Below, in pieces: positions 1 to 64,000 of a stretch of 64,000 bases of DNA (its first letter is position 1; each line of letters begins with the position of its first letter). The stretch covers positions 62,001 to 126,000 of the IMG/VR virus record IMGVR_UViG_3300037316_000027; one strand, written 5' to 3'. The notes below the pieces were generated by a model. It saw only the letters and a program-made list of their open reading frames with translations, was not told the DNA's origin and made no database searches. Source of the DNA: a virus. The position numbers were made by a program, and so were the translations under genes.

Positions 1-238
1 TGGCGGCCGGAATTTTCCCGCCCTCGTCATTGCGCGAGCGCATGGTCGGAGTGGTCGGCACTTTCTGCTCGGCGGAGACGGGGCGCGTTTGCGGGTTGAC
101 GCCGACTGGCACAGTAGCCTGCGGCAGGAAGCCGGAAGTCGTGTGCTTGCCGGGAGTGTCGCTCGACGGACCAGCGAAGCCGTTCTGGCCGTAGCCATTG
201 TCCGACTTCATCTTGCTTCCAACTACGTCAATCGCCAT
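1..238 (-). CDS. Partial disordered protein, C-terminus beyond window
   Basis: The reading frame starts with ATG at 238 (MAIDVVGSKMKSDNGYG...) and is open to the window edge, so only about 79 residues are visible. It is rich in Gly, Pro, Ser and Thr with no predicted fold. That matches the low-complexity proteins encoded just upstream. Its start overlaps the end of the preceding 37-residue frame. Function is unknown; a virion accessory role is inferred only from neighbours. Confidence 0.75.
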   Translation of the reverse strand, partial: MAIDVVGSKMKSDNGYGQNGFAGPSSDTPGKHTTSGFLPQATVPVGVNPQTRPVSAEQKVPTTPTMRSRNDEGGKIPAA

Positions 239-341
239 GATCGTCTCTTTCGTCAATGTCGCTACCGTGCAGCCCGTCTTCCGCTTCCAGCCTTTCGGCT
301 TCGGCGTCAGCTTCGAGCCACTCGCTCAGAAAGTCGTCCAC
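228..341 (-). CDS. Small acidic protein, 37 residues
   Basis: A GTG start just after the upstream TAA opens a 37-residue frame (MDDFLSEWLEADAEAERLE...). It is strongly acidic with a probable amphipathic helix. It ends 11 nt inside the next gene, the overlap style of this operon. It is short and uses GTG, so confidence is moderate. Function is unknown. Confidence 0.5.
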   Translation of the reverse strand: MDDFLSEWLEADAEAERLEAEDGLHGSDIDERDDHGD

Positions 342-344
342 AGA

Positions 345-719
345 TTAGCGGCCGAGGCGCGCGGCCTCTGCGAGGACGGCCTTGCCGAGATTGCCGTTGA
401 CCGACTGGCCGTTGGCGTCCTTCATGCCCCACGAGGACTTGAGTTCGCCCGGCTGCCGACGCAAAACCTTGTCGGTCGGCGACGGATCGAGCGGGTTCGG
501 GCTGGAGGCGTCGGGCGCGTGATCGAAGCCCGGGCTCGTCGGCGACGCGCCGCGAAGCTTCGAGGCATCGGTCTGATCCTTCATGCCTTCCTTGACAGGG
601 AATTTGGTCTGGGTGCGCTTCGCAGCGCCAGAGCGCGGATCGACGGGGCTGTTGGAAATGCGATCCTGCATCGCGGGGTCGATGGTCTTCGCTACAACGC
701 CGCTACCTTTGACTGCCAT
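345..719 (-). CDS. Hydrophilic low-complexity protein (cargo-cluster member)
   Basis: I chose the ATG at 719 because AAGGA lies about 10 nt upstream; the product is 124 residues (MAVKGSGVVAKTIDPAMQDR...). The segment AKTIDPAMQD resembles a weak form of the PKSDxVPVHDSM motif of the proteins at 3.2-5.2 kb. The rest is Pro/Ser/Asp-rich. The upstream part of its operon is interrupted by the GIY-YIG gene on the other strand. Function is unknown. Confidence 0.75.
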   Translation of the reverse strand: MAVKGSGVVAKTIDPAMQDRISNSPVDPRSGAAKRTQTKFPVKEGMKDQTDASKLRGASPTSPGFDHAPDASSPNPLDPSPTDKVLRRQPGELKSSWGMKDANGQSVNGNLGKAVLAEAARLGR

Positions 720-802
720 GTGCGTGATCCTTACGAGTTGGAATTTCTCCGCAAGCATACGCGTAGCGCAGCTTCGGAACAACTGGGAATTAGGACGGGG
801 GC

Positions 803-831
803 TTGACAGTCCTCAGTGAGAGCAGTATCAA
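803..831 (+). promoter_or_regulatory. Sigma70-like promoter for the GIY-YIG gene
   Basis: TTGACA at 803-808, a 17-nt spacer, and TATCAA at 826-831. The expected transcription start falls on or next to the ATG at 838, so the transcript would be leaderless or nearly so. No Shine-Dalgarno sequence lies between the -10 element and the ATG. Confidence 0.6.
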
Positions 832-837
832 AACCAT

Positions 838-1503
838 ATGCCCCATTTTCTCTATCGCATCGTTGCTCCAGATGGTCGTGCCTACATAGGTGTTACCAAG
901 AGCCCGAAAAAGCGTTTCAGTGCCCACTGCCATCGCTCTTCGTCGGCGGTCAACGCAGCGATCAGAGAGTTCGGCCGCGCCGCGATGAAATTCGAATTAC
1001 TCACCTGCGGACCTAACGAGTATATCTACGAGCTTGAAGCGGCAGCCATTACTGCTTTTAATACTCGGCAGCCGAACGGTTTCAATCTGGCGATTGGCGG
1101 TCCTGCCGGGCGGTCCAATCGCAACCCGCTTCCGTCTACGCGTACCCGACTGTCAGAGGCGGCTAAGAAAAATATCAAAGCTCAAGTGGCTATGACGCTT
1201 GCTGCGACGGCAGCGCGACTTGGGAAACCCCTCCCAGCCACAACACGCGCAAAAATATCTGCGGCAAACAGCGGCACAAAACCCGCCGCACATACGATTG
1301 CGGCGTCGGTAGCCGCGCGAAAAGGCAAGCCTGCATGGAATAAAGGAATATCACCGTCTGCCGCGACCCGCACGAAACAGTCGATAGCGAGCAAGAATAA
1401 CCCGAGGGTGGTAGCGGCACAAATTTTTGCGACGGCGAAAGCGGCAGAGAAGCGACGAATTATGTCGAGCCGAGCGGGCCGCCCGGACCTGAGCCGCCGG
1501 TAG
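838..1503 (+). CDS. GIY-YIG homing endonuclease with NUMOD3 repeats
   Basis: The 221-residue product opens with a GIY-YIG nuclease domain (about residues 1-90): FLYRI and AYIGVT form the signature strands, KKRFSAH carries the conserved Arg, and YELEAAAI carries the catalytic Glu. Residues 95-215 are basic and contain NUMOD3-like DNA-binding repeats, including GKPAWNKG. Such enzymes are selfish mobile genes. It is the only plus-strand gene in this minus-strand cluster, its last 44 nt overlap the converging gene at 1460-1690, and it has its own promoter. All this fits a later insertion. Confidence 0.9.
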   Translation: MPHFLYRIVAPDGRAYIGVTKSPKKRFSAHCHRSSSAVNAAIREFGRAAMKFELLTCGPNEYIYELEAAAITAFNTRQPNGFNLAIGGPAGRSNRNPLPSTRTRLSEAAKKNIKAQVAMTLAATAARLGKPLPATTRAKISAANSGTKPAAHTIAASVAARKGKPAWNKGISPSAATRTKQSIASKNNPRVVAAQIFATAKAAEKRRIMSSRAGRPDLSRR

Positions 1504-1690
1504 TTGGGGGACCATTTGCTCCGGGCGCAGCTCCGCTCCCCGGCGAGCCCGGAAGAACTTGAGCTGGTTCCGGAAAGCTCGGCGGATCACTCTTGGGATG
1601 GCCATTTGCCAACACATCAGCGGCTTCATCATCGGTCACGCTCCGGTTGGGTTTGTCCCACTGGATATTGCTTTTAGATGCTCGCAGCAT
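1460..1690 (-). CDS. Pro/Gly-rich disordered protein
   Basis: A 76-residue product starts at the ATG at 1690, one base after the upstream stop. The N-terminal half is charged and contains HPKSDPPSFPEP, which recalls the PKSDxVPVHDSM motif of neighbouring proteins. The C-terminal half is almost entirely Gly, Pro and Ser. The 3' end overlaps the GIY-YIG gene antisense by 44 nt, so the original C-terminus may have been altered by that insertion. Function is unknown. Confidence 0.6.
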   Translation of the reverse strand: MLRASKSNIQWDKPNRSVTDDEAADVLANGHPKSDPPSFPEPAQVLPGSPGSGAAPGANGPPTTGGSGPGGPLGST

Positions 1691-1691
1691 G

Positions 1692-2150
1692 TTACTTCCC
1701 CTTGAGTTTCATATAGACGACATCGGGTCCGCCCGCTGTCCAATTCTTTTCGCGATGATCTTCAACGAACCCGTGCTTCGCGTAAATCTGCGGAAGCCCG
1801 ACATCGAACGCGTCGAGGGTTTTCCCGCCGGCCGCTTTCGCCGCTTCGATAGCCGCGCCGCCTGCGCCCTTTTCGCCTGAATTGTTGAACACGCTCTGCA
1901 CGTCACCTTCGGGAGAGACGGCGGAGCCGACCTTGCCGTCGTTGCGAAGGATCAGCGTGTGATGGTCGAGTTCGCTCGGGTCGGCGTGAGGCGTGAACAT
2001 GCCGACGCGCGAAGACTGATTGCGCGCAGCCAAGAACTCAGCAGGGGCGGCGCGGCGAAAGCCATTGGGCAGGCCGATGTTGTTGATGCCCGTCGCGTGC
2101 GCGGGGCCGCCGCGCGGGTTCGATCCGTGTCCGCCTGCATCCTTGGGCAT
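1692..2150 (-). CDS. KDAxGHGS-tagged protein with GNAT-like C-terminus
   Basis: The product has 152 residues and starts MPKDAGGHGSNPRGG, the N-terminal tag shared by seven proteins here. Residues 95-150 (AGGAAIEAAKAAGG, LPQIYAKHGF, VVYMKLKGK) resemble the end of GNAT acetyltransferase-like folds seen in phage-encoded cargo domains. The middle includes HHTLILRNDGKV, a plausible beta-hairpin. It overlaps the preceding gene by TAATG. A modifying enzyme delivered with the virion is possible, but this is inference. Confidence 0.8.
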   Translation of the reverse strand: MPKDAGGHGSNPRGGPAHATGINNIGLPNGFRRAAPAEFLAARNQSSRVGMFTPHADPSELDHHTLILRNDGKVGSAVSPEGDVQSVFNNSGEKGAGGAAIEAAKAAGGKTLDAFDVGLPQIYAKHGFVEDHREKNWTAGGPDVVYMKLKGK

Positions 2151-2521
2151 TACGAGTTACTCCATTTGGCATCGCATGCGCACTGGGGCCAGAGATGCCA
2201 TGCACGCGGTACGGTGTGCCCGACATGGTGATGGCGTAGGCGTGCGTGCGGGACCGGAACGTAAGAGGGCATCACCGCCTGCGGATACGCGAACGCGGCG
2301 ACCTTGGTCTCGGGGAACGGCGCGGGCTTTCGTTCGATGACCCTATCGACGAACGTTTCGACTTTCGTTTCGACGGTCTTCACGATCACCTTCGGTCGAA
2401 AGACCAACCGCTCAACGGTCTTCGTCTGAGCTGGCGCGGCGACAGGCTTATCCTGCTCATGGAAAAAGACGAGGGTCACGACGGCAGCTAGCACAATGAT
2501 CGATGGGATGGTGATGTTCAT
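2150..2521 (-). CDS. Membrane-anchored protein with His-rich tail
   Basis: The 123-residue product has one N-terminal transmembrane segment (IPSIIVLAAVVTLVFF, about residues 5-20). A Lys/Val-rich stretch with repeated VETKVET follows, then a His/Cys-containing tail. The topology suggests an inner-membrane anchor with an extended periplasmic part, in the manner of an i-spanin, but no family signature is present. The start overlaps the previous gene by ATGA. Confidence 0.7.
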   Translation of the reverse strand: MNITIPSIIVLAAVVTLVFFHEQDKPVAAPAQTKTVERLVFRPKVIVKTVETKVETFVDRVIERKPAPFPETKVAAFAYPQAVMPSYVPVPHARLRHHHVGHTVPRAWHLWPQCACDAKWSNS

Positions 2522-2700
2522 CCGAGTGGCCTTTCTGATGGCAGCACAATTCGCTTCTGCGCCCGCGTGCGTCGATCGGCCGATGCCATGTTGCGGATGG
2601 CTGCGTTCGGTGCCGAGATGTTCGACGGAGCGCCAAGCTTCGGGATCACGTCCATCCGCGAGGCGTTAATGCTTTTTGGTTGTTCGATCTGATCTGTCAT
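2518..2700 (-). CDS. Small hydrophilic protein, 60 residues
   Basis: It begins MTDQIEQPKSINASRMD at an ATGA overlap with the open frame upstream. The product is basic toward the C-terminus with no recognisable motif. Function is unknown. Tight coupling on both sides supports it as a real gene. Confidence 0.65.
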   Translation of the reverse strand: MTDQIEQPKSINASRMDVIPKLGAPSNISAPNAAIRNMASADRRTRAQKRIVLPSERPLG

Positions 2701-2840
2701 TTTGCTCTCCGCATAGCGTCGATTTGGGCAACAGTTTCTCTGACTGCATGCATCTCGCCATCGACGCGAAGAACCGCTTTCGTGCCCGGAGTGTTCGCAC
2801 GGTCCTCGTCGAAGGTTTCAGCGCGGGTGTTTTCATTCTT
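2697..2840 (-). other. Open frame without a start codon; possible frameshifted extension
   Basis: This frame encodes a plausible hydrophilic segment (NTRAETFDEDRANTPGTK... ending AQIDAMRRAK) and stops exactly in the ATGA overlap with the next gene, as real genes here do. It has no ATG, GTG or TTG near its 5' end. It begins just where the gene at 2833-2985 stops. A +1 slip at that gene's GAA-TGA would fuse the two into a protein of about 95 residues. The alternatives are a one-base deletion or a sequence error. Confidence 0.45.
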
Positions 2841-2985
2841 TCATTATCGACTTCGGCTTATCCACGACAAACTCGTCAAGGGCCTTATCGAGCGCGGAGC
2901 CGATCGGCAGAAGCGCGTGCGGGCACTCTTGGAGCCTTTCCTTGTCGTCATACCGGCGTTTGCATTTCGGGCAAGTGATGATCAT
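2833..2985 (-). CDS. Small zinc-finger-like protein, 50 residues
   Basis: It starts MIITCPKCKRRYDDKERL with an ATGA overlap to the gene upstream. CPKC plus a later Cys-Pro-His could bind one metal ion. The gene stops at TGA (2835-2833), and the next open frame continues in +1; see the neighbouring entry for a possible frameshift fusion. Confidence 0.65.
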   Translation of the reverse strand: MIITCPKCKRRYDDKERLQECPHALLPIGSALDKALDEFVVDKPKSIMKE

Positions 2986-3212
2986 GATCCGTATCCTCGG
3001 TCCCATTCCTGTGCGAGTTGCCCCGCGTTAGGGGCGAGCTTATCCGCGTGCGGGTTGTCCGCCGGTCGTCCAAGGCGCTTGGCCTCTCGACCCTTGTGGA
3101 ACGCGATCTCCAGCGGCGACATCGTAGGCGTCGGCGTGAAGTCCGCATGCGGGACGGCGATCGTCACTCCGACCGAATGCGTAGGTTTCGAAACTCGTTG
3201 CATCGGTGCCAT
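2982..3212 (-). CDS. Unknown protein, 76 residues
   Basis: It starts at a TAATG junction (MAPMQRVSKPTHSVG). The second half (FHKGREAKRLGRPADNPH...LAQEWDRGYGS) looks like a small helical domain in which WDRGY recalls short phage proteins of the 'AFxxGyxAG...W..Gw' type. Function is unknown. Confidence 0.75.
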   Translation of the reverse strand: MAPMQRVSKPTHSVGVTIAVPHADFTPTPTMSPLEIAFHKGREAKRLGRPADNPHADKLAPNAGQLAQEWDRGYGS

Positions 3213-3496
3213 TAGCTTGCTGCCTGATATCCGCGCTGTTTCGCCATCGTCTGAATGTTGTCGGCCAGAACCGGCGTGGTATCGTAGCCGCCCACGCTGT
3301 CGTGCACTGGGACCGGGTCCGACTTCGGCCCGCTGTAGAGTTCGCTGGCCGCGTCAGTGTTCTGCGTTGACGTGGCGAAACCGCGCACGCCCGGAATAGA
3401 CCCCGAGGTCCCTCGGACCCCGGGAGCAGTCACGAAGCCGCGTGCGCCCTCGTCCGCGAGATCATTCGTCCCCGATGTGCCACGTTCGTTTTTCAT
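3212..3496 (-). CDS. Low-complexity protein with PKSDPVPVHDS motif
   Basis: The 94-residue product lacks the KDAxGHGS tag (it starts MKNERGTSGTNDLADEG). It does carry SGPKSDPVPVHDSVGG near residue 55, almost identical to motifs in the next proteins upstream. PGVRG occurs twice before that. It overlaps both neighbours by a few bases. It is probably disordered; function unknown. Confidence 0.75.
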   Translation of the reverse strand: MKNERGTSGTNDLADEGARGFVTAPGVRGTSGSIPGVRGFATSTQNTDAASELYSGPKSDPVPVHDSVGGYDTTPVLADNIQTMAKQRGYQAAS

Positions 3497-3996
3497 CGCC
3501 CACTCAGAAGTCGGTGGATCATCTTCGCTTCGCGCCCGCCGATGCGTCGTCCGCTACGGTTCGAGCTGTTGATCGCGTTCTGCACCGCGCCCGCGTGATA
3601 GTTGGGGTTCGATCGCGACCAGCCATTCTTCGCATTGTAACTCGCCTGATCGGTTGCGCTCCAGTGAGAAGGGGCCGGACCCGCGCCCGGGTATGTATCC
3701 TGTACCATGCTGTCGTGCACCGGGACTGTGTCCGACTTCGGCGTACCACTGTGAAGCTGATCAGCGGGCGCATCCGACTTGCCGCCCCGGGCGCGATAGC
3801 CCATGACGGTTGCCGCGTCCGCGACTTGATCAGCGTATTTGCTGATGCCTCTCTGATCGCCCATCTCCTGCGCGTTGCGCCCGGCCTCGGCGGCGTCCTT
3901 CGCGATGAAGCGAAGCTCGTCGTTGGTCTTCGTGTGCATCGGCGAGCCCGAGATCGGCTTCGCATTGCTTCCGTGGCCTTTTGCGTCTTTTGCCAT
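3493..3996 (-). CDS. KDAxGHGS-tagged protein with PKSDTVPVHDSM motif
   Basis: The 167-residue product starts MAKDAKGHGSNAKPISG. A helical, Ala-rich stretch (about 25-70) follows, then GTPKSDTVPVHDSMVQD (about 86-102), then SYNAKNGWSRSNPNYHAG, which parallels AYQAKHGWSGD in the protein at 4342-4758. The shared order tag, helix, motif, KxGW suggests descent from one ancestor. Function is unknown; cargo or virion-associated role inferred. Confidence 0.85.
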   Translation of the reverse strand: MAKDAKGHGSNAKPISGSPMHTKTNDELRFIAKDAAEAGRNAQEMGDQRGISKYADQVADAATVMGYRARGGKSDAPADQLHSGTPKSDTVPVHDSMVQDTYPGAGPAPSHWSATDQASYNAKNGWSRSNPNYHAGAVQNAINSSNRSGRRIGGREAKMIHRLLSGR

Positions 3997-4000
3997 CTGT

Positions 4001-4270
4001 TTACTCTTCCGTGTTGGGTCGAGACGGGTTCATGCTCTTGAGCATGTTATAAATCCCGCTCTTGATGCCGGCGGCATCGGTCATTCCGGCGTGAACCGGC
4101 ACTGAGTTCGACTTCGGACCGCCGCTCGAAAGTGTGCTCGCCGCTGCTTGATCAGATGCCCCATAGAACTTGGCACGATCAGCTACGGATAGAAATTGCC
4201 GAGCGCGAGCGTATGGTATCTTCAGCGCGCCGCCGTTACCGTTACTGCCGTGTCCTTTGGCGTCTTTCAT
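4001..4270 (-). CDS. KDAxGHGS-tagged protein with PKSNSVPVHAGM motif
   Basis: The 89-residue product starts MKDAKGHGSNGNGGALK. Residues 45-70 contain STLSSGGPKSNSVPVHAGM. The DNA for this stretch is nearly the same as in the gene at 4342-4758, which points to recent duplication. It ends in a short acidic tail. Function is unknown. Confidence 0.85.
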   Translation of the reverse strand: MKDAKGHGSNGNGGALKIPYARARQFLSVADRAKFYGASDQAAASTLSSGGPKSNSVPVHAGMTDAAGIKSGIYNMLKSMNPSRPNTEE

Positions 4271-4341
4271 TTTAGAAAAATCCTCTCAAGAGCGCACAGA
4301 CCGCGCCGCTGATGATGATGATGGCGAAAACGTCGGCCACC

Positions 4342-4758
4342 TTAGTAGCTCACGCGGGCGAGAGACGCTGCTCGTCGGGCAGTGTGATCGGGCTGAGCGC
4401 CTACGTCACCACTCCAGCCGTGTTTGGCCTGATATGCGTCGGACAGGTTTTTGCCATAGTCTCCCTTGGTCGAGACGCCGTTGCTATCGCGGTCACCCCA
4501 ATCCTGTCCGTGACCGCCCGCCATGCTGTCGTGCACCGGCACCGGGTCCGATTTCGGGCCGCCGCTTGAGAGCGTGCTCGCCGCTTCTCGATCGCCGCCC
4601 GGAGTGTTGCTCCATGCATCCTGTCCGGCGATCGGCGTACCTTGACTGACAACTCGGCTGAGCACGCCCAGCGGATGGTTTGGATTGGTGCGCGCCGCCG
4701 CGAGCCGCGCCATCGCGCCGCTGCGCCCGTTGCTACCGTGGCCTTGTGCGTCTTTCAT
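4342..4758 (-). CDS. KDAxGHGS-tagged protein with PKSDPVPVHDSM motif
   Basis: The 138-residue product starts MKDAQGHGSNGRSGAM. It carries STLSSGGPKSDPVPVHDSM at about residues 62-80 and AYQAKHGWSGDVG at about 108-120. It overlaps the upstream 58-residue gene by ATGA. This is the best-preserved example of the tag-plus-motif layout. Function is unknown. Confidence 0.85.
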   Translation of the reverse strand: MKDAQGHGSNGRSGAMARLAAARTNPNHPLGVLSRVVSQGTPIAGQDAWSNTPGGDREAASTLSSGGPKSDPVPVHDSMAGGHGQDWGDRDSNGVSTKGDYGKNLSDAYQAKHGWSGDVGAQPDHTARRAASLARVSY

Positions 4759-4931
4759 GTGCCTGCTCCAAGTGCTGACCCGATGCCGTAGCCCAGAGTT
4801 GAGCCGACTTCGAGTTTGTTCTGCCCGGTGCCGACCATCGCGGGATGGATCGGTGCCTCGTGAGACTTTCCGCCACCGAGCGCGACCGCGACCTTCACGT
4901 CCTGATCGGTCACTGCCGGCGCTCGTTTCAT
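4755..4931 (-). CDS. Short protein with degenerate GGKSHEAPIHPAM motif
   Basis: The ATG at 4931 overlaps the upstream stop (ATGA), giving 58 residues. GGGKSHEAPIHPAMVGTG matches the spacing of PKSDxVPVHDSM with several changes. It lacks the N-terminal tag. A Gly-rich hydrophobic tail follows (STLGYGIGSALGAGT). Function is unknown. Confidence 0.7.
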   Translation of the reverse strand: MKRAPAVTDQDVKVAVALGGGKSHEAPIHPAMVGTGQNKLEVGSTLGYGIGSALGAGT

Positions 4932-5248
4932 TTCTGTCCTCGCCACGCTGCCGAAGCCAGTCTCTCGCCTTGACTTTGTCCGCGCGTTACGACGCCGCTG
5001 ATCCGATCACCGAGACCTGTGGGCGCTCGCCCCGTGGTCGGGTTCGAAGCCCGACCGGCCATCGCATCGTGCACGGGGGCTTGCGTAGACTTCAGCGTGC
5101 TCATGAGCGACTGCGCTGCTTGCGCGTTCGAAGTCGTGTCGCGCAACAGCGTCGGGCGCGGGCCGCCGAACATCCGCGCGTCTTCTCCCATCCGTTGACG
5201 GAGAAAAGCACCAGTGCTGCCGCTACCGTGTCCAAGTGCATCTTTCAT
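4928..5248 (-). CDS. KDAxGHGS-tagged protein with STQAPVHDAM motif
   Basis: The 106-residue product starts MKDALGHGSGSTGAFLR. LKSTQAPVHDAMAGR near residues 50-64 is a shortened form of the second shared motif. The C-terminal half is basic and Gly/Arg-rich. Function is unknown; family membership is clear from the tag. Confidence 0.85.
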   Translation of the reverse strand: MKDALGHGSGSTGAFLRQRMGEDARMFGGPRPTLLRDTTSNAQAAQSLMSTLKSTQAPVHDAMAGRASNPTTGRAPTGLGDRISGVVTRGQSQGERLASAAWRGQK

Positions 5249-5256
5249 TAGACTGT

Positions 5257-5643
5257 TTATCCTTTGATCCGTCCGTTGGGGCCTTCGCTTCGTTCGCTGG
5301 GACGAAGGGTCTTATAGCGGAAAGATTTGTCGTTCCCCAAGCCGGGGTTCAAATCAGCCCCGCTAACTTTCGCGGCTCGGCGCTGCACGGCGGGATCGCC
5401 GTGATCAGATTTGAACCGATAATCGCCGCCGGTCGCAGCAGCGACGAAGAAGTCACGCCGAAAACCGGGGTTCGTGGTCGCGAGCTTGTCAGCCATTGCG
5501 TGGACTTCGTCCGGTTTCGCGCCTCTCGCCTTCAAGTCGGAGGCGATTGCTTCGAAATGCCGACGCTGCAACTGCGGGGTTGCCTTCACGCCTTGCGAGT
5601 GGATGCCACTGCCGGCCGAACCGTGTCCAAGTGCGTCTTTCAT
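5257..5643 (-). CDS. KDAxGHGS-tagged helical protein
   Basis: The 128-residue product starts MKDALGHGSAGSGIHSQG. Residues 25-60 (LQRRHFEAIASDLKARG, DEVHAMADKLATTNPGF) look helical, like a small phage DNA- or capsid-associated domain. The C-terminus is basic. It lacks the second motif. Function is unknown. Confidence 0.85.
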   Translation of the reverse strand: MKDALGHGSAGSGIHSQGVKATPQLQRRHFEAIASDLKARGAKPDEVHAMADKLATTNPGFRRDFFVAAATGGDYRFKSDHGDPAVQRRAAKVSGADLNPGLGNDKSFRYKTLRPSERSEGPNGRIKG

Positions 5644-5658
5644 GGGGGAGCCCCTTCC

Positions 5659-6063
5659 TCAGTAGTCTTCGCCGGACATGCCGACCTTGTGATACTTGAC
5701 TTGAACCCGATCGGGGCTCTTCGGGGCCACGCTGTAGCCCCGGCGATTGTCCTGTAGTTCGCGCGCTACGTCGCGCCAATTCTCGCGCTTGGCATACGCT
5801 TCATCGACCCGAGACTTTTCGCCAGCGCTCAGGCCTTCCGGCTTTTGACTGCCGGACCAAAGCCCGAGCAAGTCTTGAACGCCGCCCGTAAATCGCTCCG
5901 CTGGCATCGTCGCGTGATAGACCGCGTCCGACATGCCGCCAAACACTCCGCCGCCCTTCGCAGGGAGCGCGTTGACAGCGGCAGCATGTGTCGCTACCGG
6001 CGCAGCCGCCGGAGCAGCCGCACCGCCGCGATCTTCCGAACCGTGGCCGAGTGCGTCCTTCAT
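5659..6063 (-). CDS. KDAxGHGS-tagged protein, first of the tagged series
   Basis: The 134-residue product starts MKDALGHGSEDRGG, followed by an Ala/Pro-rich linker and a charged C-terminal region with AYAKRENWRDVARELQ. That region is comparable in position to AYQAKHGW of its paralogues. It is the most upstream tagged gene in the transcript. Function is unknown. Confidence 0.85.
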   Translation of the reverse strand: MKDALGHGSEDRGGAAAPAAAPVATHAAAVNALPAKGGGVFGGMSDAVYHATMPAERFTGGVQDLLGLWSGSQKPEGLSAGEKSRVDEAYAKRENWRDVARELQDNRRGYSVAPKSPDRVQVKYHKVGMSGEDY

Positions 6064-6070
6064 GGCAGCC

Positions 6071-6310
6071 TCACGCGTTGTGGTATTTGCAGTCGTGCTT
6101 GCCCAAGACCGCGTCGGCCTTGTGCTTGATCTTCGATGCCTGCACAGGAGAGAGCTTGCCCTTCGAGACCATCTCGCTTTCGCGCGCGAGCGCGTCGCGG
6201 GCGTGAGCCGGGTTCTCGACGGGATACTTGCCCGGCTTGCCGTTCTTGCCCGGGAGAGCGAATTTCGACGACGGGATTGCCTTGCGGGTCTTCGCAGTGA
6301 GTGCGGCCAT
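6071..6310 (-). CDS. Small basic protein (DUF6582-like)
   Basis: The 79-residue product contains PSSKFALPGKNGKPGKYP, then NPAHARDALARESEMVSKG, and ends with a Cys-Lys-Tyr-His tail. The order FALPG..KYPI...HARNAL is characteristic of a small uncharacterised domain common in phages and actinobacteria (DUF6582, from memory). No enzymatic role is known. Confidence 0.85.
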   Translation of the reverse strand: MAALTAKTRKAIPSSKFALPGKNGKPGKYPVENPAHARDALARESEMVSKGKLSPVQASKIKHKADAVLGKHDCKYHNA

Positions 6311-6378
6311 GACGGTGCCTCCGGTAGCGGGATTGGGCGTTGAACTTAGCGCGCAATGGTTCCCGAGGCAACTGGGAA

Positions 6379-6714
6379 CTACATCAGGTCCTCAACGCTG
6401 TCGCGAATGCTCGCGGCCTCACGATCTGTGATACCAGCAAGGTGCTCGTCGGGCGTCGCCGACTTCGTCTCGACCTTGTCCGCTACAAGATCAATCACAG
6501 CCCGGGGCTTCTTCAGCTTCGCCGCCGTGGTGAGGGCGAGCATGACTGCCTTGACCGGGTCCGCATCCTCGGCAAAGCTCACGCCGAAATGACTGCACAT
6601 CGCGAACGTCGCACGCCATGTCTTGCCGCCCTGCGACGGCACAAGCGAGATATGACTGATCTCGCCTCGTTTGGCTAGATCGCGGATGGTGTCCTCAAGC
6701 GTCGGCATCGTCAT
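6379..6714 (-). CDS. Unknown protein ending VEDLM
   Basis: I chose the ATG at 6714; 6708 is the alternative. The 111-residue product starts MTMPTLEDTIRDLAKRGE, then an alpha/beta segment (HISLVPSQGGKTWRATFAM). It ends DSVEDLM, a C-terminal motif found on four other unrelated proteins in this window. No coupled gene lies directly after its stop, so here the motif cannot be explained by an embedded ribosome-binding site. Function is unknown. Confidence 0.75.
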   Translation of the reverse strand: MTMPTLEDTIRDLAKRGEISHISLVPSQGGKTWRATFAMCSHFGVSFAEDADPVKAVMLALTTAAKLKKPRAVIDLVADKVETKSATPDEHLAGITDREAASIRDSVEDLM

Positions 6715-6856
6715 TGGTCGCTCCGGGTATGCCCTGAATTGGGCGAGTAGTCTTCGGCTCTGCCGGCAGCGGTCGTGCGGCACGGGATTTCTCCCACGCG
6801 GCTTTCCGTTCGTCCTGCGGTATCTGCAAAAACTTCGGGATGTCTTCAAGCGCCAT
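6695..6856 (-). CDS. Small unknown protein, 53 residues
   Basis: It starts MALEDIPKFLQIPQDERKA within the end of the upstream gene and overlaps the next gene by about 20 nt. An N-terminal helix is followed by a Pro-rich tail ending in acidic residues. The form IPxFLxIPxxxRKxAW is common in small phage proteins. Function is unknown. Confidence 0.7.
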   Translation of the reverse strand: MALEDIPKFLQIPQDERKAAWEKSRAARPLPAEPKTTRPIQGIPGATNDDADA

Positions 6857-7166
6857 AGCCATCTCGCTCCGGATCGTAATTTTGCCAGCCGTCCGCATAC
6901 GCCTCGCCGACCAGTCTGTCAAATGCCTCGTCGGCGGCGAACGTGGAGTGCACCGTCTCGGATTTCTCCGGCCATGTCTTCGGCGTGTCGCCCTCGTGCG
7001 GAGGGTCTAACACTCCCGGCAGAAACGACGCGGCCTTGAAGAACGTGCCGTAGTGCTGGATGCGAACGTCGCCCAGCTCGGTGTCGCGCCCGGTGCCACG
7101 CTTTAGCATGAGCATGCGGACAGCGTCGCCGGAATACTTCGGTTCGGTCCAGAGGCTCACGTTCAC
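6846..7166 (-). CDS. Unknown protein, 106 residues
   Basis: It begins MNVSLWTEPKYSGDAVRM at an ATGA overlap. The second half has ...EAFDRLVGEAYADGWQNYDPE, a helix ending in a Trp/Tyr motif typical of small phage proteins. No domain is recognised and function is unknown. Confidence 0.75.
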   Translation of the reverse strand: MNVSLWTEPKYSGDAVRMLMLKRGTGRDTELGDVRIQHYGTFFKAASFLPGVLDPPHEGDTPKTWPEKSETVHSTFAADEAFDRLVGEAYADGWQNYDPERDGYGA

Positions 7167-7450
7167 TCGCCTTCGCCGAACTCGCAGCCCGGATAACGGT
7201 AAGACAGATGGATGACGCCCTCGGCATCAGCATACCGGACCGGGTGACAGTGCTCGGTCCAGCGCGCGATGGCGGCATCGCGAGCGCGACGCTCGGCATC
7301 GCCAAGCGGCTCCGGGATGTTGATGATATGCGCACTAGCTCCCGGCGAAAACAAGAGCGGCGGAGCGAGCCGGATGGTGATGTCCTCGGCCTCAGCCGAC
7401 GAAGTAGACAGCGCCGCCACGAAGACGACGACTAGAACCGGGTGTTTCAT
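7163..7450 (-). CDS. Exported protein, 95 residues
   Basis: A classical signal peptide (MKHPVLVVVFVAALSTSSAEA) precedes a mature domain of about 74 residues. That domain has two Cys that could form a disulfide (EHCHPV and YPGCEF). The sequence DAAIARWTEHCHPVR resembles small secreted proteins of alphaproteobacterial phages. It should act in the periplasm. Function is unknown. Confidence 0.8.
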   Translation of the reverse strand: MKHPVLVVVFVAALSTSSAEAEDITIRLAPPLLFSPGASAHIINIPEPLGDAERRARDAAIARWTEHCHPVRYADAEGVIHLSYRYPGCEFGEGE

Positions 7451-7635
7451 TTGATCTCCCTAAATGAGCGTATGGCGTTCACGCTCTCCCAGTTGACTGT
7501 GTAGAGGCCCGCCCACGCCGCGAACTGCACGCGCTCACACGTACCGAAATACGTCAGCGTGAAACAGTTGCGTGGCATAGCCGACAACGCAGCGGCCTGC
7601 ACGAAGGCTGCGAAAACCAGCGCGGCGATCTTCAT
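7447..7635 (-). CDS. Exported small protein, 62 residues
   Basis: It starts MKIAALVFAAFVQAAALSA, a clear signal peptide or anchor. A short mature part follows with two Cys and several aromatic residues. The ATGA overlaps on both sides make it part of the same transcript as the next exported protein. Function is unknown. Confidence 0.75.
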   Translation of the reverse strand: MKIAALVFAAFVQAAALSAMPRNCFTLTYFGTCERVQFAAWAGLYTVNWESVNAIRSFREIK

Positions 7636-7814
7636 GCCACCCTCACTGCGTTGTTGTGAAGGTCCTGCCGGAGGTTCTGCGCTACGCGCTCGGCAACCGC
7701 CGGTCGCGCGTAGCGGCCGACTGTCTCCCAGATACGCCCGACCCGAACGCCGCTCGGCAGTTTGCCGGCGAGGGTCATGCACACTTGGACCTTGAATTTC
7801 GGCTTGCGGGTCAT
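7632..7814 (-). CDS. Small basic protein, 60 residues
   Basis: The product MTRKPKFKVQVCMTLAGK... is basic, with an N-terminal beta-strand and a C-terminal helix (VAERVAQNLRQDLHNN). It could be a small nucleic-acid-binding protein, but there is no family match. It overlaps both neighbours by 4 nt. Confidence 0.7.
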   Translation of the reverse strand: MTRKPKFKVQVCMTLAGKLPSGVRVGRIWETVGRYARPAVAERVAQNLRQDLHNNAVRVA

Positions 7815-8017
7815 TTGCTGTTCCTTGCGGTTTCACTAGCCAGATCACTGGCGATGCGGTCACTAACGTAGCGCAGGAACGTTTTGCGGTCCAGTTCTAC
7901 GTCGTCAAGACTGACATACGACGCCAGTGATTTCACCAAATCTGACACGGTAAGTTCGTGCTTGCGCAAGTCCCTGTCGTGATCGGCGCGTTCGTCTGGT
8001 GTGGCGTTGCGGGTCAT
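7811..8017 (-). CDS. Small charged helical protein; first gene of its transcript
   Basis: The 68-residue product (MTRNATPDERADHDRDLR...) is highly charged and helical. It is first behind the promoter at 8046-8074. The 8018-8104 gap upstream has no gene and contains that promoter. Function is unknown. Confidence 0.75.
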   Translation of the reverse strand: MTRNATPDERADHDRDLRKHELTVSDLVKSLASYVSLDDVELDRKTFLRYVSDRIASDLASETARNSK

Positions 8018-8045
8018 GTGTTGTTACCGTTCGTTGACATTCGTG

Positions 8046-8108
8046 GGTGTAGTCGTTCGCCGACATTCCGTCAATCCAAAACGTCGGCGGTGGTTAACGT
8101 CGGGTTAA
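8046..8108 (-). promoter_or_regulatory. Leftward promoter with TTAA-N7-TTAAC box
   Basis: Read on the minus strand: TTGACG at 8074-8069, a 17-nt spacer, and TACACC at 8051-8046. A box TTAA-N7-TTAACC lies upstream with its half-sites at 8108-8105 and 8097-8094. The second half-site starts 23 nt before the -35, as at most other promoters of this phage. The box centre is near -62 from the predicted start. The TTAA-N7-TTAAC pattern matches the CtrA consensus. Confidence 0.6.
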
Positions 8109-8365
8109 AAGAACTCGATCCGGGTCTGATCGTGAAACTTCGGCTCATTGTCGGCAGTGAATTCGATCCCGAAGCTTTTGCCCGGATCGACCTTGTCCTT
8201 GCTCAGATAGCCGAAGCCCCGGTACTGGCGAGCGTCCATCAGAACGCTTTCGACGAAGCTCTGAATGTGCTTACGGCCGTCCGCGTAGTCGTTCTCACTT
8301 GTACGGAACACGGCGTTGGCTTTCGCCTTCAGGGCGGCGAGATGGATCGTTGTGCGCTTGGACAT
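8105..8365 (-). CDS. Unknown protein, 86 residues
   Basis: It starts MSKRTTIHLAALKAKANAVF and has a central helix followed by strands (YRGFGYLSKDKV, SFGIEFTAD). Its TAA stop lies inside the TTAA-N7-TTAA box of the next promoter. It is compact and probably globular. Function is unknown. Confidence 0.8.
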   Translation of the reverse strand: MSKRTTIHLAALKAKANAVFRTSENDYADGRKHIQSFVESVLMDARQYRGFGYLSKDKVDPGKSFGIEFTADNEPKFHDQTRIEFF

Positions 8366-8371
8366 TTGATT

Positions 8372-8557
8372 TCAATCCTCGTCAATGGGTTCGTCGTGCC
8401 AGTAGTTCGGGTCGGTCAGCACGTCGGGGCGATACCCGGCGAGCTTTTGCTTTTCGCACTTGCTACAGGTGTAGCATAAGAAGATGTTGCGCGCGTCGTG
8501 CTGCGCCTCCGGGTATTCTCCGGAGCCGCAGGGACATTGCTGAAGTCTACGCGGCAT
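8372..8557 (-). CDS. Small zinc-binding protein, 61 residues
   Basis: It starts MPRRLQQCPCGSGEYPE at the ATG at 8557, which overlaps the upstream gene by 11 nt. CPCGSGE and CYTCSKCEK supply four or five Cys for one zinc site. The pattern is like small phage zinc ribbons. Function is unknown. Confidence 0.8.
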   Translation of the reverse strand: MPRRLQQCPCGSGEYPEAQHDARNIFLCYTCSKCEKQKLAGYRPDVLTDPNYWHDEPIDED

Positions 8558-8840
8558 GACACTCCCCACTCGCGATCAGGGTCGCTGCGGTCCGGCCGAA
8601 GAAGCCTTGCAGCTTCCAGCACAGGCCGGTGTTGATCAGGTGTTGCCACGCGGAGCGCAGCGCCTCAGCATCGTGGTCCTCGCCGTCGAAGCCTTCGCAG
8701 GCGGCGACCGCATCGTAGTCGGTCCAGACGCGTTGCTCTTCCAGCTTGACCCCGGCATCGTGCGCCATCTTCTTGGCGGCGGTCGGATATGGGGCGGGCT
8801 TCACGTCGCTCTTCAGTGTCGGTTTGCGTTTGGCAGTCAT
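8547..8840 (-). CDS. Unknown protein, 97 residues
   Basis: A basic N-terminal tail (MTAKRKPTLKSDVKPAPY) is followed by a helical region. That region contains EDHDAEALRSAWQHLINTG, LCWKLQGFFGRTA and a C-terminal Cys-His. The form 'W..Li..G..w.LqG..gR...' recurs in small phage proteins of unknown function. Confidence 0.8.
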   Translation of the reverse strand: MTAKRKPTLKSDVKPAPYPTAAKKMAHDAGVKLEEQRVWTDYDAVAACEGFDGEDHDAEALRSAWQHLINTGLCWKLQGFFGRTAATLIASGECHAA

Positions 8841-9046
8841 GGTAGCACCACTATGGTTTGGGATCGGCGCATGACGGCGATCCGGGTTGCCTCCTTGAGC
8901 GCGGAGGGATAGGTCTGATCGACTTTCGAGCTGACGAAGTGGTCGCGCTCTGTCACGCGGTCGGTTACCAGCTTGAAGGTCCAGTAGCCGCGACCGCGAG
9001 GCTTGCGCCCCATCACTCGCTCGTAAATTTCAGTGCTCACTTTCAT
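8837..9046 (-). CDS. Unknown protein, 69 residues; first gene behind leftward promoter
   Basis: It starts MKVSTEIYERVMGRKPRGRG, then a strand-rich basic domain (GYWTFKLVTDRV, YPSALKEATRIA). The -10 element lies only 7 nt before the ATG at 9046, so the transcript should be almost leaderless. Function is unknown. Confidence 0.75.
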   Translation of the reverse strand: MKVSTEIYERVMGRKPRGRGYWTFKLVTDRVTERDHFVSSKVDQTYPSALKEATRIAVMRRSQTIVVLP

Positions 9047-9052
9047 GCAGTC

Positions 9053-9114
9053 AACATACACCCTCCCGGAGCGCATGCAAGCCAAACCACTCGGCATAGT
9101 TAACGCTTGGTTAA
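9053..9114 (-). promoter_or_regulatory. Leftward promoter with TTAA-N7-TTAAC box
   Basis: Minus strand: TTGCAT at 9080-9075, a 16-nt spacer, and TATGTT at 9058-9053. The box spans 9114-9100 with seven bases between the TTAA half-sites. Its second half-site starts exactly 23 nt before the -35. The core resembles the rightward promoter at 9168-9195: both have TTGCA, a GGGAG-containing spacer and GTGTATGTTG. The two form an inverted pair. Confidence 0.7.
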
Positions 9115-9133
9115 CGCCTGCGGCACAGGGGTC

Positions 9134-9195
9134 TTTACGATCTGTTAACCACCCTGAGCGGCTTTGCTTGCAGGTTCTACGGGAGAGTGTATGTT
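9134..9195 (+). promoter_or_regulatory. Rightward promoter with TTTA-N7-TTAACC box
   Basis: TTGCAG at 9168-9173, a 16-nt spacer, and TATGTT at 9190-9195. The half-sites TTTA at 9134 and TTAACC at 9145 are 7 nt apart. The second starts 23 nt before the -35, so the box centre lies near -61. This promoter drives the plus-strand block 9230-11365. Confidence 0.7.
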
Positions 9196-9229
9196 GTGGA
9201 TATCGAGAAACGAACAAGGACATCAGCAC

Positions 9230-9643
9230 ATGCTTTACGTTTCAACAGTACGCAGCTCGGTAGACGACAAACTCCTGAGCGCAGTTGCGACCAGCGAATA
9301 CCATCCCGATTTCGAAACCCGGAACGACTGGAAAACATTCGAAGAGGCGAAGGAAGTCGCCGCCGTTCTTGGTGCCGACTACGTCGCGACCGATGCCGGT
9401 CAATGGACTTCGCCCCGGTACGACGTGATCAAGCTGCCGAAAGTCGGCGACAAGATCAGCAAGGCATTCAACGGCGACAGCTATCCGAGCGGTACGATCA
9501 AGTCGATCAGCAAGTCGCTCCGGGTGATCATCACCGACGAAGGCGAAAAGTTCTACCGCATCCGGGAGACCGGGAGCTGGCGCAACAACGGCACGTGGTT
9601 CTTGACCCCGGGCCACGTCTACACTCAGAACCCCTCATTCTAA
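9230..9643 (+). CDS. Unknown protein, 137 residues
   Basis: I chose the ATG at 9230 because AAGGA lies about 9 nt upstream; an in-frame ATG at 9191 is possible. The product has an N-terminal alpha/beta part and a C-terminal strand-rich part (VGDKISKAFNGDSYPSG, SKSLRVIITDEG, FYRIRETGSWR) that looks like a small barrel. Similar 'VGDpVS..inGD.yP.G.I..is' domains occur in phages. Function is unknown. Confidence 0.85.
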   Translation: MLYVSTVRSSVDDKLLSAVATSEYHPDFETRNDWKTFEEAKEVAAVLGADYVATDAGQWTSPRYDVIKLPKVGDKISKAFNGDSYPSGTIKSISKSLRVIITDEGEKFYRIRETGSWRNNGTWFLTPGHVYTQNPSF

Positions 9644-9653
9644 GGAACGCACC

Positions 9654-9878
9654 ATGCTGCCGAAAGTCATCAACTTCATCCCTCGTGGCCACTGCGGGTT
9701 TCTCCCGCAGCGGTACTTCTACCGCGTCGTCGGGAAGCGCGCGCCCAAGAAGGGCGAGTTCTATCTGTCCGGCGCGATCGTCGAAGCTTACGAGGCCCTG
9801 TTCGACATGGCGGACGAATACACCATCGTCGAAAAGGCCCATCGGGCCAAGACGATTACGATTGAGGTTCCAGCATGA
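9654..9878 (+). CDS. Unknown protein, 74 residues
   Basis: It starts MLPKVINFIPRGHCGFLPQR, then YFYRVVGKRAPKKGEFYLSG, a beta-rich pattern, and ends in a helix plus strand. The form 'kyYRv.g..PKkGEfYLSGA' recurs in phage proteins of unknown function. It overlaps the next gene by ATGA. Confidence 0.8.
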   Translation: MLPKVINFIPRGHCGFLPQRYFYRVVGKRAPKKGEFYLSGAIVEAYEALFDMADEYTIVEKAHRAKTITIEVPA

Positions 9879-10045
9879 CCCGGCCGGTCGAAATGTCCGA
9901 AGGGTTCGCCGCGTTCTACGTCGGCGCGAACAAGAAGTGGCGCGTCGCACGCGACGCCCGGGGTGAGATAATTCTGTGCGAGACCGAAGCTCTCGCGAAC
10001 TCTGTCGCCCGCTACCGCAGGCGTCGTCTGAAAATCTGGAGCTGA
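9875..10045 (+). CDS. Small basic protein, 56 residues
   Basis: The product MTRPVEMSEGFAAFYVGANK... is basic at the C-terminus (RYRRRRLKIWS). It starts at an ATGA overlap. The strand-like VARDARGEIILCETE suggests a small alpha/beta fold. Function is unknown. Confidence 0.75.
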   Translation: MTRPVEMSEGFAAFYVGANKKWRVARDARGEIILCETEALANSVARYRRRRLKIWS

Positions 10046-10049
10046 GAAA

Positions 10050-10343
10050 ATGCCGAAATTTACCGCCCTCTCTATCGAAGACCTTTTCACCGCAGAACGC
10101 GACGCCGGTCGCGTCGCCCGCAAGGTCGAGTACATCGTCGCATGCGAAGCGAGCGATGGCACTTGGTGCGAATTCGACGCCGATACCCTTCTGCACGCGA
10201 GCCTTCTGGCGGACAATGCAGTCGATAAGCTCGGGGCTCGCGGCTGCTCGGTTTGGCGCGTGCGCCTGATCGATGGTAAGCTCGTGGGCACCAGCGGACA
10301 GCTCCCCGGTCGGCTTCCCTTGTATAAACACTTCGCTGCTTGA
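10050..10343 (+). CDS. Unknown protein, 97 residues
   Basis: It starts MPKFTALSIEDLFTAERDAG, preceded by a weak ribosome-binding site (GAGAAA). The central part (YIVACEASDGTWCEFDAD) and the end (VWRVRLIDGKLVGTS) look like a beta-strand framework. Function is unknown. Confidence 0.75.
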   Translation: MPKFTALSIEDLFTAERDAGRVARKVEYIVACEASDGTWCEFDADTLLHASLLADNAVDKLGARGCSVWRVRLIDGKLVGTSGQLPGRLPLYKHFAA

Positions 10344-10396
10344 ACCCCAAGCTGTCCCTCGTTCGACGACAGCGCCAACTTCTAACGGAGCAAACC

Positions 10397-10594
10397 ATGA
10401 GCAAGATCACGTACCATGCCGAAGATGAAACCGATACCAAGGTTCGCGTCTATTCTGGTGGCCTTCGCGTCGGCACCATCAAGCAGGAGACCGAGGCTGG
10501 TAGCGAAGGCTATCGCTACTACCCGAAGGGCAACAAGTACGGCGGCGACTTCTACAAGTCGCTGGCCGCGTGCAAACGATCACTGGAGGGTTGA
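10397..10594 (+). CDS. Unknown protein, 65 residues
   Basis: The ATG at 10397 follows a GGAG ribosome-binding site. The product (MSKITYHAEDETDTKVRVYS...) is strand-rich and contains EGYRYYPKGNKYGGDFYKSL. The '.YyPkg...g.ff.tl.acK.SLe' form is widespread in small alphaproteobacterial and phage proteins of unknown function. Confidence 0.8.
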   Translation: MSKITYHAEDETDTKVRVYSGGLRVGTIKQETEAGSEGYRYYPKGNKYGGDFYKSLAACKRSLEG

Positions 10595-10597
10595 GCC

Positions 10598-10996
10598 GTG
10601 GCAAAACACTGGAGCGATGTTCTGGTCTGTCAGTGCGGCAAGCGATTTCGATCGATGTCGGCTGAGGCCGTGCACCGGCACAACTTCCCGGCGCTCTGTC
10701 GGCGCAAGCCGAAGGCCGCGTGGGAAGTCGTCGCTGGGCTGGAGTGGACGCGCAAGCAGGACGGCTTCGATAACTCGGGTCGTCCGATGTACGAATACGA
10801 GGCGCACCATGGGAAAATTCATTTCGACATCGTCAAGAGCACGGACGCCGGGTTCGGCATCAGCGTGCATGACGGCGAGAAGTATCTGACCCATCACTTC
10901 GGCATCGAATGGCGGCGCACGCTTGGCAATTGTCAGGCCCGCGCCGTGCAGATCATGAACCTTGTTAGAGCAAAGGAAAAGTCATGCACGGTCTAG
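10598..10996 (+). CDS. Zinc-finger-like unknown protein, 132 residues
   Basis: A GTG start lies 4 nt after the previous stop. Residues 8-35 hold CQCGKRFRSMSAEAVHRH and a later Cys, an arrangement that could bind zinc. The rest is strand-rich and contains KSTDAGFGISVHDGEKY. Function is unknown; nucleic-acid binding is possible. Confidence 0.75.
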   Translation: MAKHWSDVLVCQCGKRFRSMSAEAVHRHNFPALCRRKPKAAWEVVAGLEWTRKQDGFDNSGRPMYEYEAHHGKIHFDIVKSTDAGFGISVHDGEKYLTHHFGIEWRRTLGNCQARAVQIMNLVRAKEKSCTV

Positions 10997-11214
10997 GTGA
11001 GATCAGGCGGATGAACAATAATCTCTCGCGTAACGGTCGGGGGTCGCCGTGGGAAGTTCGTTGGCCCACACGCTGGCCCGCGTCCGGCGAAAGAATTTTC
11101 AGTGTCGTCCGTGTCGCGGACGGCGTGGTCGAAAGTACGCACCCCAAACTCAGATTGGCCCGGCGCGCTGTCGTGACCCTGATCAAAAACGGGGAGCGCA
11201 CCGATGGTGCTTGA
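10984..11214 (+). CDS. Unknown basic protein, 76 residues
   Basis: It starts MHGLGEIRRMNNNLSRNGRG 9 nt after AAGGA. It is Arg/Trp-rich and ends in a basic helix (KLRLARRAVVTLIKNGER). It overlaps both neighbours. Function is unknown. Confidence 0.75.
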   Translation: MHGLGEIRRMNNNLSRNGRGSPWEVRWPTRWPASGERIFSVVRVADGVVESTHPKLRLARRAVVTLIKNGERTDGA

Positions 11215-11365
11215 CATTCACGACGAGATCATTTTGGAGCTTGCGCGGCTCCAACGGGCGGCCTTTGACGCCGTCCGCAAGCGCTGTGCTGAACAACAGC
11301 TCGGCGAGGCTTGGGTCGATTTCGAAACCGCCCATGTCGATGAACATCCGCGCAAGACTGCGTGA
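11204..11365 (+). CDS. Small helical protein, 53 residues
   Basis: The product MVLDIHDEIILELARLQRAA... is mostly one or two amphipathic helices. It is the last gene of the rightward block and converges on the minus-strand gene at 11412. I saw no clear terminator in the 46-bp gap. Function is unknown. Confidence 0.65.
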   Translation: MVLDIHDEIILELARLQRAAFDAVRKRCAEQQLGEAWVDFETAHVDEHPRKTA

Positions 11366-11411
11366 CCTTTTCGCTGATCTTTTCGCGGCATCGTTTTTCA
11401 TAATTCGGCCA

Positions 11412-11624
11412 TCAATTGCCCGGGATGCAGTCGGGATCGCATTGATTGAAGATCGTCGGCGGCTCCGGCTTCGGCGGCTCGGCCTTGTAGGCGCTCTTGA
11501 GCATATCGGCCGCGATCAGCTCGAAGTTGTCCCAGTTCTTCGAGTTGCTGGCTGTCAGCTCCGCCATGTCCCGCAGCATCTTCGCGGCCCCTGCCACGTC
11601 CATAATCTGGGTCACCTTAGCCAT
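11412..11624 (-). CDS. Unknown protein, 70 residues
   Basis: It starts MAKVTQIMDVAGAAKMLRDM and forms a helical N-terminal part followed by a Pro-rich tail with two Cys (NQCDPDCIPGN). It is the last gene of the long leftward transcript and overlaps the previous one by 8 nt. Function is unknown. Confidence 0.75.
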   Translation of the reverse strand: MAKVTQIMDVAGAAKMLRDMAELTASNSKNWDNFELIAADMLKSAYKAEPPKPEPPTIFNQCDPDCIPGN

Positions 11625-11979
11625 TTTGACCCCGCGCGGCGGCGATGACGTTCGCGTTGTCCTTGACGACCACGCTCTTGACCGCCTTGGCGACCTTGGT
11701 GAGCCCAGCCATGAGCCCGACCGGCGCAAGCGGGGCAACCCCACCCCGCTTCTTGCCGTGCGTTGGGTAGACCTTGCTACGCGCTACACCAGTGTACTGA
11801 CGACCGAGGAAGACCGGCCGCGCCTTGCGGTCACCGACCGGCTTGTGCGGGACCTGTGGCCCTTCGGAACGAACGCCCTTGACCGCGACCCTCTCGCCGG
11901 CCACGGCGATGAATGTCTTGGCATTGCGGTACGCCTTCTGAGGCGAGCGGTTTCGTTTCGTGCGGCGTGTCTTAGCCAT
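11617..11979 (-). CDS. Highly basic protein, 120 residues
   Basis: The N-terminal half is packed with Lys and Arg (MAKTRRTKRNRSPQKAYRN...). The C-terminal half has a hydrophobic Gly/Ala/Val stretch (APVGLMAGLTKVAKAVKSV). Such composition fits a nucleic-acid- or membrane-binding phage protein. It has no domain match. Confidence 0.75.
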   Translation of the reverse strand: MAKTRRTKRNRSPQKAYRNAKTFIAVAGERVAVKGVRSEGPQVPHKPVGDRKARPVFLGRQYTGVARSKVYPTHGKKRGGVAPLAPVGLMAGLTKVAKAVKSVVVKDNANVIAAARGQNG

Positions 11980-12205
11980 CTGCTAATTTCCTGTCTAGTT
12001 TGGCGTTCATTGTCCGGAGGCGATCGAAGAAAACCTTTTCGATGTCCGCCCCGGCGCGAAGCAGCTTCTCGCCGGGGATCATCTCTTGAACTTGAGCGGT
12101 GCGACTACCCGCCGAAAAATCAACGATGCGAAAGAAAATCCCCTCGCTGGTTCGTGACAGGCAAAGCTCACGTTTCTCGGGGATGGCCCGGTAAAGCTCA
12201 TTCAA
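11972..12205 (-). CDS. Unknown protein, 77 residues
   Basis: It starts MNELYRAIPEKRELCLSRTS, strand-rich, and ends in a charged helix (IEKVFFDRLRTMNAKLDRK). AAGGAG lies about 19 nt upstream, followed by a 9-codon frame (MIRKEMNCT), so translation may be relayed. Function is unknown. Confidence 0.7.
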   Translation of the reverse strand: MNELYRAIPEKRELCLSRTSEGIFFRIVDFSAGSRTAQVQEMIPGEKLLRAGADIEKVFFDRLRTMNAKLDRKLADG

Positions 12206-12241
12206 GTACAGTTCATCTCCTTGCGAATCATGCCTATCCGG

Positions 12242-12511
12242 TTAAAACCCATAGCCGCCAACCCTTGATGGTGCGGCAGCGTCGCCGAGCCAAGCCCACG
12301 GCCCCAGCTTGTACATCGTGACCCAATAAGCTGGCCACGTAGCTGCGATGATCGGGCCAAAAACAATAGTGACACTTGTGCGGGTAAAAGGAGGATAGTC
12401 GGGCACACCCTTGAGCCACACGAACTCCCAATGCAGCAAGGTTAGGATGCCGAGCGTGACGTAGAGCGCGAGGGCCTTAGTCGCTAGTCGTCTCACTCCG
12501 ATTTGCGTCAT
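12242..12511 (-). CDS. Small membrane protein, two helices
   Basis: The 89-residue product has hydrophobic segments at about residues 12-34 (LALYVTLGILTLLHWEFVW) and 46-66. Both are Trp-rich. It starts at an ATGA overlap. It is one of many tiny membrane proteins in this operon. Function is unknown. Confidence 0.75.
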   Translation of the reverse strand: MTQIGVRRLATKALALYVTLGILTLLHWEFVWLKGVPDYPPFTRTSVTIVFGPIIAATWPAYWVTMYKLGPWAWLGDAAAPSRVGGYGF

Positions 12512-12720
12512 GATCTAGTCTCCTTGGGTGACAACCGGATAGGCATGTTGCGAATGATGGAGCCAGCCTGCTTTTGCCGCTCGGCCAAAAACGCGGTGAC
12601 CATTCCGGCTGGCATTGGTCCGAACACCACGGTCCCGGGACGATCGTTCTCGCGCTCGATCACGTAGGAGCCCGCCAGTTCGTGTCGGACGCCCCACGTA
12701 TATCGAATAAAGTTATCCAT
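12508..12720 (-). CDS. Unknown protein, 70 residues
   Basis: The ATG at 12720 overlaps the upstream stop by 8 nt. The product (MDNFIRYTWGVRHELAGSYV...) ends with basic and Pro residues. Its 3' part includes one copy of the 15-bp sequence AACCGGATAGGCATG that also occurs at 12229-12243 and 18517-18531. Function is unknown. Confidence 0.75.
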   Translation of the reverse strand: MDNFIRYTWGVRHELAGSYVIERENDRPGTVVFGPMPAGMVTAFLAERQKQAGSIIRNMPIRLSPKETRS

Positions 12721-13081
12721 CGACAGTGCGGTAGTCGAGACCACCGTCCGTGTTCTTAGCGATGAATTCTTCAAGCCGGTCGATCAGATCGTGGGCCACG
12801 TGGTAGTTGAGCCCAATCGCGTTGTGCACTTCAGTCCGCGCGCGAAGCTCGTCAAGAAGCTGGCGCGTCGTAGCGCAGCCGAGCTGAGGCTCGTTGGGTG
12901 TCAGCGTGAAGTCCACCGCCGGCTTGGCGATTTCCTCGGCATAGTCCTTGAACCATGGGGCGATGTCCTGCGTGAGCGCCGCGAAGTGCTTCGCCTGCGC
13001 GGCAGCTTCATTCGGCGAAAAGCTCGCCCGCATCACAAGGCCCAGCCCCCGCAGGAGCAATTGTTCCGCCGACGTTGCCAT
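12713..13081 (-). CDS. Helical unknown protein, 122 residues
   Basis: It starts MATSAEQLLLRGLGLVMRAS with a GAAGGAAAG ribosome-binding site in the overlap with the upstream frame. It is almost wholly helical (AAAQAKHFAALTQDIAPWF, CATTRQLLDELRARTEV). The overall look is like small phage regulators, with no helix-turn-helix evident. Function is unknown. Confidence 0.8.
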   Translation of the reverse strand: MATSAEQLLLRGLGLVMRASFSPNEAAAQAKHFAALTQDIAPWFKDYAEEIAKPAVDFTLTPNEPQLGCATTRQLLDELRARTEVHNAIGLNYHVAHDLIDRLEEFIAKNTDGGLDYRTVDG

Positions 13082-13214
13082 GATCTTTCCTTCTCGGTTG
13101 AATGGTGCAGTAGATCGAGCCGTTCTCGACGCGCGCGTAGCTGATATGAACTAGCTCACCTTCGACGATCAAGTCAAGCAGGTATTTTCGTTCACATTCA
13201 TTTAGACAGCGCAT
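13008..13214 (-). CDS. Unknown protein, 68 residues
   Basis: It starts MRCLNECERKYLLDLIVEGE. The first 45 residues look real (helix, then strands ISYARVENGSIYCTIQPRR). The last 24 lie in an out-of-frame overlap of 74 nt with the next gene and look random. The natural stop may have been lost by a small frameshift. Function is unknown. Confidence 0.6.
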   Translation of the reverse strand: MRCLNECERKYLLDLIVEGELVHISYARVENGSIYCTIQPRRKDHGNVGGTIAPAGAGPCDAGELFAE

Positions 13215-13944
13215 CGGGGTCCGGGTTCATCTCGCTAGGGGCATGGTCATCCGTCGAGCCCTTGTAGCTTATCCGATCGCTGAGCGGGTCCGCTATGGTA
13301 GCGTAGAGCGTCTTGTCTGGCCCGGTGAAGTGGTAACCGTTCCCAGTGATGGCGGGCTCGACCGCGCGCGTCGGGTCAGACAGGATTGCCTTCGCAGCCG
13401 CGACCGTTGTGGCGTCGGGGCTCTTCCATGCGCCGGCTGACCCAGCTCCTAGGAAGTCGCCCCCGTGCCCATTGAACGGTGCCTCCGGAGTGATCGTGAG
13501 ACCGGTATCGACATAGACGCGTCCTGACGAGTGGTCAGCAAACTTGGTCTCGTACAGGAGCAGGTACGTCAACCAATCGCTGACCGTGGTGGGTTGGTTG
13601 GTTCCGGTGCGCCTCGCGACGCGAGCCGCGTGTGCCGCTGCATTGGTAAAGCCCCATCGATTGAGCGGGGTGCGACCTTGAAGCTTGCGCTGGATGTTCA
13701 CGCGCTCCAGTTGGCGCGGTGTCAGGAAGATCGAGGGCTTACGCTTGCCGAAGACTGGCGGCGCGTTGCGGAGCCAGTAAGCGACGATGCCCCCATCCCG
13801 GAAGCGCTCCCGCATCTTCTCGAACCCGGCCGGATCGAGCGGCGTGGGATGGTCGATCCCGGAAGATTTCGAGCGGGGCCAGCAGAAGAACGTGGCAAGT
13901 GCGGCCATGGTCATGCTGAGGACAAAAATCTCGAAGGGGGTCAT
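13198..13944 (-). CDS. Membrane-anchored unknown protein, 248 residues
   Basis: The ATG at 13944 overlaps the upstream stop by ATGA. An N-terminal transmembrane helix (FEIFVLSMTMAALATFF, residues 4-20) is followed by a soluble domain of about 225 residues. Helical segments include LTPRQLERVNIQRKLQG and VSDWLTYLLLYE. The orientation suggests a cytoplasmic or periplasmic domain tethered to the inner membrane. No family is recognised. Confidence 0.75.
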   Translation of the reverse strand: MTPFEIFVLSMTMAALATFFCWPRSKSSGIDHPTPLDPAGFEKMRERFRDGGIVAYWLRNAPPVFGKRKPSIFLTPRQLERVNIQRKLQGRTPLNRWGFTNAAAHAARVARRTGTNQPTTVSDWLTYLLLYETKFADHSSGRVYVDTGLTITPEAPFNGHGGDFLGAGSAGAWKSPDATTVAAAKAILSDPTRAVEPAITGNGYHFTGPDKTLYATIADPLSDRISYKGSTDDHAPSEMNPDPDALSK

Positions 13945-14150
13945 GTGCCATCCAATGTAGTGCGCCACTGAAACGAAGCTCGGTGTGCGTCGTTGAAGTA
14001 GACCGGGGCCATGCGATCGCTGAACGAATTGAAATAGTATAGCAGCTTCTTTTCGGCTACCCACCGTATAGACCAGCCGGGCCGCATCAATTCATCGTTG
14101 CGAATGAAGCCGCCGTGTTCTGCCGTGTGGGTCGCGCTATTCAGGTCCAT
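13941..14150 (-). CDS. Unknown protein, 69 residues
   Basis: It starts MDLNSATHTAEHGGFIRNDE inside the end of the upstream gene. It is rich in aromatic residues (WSIRWVAEKKLLYYFNSF). ATGA overlap with the next gene. Function is unknown. Confidence 0.7.
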   Translation of the reverse strand: MDLNSATHTAEHGGFIRNDELMRPGWSIRWVAEKKLLYYFNSFSDRMAPVYFNDAHRASFQWRTTLDGT

Positions 14151-14272
14151 GGCCAGATCAATCCGAAGCCTGCGATGTACGAGAAAAATTCCAAGACCAC
14201 GATGCTTACCAGATACGCCGCGATGATAACCGCGACGGTGACAGCAAGAGCTTTGATCGCCCAAACTCTCAT
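14141..14272 (-). CDS. Single-helix membrane peptide, 43 residues
   Basis: The product MRVWAIKALAVTVAVIIAAY... is hydrophobic over nearly its whole length, with one clear transmembrane helix and perhaps a second. It starts at an ATGA overlap. Function is unknown. Confidence 0.65.
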   Translation of the reverse strand: MRVWAIKALAVTVAVIIAAYLVSIVVLEFFSYIAGFGLIWPWT

Positions 14273-14457
14273 GCGCCGCCCGTGAAGAAGCCTGCGCTGT
14301 AGAGCACGAACAGGCCTAGCGCGGTGAAGGCTGTCGTGAGGGCGGCCGTGAAGTATTCACGGTCAATGACGCGAACGCCAACATTTACCATGCTGATGCC
14401 AAACCCCACGAGGAAGTACCATTGCTGCCAATGTAGCACGATCGGGGCAGTTGTCAT
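14269..14457 (-). CDS. Small membrane protein, two helices
   Basis: The 62-residue product (MTTAPIVLHWQQWYFLVGFG...) has two hydrophobic segments at about 8-28 and 38-58. ATGA overlaps occur on both sides. Holin-like topology is possible, but no lysis gene is nearby. Function is unknown. Confidence 0.7.
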   Translation of the reverse strand: MTTAPIVLHWQQWYFLVGFGISMVNVGVRVIDREYFTAALTTAFTALGLFVLYSAGFFTGGA

Positions 14458-14735
14458 GCGATGAAGCTCCGTATTGCGAGAATGAGCGGCGGTGCGAGGC
14501 ACACGGCCTCCGGGATCATGCTAAGCACGTCCTGAGTGGCCCGGTCAATAGCCTCGGCCATATTATTTTCGGGAGGGTTAACCGCCGGGCGCTCGTGCGC
14601 GTCCCACCCGGCAGTGAACGCGCCCTTGAGTAGCGCGCGGTCGCGAGCCGACGAACATAGTTCCGGCCACGCTTCGGCGACCCATTTCCTGTACGCTGCA
14701 TCGCGCACGATGTGATGCCGCTTATTTTCGCTCAC
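14454..14735 (-). CDS. Unknown protein, 93 residues
   Basis: It starts MSENKRHHIVRDAAYRKWVA. ALLKGAFTAGWDAHERP matches the short 'aF.AGw.a' helix-turn motif of many small phage proteins. The C-terminus is hydrophobic (AVCLAPPLILAIRSFIA). Function is unknown. Confidence 0.75.
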   Translation of the reverse strand: MSENKRHHIVRDAAYRKWVAEAWPELCSSARDRALLKGAFTAGWDAHERPAVNPPENNMAEAIDRATQDVLSMIPEAVCLAPPLILAIRSFIA

Positions 14736-14979
14736 GGTGACACTCCTGACAAACCCATTGGCCCGCGTCCGGCGTCGCGTTCTCGCATTGCGGCTTCCAC
14801 CACTCGCACTTTGCGCACATGAAGACGATCATGTCCAGCGCCGCGCAAAAATCCCTGTTGCTGTCGCAGCCTTCGAACTTCTCGTTGCCCTCGCGCGAAC
14901 AGAACTCGGCAAGGTCAATGGTCGTGTAGTTCAACCGCAGGGCCGCTTCGCCGGCCAGTGCGATGCTGTTGGTCATCAC
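14722..14979 (-). CDS. Cysteine-rich protein, 85 residues
   Basis: Eight Cys are present, including CAKCEWWKPQC and CQECHRERK at the C-terminus, which likely hold a zinc ion. The N-terminal half is helical. Zinc-ribbon proteins of this size are common in phage early regions. Function is unknown. Confidence 0.75.
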   Translation of the reverse strand: MMTNSIALAGEAALRLNYTTIDLAEFCSREGNEKFEGCDSNRDFCAALDMIVFMCAKCEWWKPQCENATPDAGQWVCQECHRERK

Positions 14980-15374
14980 ATCTCTCCGAAGCCGATACCG
15001 TCAACGCTACAACGCTCAGTACCATCCGGATCACGGGTCCTGCAATGCGGATAGTGACAGGGCGTCGGTCCATCGGTGCGATAGTTCTTGCAGAAGGCCG
15101 TGCTAGGCGGCGTCGCATAGGCGCGTCCCTCTGGCCCCCAGCCCTCAGTAACTCCCCTTGCCATTCGCAGCGCCCGCTCGCCTGCGCGGTCCTCCGGGAC
15201 CCAGCGGCGATAGCGGTAATGGTGCTCGTCGCCGGAGCCCCAGCCCCAGCCTTCGATCAGGACCCGCTCCCAGTGCAGCCATTCCAGCATGACGAGATCG
15301 CCTTCGATCGTGCGTCGCGGCCAGACGGCGAAGAAAATTCCGCACTGCTTGCGCGGTTTGCGTTTCAGGAGCAT
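14976..15374 (-). CDS. Unknown protein, 132 residues, Trp-rich
   Basis: The ATG at 15374 lies in the end of the upstream gene. Residues 25-75 are strand-rich with many Trp (MLEWLHWERVLIEGWGWG). The C-terminal third has four Cys (FCKNYR...PCHYPHCRTR...RC) that could bind a metal. Function is unknown. Confidence 0.75.
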   Translation of the reverse strand: MLLKRKPRKQCGIFFAVWPRRTIEGDLVMLEWLHWERVLIEGWGWGSGDEHHYRYRRWVPEDRAGERALRMARGVTEGWGPEGRAYATPPSTAFCKNYRTDGPTPCHYPHCRTRDPDGTERCSVDGIGFGEM

Positions 15375-15721
15375 AGCGACGAAACCTCCACACGTGAAAT
15401 CTCTGCGGTGCGGTCGAGACCGGTGATCACCGAGACGCCGGGGACTTCGACTTCGAAAAAGGTGCCGTCCTTGAACATGAAGCGCAACGCGGTGTGATGG
15501 CCAGCCTGCGTAGTCTTCATCGACAGCGCGCGATCCGTGATGATCTGCTCGCCCGCGTAGCGTAGCCGCACGGGGACTGCTTCGCTGAGCGGGACAGGCT
15601 CGTCGAGATCGTGCGTGTGTGAAATGCCCCAGAGCCCGGCCATCGCGTGAACCCACACGATGCAGTGCGGATTGGCGCGCTCAGTGATCAGTGCTTTGAC
15701 TTCGGGAGACAGTGCGATCAT
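15365..15721 (-). CDS. Unknown protein, 118 residues
   Basis: It starts MIALSPEVKALITERANPHC. Strand-rich segments (ALRFMFKDGTFFEVEVPG, SRVEVSSLCS) suggest a small barrel. It starts at the TGATA overlap with the previous gene. Function is unknown. Confidence 0.75.
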   Translation of the reverse strand: MIALSPEVKALITERANPHCIVWVHAMAGLWGISHTHDLDEPVPLSEAVPVRLRYAGEQIITDRALSMKTTQAGHHTALRFMFKDGTFFEVEVPGVSVITGLDRTAEISRVEVSSLCS

Positions 15722-16035
15722 AGCGCCCCCAGTGCGGCGCGCATCGCCGCGCGCCCGCGAAAACGGTCGAGCCAAATCTCCGCATCCGTGTAGCTGCGCG
15801 CGCCCTCGCAGCGGATGATCTGGTAGGTGATGCTGTCGGAGCCCGGGCCTTCAGGGATCGGAGCTTCCATCCGGTCTTCGCGGATGATCTGATAGTCATG
15901 CATGCCGCCGCCGTGACGCATGATGCGCCAGCACGCGGCTTCAGCACAGTACGCGGCATGGGCGCGATCGAGCGTCTCTTCATCGAACTCCATCGCCTTG
16001 ATGGAAGATGCAAACCGTTTACGGGGGGTGCTCAT
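15718..16035 (-). CDS. Unknown protein, 105 residues
   Basis: It starts MSTPRKRFASSIKAMEFDEE. It contains a helical stretch (DRAHAAYCAEAACWRIMRHG) and ends RGRAAMRAALGAL. ATGA overlap. It may be a small helical binding domain; function unknown. Confidence 0.75.
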   Translation of the reverse strand: MSTPRKRFASSIKAMEFDEETLDRAHAAYCAEAACWRIMRHGGGMHDYQIIREDRMEAPIPEGPGSDSITYQIIRCEGARSYTDAEIWLDRFRGRAAMRAALGAL

Positions 16036-16541
16036 AGCAGCGGCATTTCGGGATGTGGCACATCAACGAGCACACTGCACATGAGCAGCACGTCGCGCGG
16101 TGCGATGTGATGAAACGGAACGGTCAGGACGTACGGGAGGATTTTGCCGTGTCGCATCGCTGCCGTCGTGATTGCGGAACAGATCAGCTCACCCTGCTTG
16201 TGCAAATTCAACGAGGGAGCGATGAAGCTGATGAGCGAGCGCCAGTCATACGGCTCATTGTTGACTTTACTTTCGAGGTAGCCGTAGTACGTATCCGCCT
16301 GTTTCTGCGTGCATGGAATTTCAACGAAGAACTCCGCCTTCAAGGTCGCGTCGTCATACCCCTTCGGGCGTTTCCGCAAGCCTCCTGAGATATGCTCTCC
16401 GTAGTACCACTGACCATCCGGAGAAACACTCTCGACGTGGTTAGGCGTAAAAGGCATTGCGATGCCTGCTTGCACACGAATGAGCCAAGGCATGAAGCCT
16501 TTCTGGGCGATGAACCTGATGACTACTTTTGCTTCACTCAT
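16032..16541 (-). CDS. Permuted NlpC/P60-like cysteine peptidase candidate
   Basis: The 169-residue product resembles the circularly permuted papain-like (YiiX/DUF830) fold. TPNHVESVSPDGQWYYGEHI offers the early His in a strand. GGLRKRP is the usual Gly-Arg-Pro loop, and ELICSAITTA gives the later Cys at a helix start. Members hydrolyse peptides or lipids. The order His then Cys supports the assignment; the third catalytic residue is not evident. Confidence 0.6.
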   Translation of the reverse strand: MSEAKVVIRFIAQKGFMPWLIRVQAGIAMPFTPNHVESVSPDGQWYYGEHISGGLRKRPKGYDDATLKAEFFVEIPCTQKQADTYYGYLESKVNNEPYDWRSLISFIAPSLNLHKQGELICSAITTAAMRHGKILPYVLTVPFHHIAPRDVLLMCSVLVDVPHPEMPLL

Positions 16542-16783
16542 GACTTCAACCTAATCGTTGAAACGGGATACCAGCGACGCGGCCGATGAAGTTCGGCTTC
16601 GACGAATTCGTCCGGGTCGTCGAATGTAAAGCACAGGCCGTGAGCTTCGTCAAGTCGCAGCCCCTTGACCGTGCCGGCCTCGCCGTTAAACGTCTGCACA
16701 GCGGAGCCGACAAGGTCGTCCTCGGCCAGATGAAGCCACTTCAGGATGCTGACGACGGCGCGCTCGTAATCGTGGTGCGTCAC
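16538..16783 (-). CDS. Unknown protein, 81 residues
   Basis: A GTG start (VTHHDYERAVVSILKWLHLA) in a GTGA overlap. An N-terminal helix is followed by a strand-rich domain (GSAVQTFNGEAGTVKGLRLD, LCFTFDDPDEF). The pattern 'G..v.t.nG..G.V..i' looks like a small beta-barrel. Function is unknown. Confidence 0.75.
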   Translation of the reverse strand: MTHHDYERAVVSILKWLHLAEDDLVGSAVQTFNGEAGTVKGLRLDEAHGLCFTFDDPDEFVEAELHRPRRWYPVSTIRLKS

Positions 16784-16959
16784 AGGTCTTCTCCCAGACG
16801 ATCTTCCCACGCCTCGTATACGGCCGTCTCAAGCTCGCCAATGTAATCGAGTAGCGTGATCACGTTTTCGGGCGTCACGCACACGTAGTAGTTTGCTTGC
16901 TTCGCCTGCTCGCGGAGCTGATGCTGAAGTGTGGCGTGCCTGCCAATGGGTGGGCTCAT
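16780..16959 (-). CDS. Helical protein, 59 residues
   Basis: The product MSPPIGRHATLQHQLREQAK... is charged and helical, ending in an acidic segment. ATGA and GTGA overlaps on either side. Function is unknown. Confidence 0.7.
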   Translation of the reverse strand: MSPPIGRHATLQHQLREQAKQANYYVCVTPENVITLLDYIGELETAVYEAWEDRLGEDL

Positions 16960-17573
16960 TGGAATTCCCCTTCATCGTACAGCTCCAGCCCGGAGAAGCG
17001 GGCGCGCGCGCCCTCGCGGCTCTCCCGGATTTCGCGGGCCTTCTCTTTCGTAGACTTTGAGCGGCGAAACTGAGCGGGCTCCGGCAGCATCGGTACTCCG
17101 GGTGCCCACGGCTCTATCGCGGCCCGCTCGGCGAGCTGGCGCGTCAGCTTTCTCGACAGTGGCGGCGCATCGGTCTCGACCTTTTCGACAGGGGCTCCCG
17201 CCCTCTCTGCATTCTCGACGGTCACTGCGCCCATCTCGGCAACGATCTTGATCTCGCCGGCAGACATGCGATCGGTCTCGTCGGTCGTGAAACTGATCAG
17301 CCCCTTACGCAACAGGTATTCCCCGAACGCGGCTGCGAGGCTACGCTTGATCGGCTCCTGAAACTTGCGCGCCTGTTCGATGTTGTACTCGCTGACGACC
17401 TTGAGCGCGCGGACCTTTTGGTACTGCACCATGGGCACGCACTGCGGGCAATCGAATTCACGATACACGTGGTCCAGCATGGTCATCTCTTCAGCCGGCG
17501 TCGGCGCGCACTCAAGCTCATGGTGCCGCATCAATCGTACGCGCTTGGCATCCTGACAAATGTCACACTTCAC
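16956..17573 (-). CDS. Zinc-binding unknown protein, 205 residues
   Basis: A GTG at 17573 (VKCDICQDAKRVRLMRHHEL) starts 11 nt inside the upstream gene. CDIC at the N-terminus and FDCPQCVPM at about residue 43 make a four-Cys zinc site. A helical middle section (ALKVVSEYNIEQARKFQE) follows, then a basic, probably disordered tail. Possibly DNA-binding; no named family. Confidence 0.75.
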   Translation of the reverse strand: MKCDICQDAKRVRLMRHHELECAPTPAEEMTMLDHVYREFDCPQCVPMVQYQKVRALKVVSEYNIEQARKFQEPIKRSLAAAFGEYLLRKGLISFTTDETDRMSAGEIKIVAEMGAVTVENAERAGAPVEKVETDAPPLSRKLTRQLAERAAIEPWAPGVPMLPEPAQFRRSKSTKEKAREIRESREGARARFSGLELYDEGEFQ

Positions 17574-17736
17574 GGAAGTAGAACTCCCCAAACATGATCG
17601 TTGCAACAAAGACCGCGCCGCCCAAAAACGCGCCGGAACCCCAAAGTTCTCCGCTGAAGATTGCGACGATCGGCCGACCTAGGCACTCCAAAATCGAGCC
17701 GATCACAATTCCGTCTGCTATATGCTTGATCGTCAT
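17563..17736 (-). CDS. Small Gly-rich membrane protein, 57 residues
   Basis: The product MTIKHIADGIVIGSILECLG... has a hydrophobic stretch at about 35-50 (GAFLGGAVFVATIMFG) and a weaker one at the N-terminus. It starts at an ATGA overlap. Function is unknown. Confidence 0.65.
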   Translation of the reverse strand: MTIKHIADGIVIGSILECLGRPIVAIFSGELWGSGAFLGGAVFVATIMFGEFYFREV

Positions 17737-17951
17737 CGCAGCGCCGTCACGTACATGATCAAACTGAAGGCGGCAGCAAAGCTAAGCCAGCTAGCGAGCG
17801 CAGCCCAGCGAGCGTGACGCTGCGCTCGCTCGCGCATACCCTCGCTACGGAGATGGTCGCGCGCGACAAGACGAAACAGCCTGCCGAGATTGGGGCTGTC
17901 GTCGAACAGTTCATCTTTGAAGTCGGGACCCCCGAATTCGGTCACTAGCAT
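17733..17951 (-). CDS. Tail-anchored membrane protein, 72 residues
   Basis: It starts MLVTEFGGPDFKDELFDDSP with AGGAG just upstream; the in-frame GTG at 17945 has better spacing and may be the true start. A charged N-terminal part leads to one C-terminal transmembrane helix (ALASWLSFAAAFSLIMYV). Function is unknown. Confidence 0.7.
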   Translation of the reverse strand: MLVTEFGGPDFKDELFDDSPNLGRLFRLVARDHLRSEGMRERAQRHARWAALASWLSFAAAFSLIMYVTALR

Positions 17952-18163
17952 ATCTCCTGCTTCTGATGACGCTTCCGTCGTCGTCGATTGGCGCGGATAC
18001 AATGGACAGCGGCGAAGGCCGCGATAGAGACAGTCCCCAGCCCGACGCCAGAGAGCGATGCGGTCGGAGGCGCGAACATCACCATGGCAGTGCTGACGGC
18101 AAGCGTGAATGGCGCACCGTAGATGACGGCGCGCTCAGTACGTTCGTGATGTGGATGCGTCAC
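17945..18163 (-). CDS. Small membrane protein, two helices
   Basis: A GTG start at the GTGA overlap gives VTHPHHERTERAVIYGAPFT... Two hydrophobic segments (about 13-32 and 37-55) are followed by a Lys/Arg-rich tail. Function is unknown. Confidence 0.7.
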   Translation of the reverse strand: MTHPHHERTERAVIYGAPFTLAVSTAMVMFAPPTASLSGVGLGTVSIAAFAAVHCIRANRRRRKRHQKQEIC

Positions 18164-18261
18164 CGCAATTCTCCGATGGCAATTACCAGAGCTACGATTA
18201 CGCCGGACCATAACACGAGCCCGACCAGTTCGCAACGAGTAATTCGGTCACAGGAAGACAT
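18160..18261 (-). CDS. Single-helix membrane peptide, 33 residues
   Basis: The product MSSCDRITRCELVGLVLWSG... is one transmembrane helix with a short acidic tail. It begins 14 nt inside the previous gene. Short length keeps confidence moderate. Confidence 0.55.
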   Translation of the reverse strand: MSSCDRITRCELVGLVLWSGVIVALVIAIGELR

Positions 18262-18478
18262 ACGCGTAGGCTCCGACGAGAAAGATGCATAGGACCGTAG
18301 CCCAGAAGCCAATTTCGTAATTGCGCTCGCTGCTCTCACGCTCGCGCCGACGCCGCGCCGTGATCATGCGATTGCGGTCGCGGATGCGGAGCTGCTTCTT
18401 CAGCTCCCACTTCTCGTCGAATGTCAGGCCCGCGAACTCTGGGCCAGTCATGTCGAATGGGTTCTCGTGATGGTTCAT
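18248..18478 (-). CDS. Tail-anchored membrane protein, 76 residues
   Basis: It starts MNHHENPFDMTGPEFAGLTF. A basic helix (KKQLRIRDRNRMITARRRRE) precedes a C-terminal transmembrane helix (IGFWATVLCIFLVGAYAY). ATGA overlap with the 28-residue peptide upstream. Function is unknown. Confidence 0.7.
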   Translation of the reverse strand: MNHHENPFDMTGPEFAGLTFDEKWELKKQLRIRDRNRMITARRRRERESSERNYEIGFWATVLCIFLVGAYAYVFL

Positions 18479-18561
18479 GCGAACGCCGCGAACGCAATAG
18501 CGAGGATCAAAAGCAACATGCCTATCCGGTTTAGACACACGGCCCTAGATGTTGTGGTCAT
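18475..18561 (-). CDS. Membrane peptide, 28 residues
   Basis: The product MTTTSRAVCLNRIGMLLLIL... is a short basic head and one hydrophobic helix, between two ATGA overlaps. Its DNA contains one copy of the 15-bp AACCGGATAGGCATG sequence. It would be missed by most gene finders. Confidence 0.5.
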   Translation of the reverse strand: MTTTSRAVCLNRIGMLLLILAIAFAAFA

Positions 18562-18782
18562 GTGTCGTCCTCTTCTGCGTAGGCTCCGGGCTTGCAGGTT
18601 TCCCATCCGCCGTCATGGTGGTCGGTGTAACAGGTTTCGCACCATGTACGATTGCCTTCACAGACCGGACATTGATGAACATTGCAGCGGTTGCCTTCCC
18701 CGAGCGCCGCGATATCCGCGTCGCCCCGTAACAGGCTTTGGCAGGGCTGCTTCCCAATTGTGTAACGGTGTTGCGGTTTCAT
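18558..18782 (-). CDS. Cysteine-rich zinc protein, 74 residues
   Basis: The segment CNVHQCPVCEGNRTWCETCY gives five Cys in CxxxxCxxCx6CxxC spacing, followed by another Cys near the acidic C-terminus. This should bind one or two zinc ions. ATGA overlaps on both sides. Function is unknown. Confidence 0.75.
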   Translation of the reverse strand: MKPQHRYTIGKQPCQSLLRGDADIAALGEGNRCNVHQCPVCEGNRTWCETCYTDHHDGGWETCKPGAYAEEDDT

Positions 18783-18952
18783 GGCGTATTCCGATTTAGA
18801 CGGACTTCATCTTGTAGGGCCTCGCGGGCATAGCGGTGCATATTGTGGATGGTATCGAGCAGCCCCATTTCGCCCGTGCCGCTCTCATTGGCGCACTGCT
18901 CGATGCGCTCAAGGGAGCCCCAGATGTGCACGCGAGCCTCCTGCCGGTTCAC
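18779..18952 (-). CDS. Helical protein, 57 residues
   Basis: A GTG start in the GTGA overlap gives VNRQEARVHIWGSLERIEQC..., which ends with a charged helix (RYAREALQDEVRLNRN). GGAG lies inside the start region. Function is unknown. Confidence 0.65.
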   Translation of the reverse strand: MNRQEARVHIWGSLERIEQCANESGTGEMGLLDTIHNMHRYAREALQDEVRLNRNTP

Positions 18953-19260
18953 GACATTGCTCCGAAGACCAGCGCGATGACCGCGAGCACGGCGGCAACG
19001 ATCCAGAAGATATGCGCCCGCGTCTCCAGCCGGTTCGTATCGCCCAGCTCCTGCATGAGCTGCATGCGGCGCTGATGGCGCGCTTGCGCCCAGATACGAT
19101 CAGCGTCGTCGCTCGGCCGACGAGCACGCGGCACGCCAGCTTCGTCCAAGACCTGTTCCATCGGCGTCCCGAGCGGAATGATTTCGGGATCAGCGCGTGT
19201 GTTCGGCGGCGTCACGCCTGAGCGCGGACCGCCGCCTCGGGGTCCCATCACTGCACTCAT
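18949..19260 (-). CDS. Tail-anchored membrane protein, 103 residues
   Basis: It starts MSAVMGPRGGGPRSGVTPPN, a disordered N-terminus. A charged helix follows (IWAQARHQRRMQLMQELGD), then a C-terminal transmembrane segment (IFWIVAAVLAVIALVFG). ATGA overlap with the previous gene. Function is unknown. Confidence 0.75.
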   Translation of the reverse strand: MSAVMGPRGGGPRSGVTPPNTRADPEIIPLGTPMEQVLDEAGVPRARRPSDDADRIWAQARHQRRMQLMQELGDTNRLETRAHIFWIVAAVLAVIALVFGAMS

Positions 19261-19832
19261 GGCACGTTGCTCCCTGTTCCGTATGCGCCGCCCTGATCAT
19301 GCCGGCTACCGGCGACGATGCACGTGATGATGAAGCCGATGAAGCACACGACGGCGGCAACCGCCACGTGACTAGGGTGCGCGACGAACGGCGAGCTGAG
19401 AGCAAACGCGGCGGTGAAGCCGAGCAGCGTGCGGGCTGCGATAGCTTCGTGCTTGCGCTGACGTATGACCTTGCCCTCAGCGATCGTGGGGAAGTGAGGC
19501 GAGAGGCGACGACGACTATCTCCCAGCGGCGGCATTGGGTCGGAGCCTGCGGCGGCGGCGGCGATCTGGCGAAGCTCCTGATTGACTGCCGCGTCGGCGC
19601 GAAGGGCTTCATGGCATCCGTATGGGGCGCAGAGAGCCGGGTGAAAGCCGACGATGCGATCGTCACCGACCCGGGGATTGCATCGGCGCGGACGAGCAGC
19701 CCACGCGTGGGCCAGTCCCGGCTCTTCGTTGAGATGCTGTTGCCAGCTCTGTTCCGATATCTGTCCGCTGAGGTAGCAGTCGATCAGATCGCGATTGCGT
19801 TCGCTCGTTGACATCTTGTGTTCGAACTTCAT
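19257..19832 (-). CDS. Membrane protein with two C-terminal helices, 191 residues
   Basis: It starts MKFEHKMSTSERNRDLIDCY; the ATG at 19814 is an alternative. Residues 1-45 form a charged helical domain that includes CYLSGQISEQSWQQHLNEEP. The middle is low-complexity. Two transmembrane helices lie at about 137-180. The shared-space plus-strand frame lacks ribosome-binding signals, so I favour this one. Function is unknown. Confidence 0.65.
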   Translation of the reverse strand: MKFEHKMSTSERNRDLIDCYLSGQISEQSWQQHLNEEPGLAHAWAARPRRCNPRVGDDRIVGFHPALCAPYGCHEALRADAAVNQELRQIAAAAAGSDPMPPLGDSRRRLSPHFPTIAEGKVIRQRKHEAIAARTLLGFTAAFALSSPFVAHPSHVAVAAVVCFIGFIITCIVAGSRHDQGGAYGTGSNVP

Positions 19833-20272
19833 AGGATGTCCTCAATGCTTCGGCGGAAGCGGTCCGCCTCCGATAGCTCAACTCCTAAACCATCATCCTC
19901 GGTCGTGTCAAGCGGTTCGATGGGGTCCGGCCCTTCTTGCGCAGTTTGGTTAACGAACTGACCCGGATCGAGCGCGGCGGTGATGTTTTCCGCGCTGTAT
20001 TCGTCGAGTACGATCGTAATAGAGGCCTGCGTCTCGGTATCTTCCGCACCGGCCTCTAGCGAGGCGATATGGGCCGCCGCCGCTGCCTGCGCCTTGAGAA
20101 ATTTCCATGCTTCGCGCCGTTCGGTCGCAAGGGTCCGCGCGCAATGGGCGCAGCCGCCGCCGATGTAACGCTCGGTCGTACCGCACGCTGCATGCGGGCT
20201 GCCGGTGTAAGTCTTGAAGCCGAGCGCGATTGCGTTCTGGCGATCGAGGTTGGTTGGTCTTCCGCCGCTCAT
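19829..20272 (-). CDS. Zinc-ribbon protein, 147 residues
   Basis: Residues 18-45 (YTGSPHAACGTTERYIGGGC then HCAR) match the N-terminal zinc ribbon often found before phage HNH and endonuclease VII domains. The same layout occurs at 46540-46977, but no nuclease motif follows here. A helical part and a long acidic tail come next. The end, SIEDIL, recalls the EDLM C-termini elsewhere in this window. It may be a remnant or a regulator. Confidence 0.75.
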   Translation of the reverse strand: MSGGRPTNLDRQNAIALGFKTYTGSPHAACGTTERYIGGGCAHCARTLATERREAWKFLKAQAAAAAHIASLEAGAEDTETQASITIVLDEYSAENITAALDPGQFVNQTAQEGPDPIEPLDTTEDDGLGVELSEADRFRRSIEDIL

Positions 20273-20382
20273 GGTGTGTTCCTTTTGATTACGTCGCGCA
20301 CGATCTGATCGAAGTGGTAGTCGATCCACAGTCGCAGATACGCAGCCGCGAAGCGTTTGAAGTATTCAATCCCGGGGGTCAT
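20269..20382 (-). CDS. Small amphipathic protein, 37 residues
   Basis: The product MTPGIEYFKRFAAAYLRLWI... is one aromatic-rich amphipathic helix with a basic end. It overlaps the upstream gene by 17 nt and the next by ATGA. Function is unknown. Confidence 0.55.
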   Translation of the reverse strand: MTPGIEYFKRFAAAYLRLWIDYHFDQIVRDVIKRNTP

Positions 20383-20584
20383 ACGGTTTCCTCCGGGACA
20401 TCGGTCGCATGCCGTGCTGTTGCGACACAACGTCGATCAGCATGTCGGCGAGCGCACCATACGAGCGAATGACTTCGCTGCGCTGGTAGTCGTTGCGGCA
20501 GAGCTTGAGCGCGGGGCGTTGCGCCTCTTCGACGCGCACTTGGATATCGCGAACCTGTCGCTGGAGCGGGGTGTCCTCGGTCAT
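20366..20584 (-). CDS. Helical protein, 72 residues
   Basis: It starts MTEDTPLQRQVRDIQVRVEE, a likely coiled coil, then a second helix (YGALADMLIDVVSQQHG). GGGGAGGGG lies just upstream and can act as ribosome-binding site. Function is unknown. Confidence 0.7.
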   Translation of the reverse strand: MTEDTPLQRQVRDIQVRVEEAQRPALKLCRNDYQRSEVIRSYGALADMLIDVVSQQHGMRPMSRRKPYDPRD

Positions 20585-20611
20585 TTCATCCCCTCCCCCG
20601 AAATTTGTCAG

Positions 20612-20803
20612 TCATCGCTTCAGGCCCTCTCTGGCGATCTTCTGGATATCGTCGTGCGCGTTCACGTGCTCGACGATATGCCGTAGCACCGCTCGCAGGC
20701 GTTCCACGTCGCGCCGGAGCTGAGCCGCGTCGTCTTCGGCTGCCATGCGCAGGAACGCATTGTCGCCGCCGTAGCTCTCGTATCGAATTCCCATGTCAGT
20801 CAT
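20612..20803 (-). CDS. Coiled-coil protein, 63 residues
   Basis: It starts MTDMGIRYESYGGDNAFLRM at an ATGA overlap. Residues 20-60 form a charged coiled coil (AAQLRRDVERLRAVLRHIV). Function is unknown. Confidence 0.7.
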   Translation of the reverse strand: MTDMGIRYESYGGDNAFLRMAAEDDAAQLRRDVERLRAVLRHIVEHVNAHDDIQKIAREGLKR

Positions 20804-21189
20804 CCTCGCTGCACGCGACGCATTTGCCGGGCAGGCGGACGCGCTAACTTCCGACACGAGACGATCTTGTGTTCGACGATATCGACTTCCACGCGACATA
20901 CGTCACCGGCTTCGTAGGCCCCCGCGCCCATTGGTTGTGCGCTCCAGAGCGGTGCGCTCCAGAGCGGCCCCGACGTGATGGTGTAGCAGCCAACGCTCTT
21001 GCCCTTCGCGTTTTTGATCCACTCGAATTTCGGGCTGGGATTGCCGCGCCGCGTGAGCGAGCCCGGCTCGGGCGCGATCGACGTGGTGTTGCCCAGACAA
21101 TACCGCCGACTTTCGCAAAGCGGATTGGAGCAGCTAGCGCAGCGCACGAACGGGCGCTCGAATTCATCGCGCGTGTGTTCGATCTTCAT
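20800..21189 (-). CDS. Cysteine-containing protein with 15-bp internal duplication
   Basis: The 129-residue product has CASCSNPLCESRRYC near the N-terminus, a possible zinc site, and a strand-rich middle. LWSAPLWSAQ is encoded by an exact 15-bp tandem duplication (20938-20967). The C-terminus is basic. Function is unknown. Confidence 0.75.
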   Translation of the reverse strand: MKIEHTRDEFERPFVRCASCSNPLCESRRYCLGNTTSIAPEPGSLTRRGNPSPKFEWIKNAKGKSVGCYTITSGPLWSAPLWSAQPMGAGAYEAGDVCRVEVDIVEHKIVSCRKLARPPARQMRRVQRG

Positions 21190-21214
21190 TTGGGGTGCAC
21201 CGCGAATGCCGGCA

Positions 21215-21394
21215 TCACGTCCTGCCGTTATAGATGGCTTTGAGCTTGGCTTGCAACGCGCTAAACGCGGCCATCACTTCGCGATGCTCGGTGATAAGCT
21301 CGTCGCTGACTTCGTAATCGCCATCATCATCATGATTGTCGTCGAAGTCGAAATACGGATAAAGCTCGTCGCGGTAGATGTAGCGCTTAGGCAT
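21215..21394 (-). CDS. Acidic protein, 59 residues
   Basis: The product MPKRYIYRDELYPYFDFDDN... has a run of Asp residues and a C-terminal helix (AAFSALQAKLKAIYNG). It starts at a TGATG overlap. Acidic mini-proteins of phages often block host nucleic-acid-binding enzymes, but nothing specific supports that here. Confidence 0.75.
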   Translation of the reverse strand: MPKRYIYRDELYPYFDFDDNHDDDGDYEVSDELITEHREVMAAFSALQAKLKAIYNGRT

Positions 21395-21735
21395 CACACA
21401 TTGACCTTTCGCTTGACGCGGTTGTCCCACTCGTCACCGCCGGTCGGTTGCTCAAGCCATTGATCGACCGTGGTGCGCATCTCCGTGGTGTAGCGGCGGA
21501 TCAGGCGGAAGTTACGTGACGGGAACGACGCTTCGGCCCAGCCCTTGCCGCCGGAGAAGCGCACGGTAGGATTGCGCAGACCAACGAGTAAGATATTCGT
21601 CTCGCGCCTCTTACAGATCGAGCGCACCGTGTAGCGTTGGCCGACCACGGGCGGAGTGACGCGCCACTGTCGCGCGGCGCGGTGCCACTCGGGCGTGAGG
21701 CCCTTGATGCATTCGACTTCGTCGCTGGGTCCCAT
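21394..21735 (-). CDS. Unknown protein, 113 residues
   Basis: It starts MGPSDEVECIKGLTPEWHRA at a TGATG overlap. The middle (VGQRYTVRSICKRRETNILL) and the following strand-rich part suggest a small beta-barrel: 'p..G..Y.Vr.i......i.L.gi.NP'. Comparable proteins occur in alphaproteobacterial prophages without known function. Confidence 0.8.
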   Translation of the reverse strand: MGPSDEVECIKGLTPEWHRAARQWRVTPPVVGQRYTVRSICKRRETNILLVGLRNPTVRFSGGKGWAEASFPSRNFRLIRRYTTEMRTTVDQWLEQPTGGDEWDNRVKRKVNV

Positions 21736-22439
21736 CACGCACCTTCTTCGTTGTCGTCGGCGTCTTCCTCGCGGCCGGCCTCTGCAAAACTCCAACTGTA
21801 CCAGAATTGAATACTGTTGCAGGAGATCGGCATCTTCGTGCGCCCGTCCAGCGGTTCGTTGTGCTGCATGAGGCCGGGCAGCGGAAAATGTTCTCCGTCA
21901 GACGTGACCCGATCGAAGCCGGCGATCAAGCCATTAGAGCCGAAGCTTGGCTTGATGTCGTCGCCCGTGTGGAAGATGACGGGCTCCGCGAGAACGAAGT
22001 GGCGCGGCTGCGTTCGCTGATCGGCGGCCGACGCGTGATCGCCTCGCGGCTCGTACTCCGGGCCGCGACCGACCCAATTGCGGAACAGGTACTCGCCGAC
22101 GCACAGCGCTTCGAAATTGACACGGGGAAAAGCTCGCATAACGTTTCCGAAAAGTTGCGGTTCGACCCATGGAGCGTCGGGAGTTTCGGACGGCTCGGGG
22201 ATCACGCGGCGGCCGACGCGTTGAATGTCCGCCGCCGTAGGCAGGGGCTTCATTGGCTCCGGTGCGTGATCGCCGACAGCGACCGCGTCGCGCGGTGTCT
22301 GTTCGAGACGGGCGCGGGCTTCGGCGAGTAGTTGACGCGTGATGTCCGCGCCGAGTTCATCGCCAGCGCGGACGCGTTCGAACATCAGGTCGCCGAGAAT
22401 TCTGACGGCCGCAGTGCGGCGTTCGTAGAGGGTCGTCAT
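21735..22439 (-). CDS. Unknown protein, 234 residues
   Basis: The ATG at 22439 sits in an ATGA overlap. A helical N-terminal segment (LMFERVRAGDELGADITRQL) is followed by a linker with TAADIQRVGRRVIPEP and a strand-rich C-terminal domain of about 130 residues with many aromatics. The tail is acidic. It is one of the larger genes in this operon. No family is recognised. Confidence 0.75.
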   Translation of the reverse strand: MTTLYERRTAAVRILGDLMFERVRAGDELGADITRQLLAEARARLEQTPRDAVAVGDHAPEPMKPLPTAADIQRVGRRVIPEPSETPDAPWVEPQLFGNVMRAFPRVNFEALCVGEYLFRNWVGRGPEYEPRGDHASAADQRTQPRHFVLAEPVIFHTGDDIKPSFGSNGLIAGFDRVTSDGEHFPLPGLMQHNEPLDGRTKMPISCNSIQFWYSWSFAEAGREEDADDNEEGA

Positions 22440-22702
22440 GATTTGGCATCCTCGATCTTGCAACTGAGATCATCAAGGTCACACTGTTCGAGTGCGTACT
22501 GCACTTCCTCCAACAGCGTCGCCGAGTTCTCGGCAGCAGTGCCCTTGTCGCCGCTCTGCATGTTCTCCGGCATGTTGTCGTAGAACTCGCGCTCTTCCGG
22601 CGCGACGGCTTCGATGATGTCCACCAAGGCCTCGAAGTCGGATTTGATTTTCTCGATCAGGTCTTGCGCCTTGGCAAGCTCTTTGCGGCGGGCGGCGTTC
22701 AT
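22436..22702 (-). CDS. Helical acidic protein, 88 residues
   Basis: It starts MNAARRKELAKAQDLIEKIK; two long helices flank EREFYDNMPENMQSGDKG. The pattern 'L..a...i..a...le....eE...ydN.PEsmq.sekg..aE' defines a small family widespread in phages and prophages, function unknown. ATGA overlap. Confidence 0.8.
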   Translation of the reverse strand: MNAARRKELAKAQDLIEKIKSDFEALVDIIEAVAPEEREFYDNMPENMQSGDKGTAAENSATLLEEVQYALEQCDLDDLSCKIEDAKS

Positions 22703-22866
22703 TGGCGATGGCTCTTGTGATCATGCTCGGTCGCGAGGATGCGCGCGCGGGTCAGCTTAATCTGGGTCATCAGGTCGTCGTTGATCGGCGAGGCTGATGT
22801 GATCCACAAGGTGCGCATGATCACGAGCTGATTGCTCAGTAGCAGGAGAAGGTCTTCGCGTGACAT
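22699..22866 (-). CDS. Small helical protein; first gene of the leftward operon
   Basis: The 55-residue product (MSREDLLLLLSNQLVIMRTL...) is helical and lies directly behind the promoter at 22902-22930, with a 36-nt leader. Function is unknown. Confidence 0.7.
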   Translation of the reverse strand: MSREDLLLLLSNQLVIMRTLWITSASPINDDLMTQIKLTRARILATEHDHKSHRQ

Positions 22867-22901
22867 CGTTCACTCCAGATTTGCCGGACCGGCGGAGCTT
22901 T

Positions 22902-22930
22902 TGCCTAGTTGAAAACCGGAACTGTGTCAA
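22902..22930 (-). promoter_or_regulatory. Leftward promoter of the 11.4-22.9 kb operon
   Basis: Minus strand: TTGACA at 22930-22925, a 17-nt spacer, and TAGGCA at 22907-22902. The spacer contains one copy of a 13-bp direct repeat. No TTAA-N7-TTAA box lies at the usual distance, so control differs from the other promoters. Confidence 0.65.
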
Positions 22931-22990
22931 GGGAAGTTTTTCTTAAACCCGAATTTTTAATTTTTCTGAATTCCGACTTGAAAACCGGAA
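22909..22990. repeat. Two 13-bp direct repeats flanking the leftward promoter
   Basis: TTGAAAACCGGAA occurs at 22909-22921 (inside the promoter spacer) and at 22978-22990, 69 bp apart. A protein bound to the first would block RNA polymerase, so the pair could be an operator with looping. This is inference. Confidence 0.55.
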
Positions 22991-23134
22991 GGTGTGTGCG
23001 CACAAGGGCACATAGCACTTTCGGCCGATCGCCGATTTTGGGGTCCTACCCCGTATGTCTGCGCCGCCACGGTAGCACCAACCTTGCCAGCCCCTCAAGC
23101 ACGCGCAGGTTGTAATTCATCATGTGGTTTATAA

Positions 23135-23515
23135 TTAAGGTTAATGGTTCGATCTGCTAACGTGGTTACTAGTTAAGGTTAATAGGCTCCCTACCCTAGG
23201 GCTGGCGTTAACGTTAATAGTTAAGGTTAATGCACGATAGTCTAGCGTAGCGCATGCTGGCGTTAACCTTAATAGTTAAGGTTAACGCCAAGTGGTATAG
23301 TAGTAGGGTTGACAGCCCCCTACAGGGGTGGTTAACCTTAATTAGTAACCCTACCTACAGCCGGGGGCTTGTGTAACGCCCTGATACAGGGTATAAGTGC
23401 TTGATATTGCTAGCCAAAGGGCGTTGGTAGGGTTAATAGTTAAGATTTACCTAGCTCCGTGTACGTTAAGGTTAATGAGTAAGGTTAACGCGCCCCTGAT
23501 TAGGGTTAATCTTAA
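23135..23515. repeat. TTAAGGTTAA repeat cluster, candidate origin or operator array
   Basis: Seven exact TTAAGGTTAA decamers occur: plus orientation at 23135, 23173, 23221, 23276 and 23466; minus orientation at 23263 and 23332. Two variants are TTAACGTTAA at 23208 and TTAATCTTAA at 23506. More partial copies (TTAATAGTTAAG near 23432) lie between. The cluster sits between the divergent operons in the largest non-coding stretch of the window (22867-24024). It also holds a small CCCC-TACA-GGGG hairpin near 23320. Iterons of a replication origin or a regulator array are the main readings. Confidence 0.75.
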
Positions 23516-23543
23516 CTATGTTGACAGCCGGCGCTTGACATGC

Positions 23544-23696
23544 ATGCGCTACGGTAGCAGATGGCGGATGCCAACTAAGCGGCGGAGCAACCATAGACCC
23601 GACAATCAATCGCTCATCATGTTCAGATGGTGTACCGAGCGGCTGAGCGATAATCAAATCAAGCACTTAAGAGCCGATTATACAGGAAACTTGTGA
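23544..23696 (+). CDS. Possible small basic protein, 50 residues
   Basis: The frame MRYGSRWRMPTKRRSNHRPD... ends TERLSDNQIKHLRADYTGNL, which could be a short DNA-binding helix. Base composition is less GC-rich than known genes and there is no ribosome-binding site. It may be chance within the intergenic hub. Confidence 0.25.
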   Translation: MRYGSRWRMPTKRRSNHRPDNQSLIMFRWCTERLSDNQIKHLRADYTGNL

Positions 23697-23719
23697 TGTT
23701 TTGCATGGTGGCCTTTCTG

Positions 23720-23753
23720 AGTATAGCCGATATACTGACACTTCCGATAGTGT
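23720..23753. promoter_or_regulatory. Two adjacent inverted repeats
   Basis: AGTATA-GCCGA-TATACT (23720-23736) is followed at once by ACACT-TCCGAT-AGTGT (23738-23753). Both could bind a dimeric regulator or form small hairpins. They lie about 200 bp upstream of the rightward promoter at 23953. The rest of 23754-23952 shows nothing I can name. Confidence 0.4.
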
Positions 23754-23952
23754 ATATCCTGTATTCTGTAGCATGAACTTAGAGAAGACAGTAAGGACCA
23801 TGTGTAACCGTGAATAAGCGATTGATTTGTCAACTATAAAAGCCTCTCACTCTTCATTGAGTTAATCACAGGCTTCACTGAGTACCTGAGTAGAAGATTG
23901 TCCAACAGTTTCAAGGATCGGCACCCGGCCAGCCCGCTCAAAGCGGCAAAAC

Positions 23953-23981
23953 TTGACAGTGTCAGAAACCCGTGATAATGA
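23953..23981 (+). promoter_or_regulatory. Rightward promoter with palindromic -35 region
   Basis: TTGACA at 23953-23958, a 17-nt spacer, and TAATGA at 23976-23981. The palindrome TGACAGTGTCA (23954-23964) covers most of the -35, a likely operator. It would drive the rightward block that starts at 24025. Confidence 0.65.
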
Positions 23982-24024
23982 CCCCAAACGACCCCTCAAA
24001 AACGACCCCTAAAAAGGCATCAAA

Positions 24025-24537
24025 ATGACGACAATTCGCCGACCACTCGCACGCTCCTATCCCGAGATCGCCGCCGCTCAAGGGCTGACAAACGCCGGCC
24101 ACGTGAACCGCACAGGCTTGAGCCGAGCCGAGCGAGCGGTGCTCGATGTTGGTCCACGGTCAAGGCGAGAGGCTACGGTAGAAGAGCAAATAGTCCGAAA
24201 CGAGAAATACGTGATCAGCCTTCTACGCCCGACAGCGGAGATTAACAACAGGGAGATCGAGCGGGACCGCGTCAAGCTTGCGGTGGTCCACAACACGGCC
24301 GACCAATTGGAGTTGACTGGTGCGGATCGGGACTACTTCGTTGCCAGTTACGGGACCGACAGCGGCACGATACGGGCTGCGAAAGCGGGAGGCCATCTCT
24401 TGACAGCGGTCAACTTGAAAGCCTCTGTAGGCGTTCCTGAGACGCCTTACGAGATGATGGAGCGCCTTGGCCTGACCGAACAGGAGCGCGAACGTCTCGG
24501 CGAATTCACCGTCACCATCACATGGGCGAGAGCTTGA
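24025..24537 (+). CDS. Unknown protein, 170 residues; first rightward gene
   Basis: It starts MTTIRRPLARSYPEIAAAQG. Residues 10-60 look like a helical, possibly DNA-binding domain (GHVNRTGLSRAERAVLDVG). The end, TPYEMMERLGLTEQERERLG, is a charged helix. Its position right behind the promoter with a palindromic operator would suit an early regulator, but no family is recognised. Confidence 0.8.
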   Translation: MTTIRRPLARSYPEIAAAQGLTNAGHVNRTGLSRAERAVLDVGPRSRREATVEEQIVRNEKYVISLLRPTAEINNREIERDRVKLAVVHNTADQLELTGADRDYFVASYGTDSGTIRAAKAGGHLLTAVNLKASVGVPETPYEMMERLGLTEQERERLGEFTVTITWARA

Positions 24538-24539
24538 CA

Positions 24540-24722
24540 ATGGCTTCATCATCTGCGATTGAGAAAAACAAGGTGCTACCACGTCGCTTGCGACGTGCAG
24601 TGGCTAAGCTGCAAATTGAGGTTTACTCCAAGATTGCAGTGGGGGCCAGACCGACCGAACAAGAGCGAGCAAACCATGTTAGGCACGATGATGGCCCGGG
24701 CGGCCGGCTGGGGCAAAGGTAA
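24540..24722 (+). CDS. Small basic protein, 60 residues
   Basis: It starts 3 nt after the previous stop. The first 40 residues (RRLRRAVAKLQIEVYSKIAV) form a basic helix. The last part overlaps possible upstream starts of the next gene. Function is unknown. Confidence 0.55.
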   Translation: MASSSAIEKNKVLPRRLRRAVAKLQIEVYSKIAVGARPTEQERANHVRHDDGPGGRLGQR

Positions 24723-24726
24723 TCCC

Positions 24727-25599
24727 GTGAACCGAGACGATCCGCGCCAACGCAAGATCGAGTGCAAGGAAAGCGGAACGCCTTTTCGTGATGAACCCGA
24801 CTTGCGATCAGTCGCGGTGCTCTACGTGACAAGAGAAGAGGCATCGGCGATTGCCGATCTGGTGCGCGAGTTGCAAGCTGCCCGGGCCAGCGGTGCCGAT
24901 CAGTTCGTGGTGCGCAAGCCATACACGTGTGCTAACGGTCACAGGTTGAACGATCCGGGCCAGCGATGCGTCAAGTGTGCGGCGGCGGTGAAGTTGTTTC
25001 CGCCTACGACCGGCGTCACGGGAGCGATCGGGGTGACCAGCGGCTATCCTAATGGCGTTGGCGCGACCGGATATACTGGCAGCGGTTATAGAGAGCCAAC
25101 CGGGTATACTGGCGACAGAGAGCTGTCCGGGCTCATAGAGGGTGCGCGGTTTCAGCCCGGCCGAATGCCATCGGGTTGGACGATCGACTTCGATGCAGGT
25201 AATGAGCGGTATCTTCTATGCGACGAGACGCGTGCGGTCCGCGCTGAGGTAGACCGCGTGTTAGGTACGGCGGACGACTGGATGATAGTTCGCCTCGTTG
25301 ATAAACAGCCCCCAAAGCCGATTGGCGCTACTGGCGGTGGCATCGGCTTTCTCATTGAACCGAGCGCGCGGTTTCAGCCCGACCAACTGCCATCGGGTTG
25401 GGCGATCGACTTCGATGCAGGTAATGAGCGGTATCTTCTATGCGACGAGACGCGTTCGGTTCGTGCTCAAGTAGCGCGCTTGATAGCAGGCCAATGGATG
25501 GTAGTGCGCGCCGTCGAGACAGCAAAACCTACAGAACCCACAACGGCAAAACTAAGCGGCGACGCGGCGAGATTTGCGGGGATCGACTTCAATGACTAA
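24727..25599 (+). CDS. Protein with zinc ribbon, Gly-rich linker and duplicated module
   Basis: I chose the GTG at 24727 (AAAGG about 7 nt upstream); an in-frame ATG at 24676 would add 17 residues. Order: an N-terminal domain; a zinc ribbon near 65-85 (CANGHRLND, QRCVKC); a collagen-like Gly-X-Y stretch (GVGATGYTGSG); then two copies of a 40-residue module (RFQP..LPSGW.IDFDAGNERYLLCDETR). The module copies are almost identical in DNA, so the duplication is recent. Function is unknown. Confidence 0.75.
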   Translation: MNRDDPRQRKIECKESGTPFRDEPDLRSVAVLYVTREEASAIADLVRELQAARASGADQFVVRKPYTCANGHRLNDPGQRCVKCAAAVKLFPPTTGVTGAIGVTSGYPNGVGATGYTGSGYREPTGYTGDRELSGLIEGARFQPGRMPSGWTIDFDAGNERYLLCDETRAVRAEVDRVLGTADDWMIVRLVDKQPPKPIGATGGGIGFLIEPSARFQPDQLPSGWAIDFDAGNERYLLCDETRSVRAQVARLIAGQWMVVRAVETAKPTEPTTAKLSGDAARFAGIDFND

Positions 25600-26017
25600 G
25601 AAACTTTCGCCTATGGAGTTGGGCACACGCTTGCATCAAGAGATCGAAAGCCTGCGCCAAGAGATCGAAAAGGTGAGTGGCAATCCGCGTCCGCAACGCG
25701 CGCTGATTTTCGGCGACATGCATGCAGGAATGTACGAGAGCGTTGCCGAGCACGCGACAGCGATGCGCAAAACGTCCGCTCAACTTCGCGTCTACGCTAG
25801 CGCAGTCGCGATGGACGAGGCGATCTACGGCAGAGCCGACGTGCTGGTGATACACGGGGGCGATCTGTTACAACTCGCCGTTAAGGATGTTGACTTTTCG
25901 AAGATCGAGCGGCGCGTTCTCGACCACATGGTTGTTGACATGGCCAAGAAGATCGAGCTAGACACCGAGGACGTTGCAATGATCGGCTATGCCGAAGAAT
26001 GGATGTATCATGGCTAA
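25592..26017 (+). CDS. Unknown protein, 141 residues
   Basis: It starts MTKKLSPMELGTRLHQEIES within the end of the previous gene. A coiled coil (LRQEIEKVSG) precedes an alpha/beta domain with RALIFGDMHAGMYESVAEH and VLVIHGGDLLQL. GDMHxG and GGDxLQ loosely recall calcineurin-like phosphoesterase motifs (GDxHG, GD), but their order and spacing are incomplete. I leave the function open. Confidence 0.7.
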   Translation: MTKKLSPMELGTRLHQEIESLRQEIEKVSGNPRPQRALIFGDMHAGMYESVAEHATAMRKTSAQLRVYASAVAMDEAIYGRADVLVIHGGDLLQLAVKDVDFSKIERRVLDHMVVDMAKKIELDTEDVAMIGYAEEWMYHG

Positions 26018-26267
26018 GTGCATTCGTGTTGTCGGTCAAGGCGTTCCCGTCCGCATGTCGGACGAGGACGCTTTTCAAGTCGTGGTGCGCGACCACGACG
26101 GCGAGTATTGCCCGAAGCAATACTACAAGAGTTGGCATGAGCCGGCGGTAGAGGGCAAGGAGCCGACGACGAAGATCGTCAAGCTTCAGCAAGGCAAGCT
26201 CGTCGAGACTGGCACGCTGGCGCGCAATCTCCAACACAAACGGGAGAAGAAGCGCCATGCCGTTTAA
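26010..26267 (+). CDS. Unknown protein, 85 residues
   Basis: The ATG at 26010 lies in the end of the previous gene. The product (MAKCIRVVGQGVPVRMSDED...) has an N-terminal beta-hairpin and a basic C-terminus. The sequence 'VRms..eA...V..g.a.Y..K..wk' is typical of small phage proteins. Function is unknown. Confidence 0.75.
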   Translation: MAKCIRVVGQGVPVRMSDEDAFQVVVRDHDGEYCPKQYYKSWHEPAVEGKEPTTKIVKLQQGKLVETGTLARNLQHKREKKRHAV

Positions 26268-26466
26268 GCATAAAGCCTACACCCCGCCACTTGGTCTGCT
26301 CTGCAAGCTGGGCAGTATCATCGTGCATGCCGAAGAGATGATGCAGCCCGATGGGCACGACTTCGATCGTGTCGCGATGGAGACGTTGCTTGCCGATCGC
26401 GATGTTCGGAAATGGATCGACGACATGGGCTCGTTGTTGCCTCTCAAGCGGAGTGCGCGGCGATGA
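26257..26466 (+). CDS. Unknown protein, 69 residues
   Basis: The product MPFKHKAYTPPLGLLCKLGS... is helical, with VAMETLLADRDVRKWIDDMG, and short overlaps on both sides. The form 'LasivVH..E....gh..D..A...ll.d..v..Wl..m' is recurrent in phages, function unknown. Confidence 0.75.
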   Translation: MPFKHKAYTPPLGLLCKLGSIIVHAEEMMQPDGHDFDRVAMETLLADRDVRKWIDDMGSLLPLKRSARR

Positions 26467-26660
26467 TGCAGATCAACGTTAGAAACCCACTTCGTTTGGG
26501 TGCAGTCGTTGGCGGTGCCATCGCCTATTACTATTTCGCAGGCGGGCTCACGTGCTTTGCGTTTCTGTTTGGTGCAGTCGTCGGCAGTCTATCAGTTGAG
26601 CTGAAGCCTAAGCAGCAACAGCCGACGCGCAAGGCCAACCCGGAGGACATCCCGATATGA
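26463..26660 (+). CDS. Small membrane protein ending PEDIPI
   Basis: The 65-residue product has a hydrophobic middle (LGAVVGGAIAYYYFAGGLTC and onward, one or two helices). A Lys/Gln tail follows, ending in NPEDIPI. ATGA overlaps occur on both sides. Function is unknown. Confidence 0.7.
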   Translation: MMQINVRNPLRLGAVVGGAIAYYYFAGGLTCFAFLFGAVVGSLSVELKPKQQQPTRKANPEDIPI

Positions 26661-26803
26661 CCTACCACACAAAGTTGTTCTGGTTGTCATGGTGGGCTAT
26701 TATGATCGGGCTTGTCGGCTTCGTGACGATTGTCCTGCCACCGCTGCTCAAGCTGGAGATGCGATACCTCGATTGGATCAACGGCGTGTTGGGGTGCCGA
26801 TGA
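26657..26803 (+). CDS. Single-helix membrane peptide, 48 residues
   Basis: The product MTYHTKLFWLSWWAIMIGLV... has one strong transmembrane helix rich in Trp, then a short basic tail. ATGA overlaps on both sides. Function is unknown. Confidence 0.65.
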   Translation: MTYHTKLFWLSWWAIMIGLVGFVTIVLPPLLKLEMRYLDWINGVLGCR

Positions 26804-26991
26804 ACAAGACCAAGGAAGCCCAACGCTCCGATCTGATCGATCAGTTATGCGCGCTTCAACGCGAGTATCATACGCGCGCCGAACCAATCATCATGGAGCT
26901 TGCCCGCTTGACGACGCCAGCCCCGATTGTTATGCCTGACGGCAGCACGATGAAGTACATCGGTCCGGGGAGCGAAGATGACAGGGATTAA
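26800..26991 (+). CDS. Unknown protein, 63 residues
   Basis: It starts MNKTKEAQRSDLIDQLCALQ, a charged helical hairpin (REYHTRAEPIIMELARL), then a short strand-rich tail. ATGA overlap. Similar small helical proteins are common in phages. Confidence 0.7.
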   Translation: MNKTKEAQRSDLIDQLCALQREYHTRAEPIIMELARLTTPAPIVMPDGSTMKYIGPGSEDDRD

Positions 26992-27190
26992 GAGCCTGCC
27001 GGCGATGCGTGTTGATATCGCGCAACTGCGGCAGCAGCAATGGCGAGCCGACAAGCTCTACAACGAATTTCGGCGCTTCGCTGTTAGTATCGGCTGCAAG
27101 GTCGGTGAAGGCACGTGCTCAGACGAAATCATGGCGACCAACGCGCAAGCGCGAGAGCTGGCCAGATGGTGGCAGGAGAAAACGACATGA
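26978..27190 (+). CDS. Unknown protein, 70 residues
   Basis: It starts MTGIKSLPAMRVDIAQLRQQ. It is helical and ends QARELARWWQEKTT. Overlaps with both neighbours. Function is unknown. Confidence 0.7.
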   Translation: MTGIKSLPAMRVDIAQLRQQQWRADKLYNEFRRFAVSIGCKVGEGTCSDEIMATNAQARELARWWQEKTT

Positions 27191-27396
27191 CATACGATGA
27201 GGCGATGGAGCGTGCAAAAGCAAACCCCGGCCTAGGCGTCCGCGAGAAACGGATGCAGGCGAAGTGGAAGATAGTCTGGATGAACCTCAAAGCTGGAGAC
27301 GGTGACTTCTTCTGTATCAACCCGATCACCGGCAGTGACTATCTATATCATCCGAGCGATGCCGACAGGGTTTCCACGAAATGGGGGATCGCTTGA
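27187..27396 (+). CDS. Unknown protein, 69 residues
   Basis: The product MTYDEAMERAKANPGLGVRE... has a short N-terminal helix and then a strand-rich domain (KIVWMNLKAGDGDFFCINP, SDYLYHPSDADR). It resembles DUF2829-like small proteins (MnF.eAl..lk.G..v.R..W), which have no known activity. ATGA overlap. Confidence 0.7.
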   Translation: MTYDEAMERAKANPGLGVREKRMQAKWKIVWMNLKAGDGDFFCINPITGSDYLYHPSDADRVSTKWGIA

Positions 27397-27776
27397 AGCG
27401 CACGCGGGAGATGGTTCGAAGTCAGGGGCACAATGACTGCGGTGTGTGCGCCGTAGCCAATCGCTGCGGTATCACGTGGGCAGCGGCCCGCGTTCGTATC
27501 TTCGGCACCAAGCGCAAGCGCGCGTTCAATACCACGACATGGATGCTCAAGGATGCGATGTTCGTCAACGGTTGGCGTCTGATCCGAGCGCGCGACTGGT
27601 ACGACATTCCCAACAACTCAGTTGTGAAGGTGATACCCTCCGGATGCCGGGGCACGCGCAACTGGCACTGGGTGGTCTGGCGCGGCGGCATGGTGTGGGA
27701 TAGTGAATTCACCGTCCCGATATCGCCCGTCTACTACACGCACGGCCCTGTCTCTTACATAGGATACCCGAAATGA
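27381..27776 (+). CDS. C39-like papain-fold peptidase candidate
   Basis: The 131-residue product has the order Cys (QGHNDCGVCAVANRCG, residues 16-30), His (RNWHWVVWRGG, about 92-102) and Asp (MVWDSE). This is the catalytic layout of C39-like cysteine peptidases, which cleave leader peptides at Gly-Gly or act on other proteins. The family usually has a transporter or signal peptide; neither is seen, so this would be a free cytoplasmic enzyme. Confidence in the fold is moderate. Confidence 0.7.
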   Translation: MGDRLKRTREMVRSQGHNDCGVCAVANRCGITWAAARVRIFGTKRKRAFNTTTWMLKDAMFVNGWRLIRARDWYDIPNNSVVKVIPSGCRGTRNWHWVVWRGGMVWDSEFTVPISPVYYTHGPVSYIGYPK

Positions 27777-27817
27777 CTTTCATTGCAGAAGGTGGCGCGC
27801 GCACGGTGACCAACTGA
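27773..27817 (+). CDS. Possible 14-residue bridging peptide
   Basis: ATGA at 27773 opens a 14-codon frame (MTFIAEGGARTVTN) that ends in TGATG with the next gene. It may exist mainly to carry ribosomes across the gap. Coding status is uncertain. Confidence 0.3.
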   Translation: MTFIAEGGARTVTN

Positions 27818-28101
27818 TGCCGACCAACAAATTCATCCCCTGCAAGGACTGCCGATGGTTTTCGTCGTGGGGCGATGACGGCGTGACGTGCACCAACGTT
27901 CTGTATCGGAAGTTCGATCCGGTCGATGGTTGGCAGCCGCAACAGGCGAGGCATGTGCGCACAACCGAAGAGCTATGCGGCGAGGCCGGCAAGGGCTGGG
28001 AGCCGCGCCGCCCCGCGCCCCCGAGATGGATGGATCATGTCGGAATGGGTGTGCTTGTCGTGCTGATCCTAGCATGGTTGTGGGTTACGGTGTCGCGATG
28101 A
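27817..28101 (+). CDS. Tail-anchored cysteine-containing protein, 94 residues
   Basis: CKDCRWF at the N-terminus with later Cys (VTCTN, EELCG) forms a zinc-ribbon-like or disulfide domain of the form 'kdCrwf......C.n'. A C-terminal transmembrane helix follows (VGMGVLVVLILAWLWVTV). TGATG start. Function is unknown. Confidence 0.75.
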   Translation: MPTNKFIPCKDCRWFSSWGDDGVTCTNVLYRKFDPVDGWQPQQARHVRTTEELCGEAGKGWEPRRPAPPRWMDHVGMGVLVVLILAWLWVTVSR

Positions 28102-28340
28102 GTGACTACATCACTCTGCTCGGAGCCGAAGATGTTCGCAGCGCGGGCCACACGATGACGCGTGCGGCCGAAACAATGAGCAACGCTGCCAGCACAATCG
28201 ACGGCGCGATGGAGCGCCAGCGTCATTTCCTTGAAGACTGGCTGGCCCGGTTCGAGATCGCCGTCGAGAAGATGCCGCGCCCCGAAGTTCGCGCGGGCTC
28301 TACCGACGACGACTACCTGCCGTCAATGGCGAAAGGCTGA
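28098..28340 (+). CDS. Helical protein, 80 residues
   Basis: It starts MSDYITLLGAEDVRSAGHTM. The whole is a helical hairpin with 'G.EdVrsAg..m..Aa..m..A...id..l..q..fleeWL', a small family common in phages of Proteobacteria. ATGA overlap. Function is unknown. Confidence 0.8.
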   Translation: MSDYITLLGAEDVRSAGHTMTRAAETMSNAASTIDGAMERQRHFLEDWLARFEIAVEKMPRPEVRAGSTDDDYLPSMAKG

Positions 28341-28342
28341 CA

Positions 28343-28558
28343 ATGGCCGACCACCCGATGAAAACATTCGTTACGCAAGACGGTCGCCACTTCCTGATCC
28401 CGGGCAATCCGGCGTGCGGCTATCAACGCGCCGAGGCCGCGACTAGGGAGGACGGCTATCAGTGCGACTGTCACCAGATGATGGGCAACGATTTTTATTT
28501 CCTGCCTGTCGGTCAGTGTATCCGCAAGGATAAGACGTGCAATCGGGTGGACGCATGA
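28343..28558 (+). CDS. Unknown protein, 71 residues
   Basis: It starts MADHPMKTFVTQDGRHFLIP. Four Cys are present (YQCDCHQMM and QCIRKDKTC), a possible zinc site. Overlaps the next gene by 4 nt. Function is unknown. Confidence 0.7.
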   Translation: MADHPMKTFVTQDGRHFLIPGNPACGYQRAEAATREDGYQCDCHQMMGNDFYFLPVGQCIRKDKTCNRVDA

Positions 28559-28845
28559 AACTCCCGTGGCGATACCATGCGAGGATGATCGGCGAGATCG
28601 TGGTCGAGATCGACCAGCGCGGCTGCATGGCCGAGGACCATGTGATCAAGCGGGTAGGCGAGATCGTCGGTATCGATGATCAGCGCGTGTTCCTGAATAA
28701 CCCCGGCGCGCAAAGCATCATCGTCGCGCGTTGTCGCACGCTTTCTAGTCAAGAACTGATCGAACCCGAATTCTTTCTAGTGCCGATTGCAGACGGCGGT
28801 TTCCAGCCGTCCGAGAACGCGACCCTGTATTGGTGGAGGCACTGA
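28555..28845 (+). CDS. Unknown beta-rich protein, 96 residues
   Basis: It starts MKLPWRYHARMIGEIVVEID at an ATGA overlap. Alternating strands (VIKRVGEIVGIDDQRVFLNN) suggest a small barrel. Function is unknown. Confidence 0.7.
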   Translation: MKLPWRYHARMIGEIVVEIDQRGCMAEDHVIKRVGEIVGIDDQRVFLNNPGAQSIIVARCRTLSSQELIEPEFFLVPIADGGFQPSENATLYWWRH

Positions 28846-29237
28846 TGGGCGTTCAAGATGACTACAATGAAGCGTGGGAGGCTGGCGCGAAAGACGCGGC
28901 CGAACGTTGCGCGCTGCTGGCCGAAGGGCTGGCGGCTATCCACGAAGCGAGCGCGGCCCGCATACGTCGAGAGGGCACGTTCACCTATGGTTGGTTCGGT
29001 CGCAAGAAGCGTGTTGCTCCAGCGTGGGAGCGTGCGGCCAAGGATATGGAGGCAGCCGCTCACGGCCTGCGCACCATAGCGCGCGGCTGTCGTGCCGGCT
29101 GGGACCCGCGCAAGTGTGAGCCGGACCCGAACGAGAAGATCGAAGTAAACCCGGCCGCTGTTTGGAAACCGTGTTCGCGTTGCTCCATGCCAATGGATTG
29201 TGCTTCGTGGTGCTCATGCGAACGGGGCCTGTTGTGA
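28845..29237 (+). CDS. Helical protein with C-terminal zinc cluster, 130 residues
   Basis: It starts MGVQDDYNEAWEAGAKDAAE in a TGATG overlap. Long helices are followed by a Cys-rich tail (CSRCSMPMDCASWCSCERG) with five Cys that could bind zinc. Function is unknown. Confidence 0.75.
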   Translation: MGVQDDYNEAWEAGAKDAAERCALLAEGLAAIHEASAARIRREGTFTYGWFGRKKRVAPAWERAAKDMEAAAHGLRTIARGCRAGWDPRKCEPDPNEKIEVNPAAVWKPCSRCSMPMDCASWCSCERGLL

Positions 29238-29623
29238 AGTCCCTAGCACAGAAGCTTCTTGACGTGACGCCCGCGTTCGCCGACCGTCAAGTCGCGAACA
29301 TGATCGCCAGCCGGGCAATCGAGTTTGGTGCTCCCTACCGCTTCGCTATCAATCACGACATCCGGCCGCCCGGCATGAAGGCCTGCCCGTTGTCTCATTA
29401 CGATTGGGCGCTGAAAGACGCGGTCGGTATCGATACGCCGGTCACCCCGATCGCTTTTAGGTGGTTGACATCGGCATTGCTCCGGGGCTATACGATCTCC
29501 CGCGTAGACCACAATCACCGTGATCTGGTTCCCGGCTTTTCTTCTAGCATCGCCATCGTGCGACGCCGCGCCGAGAACCATCAGCGGCCGAAGGTAGACA
29601 ATGACGATGATATCCCGTTCTGA
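29234..29623 (+). CDS. Unknown protein with SSB-like acidic tip DDDIPF
   Basis: I chose the GTG at 29234 (GTGA overlap); an in-frame ATG at 29216 exists. The 129-residue product has an alpha/beta domain of about 115 residues without an obvious OB fold. It ends VDNDDDIPF. The last six residues equal the C-terminal tip of bacterial single-stranded-DNA-binding protein, which docks PriA, RecQ, Exo I, RecO and others. It may recruit host replication or repair factors to phage DNA. Confidence 0.8.
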   Translation: MKSLAQKLLDVTPAFADRQVANMIASRAIEFGAPYRFAINHDIRPPGMKACPLSHYDWALKDAVGIDTPVTPIAFRWLTSALLRGYTISRVDHNHRDLVPGFSSSIAIVRRRAENHQRPKVDNDDDIPF

Positions 29624-29666
29624 CCTCAATGAGTGCCCGTTTAATTCAAACTCTGGAGAGAATATC

Positions 29667-30260
29667 ATGGTAGCCGATGACGAGCCCATAGCTGACGAGG
29701 CCGCACCGACGTTCGATCACGTGATGATCGATATCGAGACTATGTCGCTGCATCCGCACAATGCGCTGATCCTGTCGATCGGCATGGTCGAGTTCGATCC
29801 ATCTCCGATCGAGGGGCTAGTGATCGGCGAGCGCAAACTATTCTTGCCTGATCTCGAAGCTCAGCTAGGTCTCGGTCGCGAAGTCAGTGCCAGCACACAG
29901 AAATGGTGGATGGATCAGTCACCTGAAGCACGTAAGCACTGGGCCGCTACAGGAAATACGCGTGAGCATCTGTCTAGCGTGCTGTATCGCATCCGGTCGT
30001 TTTGCGCCGACAAGAAATGCATCTGGGCCAACGGCACCCAATTCGATCTTTCCAATCTTGTTGGCCTCAATGCTCAGGTCAGCGGCGAGCCGCTGTGGCA
30101 TTATCAAGCGCCGAACGATATGCGGACGTTTGTCAGGCGAACGCCCGCGACGCGGCTGGTGCCGATCGGCGATGCACTGGCTATTCCCGGCGTGCCTCAC
30201 GACCCGATCTACGATAGCACTTCGCAAGCGTGGCAAGTATGGAGCCATTGGGCATGCTGA
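29667..30260 (+). CDS. 3'-5' exonuclease, DEDDh type
   Basis: GGAGAG stands 6 nt before the ATG at 29667, one of the clearest ribosome-binding sites here. The 197-residue product has Exo I DHVMIDIETMS, Exo II NGTQFDLSNL and Exo III VPHDPIYDSTSQA, so the DEDDh residues are intact. SASTQKWWMDQS is typical of the Rv2179c/T4 DexA-like group. It degrades RNA or DNA from 3' ends and may trim transcripts or host DNA. Confidence 0.85.
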   Translation: MVADDEPIADEAAPTFDHVMIDIETMSLHPHNALILSIGMVEFDPSPIEGLVIGERKLFLPDLEAQLGLGREVSASTQKWWMDQSPEARKHWAATGNTREHLSSVLYRIRSFCADKKCIWANGTQFDLSNLVGLNAQVSGEPLWHYQAPNDMRTFVRRTPATRLVPIGDALAIPGVPHDPIYDSTSQAWQVWSHWAC

Positions 30261-30451
30261 CAACACAAGAACAACAGCGACGCGCTAAGACCATCAAGCG
30301 CATGGTGACGTTTTGGTACTGGGTCATTGCGACCATTGTCGCTGCCGGCTTTGCCGCCGCCATCATGGGCGTGTACTCAGGCGAGTGGCGATGGTTGCTG
30401 ATCTCAGTGCCCGGTTATCTCCTTCTTCGCGCTGCGATGAAGCACCCATGA
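30254..30451 (+). CDS. Small membrane protein, two helices
   Basis: The 65-residue product (MLTTQEQQRRAKTIKRMVTF...) has a basic N-terminus. Two transmembrane segments follow (WYWVIATIVAAGFAAAIMGV and WLLISVPGYLLLRAAM). It overlaps both neighbours. Function is unknown. Confidence 0.7.
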   Translation: MLTTQEQQRRAKTIKRMVTFWYWVIATIVAAGFAAAIMGVYSGEWRWLLISVPGYLLLRAAMKHP

Positions 30452-30636
30452 CCCCGCGTCTGCGCAAGAAGCTGACAGCGACGGAACGTGCGCAGTTCTT
30501 CCGGCTGTCGGCTGCTTGCGCCGATCGCGATCAACTGAAGCGGTTGACAGCGCGGCTGAAGCTGAATAGGTTCGTGATCCTGCACAGCAAGGAAGCCTGT
30601 CAAGCGGCATGGGATGCGAGAAAGAAAAAGCGATGA
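30448..30636 (+). CDS. Small basic helical protein, 62 residues
   Basis: It starts MTPRLRKKLTATERAQFFRL at an ATGA overlap. It is a Lys/Arg-rich helical protein with a possible nucleic-acid-binding role. No family match. Confidence 0.65.
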   Translation: MTPRLRKKLTATERAQFFRLSAACADRDQLKRLTARLKLNRFVILHSKEACQAAWDARKKKR

Positions 30637-30872
30637 GTGTCTCCCCTAGAATGTTGGATTGGGCGCTTAATGGCGTGCCGGTCTACATCCGAAAGCGTCC
30701 GATCGACGGCGCGGTCTACGCTACGACGTTTGACTTCTCTAAGTTCATTCGTGAAGCGGCGCTCGAAACGATGCGCGTGCACGTGCCGAAAAACGCGCTG
30801 AGAAACTGGGATGCTGCACAGGACCCGCGCGTAAAGAAAAAGATAGCGGAGTGGGAGCGCGCCAGCGCATGA
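30633..30872 (+). CDS. Unknown protein, 79 residues
   Basis: It starts MSVSPRMLDWALNGVPVYIR; an alpha/beta N-terminal half is followed by a charged helix. ATGA overlap. Function is unknown. Confidence 0.7.
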   Translation: MSVSPRMLDWALNGVPVYIRKRPIDGAVYATTFDFSKFIREAALETMRVHVPKNALRNWDAAQDPRVKKKIAEWERASA

Positions 30873-31072
30873 CCGATAAATTCACGATGCAATACGTTGA
30901 AGAGGAACGCGACCGTTGCGCGAAGCTCGTCGAGATGCTAATAGGCGAGCCGGACTTCCTGATGCATTGCATCGCGTACTGGATCAGGCCTGACGAAGTC
31001 GAGACGCGACGTGCTCGCTTCGAAGAGATGGACAACGTCATCGCCGTAGACAACTTTGAGGATTTGATGTGA
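30869..31072 (+). CDS. Unknown protein ending FEDLM, 67 residues
   Basis: It starts MTDKFTMQYVEEERDRCAKL. It ends VDNFEDLM, one of five unrelated proteins here with a C-terminal EDLM/DDLM. The codons GAG-GAT-TTG-ATG also supply GAGGA upstream of the GTG start of the next gene, so RNA function may help keep the motif. Confidence 0.7.
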   Translation: MTDKFTMQYVEEERDRCAKLVEMLIGEPDFLMHCIAYWIRPDEVETRRARFEEMDNVIAVDNFEDLM

Positions 31073-31254
31073 GTAACCGAGCGCTCGATAGCGCCGAAGT
31101 CAAGGGCGCGAAAGCGGCTGAAGAGGGCAAGCCCTTGACGGCCAACCCTTACGGTGATACTCGCACCTATAGAGGCTCTGTGACGTTCGCGCGCGCCTTC
31201 TGGCGCGCATGGCGTCGCGGGCATACCGAGTACGTCTTGAAAAGGAAAGTGTGA
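31069..31254 (+). CDS. Unknown protein, 61 residues
   Basis: A GTG start (GTGAG overlap) gives MSNRALDSAEVKGAKAAEEG. The end, SVTFARAFWRAWRRGHTEYV, is the common phage 'F..aW..Gy' helix. The ribosome-binding site GAGGA lies in the last codons of the previous gene. Confidence 0.7.
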   Translation: MSNRALDSAEVKGAKAAEEGKPLTANPYGDTRTYRGSVTFARAFWRAWRRGHTEYVLKRKV

Positions 31255-31547
31255 TGCGTGGACGCGGCGGAGTGATAGCACCTAGCAGCGTGCGCCGACA
31301 GGCGGCGTGGGATGAGCCCATCTCGGACAAGATGAACAAGCACGTCCGGTTCCAGTGGGTGAAGCGGGGCGGCGTCGGCCGACAGTCCGGTTCCGGTCCG
31401 AGCGGCTGTAAGGCGACGCCCAGAGCCCTCCTGAGCCGTGCGCTACGCGAACGTGCTGGAGTGGCTGAGTTCGTAACCAAGCGACAGGCGGCTGTTGTAG
31501 TCCGCAAGGCAAGCCCTCCCAAGGTGATCTATGGCCCCTCGGTTTAA
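31254..31547 (+). CDS. Basic protein, 97 residues
   Basis: It starts MRGRGGVIAPSSVRRQAAWD. It is rich in Arg, Lys, Gly and Ser, and probably binds nucleic acid or is disordered. It overlaps the next gene by 17 nt. Function is unknown. Confidence 0.6.
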   Translation: MRGRGGVIAPSSVRRQAAWDEPISDKMNKHVRFQWVKRGGVGRQSGSGPSGCKATPRALLSRALRERAGVAEFVTKRQAAVVVRKASPPKVIYGPSV

Positions 31548-32019
31548 CCTGAAAGTCCAAGTCAAGCGACTGGGCGACAGCCTCTTGCCGCCGGCCGAGC
31601 CAGCGCGCAAGGCACCGCACGGCATGGTGCTTTCGCCCAACGGGCTGAATGCGTCACCAATCCGCCGTAAGCGCAGGACACGGTCAACGTTCTGTTCTGA
31701 CTTCGCGTGCGAGAGTGAAGAATTCAACGGCCCGAAATGCAAACGTCAATGTCGGAGCTGCAAGCCCAAGAAGCAGGCAACGCATCCGAGTGTCCAATGG
31801 GAGGACTACCGCGTAGACATCGGCTCCGATGGAAAGTACGGCATCTATACGCGAAATTATAACTGCCGACTGGCCACATTCAACGTGGGCACGCTGGCGC
31901 TACAGACCCGACTTAGACTTCTGTTCGACAAGGCCCATCAACGGCGTCACGATATCGGTGGGATGACTAATGATATCGAGGGCGCACTCTTGCGTGCCGG
32001 GGAAACGCGGCGCAAATGA
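31531..32019 (+). CDS. Cysteine-containing protein, 162 residues
   Basis: It starts MAPRFNLKVQVKRLGDSLLP. A basic N-terminal half leads to FCSDFACESEEFNGPKCKRQCRSC (positions about 53-76), a likely zinc-binding cluster. A strand-rich segment and a C-terminal helix follow. Possibly DNA-binding; no family recognised. Confidence 0.65.
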   Translation: MAPRFNLKVQVKRLGDSLLPPAEPARKAPHGMVLSPNGLNASPIRRKRRTRSTFCSDFACESEEFNGPKCKRQCRSCKPKKQATHPSVQWEDYRVDIGSDGKYGIYTRNYNCRLATFNVGTLALQTRLRLLFDKAHQRRHDIGGMTNDIEGALLRAGETRRK

Positions 32020-32261
32020 GGATCAACAGTGTGCATCGGGCGATCCTTGACAATCAGCGGGCCATCATGCTCGCCCTGTTGCAGAACGCGACGGCCGTCT
32101 CGACCCGCTCGCTACGGGACAGGCTAGAAATTACGTCGGCTCTGACAGCCGTGCCCAAGGTGAAGCCGAAACGCAGAGCGCCGCGCGTGATCGACGTAAT
32201 CGGAGGCGGGGCGTTCATGAGCGACGTGGGCGATCAGGGCTATCCCAAGGTGAAGCGATGA
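32016..32261 (+). CDS. Unknown protein, 81 residues
   Basis: It starts MRINSVHRAILDNQRAIMLA, a helical N-terminal half with a possible winged-helix start (TAVSTRSLRDRLEIT), then a basic linker. ATGA overlaps on both sides. A DNA-binding role is possible but weakly supported. Confidence 0.65.
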   Translation: MRINSVHRAILDNQRAIMLALLQNATAVSTRSLRDRLEITSALTAVPKVKPKRRAPRVIDVIGGGAFMSDVGDQGYPKVKR

Positions 32262-32455
32262 TCCATCGTCTCGTCATGCATGAGGACTTCTCGACGCACA
32301 CTCGCTGCGGCATTCGGCTCAGCGACAATGATACGCGGCTGACGTATGCTGGCGTAGAGATCGACACGACGCACTTCGACGCCCGGATCACGTGCCCCGA
32401 TTGTCGCGACCATTTCGTGCGCGTTACGAAGCCCAAACTCAGCATGGTGCGGTGA
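32258..32455 (+). CDS. Small zinc-finger-like protein, 65 residues
   Basis: It starts MIHRLVMHEDFSTHTRCGIR. It carries His, Cys and a later CPDCRDHF, the order seen in small phage zinc proteins of the 'H......CG......t......vtCp.C' type. Function is unknown. Confidence 0.75.
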   Translation: MIHRLVMHEDFSTHTRCGIRLSDNDTRLTYAGVEIDTTHFDARITCPDCRDHFVRVTKPKLSMVR

Positions 32456-32712
32456 TGTTTGGCCAGCTTACCATCGAGGAAGAGACGCGGCTCGGCACAC
32501 AGATGGCCGCTGTTTACAAGATCATGCGCGACGGTCAGTGGCACACCCCGCCGGAGATCATGGCGCGCGTTGTTGGCGGGACCGCTGCGATCACGGCACG
32601 CATCCGTGATCTTCGAAAGGAAAAGTTTGGCGGGTTCACGATCGAGCGTGACTACATCGAACGCGGGCTGTATCGCTATCGCATGATCGATCCCGTAGAG
32701 GATTTGATGTGA
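32455..32712 (+). CDS. Winged-helix-like protein ending VEDLM, 85 residues
   Basis: It starts MFGQLTIEEETRLGTQMAAV. Residues 22-75 (IMRDGQWHTPPEIMARVVGG, AITARIRDLRKEKFGG, YRYRMI) follow the 'l..g.w.t..ei......aSvtaRIRdLRk..fGg..ve' pattern of small phage winged-helix DNA-binding proteins. The end, DPVEDLM, repeats the shared C-terminal motif, and its codons again place GAGGA ahead of the next start. A regulator is likely. Confidence 0.8.
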   Translation: MFGQLTIEEETRLGTQMAAVYKIMRDGQWHTPPEIMARVVGGTAAITARIRDLRKEKFGGFTIERDYIERGLYRYRMIDPVEDLM

Positions 32713-32852
32713 TGATGAAAGTAAGCAAGAAGCAGCGCAAGGCACTGCGGTCTGTGTGGCGTCTCGGCAAGCCGCGCAAGCAGATGGAGCACTCACGCCG
32801 GATCAACAACGCGATGGAGCGAGCCCAATGGCGACGGAACAGAACTTCCTGA
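32712..32852 (+). CDS. Small basic protein, 46 residues
   Basis: The frame starts MMKVSKKQRKALRSVWRLGK in a TGATG overlap. It is highly basic and helical and runs 25 nt into the next gene. It could bind DNA or RNA. Function is unknown. Confidence 0.55.
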   Translation: MMKVSKKQRKALRSVWRLGKPRKQMEHSRRINNAMERAQWRRNRTS

Positions 32853-33058
32853 TCACAGTGCAGCGCATGTGCACGTCCGACGAATGCGATCTAGTCAGCA
32901 GTTGGTCGGCCGTCGTCGCCGAGAAAGATATCGGAAATTTCGGTGCGCTCGAAGACGTGATCAAGTTGACCGGCATATCGCTTGAAGGTGCGCCGGTCAC
33001 GAACATCCGACCGATGACGGAAGCCGAGATCAAGGCGTGGAGAGATGCGGATGCTTAA
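32828..33058 (+). CDS. Unknown protein, 76 residues
   Basis: It starts MATEQNFLITVQRMCTSDEC with a GGAG ribosome-binding site in the previous frame. Strand-rich, ending RPMTEAEIKAWRDADA. Function is unknown. Confidence 0.7.
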   Translation: MATEQNFLITVQRMCTSDECDLVSSWSAVVAEKDIGNFGALEDVIKLTGISLEGAPVTNIRPMTEAEIKAWRDADA

Positions 33059-33317
33059 GCGCATCGCGTGCATAGGTCGCGAGGCGCGCTACACGCGCGC
33101 CATCATCGATCTTGACTTTCCCACAGAGAAGGCCCAACGTGCGATCATCATCATTGAGCGCGATAAAGACGTGGGACTTCTGGGCGGTTATCAGCCGGAC
33201 GAGCTTTGCTATATTCCGATGGCCCCAACGAAATACCAGCTCGACTTTCTCGCGTCTCGACACTTCAGCAGCATCACGATCGAAGCGGCCCGAGAATGGC
33301 TCAAGCAGCATGCCTGA
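33045..33317 (+). CDS. Unknown alpha/beta protein, 90 residues
   Basis: It starts MRMLKRIACIGREARYTRAI, strand-rich with a C-terminal helix (SITIEAAREWLKQHA). It overlaps the HNH gene by 8 nt at a 15-bp tandem duplication (33306-33335). Function is unknown. Confidence 0.7.
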   Translation: MRMLKRIACIGREARYTRAIIDLDFPTEKAQRAIIIIERDKDVGLLGGYQPDELCYIPMAPTKYQLDFLASRHFSSITIEAAREWLKQHA

Positions 33318-33693
33318 GTACAGCATGCCTGAGTATCGCATCTGGCTAGATGTTGACGCCGGTATCTACGCTACAGTCTCGCTCGAAGATCATGCGTGGG
33401 CTCTCCAATGGAAATGGCAGATCACGTGGGATCGGCACAAGCGCAAGGCCTATGCGACGCGTTCGACGCGCACGAAAGAGAGCGGCGGCCGGCGGCACAA
33501 GCTCTACCTTCACAAGGAAATCTTGAAACGCTCCGGCAAGCCCCCGCCGTGCGATCGGCACACGATGGGCGATCACGGTGACGGCAACAGCCTGCACTGC
33601 GAGCGGGATAATCTTGACTGGGCCACTCCAGCGCAGAACCGCAAAACGGCCCGGCCGCCCGCGCCGAAGCCCGTTAGTGATATTCCGTTTTAG
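33310..33693 (+). CDS. HNH homing endonuclease, ends VSDIPF
   Basis: The 127-residue product has an N-terminal strand domain (VSLEDHAWALQWKWQITW, usual in HNH_3 enzymes). The HNH core follows: CDRHTMGDHGDGNSLHCERDN, with Asn and His in place, and DWATPAQNRKTA as the closing NR helix. The tandem duplication at its start gives two in-frame ATGs (33310 and 33325). The tail SDIPF resembles an SSB tip. Free-standing HNH genes like this are mobile. Confidence 0.85.
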   Translation: MPEYSMPEYRIWLDVDAGIYATVSLEDHAWALQWKWQITWDRHKRKAYATRSTRTKESGGRRHKLYLHKEILKRSGKPPPCDRHTMGDHGDGNSLHCERDNLDWATPAQNRKTARPPAPKPVSDIPF

Positions 33694-33754
33694 TGCTTGA
33701 CTTCGCAAAGCCGTCGCCCCACGTTGCGCCGATCGAAACCAATTGGAGATGGCT

Positions 33755-34075
33755 ATGAGAGGGATTTTGGCTGGGCTCGCAGCGCTGGTTTGCGTGTGCG
33801 CGCTCATCTTCGGGTTGAACCTGTTCGGGTTCGCCCAGTTTCAGTTCTTCGCGCCGAAGATGGAAAGTGTCCGTCGCGACGTGATGATCCAGTCTCGCGC
33901 TTACGGCGAGGCGAATACTCGCGAGCTTTACCGGCTGAGGCTGCAATACGCGCAGGCTCAGTCCGATGAAGAGCGGGCAACCATCAAGGCATTTGCACTT
34001 CATGAGGGAGACGCGATGGATAAGACGCGCCTGCCGCAGGATTTGCAGGCGTTCTTGATCTTCCTCGGAGGCTAA
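33755..34075 (+). CDS. Membrane-anchored protein, 106 residues
   Basis: GGAG lies 6 nt before the ATG at 33755. One N-terminal transmembrane helix (ILAGLAALVCVCALIFG) is followed by a charged coiled-coil-like region (LRLQYAQAQSDEERATIKAF) and KTRLPQDLQAFL. The form 'ffaPk.e.vRr..f..s.ay..G...dl..l..eY..A...qr.al......h......LP.dL..Fl' is a known phage protein type without assigned function. It lies just upstream of a lipoprotein gene. Confidence 0.8.
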   Translation: MRGILAGLAALVCVCALIFGLNLFGFAQFQFFAPKMESVRRDVMIQSRAYGEANTRELYRLRLQYAQAQSDEERATIKAFALHEGDAMDKTRLPQDLQAFLIFLGG

Positions 34076-34076
34076 C

Positions 34077-34633
34077 TTGAAGAAACTCTTTCTTGCTTTT
34101 GCTGCGCTGTCGGCTTGCGTGATGCTAGCCGGTTGCGATGAAGACACTTCGGCCGGGGCACGTGATACTCGCGCGCGACCATGGTGGCGACCGAACAAGG
34201 TGCTGTCGCGGTTGGCTTTCCGGCGATCATCAACTGGGCCGAGAAGCGGCTTCTCAAGATGATCTATGAGCTACGGGACAATCCCAAGCTGGTGACGTAC
34301 ACATACGTCACGGATTTGGCCGGCAAGCTGCATTCGGTCTGCATCGGGACCAACTCAGTGGGCTATCCACTGCCCTACGCGACCCAGTACACGGCCCCGA
34401 AGTCGCCGGTCATACGGCGTGCCCAATACCCGACGAGCTATCAGGGCAGCTCCCAAGGCGAATGGCGCACCTATGAAGCGGACCAGCCCGAACCGAACGG
34501 GCTGTATATGCCGTCGTCGGCGGAAGGCACGTGGGTTGCGTGTTTGAACCCGGAGACCAAACAGGTAGCGCCGGTCTATGTCGAAGATCGTGTGCGGACT
34601 TACCCTTACAAGATCGCGACCGCTGTCGATTGA
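34077..34633 (+). pseudogene. Lipoprotein gene split by a CG-repeat frameshift
   Basis: A TTG start with GGAGG 6 nt upstream encodes a lipoprotein signal (MKKLFLAFAALSACVMLAGC, lipobox LAGC). That frame runs off at 34262. A second frame from about 34165 to 34633 continues a typical phage protein (FPAIINWAEKRLLKMIYELR, VTYTYVTDLAGKLH, GYPLPYATQYTAP, PSSAEGTWVACLNP), whose relatives start with a lipobox. Removing one CG from CGCGCGCG (34170-34177) restores one frame of about 184 residues. It could be a mutation, a phase-variable site, a programmed slip or a sequence error. Confidence 0.75.
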
Positions 34634-34654
34634 TTGTCGATCGCGCGAAAATCG

Positions 34655-34682
34655 AAAAGCCCGGCATTGCTGCCGGGCTTTT
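34655..34682. terminator. Two-way rho-independent terminator
   Basis: AAAAGCCCGGCA, loop TTGC, TGCCGGGCTTTT: a perfect 12-bp hairpin with A-tract and T-tract, so it should work from both sides. It ends the 24.0-34.6 kb block and could also end leftward transcription from 34.9 kb. Confidence 0.85.
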
Positions 34683-34722
34683 CTTTGACCGTTCTGTTGC
34701 TAGGTGGTCGGCCCCAACCGCG

Positions 34723-34941
34723 TTACGCCGCGAGGCGCATTTCGGTCATGGGAACGTTGTCGTTCACATTTAGAGTTTGACCCGAGCCCACGCCGCTTCG
34801 CGGCATAGGGGACGGCGGTATCATGCCGAGTTCACTTCGAGACTTCTTCGCGTCCATCGATCCTGTTTCGCCCCCATCAAAGTCGGCGCGTGCATCCCCG
34901 CAGGGTGTGTGCTCGCTCTTAGCGAATGGCATCCATGCCAC
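34723..34941 (-). CDS. Possible leftward gene, up to 72 residues
   Basis: This minus-strand frame ends NDNVPMTEMRLAA just before the two-way terminator. An internal ATG (MDAKKSRSELGM) has AGGA 5 nt upstream, giving about 43 residues. Composition is plausible but nothing else supports it. The rest of 34683-35215 shows no gene I can defend. Confidence 0.35.
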   Translation of the reverse strand: MAWMPFAKSEHTPCGDARADFDGGETGSMDAKKSRSELGMIPPSPMPRSGVGSGQTLNVNDNVPMTEMRLAA

Positions 34942-35215
34942 TTCGCGCCGACCATGGTGGAGGCGCGGGGCATTGCATCCCCGGTCTGACCGCAGTCCGT
35001 CTCAACATTCAGAACCATCGTCCGCCGCTGGTCAACCACTCGCTACCCATCCCCCGTTGCGTTCCTTGAAACGTGGGGGCCAAAGCCTTGTCCGTTGTGC
35101 GGCGAACGTCGTTAACCTACCTCCGCATTCCGTGCCTGTCAAGAGGAACGTTTCGGCGCGCTCTGAATTGATATGCCCAGAGGGGCAACCCGAAAATAAG
35201 GAAAGAGAGACTGAC

Positions 35216-35515
35216 ATGAAAAAGGTTTTGATCATCGCCGCTGCGATCACCGCGCTCGCATGCGCGCCTGCCCTAGCGCGTGGCAATGGAGGCGGACACG
35301 GCGGCGGTGGCGGCTTCCATGGCGGCGCTGGTGCTGGCGTTCACGTCGGCGGCTTCCATGGGGGCGGCCACATTGGCGGTCGTGGCGTAGGCATCGGGCT
35401 CGGTCTCGGTGCAGCCGGCATCGGTCTGGGCCTCGGCTGCCCGGCGCACGTCGTAGGCTACGACGCTTACGGCAACCCGGTCTATCGCCGCACGTGCGGC
35501 GACTACGACTACTGA
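35216..35515 (+). CDS. Exported Gly/His-rich protein, 99 residues
   Basis: AAGGAAAGAGAG precedes the ATG at 35216. A signal peptide (MKKVLIIAAAITALACAPAL) ends at ALA. The mature part is made of GGGHGG and GGFHGG repeats with about ten His, then a Gly/Leu stretch and a C-terminal strand with two Cys. Such proteins resemble small secreted proteins of rhizobia-related bacteria and could bind metals. In a phage genome it looks like an acquired host-type gene. Confidence 0.85.
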   Translation: MKKVLIIAAAITALACAPALARGNGGGHGGGGGFHGGAGAGVHVGGFHGGGHIGGRGVGIGLGLGAAGIGLGLGCPAHVVGYDAYGNPVYRRTCGDYDY

Positions 35516-35653
35516 GTAATACCCGGCGCGCTCCCGCGCGTCGGTCACCCCACAGAAGAAGGATACTAATCGGAGCCGGTCGAAAAATGACCGAGTGACC
35601 AAACAACGCTGGGGTCTCCGCCTCGGCGCGTTTCTTTTATTGCCCTCGGGCGC

Positions 35654-35682
35654 TTGACTGATGTTGTGGTTAATGCTACGAA
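35654..35682 (+). promoter_or_regulatory. Promoter for the modification cassette
   Basis: TTGACT at 35654-35659, a 17-nt spacer with GTTAAT, and TACGAA at 35677-35682, about 25 nt before the ATG at 35710. No TTAA-N7-TTAA box is present at the usual distance. Confidence 0.55.
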
Positions 35683-35709
35683 CCACTCTGCGAGGGTATT
35701 GTAAGTAGC

Positions 35710-36831
35710 ATGTCGAGATACACCAATCTTGAAAGTGCCGGTTCGTATCCGGCCCCCCGCTCCAATCCTGAACTCTATCTGGAAGTGTGTTCTGCGGGCG
35801 ACCCCCGCTACAAGGACATTCTCAAACACCACTACATCTGGGCCGGTGAGACAATCAAAGGTATACAGGGTCAACAAGTTCATTTTCTTATTTGGTACAA
35901 GGAAAAGATCGTTGGGGTGATCAGCGGCGCGAGCGCCGTCTATCTCACCGCTCCCCGAGATAAATTCTTTGGGCTGCATGGCAAACGCGCGACCAAAGGC
36001 AAGCCCGCAATCGGCAATCGAGAAAAGTGTCTGAATGGCATCGTCGATAATGTTGTGTTTAGGCTCGAAGATCATGAGAAAAATCTAGCTAGTCGGGTTC
36101 TCTCCCTCTGGGAGAAAAGCGTTGTTTGGGTCTGGGAAGCGCTTTACGGGACCAAGGTTTATGGTTTTGAAACCTTCGTTCTCGGCAACGGATCAATGAA
36201 ACAGGAAGAGGTTCCCGGAGCCGCGCCAGATAGTCGCGGGCGGCCAATCTTGCATGTTGTACGCGTCGATGACCCCGAAGGTATCGTGCGTAAAGGCTTT
36301 ATCTATCGTGCAACCGGCTGGTCGTTGGCTGGGACAACTTTCGGGAGTGCTAAAGGGCACGACGGGGTCGGACTAACCGGCGGCAAAAATTACCGCGAGC
36401 GCGTCTCGCCGCAGCTACACAAAGACCTAATCGAGTTGGGGGTTCTGGAAGAGGGTGATGACAATCGCATCAACGACCCATTCCGAAGAAGGAACGTGCC
36501 AACGAAAGATGTTTATTGCAAGTGGGTTCCCGGATACTCGTCTCCGATAGAAAGCAATTACATCTCGTCGTGGAAGGCGGGCACTGCGAATGGGACGCCG
36601 GAAGAGAAAGCGTTGGCTAAGTGGCGGACTGATTTTCGGCGCAAACTGCTCGGCACGAGATTTTCTCGGGACGGAAAGGCGCTTGTATATGAAAACCTCG
36701 AACAGACAATTTGCGGGCGGGTCGAGTGGAATGCACCCGGAGCGCCGGGTGACACTAGACGCCGTAAAATGCGACAATCTATCCGTGCACCCTCTGAGCG
36801 TGAAAATTTACGGTCGCCCAAAACCGACTAA
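35710..36831 (+). CDS. Mom/DUF4338-like acetyltransferase-fold protein
   Basis: The 373-residue product matches the GNAT-related DUF4338 family (DruA of Druantia, distant from Mom of phage Mu). KHHYIWAGETIKG is the usual HHYL start. IVGVISGASAVYLTAPRDKF is the central strand with the 'RD' step, VDNVVFRLEDHEKNLASRVL the NLASrvL helix, and GFETFVL and FIYRATGWSLAGTTFGSAKG the closing block. A long C-terminal extension is unique. With ParB-like genes next to it, base modification or protection of phage DNA is the best inference. GC content seems lower than nearby. Confidence 0.75.
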   Translation: MSRYTNLESAGSYPAPRSNPELYLEVCSAGDPRYKDILKHHYIWAGETIKGIQGQQVHFLIWYKEKIVGVISGASAVYLTAPRDKFFGLHGKRATKGKPAIGNREKCLNGIVDNVVFRLEDHEKNLASRVLSLWEKSVVWVWEALYGTKVYGFETFVLGNGSMKQEEVPGAAPDSRGRPILHVVRVDDPEGIVRKGFIYRATGWSLAGTTFGSAKGHDGVGLTGGKNYRERVSPQLHKDLIELGVLEEGDDNRINDPFRRRNVPTKDVYCKWVPGYSSPIESNYISSWKAGTANGTPEEKALAKWRTDFRRKLLGTRFSRDGKALVYENLEQTICGRVEWNAPGAPGDTRRRKMRQSIRAPSERENLRSPKTD

Positions 36832-37459
36832 AGAATTCCTGCGTAGTATTGAGACGCACGGGCTCTTGCAACCCATCATCATAAACGACCAAGGTCACCA
36901 TGTGATCCTGTCTGGGAGTACACGGGCGGAAGCGTGGCGAATGCTATGGGAGCAGAAGCGCCTCAAGTCAAGCTGGATACCCTGTCGCATTCTTCATCTT
37001 TCGCCGCTGGAGGCTGAGCGCCTCGTTATAGAGAGCAACCGTCAGCGGGTAAAGACAGCGGGGCAGAAGGCGCGAGAGAGCAACGAGCTTGTGAGGATTT
37101 TCTCGGCCGATCAAGATGTCAGGAGCGCGATTGCCCGGATCGCCCGTGAAACCAAACAGGGCGTCCGAACGGTCAACAAGCAGATCATGATCGTGACGGA
37201 GGCAGGCGCGCGGAACGTAGTTGCACAAAACGCTCTCGCCGAACTGGATAAAAACCAAACGAGCGTGAGCGCCGCCTACCGTGCGATCAGTCCGCAAAAA
37301 CGGACCTTGCGCAATTCTCCGTTAGGGGGTAGGGTTGCGGCACTTGAGACGCTCGCCCGGAAGCTCCCTAATGATCTCAAGGACCCGACGAACAAAGAGT
37401 TTCTAGCCGAGGCCGTGGCGAGAATAGGCGCAGCGGTCCGCCTACTGCACCGGAGTTAA
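36731..37459 (+). CDS. ParB-like nuclease-domain protein
   Basis: The start is uncertain (ATG 36689, ATG 36731 or GTG 36749); all lie inside the upstream gene. Residues 15-100 form a ParB/Srx domain: VHPLSVKIYGRPKPT, FLRSIETHGLLQPIIIN, HVILSGSTRAEAWRML. A helical domain follows (SPLEAERLVIESNRQRVKTA), then a HTH-like region (SAIARIARETKQGVRTVNKQ). In phages, ParB-like proteins often accompany DNA-modification genes and may act as NTP-using clamps or nucleases. The long overlap implies co-translation with the DUF4338 gene. Confidence 0.8.
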   Translation: MHPERRVTLDAVKCDNLSVHPLSVKIYGRPKPTKEFLRSIETHGLLQPIIINDQGHHVILSGSTRAEAWRMLWEQKRLKSSWIPCRILHLSPLEAERLVIESNRQRVKTAGQKARESNELVRIFSADQDVRSAIARIARETKQGVRTVNKQIMIVTEAGARNVVAQNALAELDKNQTSVSAAYRAISPQKRTLRNSPLGGRVAALETLARKLPNDLKDPTNKEFLAEAVARIGAAVRLLHRS

Positions 37460-37460
37460 A

Positions 37461-37988
37461 ATGTCAAAGAATTTTCCGTCTGCGCCCGGCTCTACGGATA
37501 ACAATCATGAGCGGTCTGGCCGCCGGGATTTGACAGTCTCCGGCTTTTTGCGTACTTTGTACGACATACGCGTGCTCGATAGCGACGGGTACGGCTACTG
37601 CAAGAAGTGTCATGAAGTACTGTGGTTTGTAGAGGCTACTGGGCGACCCAACAAAGTTTGGACAATGACGCAGCAGCTTGCGCGCGACAGCAGCAAAGCG
37701 CGGGAGGGCTGTTGTTCGGCCTTTTTGATTGTTCATGCGCCCGGCGGAGAAGACGGAGAGCATGAGCACCCGATAGATTTTCACCACGTTAGGTATGTCA
37801 ATGGCCAAACAGCGAGCCTTAGCAAAGACGACGAGCTTGTGAGCGACACGGTCGAAGTTGAACGTAGCGCCCCTTGGCGACGCCTGCGCGCTGTTATGGA
37901 CGGTTTGCGGCTGTCCCATGAGTGCAAGAGAAAATTAACCCTAAAATCAGGTCGCGTCTTGACGCCCTCGCGGTTCTCGACTAAGTAG
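37461..37988 (+). CDS. Cysteine-containing protein of the modification cassette, 175 residues
   Basis: It starts 2 nt after the ParB-like gene. Residues 45-110 have GYCKKCHEVLWFVEATGRPN and a later Cys pair (EGCCSAFLIVHAP) plus a His, a possible metal site with strands that recalls endonuclease-like small domains. The C-terminal half is charged. It is likely co-expressed with the two upstream genes. Function is unknown. Confidence 0.7.
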   Translation: MSKNFPSAPGSTDNNHERSGRRDLTVSGFLRTLYDIRVLDSDGYGYCKKCHEVLWFVEATGRPNKVWTMTQQLARDSSKAREGCCSAFLIVHAPGGEDGEHEHPIDFHHVRYVNGQTASLSKDDELVSDTVEVERSAPWRRLRAVMDGLRLSHECKRKLTLKSGRVLTPSRFSTK

Positions 37989-38075
37989 GGGGCTCGCTCA
38001 GCGCCGCAACGGCAACGAGCATCAACCGGGCAACGATCCGCGTGATCAGCGCCCCGACCCTGAAAAGGAGCCGTC

Positions 38076-39092
38076 ATGGCTCGCACTTCTATTGTTAAGT
38101 TGCCCCTCGCCAAGCTTTTTGTCGATGGGGTGGAAGAGAAAATTTTCGTGGGCGAAGTACGCCATGCTCACGGAGAAGAAGGCGCTGGCTATCAGCGCGA
38201 TCCCTATCGCCGCAGAAAGTGGATCAAGCTCCACGCGGCGAAGTTCAATAGCGCGCTGATGCGCGTCATTGAAGTCTCGGCGCGCGGTGACGGCACTTTC
38301 GCCATCATCGACGGCGGAGGGCGCTGGGCCATGGCCCAGATCGCCAAGAAGACGGACCTTCTTTGTCGCGTACATCATGGACTGACGCGCGAGGAAGAGG
38401 CGACGCTCTTCAAGGACTTCGACAAGGAAATCTATCGTCTGCGAGGGATTGATACCTTCCTCGCCATGATAGGCGCGAAAGACGAAACCGCTCTCGCTAT
38501 TCAGAGCGCGGTCCTCCCTTACGGGATTGCGGTCGCTGGCAAGGGCACGCTCAAGTGCGTTGGTCAGTTTCTTTCGGTCAAGAAGGGTTCGCCGCACGGC
38601 TTGCGGCTGCTGTCATCGGTCGCGAACATTCTCGCGACTGCATACGGCAACTATGATCCCAAGACCGGCGAGTTCGGCAAGGGCTGTGGTGTGATCGATG
38701 GCTATATCGTCATCGCATACGCCACGATCCTCGACAGCGTCCTCGAAGCTATCGAGGACGGTGGTGTTCCTGAGGGACAGTATGCGGCATGGGAGAAGCG
38801 TCTCGCTTTCATCGCCTCGCGGACTGCTCCCGCCAAGATCGCGGAACACCTGAGCAAGGGCGGGTTTCTCCCCAAGAGCATCCCGGCTGCTCCACTTGCC
38901 GCTCACTACCTCGTCAACCGCCCGGTAACGTCCGGGGTGGGCAAGGACCCGGCCCCGGTCAAGTTCAAGCCCACGAAATACGATCTCGGAGCCAACCGGG
39001 TCAACACCTGCTACTCGACCGGGAAGACCTTCTCGTCCCGCATATCTGAAACTACCGCGCTGAATGAGGACGATCCCGCCGACGCGGCATAA
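38076..39092 (+). CDS. ParB-like (DUF6551-type) protein, 338 residues
   Basis: AAAGGAG lies 5 nt before the ATG at 38076. Residues 40-95 read YQRDPYRRRKWIKLHAAKFN, ...VIEVSARGDGTFAIIDGGGR, a degenerate ParB fold in which GGGR replaces the usual GxHR. The rest is helical (LTREEEATLFKDFDKE), like phage DUF6551/ParB relatives. A 87-bp gap separates it from the modification cassette. It may take part in the same system or in replication next to the primase gene. Confidence 0.75.
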   Translation: MARTSIVKLPLAKLFVDGVEEKIFVGEVRHAHGEEGAGYQRDPYRRRKWIKLHAAKFNSALMRVIEVSARGDGTFAIIDGGGRWAMAQIAKKTDLLCRVHHGLTREEEATLFKDFDKEIYRLRGIDTFLAMIGAKDETALAIQSAVLPYGIAVAGKGTLKCVGQFLSVKKGSPHGLRLLSSVANILATAYGNYDPKTGEFGKGCGVIDGYIVIAYATILDSVLEAIEDGGVPEGQYAAWEKRLAFIASRTAPAKIAEHLSKGGFLPKSIPAAPLAAHYLVNRPVTSGVGKDPAPVKFKPTKYDLGANRVNTCYSTGKTFSSRISETTALNEDDPADAA

Positions 39093-39111
39093 AGCACCAC
39101 ACCACGCGACG

Positions 39112-39137
39112 AAAGCCGGGCAGCAATGCCCGGCTTT
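39112..39137. terminator. Two-way terminator between converging genes
   Basis: AAAGCCGGGCA, loop GCAA, TGCCCGGCTTT: a perfect 11-bp hairpin with A and T ends. It separates the rightward ParB-like gene from the leftward primase-helicase gene, whose stop codon overlaps its edge. Confidence 0.85.
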
Positions 39138-41529
39138 ATTCTTGCGGGTCGCCGAACTCGTTGGTAGCGTTATCGTCGTCATCGTCGATCGGCTTGCCCT
39201 TGCCAGCCTTCTGCTTGTCGGCCTCGTAGATCGCGCCCAGAGGCTTCGGCGTGAGGTTCTTCAAGATGCCGCCCTTGCCGTTGATCGCATACAGGCGCGG
39301 CCGTGCGCCGTTGGCGAGAATGGCCTGCCCCATCTCTTCAGCATCGAACTTCCGCAACAGGATGCTTCTGATATTGGCGCTCAAGCGCGGTGCCCGATGC
39401 TCGATCCGCTTCGGCACCAGAATGGCAATATCGTCGAGAGCGACCAGTCGGCCGTTGAACGGGAATATGTCGCGCTGGTCTTCCATCCAGCGCGCAAGCT
39501 CGTCTTGGCCGGCAGCGATCATAGAAGTCTTGGCCGCCGTGAGGGGCGCGGCTGAAGCGCCGCTGTATGTGCCGTAGTCCCAGTTTCCGAGCTGGTATGC
39601 GACGGCCGCGATAGCAGCCGGGTCGTTGAGCTTGGTGACGTAGAGGTTGGTATAGTACGCGATCGACGCCGGAGAGTTCTTCCCGTAGCGCGGCGTTGCC
39701 TTCGTGTTGATAACGAGATAGCGCCGATCGGTGTCGTCGAGATTGAGAGCCGCCTCATGGTTTGACATCGCGAAGATGCCGAAACAGTTTTCGACATTGC
39801 GCTGGGGCAGGTTCTTTTCGTTGACGCTGATCATGTCCTGCGTGATCAGCGGATGCAGCTTGTTGGCGACTTCGGTTTTGTCGATCGCGCGCAACTCTTC
39901 GATAACGAGAAGCTTCGATCGGATGGCCCAACCATTGAAGTCGCCGTGGAGATCGGACTGATTGATGTTGGCGACGTTCCGCAGGTTGAGAATGCGGCCG
40001 AGCATTTCGACGATGTAGCTTTTGCCGGTGCCCTGAGCGTCACCTTGGATCAGCAACGCGTGCTTCGGTTTCTCAGTGAGGTTCTGGAGCAGCCACGCCA
40101 TCCAGTTCATAACCATCATGCGGTCCTCTTCGAGCGGGAAGAGGTATTCGAGATGGTCGTTCCACCACGACACGTCGCCCTCTGCGGGCGTGATGTTCGG
40201 GGGCACGTACATATTGAAGACATCGCCGCTGATACGCTGATCGAGGCCCGGCTTGTAGGCGACGCTCTTGAACCGGGCGATCGTGCCCTTCTTCCGGCGT
40301 AGCAGAACGTCCGCGATGTTCTTGGTGCTCTTCGACCCGAGGATGTTGTTGTACTGGCCGTTGAAGGCCTCCTTGTCCCACACGTTGGTCGTGTCGCCCT
40401 TTTCGATAAATCGCTTGAGCCCGCCGACCCAGACCCACTCCTTGATCAGCTCGTTCTCCTTGAGAAACCGCTCTCGCTTTTCAGGCGACTGAGCGGCGAC
40501 CTCCTGACGCGCGGCTGCCCGGGCTTCGGCTGCCGTGTCGGGGTCGGCGCTGTTCGTGAATTCGTAGGTTTTAGTTTCTCGGTTGTAGGTGCCCATCCGC
40601 GTGGGGTTAATCTCGGGCTCGTCGTCGGCGAAGTCGGCCTCTGCCGTTTTGCCGCCAGTCTTCGAGAGGCTGGCGTAGTTGAAGGCGTTCTCGACCTTCC
40701 GCTCCATGTCGTCGCGGTCCCATTCGGGAACGCAACGAGGATTGTAATACTCACAGAGAATATCAAGCGAGACCGCAGGACTGATCCCGATATCCTTGAG
40801 GTACATCGCGGTCTTCAGTGTGTTGAAGTCGCCGCCCGAACCCTCGATAGCCGGGACTGCATCCTGCAACAGGAAGTCAATCGCCAGTTCGATGTTCGCT
40901 GGCTGATCCAGCTCAACCACGACTTCACCCGCGTTGGCGATGCGTGACTTGGCTTTGGAGTTTTTGATCGTGTCGTAAATCCACTGCGGACAGTTGACCG
41001 CATCGGCATCATTCGTGGTGTAGCTCGTGCCGTCCGCGAATACGCATCCGGGGATCAGCGTGTAGTTCGGACTGTCGATATCTTTGCCGATGCCGTTCAA
41101 TCCCAACGCCATGACGTGCGCAGGGTGGTTCTCGTCGGCCCAACCTTGATAGACCATATGCCAGCCGCCGGACGGCGTCTCAGTGCGCTCGGTCGCGTCC
41201 CATCCGTAGATCAAGTCGAGAACGGCGAAGGTCTCGTCGCCGACCTTGCCTTTGGTTTTGTTAGTGTCAACGTCGGCGACAAGGAGCTTTGATTTCGCAT
41301 GCGCGACGCCCCAGTTGCAGCCGGGAAACTTTTTCGCCCACGCGATGATTTGCTTCGGATCGTTCGAACAGTTACCGTCGAGATTGTCTCGAACACAGGG
41401 CGGGAACTTTTTCAAAGCCTTGATCGGGAAAATGTAGCGCGTATACATATGCCGATCGAGATAGGCGAGCGCGAGCGCGAGGCTTTCAAAAATCATGGGG
41501 CGGGTTCTCACGGGGCCGGGGACGATCAA
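39136..41529 (-). CDS. Primase-polymerase/SF3 helicase fusion
   Basis: The 797-residue product joins an N-terminal AEP primase-polymerase domain (about 30-210; VADVD metal-binding residues, TPSGGWHMVYQG with the catalytic His) to a C-terminal D5-like SF3 helicase (about 480-680; Walker A GDAQGTGKS, Walker B LLVIEEL, sensor AMSNHE). It should prime and unwind phage DNA. The TTG start at 41529 has AAGG-type signals; ATGs at 41496 and 41448 are alternatives. It is the only large leftward gene in the right arm, so its expression is separate. Confidence 0.9.
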   Translation of the reverse strand: MIVPGPVRTRPMIFESLALALAYLDRHMYTRYIFPIKALKKFPPCVRDNLDGNCSNDPKQIIAWAKKFPGCNWGVAHAKSKLLVADVDTNKTKGKVGDETFAVLDLIYGWDATERTETPSGGWHMVYQGWADENHPAHVMALGLNGIGKDIDSPNYTLIPGCVFADGTSYTTNDADAVNCPQWIYDTIKNSKAKSRIANAGEVVVELDQPANIELAIDFLLQDAVPAIEGSGGDFNTLKTAMYLKDIGISPAVSLDILCEYYNPRCVPEWDRDDMERKVENAFNYASLSKTGGKTAEADFADDEPEINPTRMGTYNRETKTYEFTNSADPDTAAEARAAARQEVAAQSPEKRERFLKENELIKEWVWVGGLKRFIEKGDTTNVWDKEAFNGQYNNILGSKSTKNIADVLLRRKKGTIARFKSVAYKPGLDQRISGDVFNMYVPPNITPAEGDVSWWNDHLEYLFPLEEDRMMVMNWMAWLLQNLTEKPKHALLIQGDAQGTGKSYIVEMLGRILNLRNVANINQSDLHGDFNGWAIRSKLLVIEELRAIDKTEVANKLHPLITQDMISVNEKNLPQRNVENCFGIFAMSNHEAALNLDDTDRRYLVINTKATPRYGKNSPASIAYYTNLYVTKLNDPAAIAAVAYQLGNWDYGTYSGASAAPLTAAKTSMIAAGQDELARWMEDQRDIFPFNGRLVALDDIAILVPKRIEHRAPRLSANIRSILLRKFDAEEMGQAILANGARPRLYAINGKGGILKNLTPKPLGAIYEADKQKAGKGKPIDDDDDNATNEFGDPQE

Positions 41530-41546
41530 ACCCTTACACCTTCTCG

Positions 41547-41598
41547 TTAACTATGTCCAGCCCCCGCATGTTGACAATGCTCTCGGCCTGTGTACGCT
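41547..41598 (+). promoter_or_regulatory. Rightward promoter with TTAAC half-site
   Basis: TTGACA at 41571-41576, a 16-nt spacer, and TACGCT at 41593-41598. A TTAACTAT half-site starts at 41547, 24 nt before the -35, near the position seen at other promoters; the second half-site is not recognisable. Drives 41677 onward. Confidence 0.6.
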
Positions 41599-41676
41599 GC
41601 ATCTAGCGTCAAGAGATTTAGTTCGGAAAAACCCCTGCCTGTTGACAGAGGCCCGGAAAAGGAGTAGCGGAAAACA

Positions 41677-42204
41677 ATGCCACACGATCCGTGCATCAAA
41701 GCTCTTGCCCGTGCTCTCGATCTTGAGTGTTGGGAGAGCTACTCCGGCCAGCCTGTCGCGATCAAGCGCGCGCTCGACAAGAGACGCACCGCCGCGCTCC
41801 GCACCGCGCAGGAAACCGTTGACGAAATCTTCGCTGAAAATTCCCCCAAGCCCGAGAGAAGTCCCATGCATGCTAAACACTCAACCGGATTTGAATTCGT
41901 CCTAGAAGACGAGCCGCCGCGATACCATTCGTCGGTGATGAAGATCGAGATGATGCTGCACTTCGCGACGATCGCCGGGCCATTCGTTCCCGAGGCTCAG
42001 CGCACGTCGCCGGCCTACACGAAGTTCGTCAAGCAGTTGCTCGCCGACGATCTGATCGAGCGGCCGACGCATGCACAACGCAGCATGCACCCGGGCTGGG
42101 CGTACATCGCGACCGAGCGCGGACGCGCCTACGTCGAAGCCCTCAAGGATATGCAGTTGCCCGTCGCGTTGAAGACGACCACCACGTGGCGCATCCCCGA
42201 GTGA
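41677..42204 (+). CDS. Unknown protein with possible winged helix, 175 residues
   Basis: AAAAGGAG lies 12 nt before the ATG. The N-terminal half is charged and helical. The C-terminal half (KFVKQLLADDLIERPTHAQ, GWAYIATERGRAYVEAL) follows the 'l..Ll..gLi.r.......y.lT..G..yv..l' pattern of winged-helix domains. A regulator of this operon is plausible. Confidence 0.75.
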   Translation: MPHDPCIKALARALDLECWESYSGQPVAIKRALDKRRTAALRTAQETVDEIFAENSPKPERSPMHAKHSTGFEFVLEDEPPRYHSSVMKIEMMLHFATIAGPFVPEAQRTSPAYTKFVKQLLADDLIERPTHAQRSMHPGWAYIATERGRAYVEALKDMQLPVALKTTTTWRIPE

Positions 42205-42419
42205 TGATGACCCGAGACCAGCGGAGCGCCCTGAGAGATCAGGGCGCTTTTGCGATCAAGACGCTCAAGAAGCTTCAGCGCGCGTGCACGAACGGTGCCG
42301 ACGTGAACGACTTGTGGCGCACCATCAACTTCGCCGTGTTCGATCTCAAACTGGCGAAGGCTCGCCGGGACCAGATAATCGCGCGCAAAAAGAAACGGAA
42401 ACTTCCCCTGTGCCTTTGA
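42204..42419 (+). CDS. Small helical protein, 71 residues
   Basis: It starts MMTRDQRSALRDQGAFAIKT in a TGATG overlap. Helical with a Lys-rich tail (IIARKKKRKLP). Function is unknown. Confidence 0.7.
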   Translation: MMTRDQRSALRDQGAFAIKTLKKLQRACTNGADVNDLWRTINFAVFDLKLAKARRDQIIARKKKRKLPLCL

Positions 42420-42676
42420 CATGCCTTTGCGGAAAGATATTCGAGCCCAAGCGCAATTCCAAAACGTGTTCGCCAGAGTGCAGCAAAGTGCGCACCGCGC
42501 GCCGGGACCGCGCATATAGGAATACGCACCCGCACAAGAAGTACGCCCGGAAACCCCGGAGAGGATGGGAGCCCCGCGCAAGCGTCCATCGTAAGATCAA
42601 CCGCGCCGTGCGACTGCTGTTCGCACTAACAGGAGAGAACCATCATGAGAACCGAACTCCGCGCCAAGGTTTATGA
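42410..42676 (+). CDS. Zinc-ribbon basic protein, 88 residues
   Basis: A GTG at 42410 overlaps the previous gene. CLCGKIFEPKRNSKTCSPEC gives a CxCx12CxxxC zinc ribbon, followed by RRDRAY and a very basic tail. This pattern is common in small phage DNA-binding proteins and partial HNH proteins. The last 31 nt overlap the next gene. Confidence 0.7.
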   Translation: MPLTCLCGKIFEPKRNSKTCSPECSKVRTARRDRAYRNTHPHKKYARKPRRGWEPRASVHRKINRAVRLLFALTGENHHENRTPRQGL

Positions 42677-42896
42677 CGCCGTTGATACCGAACGTGATCA
42701 TCAGGGCCGCAAGTGGGGAGAAAAGTCGCAGAGCGCGGCGGCTTTCATCCTGTTCATGGAGCATCATCTGACAAAGGCGCGGGCTCTCGCCACAACAATG
42801 GCTGGTGAGACCGCAGCACTCGACGAGATCAGGAAGGTCACTGCGCTCGGCGTGGCCTGCATGGAGCAACACGGGGCTCCGCGCTGCCAAAAATAA
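42645..42896 (+). CDS. Helical protein, 83 residues, MazG-like context
   Basis: AGGAGA lies 9 nt before the ATG. The product (KVYDAVDTERDHQGRKWGEK, FILFMEHHLTKARALATT, ALDEIRKVTALGVACMEQHG) follows the helical layout of phage MazG-like nucleotide pyrophosphohydrolases, but the EExxE/D metal motif is missing. It is probably a structural relative without known activity. Confidence 0.75.
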   Translation: MRTELRAKVYDAVDTERDHQGRKWGEKSQSAAAFILFMEHHLTKARALATTMAGETAALDEIRKVTALGVACMEQHGAPRCQK

Positions 42897-42904
42897 ATCG
42901 GTGG

Positions 42905-42966
42905 ACCCGGCTTGACTAGCCGGGTCTTTCGGTCTAAGAGCCATTATCGTTAACGAATTCTTAACC
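42905..42966 (+). promoter_or_regulatory. Terminator hairpin overlapping a promoter and TTAA-N7-TTAAC box
   Basis: ACCCGGCT-N5-AGCCGGGT (42905-42925) followed by CTTTC can end the previous transcript. TTGACT at 42912-42917, inside the hairpin, a 17-nt spacer and TAAGAG (42935-42940) form a promoter. A perfect TTAA-N7-TTAACC box (half-sites at 42950 and 42961) lies at about +10 from the predicted start, where binding should repress rather than activate. Confidence 0.55.
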
Positions 42967-42980
42967 CGGAGTTGTCCCCC

Positions 42981-43490
42981 ATGTCCGATGCCCTGCTTAC
43001 CGAAATCTCGAAAAAGCTTAGCGACATTCACGCTACGCTGAAGACCGGGGGCACTCCTGCCGCTGGTGCCAACAAGCCCGCCGCCGCCGCCGTCGCTGGC
43101 GCTGCCGTCCCGGATGCTGCCGCTAAGGCCGCCGCCGCTGCCAAGGTGAAGGCTGCCGCCGAAGCGAAGGCCAAGGCCGAAGCCGAAGCGAAGGCGAAGG
43201 CCGCTGCCGCTGCGAAGCCCGCTGCCGGTCCCGCGTCTGGCACCAAGGCTCCGGGTGGGAAGTACACGGTCGATCAGGTCCGTGAGAAAATCCGCGAAGT
43301 CGCGACCAACCCTGCGCTTGGCAAATCGTCCGCATCCGATATTCTGGATCAGGACGGGGCCGGCGTGAAGTCGGTGAAGGACCTGAAGCCAGAGAACTAT
43401 GACAAGGTCTATGAAGCGTGTCAGGTCGCGCTTCAGAGCGAAGGCTCGGCCGCTGCCGCTGCGCCCGCGCCCGAAGATGATTTGATGTAA
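42981..43490 (+). CDS. Ala/Lys-rich coiled-coil protein ending EDDLM
   Basis: GGAG lies about 8 nt before the ATG. Residues 1-25 are helical. Residues 35-90 are an Ala/Lys/Glu repeat (AKAKAEAEAKAKAAAAAKP), like histone H1-type or TolA-type linkers. Residues 95-155 are a small domain (YTVDQVREKIREVATNPALG, KDLKPENYDKVYEACQVAL) found at the C-terminus of several phage DNA-associated proteins. It ends PEDDLM. It may bind or bridge DNA. Confidence 0.8.
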   Translation: MSDALLTEISKKLSDIHATLKTGGTPAAGANKPAAAAVAGAAVPDAAAKAAAAAKVKAAAEAKAKAEAEAKAKAAAAAKPAAGPASGTKAPGGKYTVDQVREKIREVATNPALGKSSASDILDQDGAGVKSVKDLKPENYDKVYEACQVALQSEGSAAAAAPAPEDDLM

Positions 43491-43510
43491 GGTGGTTCGT
43501 CCTCTTACGG

Positions 43511-43532
43511 GGGCGGTGCATGTGCACCGCCC
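43511..43532 (+). terminator. Perfect intercistronic hairpin
   Basis: GGGCGGTGCA-TG-TGCACCGCCC has 10-bp arms but no T-tract, and GACTACCT follows. The hairpin at 63305-63328 is followed by the same bases, so this may be an RNA-processing or stability element rather than a terminator. Confidence 0.6.
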
Positions 43533-43558
43533 GACTACCTCTTCGGAAGTTTTGCGCC

Positions 43559-44191
43559 ATGACCGATCTGACTTTTCTCAAGCCGCTTGTCTCCAGCATC
43601 TTGCGGGACGAGCACCGTGAATGGACCGTGCAGGGCTTCGGCTTCTTGCGGACCTATTTCGGTCCCGCCGACGCGCCCAAGAAATTCCGTCTCAATCTCT
43701 GGGATAGTCACTTCACGGTCCCGAACGTCTCGACCATTCACGATCACCCATGGGACTTCAAGTCCGTGATCGTCGCCGGTCACTTCATCAATCAGCGATA
43801 CACGATGACGATGAAGCTGCCCCTTGAAGAAGAGGCGGGTGATAAACTCATATCGGCGGCCCTTCGCGCACGCGGACCGACGCATACATACGGGCTCATC
43901 ACGACCGGCGTCGGTAGTGATTGTACGCCGGTCAACGTCGAGCACTGTCGGCTCGTGCCGCGCGAGAAAGAAGTCTACATTCCCGGCGACTGGTATCGCC
44001 AGCGAGCCGACGAAATTCACGAGACCCTGTTCGTAGACGGCGCGGTTACGCTCAATGAGCGGGTCGGCGACACCGAACATGCGCGCGTGTTCTGGCCCTA
44101 CGGGACGGAATGGGTCGATGCCATGCCGCGCCCGGCCACGCCCTACGAGGTAGCGTCGGCAGTTGATTACAGCTTGAGGGAGTGGTTCTGA
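43559..44191 (+). CDS. Cupin-like protein, 210 residues
   Basis: Residues 55-80 hold STIHDHPWDFKSVIVAGHFI, the metal-binding HxH and strand of a cupin barrel. Later, EVYIPGDWYRQRADEIHETL supplies the second cupin motif with its His. It resembles a phage protein group with 'HnHPw.F.S.vlkG'. The substrate is unknown; dioxygenase or isomerase activity is possible, since both metal-binding motifs seem intact. Confidence 0.8.
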   Translation: MTDLTFLKPLVSSILRDEHREWTVQGFGFLRTYFGPADAPKKFRLNLWDSHFTVPNVSTIHDHPWDFKSVIVAGHFINQRYTMTMKLPLEEEAGDKLISAALRARGPTHTYGLITTGVGSDCTPVNVEHCRLVPREKEVYIPGDWYRQRADEIHETLFVDGAVTLNERVGDTEHARVFWPYGTEWVDAMPRPATPYEVASAVDYSLREWF

Positions 44192-44526
44192 TGCCGCTTC
44201 AGGAAAGACAAGCGTCCATAATGGGTTCCAGCTTCTACCCGGGAGCTAATGTCCATATCCCGAGGCTCCGACCCGGTCAGCAATTGCGAGTTGAACGCGA
44301 GCCCAATAACAAATACGATGCCAATGCAGTCTCGCTCTACATCTTCAATCAGAAGCTAGGTCATCTCCCGCGCGGTCTCGCTGCTGAGATCGCGCCGCTG
44401 ATCGATGCGGGCGTGATCGTCACTGTGCACAAGTCGCGAGACCCGAGGTTCGGAACCTCCGGCGTCGTCGTCGTTCGATGGGAGCTACCCGATGAGCCGC
44501 CGATTGTCGCAGGAGAGGATCAATGA
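44191..44526 (+). CDS. HIRAN-domain protein
   Basis: The 111-residue product is almost all HIRAN: SSFYPGANVHIPRLRPGQQL, REPNNKYDANAVSLYIFNQK, LGHLPRGLAAEIAPLID. HIRAN domains (as in HLTF) bind DNA 3' ends, often fused to SNF2 helicases. Here it is free-standing, and an SNF2-like helicase is encoded at 57.6 kb. Start in a TGATG overlap. Confidence 0.85.
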   Translation: MPLQERQASIMGSSFYPGANVHIPRLRPGQQLRVEREPNNKYDANAVSLYIFNQKLGHLPRGLAAEIAPLIDAGVIVTVHKSRDPRFGTSGVVVVRWELPDEPPIVAGEDQ

Positions 44527-44911
44527 GATCGTCAAGCGCCACCGGCCGCGAGGCTGGCGAGTTCGTCAAAGTAAATATCGATGGGAGTGGGAGAGCGCAG
44601 AGGCCGACGACAAACGGCGCATCCTCTCGGTCCCGACGCTCAAAGACGATGATAGCCTTTTTCTCTATCTGCACGAAGTTGGCCATGTCAAGCAGGACCA
44701 TTTTAAGCTCCGGCTTCCAAAGCATCGTGAAGAGTTTGAGGCCGAGCGCTACGCTCTCCACGTTTTCCGCAACGAGGGCATCCCGGTTACGAAAGCGATC
44801 ATGAAGGCTGTTCGCGCGCGCCTGCGCGGATGGATTGACTACGACATCAAGCGCGGTGTAAAGGTACAACATCACATCGCACGTTGGGCTCTACACAATG
44901 GATGCAGTTGA
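44492..44911 (+). CDS. ImmA/IrrE-like zinc metallopeptidase
   Basis: The 139-residue product has YLHEVGHVKQDH, an HExxH zinc site, and a downstream Glu in EEFEAERYALHVFR, as in ImmA/IrrE-like peptidases. These cleave phage repressors or stress regulators. It carries no HTH domain of its own. A basic C-terminal helix follows. It could switch gene expression by cleaving a phage or host regulator. Confidence 0.75.
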   Translation: MSRRLSQERINEIVKRHRPRGWRVRQSKYRWEWESAEADDKRRILSVPTLKDDDSLFLYLHEVGHVKQDHFKLRLPKHREEFEAERYALHVFRNEGIPVTKAIMKAVRARLRGWIDYDIKRGVKVQHHIARWALHNGCS

Positions 44912-45224
44912 AAAAGGAAAGATCGTCAATGCCTGCCCCGAGGGGTGGCGCGTTTTGGCTGTCGCCGTTCCTACTACCGCCCTCCGCATCATCACAGACG
45001 ATCCCCATCTCATTTTCCGTGTCGAACAACTTGACCGCCTGCCCGATCGCAGCTACACGTGGCGCGTCGTTTCCACGCATGCTGGTGACGATGCCTTCGA
45101 GAGTTACCCTTCGGCGATCAAGGATATGTTGACGAAGCAGGCCCGGCTCAAGGAGATGATTAAGCTGGCGCAGCACAATGCCCGCATGGCCCAGATCAAA
45201 GCGGAGAAGCCCCGTGGCGGATAA
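44898..45224 (+). CDS. Unknown protein, 108 residues
   Basis: It starts MDAVEKGKIVNACPEGWRVL. A strand-rich first half leads to a long charged helix (AIKDMLTKQARLKEMIKLAQ). Overlaps with both neighbours. Function is unknown. Confidence 0.7.
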   Translation: MDAVEKGKIVNACPEGWRVLAVAVPTTALRIITDDPHLIFRVEQLDRLPDRSYTWRVVSTHAGDDAFESYPSAIKDMLTKQARLKEMIKLAQHNARMAQIKAEKPRGG

Positions 45225-45471
45225 CATCCCCGAGATTGCCAGTGTTCGCCACGTCACCAAGAACCATGTTGTCATTGTGTGCTCGGTTGGCTACAAGGTC
45301 GCGGTGTTCAATATCTCCGAGAGCCGCCAAGCCGAGGCGATCATCACCGCTGACGATGGCTCCGAAACTATCCGCCTGCATTTGGAAGGCCCGACCGACA
45401 CTCAGGGCATTCAGATCGACGGCGACGACCAAGTCATGCATATAACCTACGTGGAGAAACCCAGTGCGTAG
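45214..45471 (+). CDS. Unknown beta-rich protein, 85 residues
   Basis: A GTG at 45214 has GGAG 8 nt upstream. The product (VADNIPEIASVRHVTKNHVV...) is almost all strands with acidic turns. Function is unknown. Confidence 0.7.
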   Translation: MADNIPEIASVRHVTKNHVVIVCSVGYKVAVFNISESRQAEAIITADDGSETIRLHLEGPTDTQGIQIDGDDQVMHITYVEKPSA

Positions 45472-45745
45472 GTTCAATCCGAAGAAGGGCGATCTCGTCT
45501 ACTTCAAATGGGAAGACCACTGCTCGTACCACGGCTGCGAGTGGATTTCGTTCAGCAAGATCGGCGAGCGCCTGACGGGCTCGTTCTGCGAGACGGTCGG
45601 CTTCGTCGTGGACATCACGTCGCAGCACATCACGACGGTCGCGCATATCACAGATAACGACGACGGCGAACCCGATGGCAGCCAAGTCGCTACACGTCTC
45701 CGAAGGGCCATCATCAAAGGTACGATCCTCAAGAGGTTCAAATGA
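45464..45745 (+). CDS. Unknown protein, 93 residues
   Basis: A GTG start (MRRFNPKKGDLVYFKWEDHC) overlaps the previous gene by 8 nt. Strands with PKKGDLVYFKWEDHC and FVVDITSQHITTVAHI look like a small SH3-like barrel. Function is unknown. Confidence 0.75.
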   Translation: MRRFNPKKGDLVYFKWEDHCSYHGCEWISFSKIGERLTGSFCETVGFVVDITSQHITTVAHITDNDDGEPDGSQVATRLRRAIIKGTILKRFK

Positions 45746-46092
45746 GTGAGCTTGTTAAATTTGCTAAGGCCGAGCTTCGTGCGGCCGGCCTGTTCGACGC
45801 CGACGCCGACTATGATGGCGCGGTCGCGGCCAATGTCGTCGCCCTGATGGAGACGTACACGGCCTACGGCCACTCGGGCGAGAGTGCCGCAGTCGTGCTC
45901 GCGCTCTTCAACAGGCTCGCGGCTCACAAGCCGATTACGCCGCTGACCGGCGAAGACGACGAGTGGGGCGAGCTGGGCGAAGCCGACCTGATGCAGAACG
46001 TGCGCTGCCCGACCGTGTTCAAGAAAGAGAACGTCGCATGGGACACCGCTATCGGTCACAAGCCGATCACGTTTCCCTACACAGTGGTATAA
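45742..46092 (+). CDS. Widespread phage protein of unknown function, 116 residues
   Basis: The C-terminal half, PLTGEDDEWGELGEADLMQN and VRCPTVFKKENVAWDTAI, is the hallmark 'pLtge.dEW......QN.Rcs.vFk......Yd' of a common but unstudied phage family. The N-terminal half is helical. ATGA overlap at the start. Confidence 0.85.
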   Translation: MSELVKFAKAELRAAGLFDADADYDGAVAANVVALMETYTAYGHSGESAAVVLALFNRLAAHKPITPLTGEDDEWGELGEADLMQNVRCPTVFKKENVAWDTAIGHKPITFPYTVV

Positions 46093-46096
46093 TAAA

Positions 46097-46540
46097 ATGC
46101 ATTCGATATACGTGATCACGGCCCCGGATGGGAGGGCCTATGTTGGCCGCACGAGTGGGTTTCCTAGCGCCCGCTTCGAGAAGCACGCTAGAGACAGCTC
46201 GCCAATTGGCGTAGCCATCCGCAAATTTGGCCGAGACGCAATGAAACTGGAAGTTCTCAAGAGCGATGTTCCAGCCAATGAAATTATCGCTCTGGAAGAG
46301 CACACAATTAGCGATCTTCGAACGGTTGTTCCTCATGGATTTAACCGATCTGAGAGCGGCGGCAAGCGCGCCGTTCATGAGGGAAAAAGCATTACCTTAA
46401 ACCTTAGAACAACAGCCGCAGTCAAGCAGATGGTTGATGCGCTTGCGAAAGAAGATGAGCGGTCTATTGCTCAGATAGTTGAGCGGCTGATAAAAGCGGC
46501 CTACCGTGAGAGCGGTCTTGACGTAGAGGATTTGATGTGA
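46097..46540 (+). CDS. GIY-YIG nuclease fused to ribbon-helix-helix domain, ends VEDLM
   Basis: Residues 1-85 are a GIY-YIG domain (SIYVITAPDGRAYVGRTSG, ARFEKH with the Arg, EIIALEEHTIS with the catalytic Glu). Residues 95-140 (SITLNLRTTAAVKQMVDALA, RSIAQIVERLIKAAYRES) have the strand-helix-helix form of a CopG/Arc-type DNA-binding domain. The end is DVEDLM. Most phage GIY-YIG enzymes use NUMOD or HTH modules, so this fusion is unusual. GC content appears lower than nearby genes. Confidence 0.85.
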   Translation: MHSIYVITAPDGRAYVGRTSGFPSARFEKHARDSSPIGVAIRKFGRDAMKLEVLKSDVPANEIIALEEHTISDLRTVVPHGFNRSESGGKRAVHEGKSITLNLRTTAAVKQMVDALAKEDERSIAQIVERLIKAAYRESGLDVEDLM

Positions 46541-46977
46541 TGCAGCGTCCCCGTGTTGAAGCACGTCGAACCGGAAAGCCAAAGTACGTCGGCCGTGTTT
46601 GCGCGTGCGGCAGTGCCGAACGATATACATCTACCGGCGGGTGCGTCGTTTGCACGCTTACCGAAAGCAAAGCCCGTATTCGATCCCCGCAGTTTAGGAT
46701 GACGCATCGTGACGCGCAACGTGCCAGAAACGCTGTGCTTCGAGGGCATGCCTGTCCGCCGCGAGAGCGCGACTGCCCGCCGCGTCCGGGCCAGTGCGAG
46801 AGTTGCGGAGAGCCGGGGCTTGACCTTCGGCTAGATCACGACCATACCACGGGTGCGTTTCGCGGATGGTGCTGCGACGGTTGCAATACCGGGCTCAAGC
46901 TCGCCGACAATCCGCGTCTGTGTCGGTTGCGAGCACTGTATTTAGAGCGCGCTCTTCAACGATCCGAGGCAGCATAA
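46540..46977 (+). CDS. Endonuclease VII-like HNH nuclease
   Basis: The 145-residue product has an N-terminal zinc ribbon (YVGRVCACGSAERYTSTGGC) and a C-terminal recombination endonuclease VII fold: CESCGEPG, DHDHTTGAFRGWCCDGCNTG, ADNPRLCRLRALYLERAL. It can resolve branched DNA or act as a homing enzyme. The start overlaps the previous TGA (TGATG); GAGGA in the EDLM codons serves as ribosome-binding site. Confidence 0.9.
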   Translation: MQRPRVEARRTGKPKYVGRVCACGSAERYTSTGGCVVCTLTESKARIRSPQFRMTHRDAQRARNAVLRGHACPPRERDCPPRPGQCESCGEPGLDLRLDHDHTTGAFRGWCCDGCNTGLKLADNPRLCRLRALYLERALQRSEAA

Positions 46978-48287
46978 TGGGTGTGCACGCAAAACTTTCC
47001 CCGAGTTCATCGCATAGGTGGATGCACTGTCCGGGCTCCATCGCCTTGATCGGCGATCCGAGTTCGACAACGGGCCAAGCGGCGATGCTCGGCACGGCCG
47101 CGCACAAGCTGATCGAAATCATGATTATTGCCGGGGCCGAAGATGCCAGCGACTACGCGGGCTCTACCTTCCTTGTGAAGGCAGCCGGCGACGAAGAGAC
47201 GGAATACTATCCGCCCGGCGCTCCCGCGCTCGATCCCGAACACGCGCGGCCGGGTTGGTTCATGTTCGTTGCCGACGAGAAGATGATCGAAGGCGTGCAG
47301 CAGACGATCGACGAAGTCGGCCGCATCAAGGAAGAGCGCTACAAGCCGGACATTTATTCCGAAGTCTATATCGATGGTTCATGGCTCGACAGCCGCTTCG
47401 GCGGTTCGATCGACGTGCGCGTCGCCGAACCTTACGGCATGCTCGATATCGTCGATCACAAGAACGGCTACATCATCGTCGAAGCCAAAGACAACGATCA
47501 GCTCAAGCAGTACGCGGTTCTCGCCGCGCATGAGCATCCCGACTGCGAAGGCGTCCGGGTCACGATTTCTCAGCCGCATGCGCCCCACAAGGAAGGAACG
47601 ATCCGCTCCGATACATTCTCGATCGACGAGCTGAAGCTCTACGAGATCAGGATGAAGGAGGCGGCCGAAGCGACCGATAAGCCGAATGCCCCGCGCCGCG
47701 CTGGCGATTGGTGCCTCTGGTGCCCGGCCAAGGGACGCTGCCCCGAGTTCGACGAGATGCTGCTCGAAGAGGCTGGTGCCGAATTCCGCGATGACGAACC
47801 GCCGGCCCAACTCGCGCTGCCCAAGAGCACGGAAGAGTTGGCCCACAAGGCGCAATGGCTCTCGGTGATCGAGGCATGGTGCAACAACATCAAGGGTGAC
47901 ATTCAGCGCGAGCTTGAGAACGGCAACGCCGTGGGCGATTGGAAACTGGTGCGCGGGAAATCGAAGCGCCGCTTGATTGACCCGATCGAGACGGTGCGCC
48001 GCCTGACCACGACCGAGCCGGACTTGATCGATGGCACTCCCGCGATCGGGCTTGCGGAGGCAGACCTGTACGTCGAACCCAAGCTGAAGACACCCGCTCA
48101 GTTGGAGAAGCTCGGTGTCGGTAAGGAACAACGCAAGCTCGTCAAGCAGGCCATCGGTGAATTGGCGTTCATGCCGAACGGCAAGCTGACGATCGCGCCC
48201 GGCTACGATCCGCGCGAAGCGACCAGCGCCCTTGACGACGCGGTCAATGAGTTTGCTGACGAAGAGGAAGAGGACGACTTCGGATGA
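46977..48287 (+). CDS. DUF2800-like RecB/Cas4-type nuclease, 436 residues
   Basis: It starts MGVHAKLSPSSSHRWMHCPG, the typical DUF2800 opening. Residues 150-195 give the PD-(D/E)xK core: FGGSIDVRVAEPYGMLDIVD, HKNGYIIVEAKDNDQLKQYA. GDWCLWCPAKGRCPEF holds three Cys of the iron-sulfur-like cluster. The tail is acidic (EEEEDDFG). These phage exonucleases partner with ssDNA-binding proteins in recombination or replication; the DUF2815-like gene lies at 52.6 kb. Confidence 0.88.
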   Translation: MGVHAKLSPSSSHRWMHCPGSIALIGDPSSTTGQAAMLGTAAHKLIEIMIIAGAEDASDYAGSTFLVKAAGDEETEYYPPGAPALDPEHARPGWFMFVADEKMIEGVQQTIDEVGRIKEERYKPDIYSEVYIDGSWLDSRFGGSIDVRVAEPYGMLDIVDHKNGYIIVEAKDNDQLKQYAVLAAHEHPDCEGVRVTISQPHAPHKEGTIRSDTFSIDELKLYEIRMKEAAEATDKPNAPRRAGDWCLWCPAKGRCPEFDEMLLEEAGAEFRDDEPPAQLALPKSTEELAHKAQWLSVIEAWCNNIKGDIQRELENGNAVGDWKLVRGKSKRRLIDPIETVRRLTTTEPDLIDGTPAIGLAEADLYVEPKLKTPAQLEKLGVGKEQRKLVKQAIGELAFMPNGKLTIAPGYDPREATSALDDAVNEFADEEEEDDFG

Positions 48288-48559
48288 TCGTCGTCAGCGT
48301 CCAGCTCGTATCCGCGATCCACCCGAGCCGCAGCAAGGAGCTGGCCCGGATGGAAATCTGCAACGTCGGCGGCGACGACGAGACCGGCGACTACGACGTG
48401 CGGACCCTTCGCGGTCGCGATAAGGAACAACTTGACAGGCGCAGCATAACGAGGCAAGGAAAGGTCACCGGGTATCCCCGCCTCGCCATTCACGTGTGGC
48501 ATCTCGTTTCTGAGGCCCTGAAGGCAGTTGGCTACGATCGGAGACCTAATCTAAAATGA
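48284..48559 (+). CDS. Widespread small phage protein, 91 residues
   Basis: It starts MIVVSVQLVSAIHPSRSKEL, then MEICNVGGDDETGDYDVRTL and GYPRLAIHVWHLVSEAL. The form 'MI.vrv.l.sa......l..m.I.Ndg.....g.Y.v......................v..ypR....vw.Lv..aL' is common in alphaproteobacterial phages, function unknown. ATGA overlap. Confidence 0.8.
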   Translation: MIVVSVQLVSAIHPSRSKELARMEICNVGGDDETGDYDVRTLRGRDKEQLDRRSITRQGKVTGYPRLAIHVWHLVSEALKAVGYDRRPNLK

Positions 48560-48578
48560 CCCACGGAGAATGGAAGCC

Positions 48579-48941
48579 ATGAAACCGACAAACACTCGCG
48601 CTGCTACGCATCTCTTCGCGAAGCCCGCGAACTGGAACAGCGAGAAGGACGGCGAGTGCGGTGATCTGATCGTGCGTGCCGAGACCTACGGCAAGAGCGA
48701 GATCGTTCAGCTCGTGAGCACATGGAAGCCGAGCGAGGCCGAACTTGTGATGCTTCAGAACGGCGGCGTGATCGAAGTCTCGCTCTGCACTCCGTCTCAG
48801 CCCGCGATGGCAGTGGCCGTCGTCGAGCCCTTCATCCTCGATCGAGAGCCCGTGTCGAGCAGCTTGACCGACACCGATCAAGTTACACTTGACAAGGTAG
48901 TCACGATCAACGAGGAAGCCCACGGTCATGGTGGGGCATGA
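48579..48941 (+). CDS. Unknown protein, 120 residues
   Basis: I prefer the ATG at 48579 (GGAAG close upstream) over 48570. The product has strand-rich parts (VQLVSTWKPSEAELVMLQNG, VIEVSLCTP, MAVAVVEPF). 'Wkps..El..L..Gg.v.L.v.G..hPp..v.V' is a common phage protein type with no known role. Confidence 0.78.
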   Translation: MKPTNTRAATHLFAKPANWNSEKDGECGDLIVRAETYGKSEIVQLVSTWKPSEAELVMLQNGGVIEVSLCTPSQPAMAVAVVEPFILDREPVSSSLTDTDQVTLDKVVTINEEAHGHGGA

Positions 48942-49497
48942 TGAGCACGGCCCGGCGTATCCGGAGCCTGACGATGATTACATCGACCACAAGAGCACGC
49001 GATGCGACAGCCGCACCGTGTGGGACAAAATTCTGTCAGCCGCGTTCGCCGCGCTGATATTGGGCACCCTGTTCTGGCTCTTCACGCCCCACCCCGCTCC
49101 GGCGTTCGATCACGGCTTCGATCCGCTTGCGCCGACCACAATTTGGATGGGGAGCCTTATCCAGCCGGCCAACCCGCCCGGACCATGCTGCGGGAAAGCC
49201 GACGCCTATCAGGCCGACACGTATCGCCGCAACAGAGACGGATCGTACACAGTCACGATCACGGACGGGTCTGCGGTAGAGTTTCCGGATGGCGGCCATC
49301 GCACGCCGCTCGCGGACGGCACTGTGATCGAAGTCCCGGCGAACCATGTCAATCCGCCGACCGAACAGGCGGGCAACCCGACTGGGCACGCTTGGATTTT
49401 CCTATCGGTCTACGGCATCGTCGGCGAGGATGGCGTCGAGAGCCAGACGACGCCGGGCACGATCTATTGTTTTGTGCCGCTGCCCGAAGGCTTCTGA
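48928..49497 (+). CDS. Membrane-anchored periplasmic protein, 189 residues
   Basis: One transmembrane helix (AAFAALILGTLFWLF, about 37-51) is followed by a periplasmic domain with PCCGKADAYQADTY, TIEVPANHV-like strands, NPTGHAWIFLS and TIYCFVPLPEG. The same set of motifs is found in chromosomally encoded exported proteins of rhizobia-like bacteria, suggesting exchange with the host. The Cys-Cys and GH could bind a metal. Function is unknown. Confidence 0.8.
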   Translation: MVGHDEHGPAYPEPDDDYIDHKSTRCDSRTVWDKILSAAFAALILGTLFWLFTPHPAPAFDHGFDPLAPTTIWMGSLIQPANPPGPCCGKADAYQADTYRRNRDGSYTVTITDGSAVEFPDGGHRTPLADGTVIEVPANHVNPPTEQAGNPTGHAWIFLSVYGIVGEDGVESQTTPGTIYCFVPLPEGF

Positions 49498-49499
49498 CA

Positions 49500-49673
49500 A
49501 TGGCTTGCGAAGCGTGCGAGCGCCGTCGCAAGGAGATGGCGCTTCTGATGGAGGCGGCCAAGGAGTGGGCGGACGGCCCACTAGGACCGACCATCCGAGA
49601 GATTTATTCGCGACTTCGCAGTGAGGCGGTAGCGCGTGGGGAATTAGATGGAACTGTTCGACCGAATTCTTGA
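49500..49673 (+). CDS. Small helical protein, 57 residues
   Basis: It starts MACEACERRRKEMALLMEAA; CEAC plus a long helix. It starts 3 nt after the previous stop and overlaps the PAP2-like gene by 26 nt. Similar 'CeaCe.RR......k.a..W' proteins accompany phage operons. Function is unknown. Confidence 0.7.
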   Translation: MACEACERRRKEMALLMEAAKEWADGPLGPTIREIYSRLRSEAVARGELDGTVRPNS

Positions 49674-50268
49674 ACTCTTCATCACGGTCGTTCTGATCGT
49701 CGGGGGGTATCAATTTTACTTCTGGGCTCAGCGGCAGACGTTCTTCGACGCGCGCTACTTCGAGATGGCATGGGATCGGCGCATCAACTTCAACCCACGC
49801 TGGGTTTGGATTTACTCCGGTCTGTACTATCCGATGATCCTGCTCGCCGCGCTCAGCGTGCCGTCGTGGCAGGCCTACGCCTACGCTGTAGGCTGCTTCC
49901 TGAGCTTGCTGGCGATACAGGTGACGTTCTTCGTACTGTGGCCAGTAGCCATCCCTGCGGCTTGGCGAGCCCATGAGCACATCGTGGCGGCGCGCGGGAC
50001 GCATCCCCACTCCATGCGGATGCTAGACTTTGTCTGGAGCTACGACAAGCTCCGCAACAGCCTGCCGAGCATGCACGTCAGCGTCGCGATGATGGTCGAT
50101 CTCACGATCTGGGCCAACTGGCCGGCGGCCGGATATGTCGGCGGTCTCTTTCCGCTGCTGATCGCAACGTCGGCTCTCAAGACAAAGCAACACTATTGCG
50201 TCGATGTAATTCCGGGTGCTATATTGGGGTCTATCGTCTTCTTTGGCTGGCACTACTTCATCCCATGA
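49648..50268 (+). CDS. PAP2-like membrane phosphatase
   Basis: The 206-residue product has five or six transmembrane helices. LRNSLPSMHVSVAMMV is the second PAP2 motif (PSGH written PSMH), and SALKTKQHYCVDVIPG the third (H....D). Motif 1 (KxxxxxxRP) is weak. Such enzymes act on lipid phosphates or sphingolipid-like heads (Aur1/inositolphosphotransferase branch). It could alter the host envelope, which is rare for phages. Confidence 0.75.
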   Translation: MELFDRILELFITVVLIVGGYQFYFWAQRQTFFDARYFEMAWDRRINFNPRWVWIYSGLYYPMILLAALSVPSWQAYAYAVGCFLSLLAIQVTFFVLWPVAIPAAWRAHEHIVAARGTHPHSMRMLDFVWSYDKLRNSLPSMHVSVAMMVDLTIWANWPAAGYVGGLFPLLIATSALKTKQHYCVDVIPGAILGSIVFFGWHYFIP

Positions 50269-50756
50269 TCTCCCAAGTGTATCTGAAATCGATCCTGCGC
50301 TACGACCCGCTGACTGGCGAGTGGACGTGGCGCACTCACGTCTATCGGTCCAAGATGTATGCAGGCGACCGTGCGGGCTACTTCGATGGCCGCTACAATC
50401 TCATCACGATAGATCATCAGGCGTACTCTGCGGCGTCGTTGGCGTTCTTATACATGACTGGCGAATGGCCAGATCAGGAAGTCGATCATCGAGATCACGA
50501 CGGCGGCAATGATCGCTGGCGCAATCTTCGTCCCGCCAACGAGAGCCAAAACAAAATGAACCGCCGCCGCATGAAGAACAACACAACTGGCTTCAAATGG
50601 GTTAGCTGGCACGTTGGGCGCAAGATGTTCATTGCGTCCGTGTCCCGCGACAAAAAGCGGAAACATCTGGGCTACTACTTGACAGCACGTGAGGCATATG
50701 AAATAGCTCAGACGTATGCTGAAGGTGCGCACGGGCGCTTCTTTACGGGAGTTTGA
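50265..50756 (+). CDS. HNH endonuclease with AP2-like C-terminus
   Basis: The 163-residue product starts MISQVYLKSILRYDPLTGEW and has VDHRDHDGGNDRWRNLRPAN, a textbook HNH_3 core. NTTGFKWVSWHVGRKMFIAS and KKRKHLGYYLTAREAYEIAQ follow, an AP2-type DNA-binding strand domain. It is a free-standing homing endonuclease wedged in the operon by a 4-nt overlap. Confidence 0.92.
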   Translation: MISQVYLKSILRYDPLTGEWTWRTHVYRSKMYAGDRAGYFDGRYNLITIDHQAYSAASLAFLYMTGEWPDQEVDHRDHDGGNDRWRNLRPANESQNKMNRRRMKNNTTGFKWVSWHVGRKMFIASVSRDKKRKHLGYYLTAREAYEIAQTYAEGAHGRFFTGV

Positions 50757-50757
50757 G

Positions 50758-50985
50758 ATGGCCAATGAAATTACAACGCGCGGCTTTGCCGGAACTGAGC
50801 CTGTTAAACTCGGTAGTCTCAAACCCGGAACGCTTATCTGCGGCCCCGGAGACAATGCGCATGTCGCGTACATAAAACTTGATCACAACCGATGCGCTGA
50901 TCTGGGCACTGGGAAAATCGTGCCGCTTAACGGGGGCGCGGACGTTGTCCCCCTAAACTTTGTCGAACTTATAGGAGGAAAGTGA
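50758..50985 (+). CDS. Unknown protein, 75 residues
   Basis: GGGAG lies 7 nt before the ATG. The product (MANEITTRGFAGTEPVKLGS...) is strand-rich and ends VELIGGK, whose codons carry AGGAGG for the next gene. Function is unknown. Confidence 0.75.
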   Translation: MANEITTRGFAGTEPVKLGSLKPGTLICGPGDNAHVAYIKLDHNRCADLGTGKIVPLNGGADVVPLNFVELIGGK

Positions 50986-51497
50986 TGGCGAAGCTCAACA
51001 AGAAATTCGTTGCTCCGAAACAGCCCGGGCCGGTGGTAGAGGCCGACACGTCCAATGTCTATACGATGGAATTGGACCGTCTGCTCTCGGACGCGAAATA
51101 CGACGAGAAAGATTTCGCGATCCTGATCAGTCAGAAGCTCCCCAAGCTCTCCCTTGAGCAGTCGTTGATCCTCCGAGCCCTCGCGGTCTCGTTCTGCCGA
51201 CACGGCGCTGGGAAGGCCCCGAAGCCAGAGCCAGTCGTGAAGTCAAAATCAAATGCCGCTGAGAAGATACAGGCGCGCATGGCACGGGATGCGCGAGCCC
51301 TCGCCGCGCTCGCCGAAGCGAAGGAAGAAGTCAAGAGCCGGTTCCTCATGACAATCACCCCTGATATGACGATGGATCAGCTATGGACCATCTGCGGCAA
51401 AGGCCAGAAGCTCGGCAAGAAGGGCGACAAGTCTTTGGTGGTCGATAATTACACCAAGGGTCAACTCGCGAAGGCCGGGCTCGGGCTGATCGAGTGA
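50985..51497 (+). CDS. Unknown protein, 170 residues
   Basis: AGGAGG stands 6 nt before the ATG at 50985, the strongest ribosome-binding site in the window, so the protein is probably abundant. An N-terminal helical part and a Lys/Ala-rich middle (AEKIQARMARDARALAALAE) precede a domain with TPDMTMDQLWTICGKG. Function is unknown. Confidence 0.75.
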   Translation: MAKLNKKFVAPKQPGPVVEADTSNVYTMELDRLLSDAKYDEKDFAILISQKLPKLSLEQSLILRALAVSFCRHGAGKAPKPEPVVKSKSNAAEKIQARMARDARALAALAEAKEEVKSRFLMTITPDMTMDQLWTICGKGQKLGKKGDKSLVVDNYTKGQLAKAGLGLIE

Positions 51498-52567
51498 CCT
51501 CGCTTGCCGAAAGAGCACGGGAGCACGGGTTGCGCCCGGACCTTGTCGTAGATCGGAAGCGACGCGGTTGGCCCGAAGAACAGTGGTTCATTCCGCCCGG
51601 CCCAAGACAGCCGCGTCCCGATAACGGGAGGCTCGCCGAAAGGGCACGTGAGCGCGGGCTCCTTCCGCAAATTGTATATAATCGGAAGCGGGCGGGCTGG
51701 CCCGAAGAGCTATGGTTCGTGCCGCCTATACCACAGTCTGAGACCGCAAAGCGAGTGAACGCCGTTCGGTGGTCAAATGGCTCGCTATCCGAGAGGGCGC
51801 GGGAGCATGGGCTCTCTCGGGGAATTGTATATAATCGGAAGCGGTCGGGCTGGCCCGAAGAGCTATGGTTCGTGCCGCCTATACCACAGTCTGAGACCGC
51901 AAAGCGGGGGAACGCCGCCAAAAATGATTTGCCTATTCGAAAAGTCAATCGCTTGATTGCTGGGCTCGCGATTGAGAGCGGCATTGATCCTCAACTGGCG
52001 ATAGTGCGTGTACGACGTGGGGAGAGTATTCATATTGCATGTTCAACTCCACCCGAAAGGCGCGCGAATGCTAAATCCGGTCAAACGGGTTCGCTCTCCG
52101 AAAGGGCACGGGAGCACGGATTGCGCCCAGACCTCCCCCTATCCCGGAGAGCCGCAGGCTGGCCCGAAGAGCTATGGTTCGTGCCGCCCTTATCATCTTC
52201 TGAGACTGTAGAACGGATGCGCGCTGCAAGTCGAACAGACGCGGGCAACCCGGTTCGCGGGTCACTATCTGAAAGGGCGCGTGAGCACGGGCTCTCTCGG
52301 GGAATTGTCCATAAGCGGAAAGTCGCGGGCTGGCCCGAAGAGTTATGGTTCGTGCCGCCGTTATCCGCGCTCGAAGCTACTAAGCGCGCCCACAATGTCC
52401 AATCGGAAAACTCCCTCTCTAAAAGAGCACGGGAGCACGGATTGCGCCCAGACCTCCCCTTATCCCGGAGAGCCGCAGGCTGGCCCGAAGAGCTATGGTT
52501 CGTGCCGCCCCTATCCCGCTCTGAGGTCCTAAAGCGCGCCTGCAAAGCCCATGAAAATAGCTGTTGA
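51494..52567 (+). CDS. Tandem HTH-like repeat protein, six copies plus one degenerate
   Basis: A GTG start (GTGA overlap) encodes 357 residues built from repeats of about 45-100 residues. Each repeat has L(S/A)ERAREHGL, a variable stretch of about ten residues, then RKxxGWPEELWFVPP. The fourth copy has decayed (LIAGLAIESGIDPQLAIVRV). The core looks like a helix-turn-helix in which only the second helix varies. Related single motifs occur in homing endonucleases. The DNA repeats are nearly identical, so the array expands and contracts. Sequence-specific DNA binding is inferred. Confidence 0.85.
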   Translation: MTSLAERAREHGLRPDLVVDRKRRGWPEEQWFIPPGPRQPRPDNGRLAERARERGLLPQIVYNRKRAGWPEELWFVPPIPQSETAKRVNAVRWSNGSLSERAREHGLSRGIVYNRKRSGWPEELWFVPPIPQSETAKRGNAAKNDLPIRKVNRLIAGLAIESGIDPQLAIVRVRRGESIHIACSTPPERRANAKSGQTGSLSERAREHGLRPDLPLSRRAAGWPEELWFVPPLSSSETVERMRAASRTDAGNPVRGSLSERAREHGLSRGIVHKRKVAGWPEELWFVPPLSALEATKRAHNVQSENSLSKRAREHGLRPDLPLSRRAAGWPEELWFVPPLSRSEVLKRACKAHENSC

Positions 52568-52592
52568 CAACATGGTTAATCTACGTTAACCA
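52564..52592 (+). promoter_or_regulatory. Promoter before the DUF2815-like gene with TTAA-N6-TTAACC
   Basis: TTGACA at 52564-52569, a 17-nt spacer and TAACCA at 52587-52592. TTAA at 52576 and TTAACC at 52586 are separated by 6 nt and overlap the spacer and -10, which would fit repression. A second option is TTGCCA at 52598 with TATCAC at 52620. Confidence 0.45.
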
Positions 52593-52647
52593 CACCGTTG
52601 CCAAGTCCACCATCAATCATATCACATCACATCGAAAGGACATTGAC

Positions 52648-53283
52648 ATGGCAACCAACGACACCACTGCGCCCAAAAAGGGCTCCCGCCTGCTCACCCC
52701 GAAATTCCGCGTGAGCTTTCCCCAAGTCTTCGAAAAATCTTCGTACAACAACGGGACGCTGCGCTATTCGCTCGTCGGCCTGTTCTATCCGAAGGCGTTC
52801 ACCGAAGCGGACAAGCTGAAGTGGCAGGCCATTCGGTCGAAGCTCGGCGAAGTCTGTCAGGAGTTCTTCAAGAAGGACATCAAGACGATGAAGGAGGATC
52901 GCTCCTTCAAAATCCCGTTCCACAAGGGAAGCGAGAAGACCTATCAGGGCTACGGCGATCCGGACATGGTGTTCTTTTCCATGGCCAACTCGAAGCGCCG
53001 GCCGCAAATTCTTGACGTGAAGGGCAACCCGATCACGTCGGAAAATTCGGAAGAGTTCTATGCTGGATGCTGGGCTCGCGCCTCCGTCAACCCCTACGCC
53101 TTTGACAACATCGGCAAGGGTCTGGCGATCGGTCTGGGCAACATCCAGAAGCTCGGCGATGACGAAAGCTTCGAAGGCTTCACGTCGGCCGAGGATGACT
53201 TCGGCGACGATCCGGCCGAGGGCTTCACTGACGGAACCGACGACGACGACTTCGGCGGCGTCGGCGACGATCCGACCGCGTAA
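52648..53283 (+). CDS. DUF2815-like ssDNA-binding protein
   Basis: AAAGGA lies 10 nt before the ATG at 52648. The 211-residue product opens LLTPKFRVSFPQVFEKSSYN and has YSLVGLFYPKAFTEADKLKW, then AGCWARASVNPYAFDNIGKG and GLAIGLGNIQKLGDDESF, the standard DUF2815 pattern. The long acidic tail (EDDFGDDP, DDDDFGG) is typical of ssDNA-binding proteins. It should coat phage DNA during replication and partner the DUF2800-like nuclease. Confidence 0.9.
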   Translation: MATNDTTAPKKGSRLLTPKFRVSFPQVFEKSSYNNGTLRYSLVGLFYPKAFTEADKLKWQAIRSKLGEVCQEFFKKDIKTMKEDRSFKIPFHKGSEKTYQGYGDPDMVFFSMANSKRRPQILDVKGNPITSENSEEFYAGCWARASVNPYAFDNIGKGLAIGLGNIQKLGDDESFEGFTSAEDDFGDDPAEGFTDGTDDDDFGGVGDDPTA

Positions 53284-53331
53284 ACCGGAACCGCTGGCAA
53301 CGGGAAATCAGCCACTCAGCCGCCAGCGCAC

Positions 53332-53364
53332 GGGGCGCGATGTCGCAAAACGATGTCGCGCCCC
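53332..53364 (+). terminator. Strong hairpin after the ssDNA-binding protein gene
   Basis: GGGGCGCGA and TCGCGCCCC pair across a 15-nt loop that holds a repeated GATGTCGC-like sequence. No T-tract follows, so it may act as a transcript stabiliser or a weak terminator. Confidence 0.55.
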
Positions 53365-53370
53365 AACCAT

Positions 53371-53398
53371 TTGACAACGCTGCCCGGAGTGCTATCGA
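53371..53398 (+). promoter_or_regulatory. Promoter for the DNA polymerase operon
   Basis: TTGACA at 53371-53376, a 16-nt spacer, TATCGA at 53393-53398. It is one of the few promoters here without a TTAAC half-site upstream. Confidence 0.6.
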
Positions 53399-53428
53399 AC
53401 GTGCTCCGCCAATGGAGTGTCCCACCTT

Positions 53429-53632
53429 ATGTCTCATCCTGCCGTCGAAACAAAAATCGAACTCGTCACAGAGGCCGTCGAGGCTCTGACGCTAGCGACT
53501 GTTGTCGCCACTCTCCCGTCTCGTAATCCAGAAGAGCAAAGGGCCAATCACCAGAACGTTGTTGACGCGCGCACTACACTATCCAGCGCGCTTCGGGCGT
53601 TGCTGGCTCCGACACTCCGCCTCGTTGCATGA
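53429..53632 (+). CDS. Small helical protein, 67 residues
   Basis: It starts MSHPAVETKIELVTEAVEAL (GTG at 53417 possible). Helical and acidic, directly upstream of the polymerase with an ATGA overlap, so the two are co-translated. Function is unknown. Confidence 0.7.
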   Translation: MSHPAVETKIELVTEAVEALTLATVVATLPSRNPEEQRANHQNVVDARTTLSSALRALLAPTLRLVA

Positions 53633-55926
53633 TCACGATCGACTTCGAAACGCGTAGCGTTGCCGACCTTATACGTTGGGGTCAGCGGCGCTATGCGCTC
53701 GATGTCAGCACGCAAGCTCTCTGCCTCGCATGGGCGTTCGATCAGGAAGAGAAAGTCTATCTCTGGCATCGCTGGCACTATGATCCTGTCACCGATACGG
53801 CGTGGACAGAGGCCGGCGGCGACGATCCGGATGAATTGATCCGGCGCATTCGCGACGGCGAGCCAATCGAAGCGCACAATGCGGGCTTCGAGTACAACAT
53901 CTGGAATGAATGCCTCACGAAAGAATTCCCCGAATTCGATGTCAAGATCGAGCTAGAGCAACTGCATTGTTCGGCTGCGAAGGCATCGTGCTTCTCTCTG
54001 CCGCGATCGTTGGAGGGGGCGATCGATGCTCTCGGCCTGCCCGATAAGAAGATCGCGGACGGCAAGCGGCTGATCAACAAGCTCTCGAAGCCGATGGCCC
54101 GGCGCAAGGTCAATGGTGTGCTGCCTCCGATCAGGTTTAGTGAAGAGGAAATCGAGCACCGTCGTAACTGGGAATACTGCAAACAGGACGTGCGAGCCGA
54201 GCGTGGCCTGTCCAACTTCTGTCCAGAGATGACGCCGCGCGAGCGCGAATACTGGATGATGGACTTCCGCATGAACCTGCGCGGCATCGCGCTTGACATC
54301 CCGGCGGCTAGGGAGGGGTTTGACTACGCGGCCGAAGAGGCCATCCGCCTCAACAGCAAACTGAAAGACATTACGGCTGGCAAGGTTGAGAAAGGCTCGC
54401 AGCGGGCCGTGCTTTTGAAGTGGGCAAACGGCAAGCTGGCGGAGTTCGGGGCCGAACCGCTGGCGAATACCAAAGCTGACACGCTGAGCTTTGCTCTTGA
54501 CGGCGTCCCGACGAAGGCCGGTGACGAAGCGCGCGAGGCTGCCTATGATGCCAGTCGCGAGAAGTGGGACGCGTTCGGGCCAGAAGGCGAGCACGTCGAG
54601 AACGCGCTACGCATCTGCATGGAAGTCAACCGATCGTCGGTCGCCAAGTACAAACGCATGCTCCAGAGCGTGTGCCCTGACGACCGTCTGCACGACATCA
54701 TGCTCTACAACGGGGCCGATCGCACTGGCCGCTGGTCCGGTAAGGGCGTGCAGCCGCACAACTTCGTGCGTGGCTACGGTCCCGCCTATCCCCACGACGC
54801 CCCCGAAGACGAAATGTGCGATGCGTGGAATGACATCATGGGGCTCGACCACGACCTGATCACCGTGATGTGGGGCGAGCCGATGGTGATGCTCGCCAAG
54901 GCCTGCCGTGGGGCGCTAGTGGCGTCGCCGGGCAAGGAGCTGTATGCGGCCGACTTCAATGCGATCGAAGCCCGCAAGCTCGCATGGCTCTCCGGCTGCG
55001 CTGCCATGCTGGCGAAGTTCGTCCCGGGTCAGGACATCTACTGCGACATGGCGACGGGCATCTACGGACGCCTGATCACAAAGGCCAACAAGATCGAGCG
55101 CGGGCTGGGCAAGAAGGCCGTCTTGGGTCTCGGCTACGCGATGGGTTGGGAGAAATTCCAAGCGACGGTCTGGAATGAAGAGGGCATATGGCTTGACGAT
55201 GAGTTCTGTCAGATGGTCGTCAGGGTTTACCGCAAGGATAAGTACCCTGAAGTCCCAACACTCTGGCGCGACAGTGAGAGGGCGGCGATCTCGGCCGTGC
55301 TCGATCCCGGCGGCGTGTATCCCTGCGGCGGCGACGCGTTTGGTATCGGGTCCGTCAGCTACTTCATGTCGGACGACAAAAACTTCCTGCATTGCCGTCT
55401 GCCGAGCGGCCGGCTGCTGGCCTATCTCTATCCCCAAGTGCGTCAACGCGTCACGTACCGCTTCGCCGCTCTCAATGAGCGCGGGCGACCGACCACGGTC
55501 AATTTCCCCGCGAAGAAGAGCGTTCCTCAGCATCGCGTGCGCTGGCATGCGGAGAAGCTGGCGGAGAAGCAACGCAAGACGCTGCTGCCGGACCCGCCGG
55601 AGAGTTTCATCTCCCCGCACCTGTCATTCATGGGCCGCGATACATACACTAAGCAGTGGAAGCGGTGCGGCACGCACGGCGGTTCCCTCGTTGAAAACTA
55701 CGATCAGGCATCGTCCCGAGACCTTCTCGCGGAGGCGATGCTTCGCGTCGATGAACTGCCCGAGTTCGATTTGTTACTTTCCATCCATGACGAAGTCATT
55801 GCGGAGGCCGAAATTGGCACTTGCATGGTTAACGAGTTTGAGGCTATCATGTCGGTGGTGCCAAACTGGGCACCGGGTATGCCGATCACGGCGGAGGGCT
55901 GGATCGGGCCGCGTCTAAGAAAGTAA
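53629..55926 (+). CDS. Family A DNA polymerase with 3'-5' exonuclease
   Basis: The 765-residue product has an exonuclease domain (TIDFETRSVADL as Exo I, NAGFEYNIWNE as Exo II, YCKQDVRAE as Exo III). The polymerase domain follows: motif A YAADFNAIEARKLAW, motif B KKAVLGLGYAMGW and motif C LLSIHDEVIAE. A template-binding GRWSGKGVQPHNF block lies before motif A. It is the replicative polymerase of this phage, working with the primase-helicase and the ssDNA-binding protein. Confidence 0.95.
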   Translation: MITIDFETRSVADLIRWGQRRYALDVSTQALCLAWAFDQEEKVYLWHRWHYDPVTDTAWTEAGGDDPDELIRRIRDGEPIEAHNAGFEYNIWNECLTKEFPEFDVKIELEQLHCSAAKASCFSLPRSLEGAIDALGLPDKKIADGKRLINKLSKPMARRKVNGVLPPIRFSEEEIEHRRNWEYCKQDVRAERGLSNFCPEMTPREREYWMMDFRMNLRGIALDIPAAREGFDYAAEEAIRLNSKLKDITAGKVEKGSQRAVLLKWANGKLAEFGAEPLANTKADTLSFALDGVPTKAGDEAREAAYDASREKWDAFGPEGEHVENALRICMEVNRSSVAKYKRMLQSVCPDDRLHDIMLYNGADRTGRWSGKGVQPHNFVRGYGPAYPHDAPEDEMCDAWNDIMGLDHDLITVMWGEPMVMLAKACRGALVASPGKELYAADFNAIEARKLAWLSGCAAMLAKFVPGQDIYCDMATGIYGRLITKANKIERGLGKKAVLGLGYAMGWEKFQATVWNEEGIWLDDEFCQMVVRVYRKDKYPEVPTLWRDSERAAISAVLDPGGVYPCGGDAFGIGSVSYFMSDDKNFLHCRLPSGRLLAYLYPQVRQRVTYRFAALNERGRPTTVNFPAKKSVPQHRVRWHAEKLAEKQRKTLLPDPPESFISPHLSFMGRDTYTKQWKRCGTHGGSLVENYDQASSRDLLAEAMLRVDELPEFDLLLSIHDEVIAEAEIGTCMVNEFEAIMSVVPNWAPGMPITAEGWIGPRLRK

Positions 55927-55938
55927 AGGGGCAGCGCC

Positions 55939-56157
55939 ATGGCAGAAGTTCTTGGAGCCGACGAATTGCAGATCGAGTTGTTCGAGGATACGGAAGCAAC
56001 CGAGTACAGCATCGAAACCAATATCGACGACGGCGCTTTCCGTCTTCAATTCCACAACGAGGAAGGCGTCTTGAGCAGCTTCACGTCGGACAGTGCCGGG
56101 GCATACGAACTTGCGCATCGCATTCTGCGGGCGTTTGACAAACTCGAAGGGCTATGA
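55939..56157 (+). CDS. Acidic protein, 72 residues
   Basis: AAAGGGG lies 10 nt before the ATG. The product (MAEVLGADELQIELFEDTEA...) is acidic and strand-rich with a C-terminal helix. Function is unknown. Confidence 0.75.
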   Translation: MAEVLGADELQIELFEDTEATEYSIETNIDDGAFRLQFHNEEGVLSSFTSDSAGAYELAHRILRAFDKLEGL

Positions 56158-56160
56158 AAA

Positions 56161-56352
56161 ATGACAAAGGAACACGTACGCGCCTCAGTGAACGCCCGGA
56201 TCAAAACTCATTATCAGCAGGATCAGGAACTTGCTGACAGGATTGGCCTCGGCAAAGTAGACCCCAACTCTGGGCTCAACAAGATACCGCTTCGGGTCAA
56301 AAGCGAAACTGTGTCGCCGAACGAGCGACGCGAGACAATCATTAAAAACTAG
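56161..56352 (+). CDS. Small hydrophilic protein, 63 residues
   Basis: It starts MTKEHVRASVNARIKTHYQQ 3 nt after the previous stop. Charged and helical. Function is unknown. Confidence 0.7.
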   Translation: MTKEHVRASVNARIKTHYQQDQELADRIGLGKVDPNSGLNKIPLRVKSETVSPNERRETIIKN

Positions 56353-56362
56353 GAGCTACCTT

Positions 56363-57262
56363 ATGTCCCCCAAAGCCATCGGCGAAGGCATGTCCCCCGT
56401 GGACGTGTCGTACAAGGATTTCAATCCGAGCAATATCACTCAGGCAGACGACGCGGTGATCCTGAAGACTGACACAGTTTATCGGGCCGCAACGTTCATT
56501 GAGACGTACACCGGCCGTGCGTTCTGGCCCCTGCACCCGACAATGGATGCGCTGTCCGTCATCGACATCGCGCATGCGCTGAGTAATCAATGCCGCTACT
56601 CCGGGCACGTGCAGTTTTTCTATTCGGTCGCTCAGCATTGCTGCCTGCTGGCATCGTGGCTCGCCAATCACGGAGGCTCTCCGCTCGAATGCCTTCAGAT
56701 TTTGATGCATGACGCACCCGAAGCCTATCTCGTGGATATCCCGCGTCCGGTCAAGCAATACATGCCTCAGTACCGCGTCTGGGATCACGCGATCAATGAC
56801 GTGATCCGCGAGTGGATGGGCTGGAAGGATTTGCCCATCCTGCCCATCCAAGACGAACTCGACAGCCGCATCATTGTTGACGAGCGGGCCGCGCTCATGT
56901 CGCGGAGCGGTCTCGACTGGGGCCACCATCTGGAGCCGGTCGGCATCGATATCGTACCGTGGACGCCGGCCGAAGCCGAGAAGCAATTTCTGATGATGTA
57001 CGCCGCCTACTCGCAAGAGGTTTATGGCTCGTATCAGTACATCAACTACACGTGGAACCTGCCGGTCACGATCCTGCACGAGGCGAACAGCGACGTGCTG
57101 CAATCGCTTGACGTGATGGAAGTGGACGTGAAAGGCCGCGTAGGTCGCGTTCGTCTCCGTGACGACGAGGGCATCTTAGTGCGCGATACCACGGGCGGCG
57201 TCTTTCCGCGCCCTCAGTGGAAATGGGTTCACGGCGACTTCAAGATCACGGAACGGGGATGA
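56363..57262 (+). CDS. HD-domain phosphohydrolase, YfbR-like
   Basis: The 299-residue product has YSVAQHCCLLASWLANHG with the first metal-binding His, ILMHDAPEAYLVDIPRPVKQ with the HD pair, and a later Asp in ELDSRIIVDE. This is the layout of HD 5'-nucleotidases that act on dNMPs. In phages they shape nucleotide pools or produce noncanonical bases. The last 70 residues form an additional strand domain. Confidence 0.88.
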   Translation: MSPKAIGEGMSPVDVSYKDFNPSNITQADDAVILKTDTVYRAATFIETYTGRAFWPLHPTMDALSVIDIAHALSNQCRYSGHVQFFYSVAQHCCLLASWLANHGGSPLECLQILMHDAPEAYLVDIPRPVKQYMPQYRVWDHAINDVIREWMGWKDLPILPIQDELDSRIIVDERAALMSRSGLDWGHHLEPVGIDIVPWTPAEAEKQFLMMYAAYSQEVYGSYQYINYTWNLPVTILHEANSDVLQSLDVMEVDVKGRVGRVRLRDDEGILVRDTTGGVFPRPQWKWVHGDFKITERG

Positions 57263-57435
57263 CCGTCCTAGAAGAGCTGCCAGCTCCAGAGACATTGCTG
57301 ACCTACGCCAGCATCCTCGAAAAGCCGCAGTACGTCGTCCATAAAGGCAAGCGGCACCAGCTCGCGACGGGCGAGATAGTTGAAGCGGCGTGCGCGGCGC
57401 TTCGTATTTGCGCGCGGATTAAGATGGGGCAGTAA
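57259..57435 (+). CDS. Small protein, 58 residues
   Basis: It starts MTVLEELPAPETLLTYASIL in an ATGA overlap. Helical ends with a short strand hairpin. Function is unknown. Confidence 0.7.
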   Translation: MTVLEELPAPETLLTYASILEKPQYVVHKGKRHQLATGEIVEAACAALRICARIKMGQ

Positions 57436-57437
57436 AA

Positions 57438-57659
57438 ATGAGCTTCGAAAGGCCATCTAGGGGGCTACTGACTTTTCAGTGCGACGTGTGTTTTGAGACA
57501 CATGAGTTCTCGAAAGCCGAGGGCGACGATATCAACAACTTCCACACGTGCTGGCGAGAGCTGCACGATGATGGGTGGACAATGAGCGGCACCGACCATC
57601 TTTGCCCGGACTGCTCGAAGACAGCGAAGGCGGACCGTGACAACCCTTTCCGCCGATGA
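57438..57659 (+). CDS. Zinc-ribbon protein, 73 residues
   Basis: It has FQCDVCFETHEFS, then FHTCWRELHDDGWTMSG and HLCPDCSKT. The two CxxC pairs should bind zinc. This is a common phage domain ('C..Cg......a.dfk.aw...k..GW.......dG.w.h.CP.C'), role unknown. It overlaps the helicase start. Confidence 0.8.
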   Translation: MSFERPSRGLLTFQCDVCFETHEFSKAEGDDINNFHTCWRELHDDGWTMSGTDHLCPDCSKTAKADRDNPFRR

Positions 57660-59184
57660 GCTGCTGGAGCTTCTAGGACCGGAGCCAGAGACGCCGCGCG
57701 TGGCGTGGGCGCATCAGGCTAAGGAATTCGACGAGCACAAGGACGACCGCTGTCGGGCGCTCCTGTGGTCCATGCGCACCGGCAAATCCAAATCCGTCAT
57801 CGACAAGGCAGAGTACCAGTTCGGCGAGGGCGCGATCGAGGGTGTCATCGTGCTGGCCCCGAATGGCATTCATCTCAACTGGGTGCTCAACGAAATTCCG
57901 CGCTGGTCGTGGCCCGAAAACGGTCAGCATATGGCTTTCGGATGGGAAGCACCTAAGCGAGCTGACTGGGACAAGGTCGCTGCGCTCAACGCGCTATGCG
58001 AGCATACGGGCGGCCTGAAGTGGTTCACGATTAACATGGAGGCCTTCGGCAGCAACGACGAAGCCACTCGCGCCGTGATCGCGGCGATCAAGCGGTTCAA
58101 GGTGTCCTGCAATAAGAAGTTCATGCTGGTGATTTCCGAGGCTCATCACTTCGGGCATGCAGGGGCGAAGCGCACGCGGCTGGCTCGCAATCTCGGTAAG
58201 GTTGCTCAATTCATCACACTGGAGACGGGCACCGCGATCCTGAATTCCCCGCTGCGCTGGTACTCCATGGCGAAGATCATGGACGACAACGCGCTCGGTC
58301 CGGAATTTCAGGGCGATTGCTATGAACAGTTCGTTCGCACCTTCGCGGAGTATGAGATCGACCCGAACGCGTCCCCGTTTCGTGCCAAGCGCCGCGCGTA
58401 TAAAAAGCTCAAGGGCTACAAGAACCTCGATCGCATCCAGAGCATGATGGCCAATTACTCTTCGGTCGTGCTCCGCGAAGACATCGGAGACATGCCTGAG
58501 CTTCTCAACACCGAGCGCCTCGTAATCATGAGTGAGAAGCAGCGTCGGGCGTATCTGGAGATGGTCTCCCGACATCTCGTCGAGATCGAGACCGGCGAAC
58601 AGATTACAGCGATCGACGCGGGCGCGCGGATGATGAAGCTCCAGCAAATCTTGAATGGGTACATCAAAAATGAAGACACTATCACCGAGATCGATCCCGA
58701 CGCTCCGATCTATGACGCGCTTAGCGAAGAGGTTGGCGGCACGCTTCCCGGTAAGTCCATTGTCTGGTGCCGGTATCGAGAAGACATACGACGGGTATGC
58801 AAGCGGCTTAAGAGGGATGGTTACCAAGTCCTCGAATTCCACGGCGGCATCCCCACAGGCAAGCGTGAGGGTGTTCGGCTTGCTTTCCAGACCGACCCGC
58901 GCTATACCGTCCTTGTCGGACAACCGGCGGCTGGCGGCGAGGGCAGAGATTTTAGTGCAGCGGATGCTATCATCTTCTTTTCAAGCACGCCCAACGCCAT
59001 CCACTATGAGCAGGCCAAGGAGCGCGGAACGCTCGTCGCCGGCCATTCGGTTGGTATCGTCCGCATAAGAACGCCGGGCACGGTCGATGACCGCAACTGG
59101 CAGATCGTCGATGGGAAGGTTACGATGGCCGACACTGTCTCAGGGAGGGGTCTACGCGATCTCTTGATGCAAACCAATGTCTAA
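57637..59184 (+). CDS. SNF2-like helicase with SEAH in place of DEAH
   Basis: A GTG start gives 515 residues. The N-terminal motor has WSMRTGKSKSVIDKA (Walker A variant) and VISEAHHFG where DEAH is expected, so the first Asp is Ser. GTAILNSPLRWYSMA is motif III-like. The C-terminal motor has SIVWCRYREDIRRVCKRL, FHGGIPTGKR, GQPAAGGEGRDFSAAD and YEQAKERGT (motif VI). It may remodel replication intermediates; ATP hydrolysis could be altered by the Ser. Confidence 0.85.
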   Translation: MTTLSADELLELLGPEPETPRVAWAHQAKEFDEHKDDRCRALLWSMRTGKSKSVIDKAEYQFGEGAIEGVIVLAPNGIHLNWVLNEIPRWSWPENGQHMAFGWEAPKRADWDKVAALNALCEHTGGLKWFTINMEAFGSNDEATRAVIAAIKRFKVSCNKKFMLVISEAHHFGHAGAKRTRLARNLGKVAQFITLETGTAILNSPLRWYSMAKIMDDNALGPEFQGDCYEQFVRTFAEYEIDPNASPFRAKRRAYKKLKGYKNLDRIQSMMANYSSVVLREDIGDMPELLNTERLVIMSEKQRRAYLEMVSRHLVEIETGEQITAIDAGARMMKLQQILNGYIKNEDTITEIDPDAPIYDALSEEVGGTLPGKSIVWCRYREDIRRVCKRLKRDGYQVLEFHGGIPTGKREGVRLAFQTDPRYTVLVGQPAAGGEGRDFSAADAIIFFSSTPNAIHYEQAKERGTLVAGHSVGIVRIRTPGTVDDRNWQIVDGKVTMADTVSGRGLRDLLMQTNV

Positions 59185-59731
59185 GCACGTTGAGAAGTAT
59201 CCGGGTCTGTACGCGGGCGCGAAGGCTGTCGGGATGCAGTACGTCACGGCTCTCAATCGCGCCCGGAAGGGCATGAGTGTCGCCGACGCGCTGGCGATGC
59301 CGGTTCGTCGATACGGGCACATCCGTCCGATCCCGTTGACAGTCACGCAGCGTCAGATCGCGCATACCGCGCGCTTTATGGACAAGATACATCGACAAGT
59401 CGCGGAAGCCCTCAGTCCGTCGCGAATGATCCGTAAACGTTACATTGTGCGCTCGAATGATACGTCTCCGGCTCATATCCGCCACCTGCGCGCTGCCTAC
59501 TGCGCTCACTTCATCAAATTCGGCACGCTCGACGAGGGCATGTCAAAACAACTCAGGGACTACGCCCATGAATGTCGAACAGCTCAAAAGCATTCTCGAC
59601 GAGTACCCGATGAGTATGCGGCTCACCGTGACGGTCCGGCAACAGGAGCTATTAGCGACAACGGTCGTCGAGTTGTTAAGCAAATTGATGACGCAACTGC
59701 CCGGAGCGTCGCTGACTTTCTTCGGGCGTAA
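59177..59731 (+). CDS. Basic unknown protein, up to 184 residues
   Basis: It starts MSKHVEKYPGLYAGAKAVGM, which overlaps the helicase end by 8 nt. The first 130 residues look genuine (GMQYVTALNRARKGMSVADA is HTH-like). From 59568 on, the frame runs under the next gene for 164 nt with less typical codons, so the true end may be earlier in an ancestral form. It may be a DNA-binding protein. Confidence 0.65.
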   Translation: MSKHVEKYPGLYAGAKAVGMQYVTALNRARKGMSVADALAMPVRRYGHIRPIPLTVTQRQIAHTARFMDKIHRQVAEALSPSRMIRKRYIVRSNDTSPAHIRHLRAAYCAHFIKFGTLDEGMSKQLRDYAHECRTAQKHSRRVPDEYAAHRDGPATGAISDNGRRVVKQIDDATARSVADFLRA

Positions 59732-59822
59732 CGATTGCATCATCCGCGAACGCGTCGATCCGCACAACAACGCGCACGGCACACTGATCGTCAAGAGATG
59801 GCTTGAATTGGATTTGAGGTAG
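59568..59822 (+). CDS. Unknown protein, 84 residues
   Basis: It starts MNVEQLKSILDEYPMSMRLT. Strand-rich with GC-rich third positions typical of this phage, which favours it over the overlapping frame. Function is unknown. Confidence 0.7.
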   Translation: MNVEQLKSILDEYPMSMRLTVTVRQQELLATTVVELLSKLMTQLPGASLTFFGRNDCIIRERVDPHNNAHGTLIVKRWLELDLR

Positions 59823-59827
59823 AGCAC

Positions 59828-60088
59828 ATGGCAAAGCATCTTCCCCTGATCACGCGGCTGACGCGCCAGATCGGCACGGCCGAGTATCCCAATGCGCGCG
59901 ACGAAGCGGTCCGCATCCTGCGCGAGCGTGGTCATATAAAGCAAAATTCCGAAGAACTTACCGTAGAAGGTAAAAGGCGCGAAGCCATGGGGCCTGCCGG
60001 TCGCGCAATCGATCGAGCGGCGAAGCAGTCCGGGCGGCCGAAGAGTGACTACAAGTATGTCGGCGGAAGTCGGGCGGTGCTGAAGTGA
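59828..60088 (+). CDS. Basic protein, 86 residues
   Basis: It starts MAKHLPLITRLTRQIGTAEY. The first half is helical (ARDEAVRILRERGHIKQNSE) and the second half basic and flexible. 'A..iL...G.i..gs..LT..G..R..mg.agRaidR.ak.sgr....Y.Y' is a known small phage type without a role. Confidence 0.75.
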   Translation: MAKHLPLITRLTRQIGTAEYPNARDEAVRILRERGHIKQNSEELTVEGKRREAMGPAGRAIDRAAKQSGRPKSDYKYVGGSRAVLK

Positions 60089-60360
60089 GTGACGACTGGC
60101 GCAACCCTCCGCCTAGGACGAAGTACCGCATGATGTGGAAAGGCGAGTGGCGTCCGGTTCTCAACATGATTGACGCGAGCAACACGCCGACAACGTTGCC
60201 CGTGCGAGCGGCGAAGGCCGTGCTCTATGTCGCGCACCGACACGTGGTCGCGATCCCGGTTGGGCCGGCCGACATTTTGGAGAATGCCGACTATCGAACT
60301 TCCGCGTGGGAGACCATTGGCCCTGATCCCAGCGATGACGACGCCGATACGGACCATTAA
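60085..60360 (+). CDS. Unknown protein, 91 residues
   Basis: A GTG start (GTGA overlap) gives MSDDWRNPPPRTKYRMMWKG. Strand-rich with an acidic tail. Its stop codon TAA forms part of the TTAAC half-site of the next promoter. Function is unknown. Confidence 0.7.
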   Translation: MSDDWRNPPPRTKYRMMWKGEWRPVLNMIDASNTPTTLPVRAAKAVLYVAHRHVVAIPVGPADILENADYRTSAWETIGPDPSDDDADTDH

Positions 60361-60408
60361 CCAACCGCCAACATCCCTCTTGACCTGGTTATGGATCACG
60401 CCTAGTTT
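60346..60408 (+). promoter_or_regulatory. Promoter with GATA-N7-TTAACC box
   Basis: TTGACC at 60380-60385, a 17-nt spacer, TAGTTT at 60403-60408. TTAACC starts at 60357, exactly 23 nt before the -35; the first half-site (GATA at 60346) is degenerate. It drives the gene at 60438. Confidence 0.65.
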
Positions 60409-60437
60409 CGTACCTGCAACGCAAACAGGAGTAACCC

Positions 60438-61172
60438 ATGCGTGGACTTTCTGAAATACGTTCTACCAATGAAGACCCGTCTGCATCCTTTCGCTCGCGA
60501 GAACCGCAGCACGGCCACGTCGAGAGCGGTGACAAGAACATCTCTTTCGAAAGCAACATGGCGGAGAAGCGCCGCCGGGAAGAAACGGACGAGATCGAAA
60601 ACTTGCTTCGCGATCTCGGTCACGCGACCGGCCATCGCACTCTCGCTGCCCGGACTAAGGAGCAGAATGCTCGCAAGGCCCTTCAGCAACTCGACGAGCT
60701 TTTCTTCACCGCCCTGCTGCTCGATCTCTTCGCCGCCAAGACGACGCGCGTCGAGCCCGAACATCAAGAGCGGGTCGAGAGCGCAATCGATGCGGAGCCT
60801 CCGTTCCTCGCGTTCTGGCGGAAGCTCAACGAGGGTCTGACTGCTGCCGGCAAATCGGAAGCGGCTTATGGCGATGCCAAGAGAGCGTTCCTTGGCGGAC
60901 CGACGCCGGTCGGTGCCATGACGTTCGTTGGTAAGGAGTGGAATGGCATTCGCGCCATTCCCTCTGCGCCGGTCAACTCTCTCGGCGGGGTCCGTCCCGC
61001 CTATCACGGCGAGTATTGCCGCGTGACCGATCACGGCACCATCTGGGACAAGGTCACGAACAAGCACGATCTCCCCATCGCCTATGCGCTCCCCGAAGCC
61101 GCACTCATTGCCGCGAAAGATCGCCGCACTGAAATCGTGGCGACGGCTCGCGAGGCGACGGACAACAGTTAG
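60438..61172 (+). CDS. Unknown protein, 244 residues
   Basis: AGGAG lies 7 nt before the ATG. A disordered N-terminus (1-40) leads to a charged helical domain (AEKRRREETDEIENLLRDLG, RKALQQLDELFFTALLLDLF). A smaller strand part follows (GAMTFVGKEWNGIRAIPSAP). It has its own promoter and terminator, so it is likely a well-expressed protein of importance. No family recognised. Confidence 0.8.
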   Translation: MRGLSEIRSTNEDPSASFRSREPQHGHVESGDKNISFESNMAEKRRREETDEIENLLRDLGHATGHRTLAARTKEQNARKALQQLDELFFTALLLDLFAAKTTRVEPEHQERVESAIDAEPPFLAFWRKLNEGLTAAGKSEAAYGDAKRAFLGGPTPVGAMTFVGKEWNGIRAIPSAPVNSLGGVRPAYHGEYCRVTDHGTIWDKVTNKHDLPIAYALPEAALIAAKDRRTEIVATAREATDNS

Positions 61173-61305
61173 CCCGGCGAGGGCGTTTGCGATCGGCTTC
61201 GTCGGTCGGTGACGAAAGATATCCTGCGGGCCTCGCTAGCGGCTAAACGTCTTGCACCGTTCAAGGGTATTGAAGACGCGGCGGTAGGTCCCGTCGAGAG
61301 GCAAC

Positions 61306-61344
61306 CGGCCCGGCAGCGCCCAACGCGCGCCGGGCCGTTTGTTA
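61306..61344 (+). terminator. Rho-independent terminator
   Basis: CGGCCCGGC and GCCGGGCCG pair over a 14-nt loop and are followed by TTTGTT. It ends the single-gene transcript 60438-61172. The 61173-61305 stretch before it shows no well-supported gene. Confidence 0.75.
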
Positions 61345-61372
61345 TACTCAATCCGCGAAAGTAGTATAACTC

Positions 61373-61525
61373 ATGCGGCAGCAGTGGATTTTTGGGCTCG
61401 TTTTGACCGTGTTCATTCTGGCGATGACGGTCGCGATTGTCATGATCCCCGGGCGCGACCATCAAACGCGCGATTACGAGTGGCGGACCCAGCACGAGAA
61501 ATACCCCGCTGGCGACCGGGATTAA
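61373..61525 (+). CDS. Single-helix membrane protein, 50 residues
   Basis: The product MRQQWIFGLVLTVFILAMTV... has one transmembrane helix and a charged 25-residue tail. A TATACT-like element upstream (61342-61347) might serve as a -10. Its stop codon forms the first half of the next TTAA-N7-TTAACC box. Function is unknown. Confidence 0.6.
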   Translation: MRQQWIFGLVLTVFILAMTVAIVMIPGRDHQTRDYEWRTQHEKYPAGDRD

Positions 61526-61584
61526 CCGCCTGTTAACCATTATCGCATTGGGTGCTTGCTCTTCTCCGGGAGAACATCTAGGTT
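61522..61584 (+). promoter_or_regulatory. Promoter with perfect TTAA-N7-TTAACCAT box
   Basis: TTGCTC at 61556-61561, a 17-nt spacer, TAGGTT at 61579-61584. The box (61522-61540) is the best in the window and includes the full TTAACCAT half-site of the CtrA consensus. TTAAC starts 23 nt before the -35, box centre near -62. It drives the AAA+ ATPase gene. Confidence 0.75.
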
Positions 61585-61623
61585 CTGATCCATCGATCAA
61601 CCCTACAGCACTAGGAAATGCAA

Positions 61624-63294
61624 ATGACCGCGACCAAGACCATCTCGAAAGGCCAGACTGCGGCTGCCGACGTTGCTTCACTTTTGCGCGCCCGCAACTC
61701 GTTGCTCTGGATCGTCACCCGTGAAGAGCATCGCGTCGAAGGCTTTCTGTTTGAAGCCGCTGCCGCTGCTGGCTACAAGACCATGTTCTGGGACGTAGCG
61801 CAGGGCGTCACCACGATCAACGGTGAGCCTGCCAAGAACGGCAACCAGCCCATCGGTGGTGAGGACGTTGAAACGACGCTCGCCGCGATCCGTACTGCTT
61901 CCGATGTCAAGCCCAAGGCTGACGACAAAGGCAACCGCACGGTGTGGGTCATGCGCGATCTCCCCCGCTGGCTCGGCGACGGCATTGCCGGCGCGAAGCC
62001 GATGCGCCAGCTCCGCAATCTCTCGAAGCATCTCCCGCGCGTTGACCGCAAGTCGGCGCAAGCGATCATCATCCTGACCACGGAGAGCAACATCCCGGCC
62101 GATCTCGCCGGCCATGCGACGGTCATCGAATGGCCGCTCCCGGATCGTTCGGAAATCGAAAAGGTGCTGACCGACGCAATCAACTCGTTGCCGGAGTACG
62201 AGACGGACAAGGAAACGGGCGAACCAATCTTGACGAAGCCCATCCGCTCGCTTGCTGCGACCCCGGAGACGCGTGAGACCGCGATTGACGCGGCGGTCGG
62301 TCTGACTTCGGACGAGGCTGCCTCATGCTTCGCCAAGTCGCTCGTGCAAACACGTGCGATCGACCCGGTCCTCGTGTCGAATGAAAAGAAACGAGTGATC
62401 GCCCGCGAGCGCGTGCTCGAATGGATTGATCCCCTCAAGGAGGGGCTCGATGCAGTCGGCGGTCTCGATAACGTCAAGGCGTTTCTCAACGAGCGCAAGG
62501 ACGCGTATACTCCGGCCGCACGCGAGTACGGCCTGCCCGCTCCGAAGGGCATCGTGCTGACCGGCATGTCCGGCTGCGGAAAGACGCTTACCGCCAAGGC
62601 CCTCGCCACGGGCTGGAGCGTGCCTCTTCTGAGGCTCGATCTGGGCGCGCTCAAGGACAAGTTCGTCGGCGGGAGCGAAGGCAACCTCCGCAAGGCGCTA
62701 AAGGTGATCGAAGCCATTGGCCGTTGCGTGGTCCTGATCGACGAGATCGAGAAGGCGATGCAGGGTGCGACTTCTGGCTCCGCTGACGGCGGCGTCTCCG
62801 CCGATGCTCTCGGTACGATCCTGTCATGGATGCAGGATCATCCGGCCGGCGCTTTCATCATCGCGACTGCGAACGATGTCAGCTCGCTTCCGCCGGAGCT
62901 GCTGCGCAAGGGCCGTTTCGACGAAGTGTTCTTTGTCGATTTGCCGAACGCAATCGAGCGCAAGGGCGTGCTCAAGGCCGCGCTCAAGGCCAACGGCCGC
63001 GACAAGGTCAAGATCAACTTCGGTGAAGTCGCTGACGCGACCGAGGACTTCACGGGCTCGGAAGTTGCCGAGCTGGTATCGACCGCCCTGTATGCGGGCT
63101 TCGCTGACAGTGTCCGCGAAATCACAACCGAGGACTTGATCCTCGCCGCGTCCAAGGTCGTGCCGCTGGCGAAGACCAAGGCCGACAAGATGACTGAGCT
63201 GCGCAAGTGGGGTAAGGCCAACGCTCGCCCGGCCACCAGTGCGACGAAGCTGGAAGTTGTTTCTGGCGGAAGTCGTCAGATCGATCTCGGCTAA
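61624..63294 (+). CDS. AAA+ ATPase, FtsH/SpoVK-like module
   Basis: AGGAAA precedes the ATG at 61624 (an ATG at 61618 is in frame). The 556-residue product has an N-terminal domain of about 250 residues (LLRARNSLLWIVTREEHRVE). The AAA+ core follows: Walker A GMSGCGKT, Walker B VVLIDEIEKAM, sensor 1 FIIATANDVSSLP and arginine finger LRKGRFDEVFF, then a small helical lid. No protease domain is fused. Such ATPases remodel proteins; in phages the target is unknown. It has the best regulated promoter of the window. Confidence 0.92.
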   Translation: MTATKTISKGQTAAADVASLLRARNSLLWIVTREEHRVEGFLFEAAAAAGYKTMFWDVAQGVTTINGEPAKNGNQPIGGEDVETTLAAIRTASDVKPKADDKGNRTVWVMRDLPRWLGDGIAGAKPMRQLRNLSKHLPRVDRKSAQAIIILTTESNIPADLAGHATVIEWPLPDRSEIEKVLTDAINSLPEYETDKETGEPILTKPIRSLAATPETRETAIDAAVGLTSDEAASCFAKSLVQTRAIDPVLVSNEKKRVIARERVLEWIDPLKEGLDAVGGLDNVKAFLNERKDAYTPAAREYGLPAPKGIVLTGMSGCGKTLTAKALATGWSVPLLRLDLGALKDKFVGGSEGNLRKALKVIEAIGRCVVLIDEIEKAMQGATSGSADGGVSADALGTILSWMQDHPAGAFIIATANDVSSLPPELLRKGRFDEVFFVDLPNAIERKGVLKAALKANGRDKVKINFGEVADATEDFTGSEVAELVSTALYAGFADSVREITTEDLILAASKVVPLAKTKADKMTELRKWGKANARPATSATKLEVVSGGSRQIDLG

Positions 63295-63304
63295 AAAGCA
63301 ACTA

Positions 63305-63328
63305 CTCCCGGGGAATGGTCCCCGGGAG
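63305..63328 (+). terminator. Perfect intercistronic hairpin
   Basis: CTCCCGGGGA-ATGG-TCCCCGGGAG has 10-bp arms, no T-tract and is followed by ACTACCT, as at 43511-43532. It probably stabilises or processes the AAA+ mRNA rather than fully terminating it. Confidence 0.6.
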
Positions 63329-63350
63329 ACTACCTACCGGAGAAAACAAG

Positions 63351-63542
63351 GTGAAAAACTTTATCGCAGACGGCCAAAACCGTTACTTCATCCTCAATGG
63401 CGGCGGGCGCATGGCTATCAAACCTCTGGGACAACGACGCCCGGTTCTTCATGCCAGCAAGCTCTCTTTCAAACACGACGCGGCTCGCCAGCGGCAGTAC
63501 ATGCGAAACCAACACCACGGCGCTTCACGCGGGCGGGCTTAA
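63351..63542 (+). CDS. Small basic protein, 63 residues
   Basis: A GTG start with GGAG and AAGG upstream gives MKNFIADGQNRYFILNGGGR. Strand-rich first half, Arg/His-rich end. Its stop codon lies in the next TTAA-N7-TTAAC box. Function is unknown. Confidence 0.75.
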   Translation: MKNFIADGQNRYFILNGGGRMAIKPLGQRRPVLHASKLSFKHDAARQRQYMRNQHHGASRGRA

Positions 63543-63601
63543 CCCTTCATTAACTATCCCCTGAGCTTGTACGTGACAAGCTCAAGGTTCTCAGCTAGAA
63601 C
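63539..63601 (+). promoter_or_regulatory. Promoter with TTAA-N7-TTAAC box
   Basis: GTGACA at 63573-63578, a 17-nt spacer, TAGAAC at 63596-63601. The perfect TTAA-N7-TTAACTAT box (63539-63557) has TTAAC 23 nt before the -35. It drives the last gene of the window. Confidence 0.65.
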
Positions 63602-63658
63602 TTAACCCAAGCCCGGCACCCCGCCGAGCGCCTTTTCTACAGCACATAGGAACAGCAA

Positions 63659-64000
63659 ATGTCACTCTCTTCGAAAATTCTCCGCCCCGGACTGCTCGTT
63701 GGTATGAGCACTTCCATCAAGGGCAATATCGACTACACCAAAACCGTGCTCGAAGAAGAGCACATTGACGAGGCCGGCCAGTTGGTCGGCTCATGGCAGA
63801 CTGACAAGGTCGTCTACGACGCTGCCGAGCAGGAGGCCGCCGTCAAGGTGCGCTCGAAAGCTCGCGGCTTCATCACCAGCGTTTGCGCGAAGTCCGACTT
63901 CGGCTACCTCTGTCCGGAAAGCCGCGAGGCTGATCTGGAGGCCGCGATCAAGAAGGCCATCGACGTGTGCGCCGACTTCAATTTCGGTGCTCGTATCACT
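63659..64000 (+). CDS. Partial unknown protein, C-terminus beyond window
   Basis: AGGAA lies 6 nt before the ATG at 63659, and 114 codons are visible (MSLSSKILRPGLLVGMSTSI..., DEAGQLVGSWQTDKVVYD, SVCAKSDFGYLCPESREADL). Strands followed by helices; one Cys pair. The opening 'lLRPGLLVslkTsi.Gnv.Y' is found in several phage proteins next to AAA+ ATPase genes, so the two may work together. Function is unknown. Confidence 0.85.
   Translation, partial: MSLSSKILRPGLLVGMSTSIKGNIDYTKTVLEEEHIDEAGQLVGSWQTDKVVYDAAEQEAAVKVRSKARGFITSVCAKSDFGYLCPESREADLEAAIKKAIDVCADFNFGARIT

What the first reader, a model, noticed from the sequence alone, without database searches (positions are those of the whole stretch)
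8046..63601. A phage-wide promoter class with TTAA-N7-TTAAC boxes fixed 23 nt upstream of the -35
Seven sigma70-like promoters (leftward 8074 and 9080; rightward 9168, 41571, 60380, 61556, 63573) each have a TTAAC half-site starting 23 nt (once 24) before the first base of the -35. Four have a perfect TTAA 7 nt further up (8094, 9100, 61522, 63539), one has TTTA (9134) and one GATA (60346). The box centre falls at about -61, the classic class I activator position. TTAA-N7-TTAAC is the CtrA consensus of Alphaproteobacteria. So host CtrA, or a phage regulator copying its site, may time phage transcription to the host cell cycle. The fixed distance across both strands is very unlikely by chance.
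Basis: partly seen in the sequence, partly recalled or inferred. Interest (0 to 1): 0.88.

Follow-up and report, generated by a model that had tools for sequence, protein, structure and literature searches.

The report
Phage promoters with CtrA-type upstream boxes
A group of unnamed phages carries about ten promoters per genome in which a copy of the binding site of the bacterial cell-cycle regulator CtrA sits at one fixed distance upstream, so the phages probably read the host's cell-cycle state to time their own genes, from a position different from the one known in other CtrA-controlled phages.

Summary
The window is half of a near-complete ~126.6-kb phage record. All seven promoters are as described. 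Seven IMG/VR relatives (68-85% identical DNA polymerase) carry the same class: TTAAC-to-TTG distance 23 occurs 37 times against a mean of 6.3 at other distances (P~6e-17), the -10 lies 46 nt downstream, and a second half-site lies 11 bp upstream. A model trained only on relatives recovers nine promoters here (0.4 expected). The core is an alphaproteobacterial sigma-73 promoter; the box, TTAACG-N5-TTAACCAT, contains both published CtrA motif forms. No OmpR-type regulator was found in the eight records, so host CtrA is the best candidate, acting from about -61. In phiCbK, whose CtrA activation is proven, the same box replaces the -35, 31 bp (three helical turns) nearer the -10. CtrA binding, activation and cell-cycle timing are untested; the host is unidentified. 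Also found: GANTC (the CcrM site) is all but absent, and covarying hairpins sit on the -35 of the two promoters preceding g222 and g223. Verdict: new variant of a known kind (CtrA-controlled phage promoters).

The parts
8046..8108 (-). class promoter 1: TTAA-N7-TTAAC box 8093-8108, -35 TTGACG (first base 8074), -10 TACACC (8051-8046); drives a small ORF starting at 8017
   Evidence: 31.8 bits; held-out 28.3
9053..9114 (-). class promoter 2: box 9099-9114, -35 TTGCAT (first base 9080), -10 TATGTT; left half of the divergent pair
   Evidence: (36.0 bits)
9134..9195 (+). class promoter 3: box 9134-9149 (distal half TTTA), -35 TTGCAG 9168, -10 TATGTT 9190; right half of the divergent pair, 42 bp from promoter 2's TTAAC; that spacing is identical in five phages
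   Evidence: (36.4 bits)
   Evidence: 22.6 bits; 24.5
41536..41598 (+). class promoter 4: TTAAC 41547, spacing 24, -35 TTGACA 41571, -10 TACGCT; upstream of g188 (winged-helix-like protein); orthologous promoter in G004, another class promoter before g188 in G001
   Evidence: (19.1 bits); not above 14 in the held-out test (105)
60346..60408 (+). class promoter 5: TTAAC 60357, -35 TTGACC 60380, -10 TAGTTT 60403; upstream of g219; conserved before g219 in G001, G004, G005, G006
   Evidence: (33.9 bits)
61522..61584 (+). class promoter 6: box 61522-61537, -35 TTGCTC 61556, -10 TAGGTT 61579; upstream of the AAA ATPase g221; conserved in all six relatives that carry g221 (in G003 387 nt upstream)
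   Evidence: (33.9 bits)
63539..63601 (+). class promoter 7: box 63539-63554, -35 GTGACA 63573, -10 TAGAAC 63596; upstream of g222; conserved in all six relatives that carry g222
   Evidence: (26.6 bits)
63559..63587 (+). inverted repeat (hairpin) centred on the -35 of promoter 7; structure kept with unrelated arm sequences in all g222 and g223 promoters of the clade (13 of 13)
61624..63294 (+). g221, AAA ATPase with its own class promoter
   Evidence: (PF00004 5.8e-26)
60438..61172 (+). g219, unknown protein with its own class promoter
9230..9643 (+). g107 (phrog_9742, unknown), downstream of promoter 3
41677..42204 (+). g188, weakly MarR-like winged-helix protein; candidate phage regulator (rival)
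42949..42965 (.). double palindromic TTAA-N7-TTAAC box 20 nt before the start of g191, without a -35 at 23 nt; may be an overlapping (repressor-type) site; not a class member

Best explanation
These are vegetative (sigma-73/RpoD-type) phage promoters placed under host CtrA. CtrA~P, bound as a dimer to TTAACG-N5-TTAACCAT centred near -61, would contact RNA polymerase from upstream (class I style) and raise transcription of scattered small phage units, among them the single-gene promoters before g219, the AAA ATPase g221, g222 and g223, and a divergent pair of small-ORF blocks. The phage would thereby express them mainly in cells with active CtrA. Shown here: the promoter class, its fixed geometry, its conservation in the clade, its sigma-73 core, its CtrA-type box, and the lack of a detectable OmpR-type regulator in the records. 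Inferred: that CtrA is the protein, that it activates, and that cell-cycle timing is the purpose.
For: Spacing and PWM statistics. A -10 peak 46 nt from TTAAC, found without using the -35 (CTA at offset 45: 26 against a mean of 5.6). Distal half-site at exactly -11 in 29 of 53 promoters (<=1 mismatch; 0-7 at every other offset), that is TTAA-N7-TTAA. TTAACCAT extension in columns not used for selection, a published CtrA motif form (PMC6180460). The box at G005 3853, TTAACGGTTTATTAAC, differs by one base from TTAACGGTTTGTTAAC of the phiCbK gp005 and gp018 promoters, which CtrA binds and activates (PMC9437464). Alphaproteobacterial setting: -35 TTGaC / -10 GCTANAWC core (PMC8144410), a Usg gene found only in Caulobacter among 14 control genomes, GANTC nearly eliminated. 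Divergent pair with invariant 42-bp spacing in five phages at 40-57% identity, where the invariant runs are mainly the boxes and -35s. Orthologous promoters before g219, g221, g222 and g223. No Trans_reg_C domain in any record.
Against: Activating CtrA sites in Caulobacter and Rhodobacter overlap the -35 (PMC4287350, PMC6180460), and phiCbK follows that rule; no class I CtrA promoter was found in the papers read. The host is unidentified. Many phage ORFs are of unknown function, including a winged-helix-like protein conserved in the clade. Nearly half of the promoters have a poor distal half-site. No binding or expression data.
Confidence: 0.57

Rival explanations
1. The boxes are read by another protein: a phage-encoded regulator (for example g188, winged-helix-like) or a different host regulator that uses TTAAC sites (MucR, SciP or another OmpR-family protein). 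Geometry and activation are as above, but the signal is not CtrA.
For: g188 is conserved in the clade, resembles MarR-type winged helices weakly (MarR E=0.12; Foldseek MarR/HxlR hits with E 0.07-0.2 on a model of pLDDT 65) and has its own class promoter in G000, G001 and G004. SciP ChIP peaks contain TTAACAT, and SciP sites lie at -60 to -90 (PMC4287350).
Against: MarR-type proteins usually bind palindromes (general knowledge), whereas this is an 11-bp direct repeat that matches CtrA in both published motif forms. The footprinted SciP motif is GCGNC, not TTAAC (PMC4287350). No OmpR-type domain in the phages.
Confidence: 0.22
2. Host CtrA binds but mainly silences: box occupancy holds these promoters down in swarmer-like cells, as proposed for lytic deferment, and they fire when CtrA is cleared.
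For: CtrA represses DELTA_120 of phage vB_BsubS-Delta (PMC9437464); upstream CtrA sites can lower pilA expression (PMC11264516).
Against: Repressing CtrA sites in Caulobacter cover the -10 (PMC4287350); here the box lies clear of the core promoter at a fixed distance, which is what upstream activation needs.
Confidence: 0.14
3. The TTAAC boxes are AT-rich UP-element-like docking sites for the RNA polymerase alpha subunit, with no regulator.
For: TTAACCAT at about -58 to -51 overlaps the distal UP position (general knowledge).
Against: Sequence-specific direct repeat with fixed 11-bp period and GC-rich spacers; no A-tracts.
Confidence: 0.04
4. Chance coincidence of TTAAC and -35-like sequences.
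For: In the window alone the spacing is only moderately significant (P~1.4e-3 for TTG at 23).
Against: Clade-wide P~6e-17, held-out recovery, orthologous conservation.
Confidence: 0.01

Closest known systems
CtrA-activated promoters of Caulobacter phage phiCbK (gp005, gp018) and of Mesorhizobium phage Cp1R7A-A1 gp019 (Mascolo et al. 2022, PMC9437464)
   Same: Phage promoters carrying TTAA-N7-TTAAC boxes in an alphaproteobacterial setting; one relative's box is 15 of 16 identical to the phiCbK boxes.
   Different: In phiCbK the box takes the place of the -35 (CTA of the -10 at offset 14 from TTAAC). Here it lies 31 bp farther up (offset 45), above an intact -35/-10, and the promoters are dispersed over the genome. 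The spaced class was not found in the stretches searched of phiCbK, Lacusarx and MMDA13. Cp1R7A-A1 was not examined.
Caulobacter CtrA-activated promoters, including pilA with several upstream sites (PMC4287350, PMC11264516)
   Same: Same box type; pilA shows that upstream CtrA sites can modulate a promoter.
   Different: Host activator sites overlap the -35; in pilA the upstream sites accompany a -35 site and are irregularly spaced. Here only the upstream site exists, at one fixed distance.
Class I activator promoters (for example CRP at -61.5)
   Same: Single activator box centred near -61 above a complete sigma-70-type core.
   Different: No activator-polymerase contact is shown.
Roseobacter phage RDJL3 and Rhodobacter phage RcRudolph (closest alphaproteobacterial isolates by DNA polymerase or terminase)
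   Same: Related DNA polymerase and terminase (43% and 58% identity for RDJL3; 53% terminase for RcRudolph); both strongly avoid GANTC.
   Different: About half the genome size and, in the 50 kb searched of each, no members of the promoter class.

Membership tests
CtrA-controlled phage promoters (Mascolo 2022 type) | TTAA-N7-TTAA(C) sites placed at promoters | tested here: met
   Distal half-site at -11 in 29 of 53 class promoters; four perfect full sites among the seven reported promoters.
CtrA-controlled phage promoters (Mascolo 2022 type) | sites concentrated in one terminal repeat or gap region (low positional entropy) | tested here: not met
   Perfect N7 sites lie at five dispersed loci over 55 kb; the one dense TTAA cluster (window 23.1-23.5 kb) has 6/7/13-bp spacing and no N7 pair. 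Positional entropy itself was not computed.
CtrA-controlled phage promoters (Mascolo 2022 type) | alphaproteobacterial host with CtrA | tested here: inconclusive
   Usg gene, sigma-73-type core, GANTC elimination and alphaproteobacterial phage kin point to it; host not identified.
CtrA-controlled phage promoters (Mascolo 2022 type) | CtrA binds and changes expression | not testable with these tools
   Needs gel shift or footprint and reporter fusions.
Activating CtrA promoters (Caulobacter rule) | box overlaps or replaces the -35 | tested here: not met
   TTAAC to -10 distance is 46 nt, against 15 in phiCbK (CTA peaks at 45 and 14).
Alphaproteobacterial sigma-73 promoters | -35 TTGaCgS and -10 GCTANAWC | tested here: met
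   Column frequencies (cTTG[AC]C-N17-cTANATC); consensus from PMC8144410.
OmpR-family activator encoded by the phage | Trans_reg_C (PF00486) domain in the phage genome | tested here: not met
   0 of 8 records; control finds it in Caulobacter. Most relatives' records are fragments.

The most novel reading that the evidence does not exclude
In two promoters of the clade (before g222 and g223; 13 of 13 examined) an inverted repeat of about 10-13 bp with freely changing but complementary arms puts the -35 in or beside the loop of a hairpin. If this acts in DNA (a supercoiling-dependent cruciform that exposes or hides the -35 next to the CtrA box) rather than as an RNA terminator of the gene before it, it would be a new kind of promoter switch combining host cell-cycle state with template topology.
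Probability: 0.08. Interest if true: 0.85.

Novelty: new variant of a known kind. Interest (0 to 1): 0.62.

Why it matters
If host CtrA drives these promoters, a phage lineage unrelated to phiCbK has put a dispersed set of its genes, including an AAA ATPase, under the host cell-cycle regulator. It would have done so with an activator position not reported for CtrA in the papers read, 31 bp (about three helical turns) upstream of the phiCbK position. That makes two questions directly testable with short reporter fragments in standard Caulobacter strains: whether CtrA can act as a class I activator, and whether such phages time infection to the cell cycle.

Tried and rejected
Chance rejected. 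The TTAAC cluster at window 23.1-23.5 kb is not part of the class: 6/7/13-bp spacing, never 11. Two of the matches to TTAAC-N18-TTG (record 58415 and 85512) were set aside for lack of a -10. A scan of 2.9 million viral contigs with the full pattern gave 27 stretches against 7 for a spacing-shifted control; the high-GC ones with homologues of this phage are clade members, most of the rest are AT-rich contigs without homologues and probably chance. Phage regulator search: most other small proteins gave no regulator family in Pfam or PHROGs; g188 kept as a rival. The hairpins were first taken for intrinsic terminators, but no T-run follows in the sequences examined.
Full report
What the window is. 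The window is bases 62001-126000 of a 126,820-base virus record. The record's ends overlap by 197 bases at 97% identity, so it is close to a complete genome of about 126.6 kb. It is a tailed phage: its terminase is 58% identical to that of Roseobacter phage RDJL3 and 53-55% to Pseudomonas phages such as Ab18 and PaMx74; its DNA polymerase is at most 43% identical to any isolate. Seven IMG/VR relatives with 68-85% identical DNA polymerase were fetched (G001-G007). G005 and G006 are close to each other, so G006 was left out of the non-redundant counts.

The observation. All seven promoters are in the sequence as described, with 23-nt spacing in six and 24 in one; the hexamer at 63573 is GTGACA. 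In the window alone the signal is moderate (TTG at distance 23: P about 1.4e-3). In the clade it is overwhelming: over seven non-redundant records TTG lies 23 nt after TTAAC 37 times and 24 nt 18 times, against a mean of 6.3 at other distances (P about 6e-17). Without using the -35 at all, the -10 peaks at one distance (CTA at offset 45: 26 against a mean of 5.6). A second half-site lies at exactly -11 in 29 of 53 promoters, against 0-7 at every other offset. A weight-matrix scan gives 60 hits above 18 bits in 654,619 bases, none in dinucleotide-type shuffles and 2-9 when the spacing is shifted. Because that matrix was built from some of the same sites, I repeated it with this genome held out: nine promoters score 24-32 bits, while 100 shuffles give 0.42 hits above 14 on average, at most 4, and spacing-shifted scans give 2-5.

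Anatomy. The consensus is TTAACG-N5-TTAACCAT, then 14-15 nt, then cTTG[AC]C-N17-cTA-N-ATC. The core matches the RpoD/sigma-73 consensus of Caulobacter, TTGaCgS and GCTANAWC (PMC8144410). The box matches both published CtrA motif forms, TTAA-N7-TTAA and TTAACCAT (PMC6180460).

Conservation. Orthologous class promoters lie before g219 (five phages), the AAA ATPase g221 (seven), g222 (seven) and g223 (six). A divergent pair (window 9103- and 9145+) is kept in five phages with exactly 42 bp between the two TTAAC starts, although the 180-bp regions are only 40-57% identical ungapped; the invariant runs are mainly the boxes and the -35s. The same 42-bp pair occurs in further contigs found by a pattern scan of viral contigs (L097, whose sites match those of G004, and L104).

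Who reads the boxes. No Trans_reg_C domain was found in any of the eight records, while the same search finds it in Caulobacter; most of the relatives' records are fragments. Three things point to an alphaproteobacterial host: the sigma-73-type core; a Usg gene, a family found only in Caulobacter among 14 control genomes; and the near-absence of GANTC, the CcrM site. GANTC occurs 2 times in this genome and 0 times in five relatives where dinucleotide counts predict 342-541 each, and no other tested 4-bp or NN-N-NN palindrome is comparably depleted. The host itself was not found. The strongest sequence link to CtrA is with phiCbK: its gp005 and gp018 promoters, bound and activated by CtrA in experiments (PMC9437464), carry TTAACGGTTTGTTAAC; the G005 promoter at 3853 carries TTAACGGTTTATTAAC.

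Difference from what is known. CtrA-controlled phage promoters are known (Mascolo 2022, PMC9437464), so the idea of host CtrA timing phage genes is not new. What differs is position and distribution. Activating CtrA sites overlap the -35 in Caulobacter and Rhodobacter (PMC4287350, PMC6180460), and in phiCbK the CTA of the -10 lies at offset 14 from TTAAC. Here it lies at 45, 31 bp farther, about three helical turns. The spaced class was not found in the stretches searched of phiCbK, Lacusarx, MMDA13, RDJL3 and RcRudolph (50-70 kb of each). The sites are dispersed instead of concentrated; the one dense TTAA cluster, in the AT-rich intergenic region at window 22.9-24.2 kb, has 6/7/13-bp spacing, never 11, and is conserved as such in five relatives. 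It looks like an origin or partition region (inference).

Hairpins at the -35. In the promoters before g222 and g223 (13 of 13 in the clade; G005 and G006 near-identical) the best inverted repeat is centred within -1 to +2.5 nt of the first base of the -35; it is significant against shuffles in 12 of the 13 and P=0.12 in the other. It folds as a hairpin of -15 to -30 kcal/mol with the -35 bases in or beside the loop, while the g219 and g221 promoters give -3 to -10. The arms differ in sequence between phages, with compensatory changes at 4 and 7 pairs in the two sets. About 0.4 strong hairpins would be expected that close to class promoters by chance; nine are seen (my estimate from the counts). 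In the junctions inspected, the stop codon of the preceding gene often lies inside the TTAA box or just before it. The simplest reading is a 3' hairpin of the upstream gene that overlaps the next promoter. No T-run follows, so an ordinary intrinsic terminator is not certain, and a DNA-level (cruciform) role is not excluded.

Verdict. Promoter class: established in sequence. Host CtrA as activator: most likely (0.57), untested. Phage or other host regulator 0.22, CtrA as silencer 0.14. New variant of a known kind.

Noticed in passing
whole record G000 and relatives G001, G004-G007: GANTC, the CcrM/HinfI site, is all but absent: 2 in 126.8 kb here and 0 in five relatives (342-541 expected each by dinucleotide counts), while the divergent relative G003 has 342 of 662 expected. 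RDJL3 (5 of 189) and RcRudolph (8 of 160) avoid it too.
   Followed up: partly
window 22866-24211 (cluster 23144-23516): AT-rich intergenic region between diverging gene blocks with more than 20 TTAAC copies in 6/7/13-bp spacing, conserved in five relatives: a candidate replication origin or partition site, distinct from the promoter boxes.
   Followed up: partly
window 63559-63587 and the orthologous junctions before g222 and g223 in relatives: Covarying hairpins centred on the -35 element; strong hairpins occur 19-29 times per genome in the larger records, about 2-4 times the shuffled number.
   Followed up: partly
one of the window ORFs in alignment A2 (window 26800-61525): A homologue of Tad3, an inhibitor of type I Thoeris defence (PF25185, E=5.3e-29), and a weak ribosome modulation factor match (PF04957, E=1.8e-4).
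   Followed up: no
window 51530-52567: g207 consists of several copies of a repeat like SLSERAREHGL...GWPEELWFVPP; only a weak DUF3293 match. Function unknown.
   Followed up: no
record 1-25 kb (outside the window): Ten tRNA genes, Usg, RtcB, GDP-mannose dehydratase, transketolase-like, pfkB and cytidylyltransferase genes: host-like surface-sugar and metabolic genes.
   Followed up: no
window 42949-42965: Double palindromic TTAA-N7-TTAAC box immediately before g191, without the promoter geometry; possible overlapping repressor-type site.
   Followed up: no
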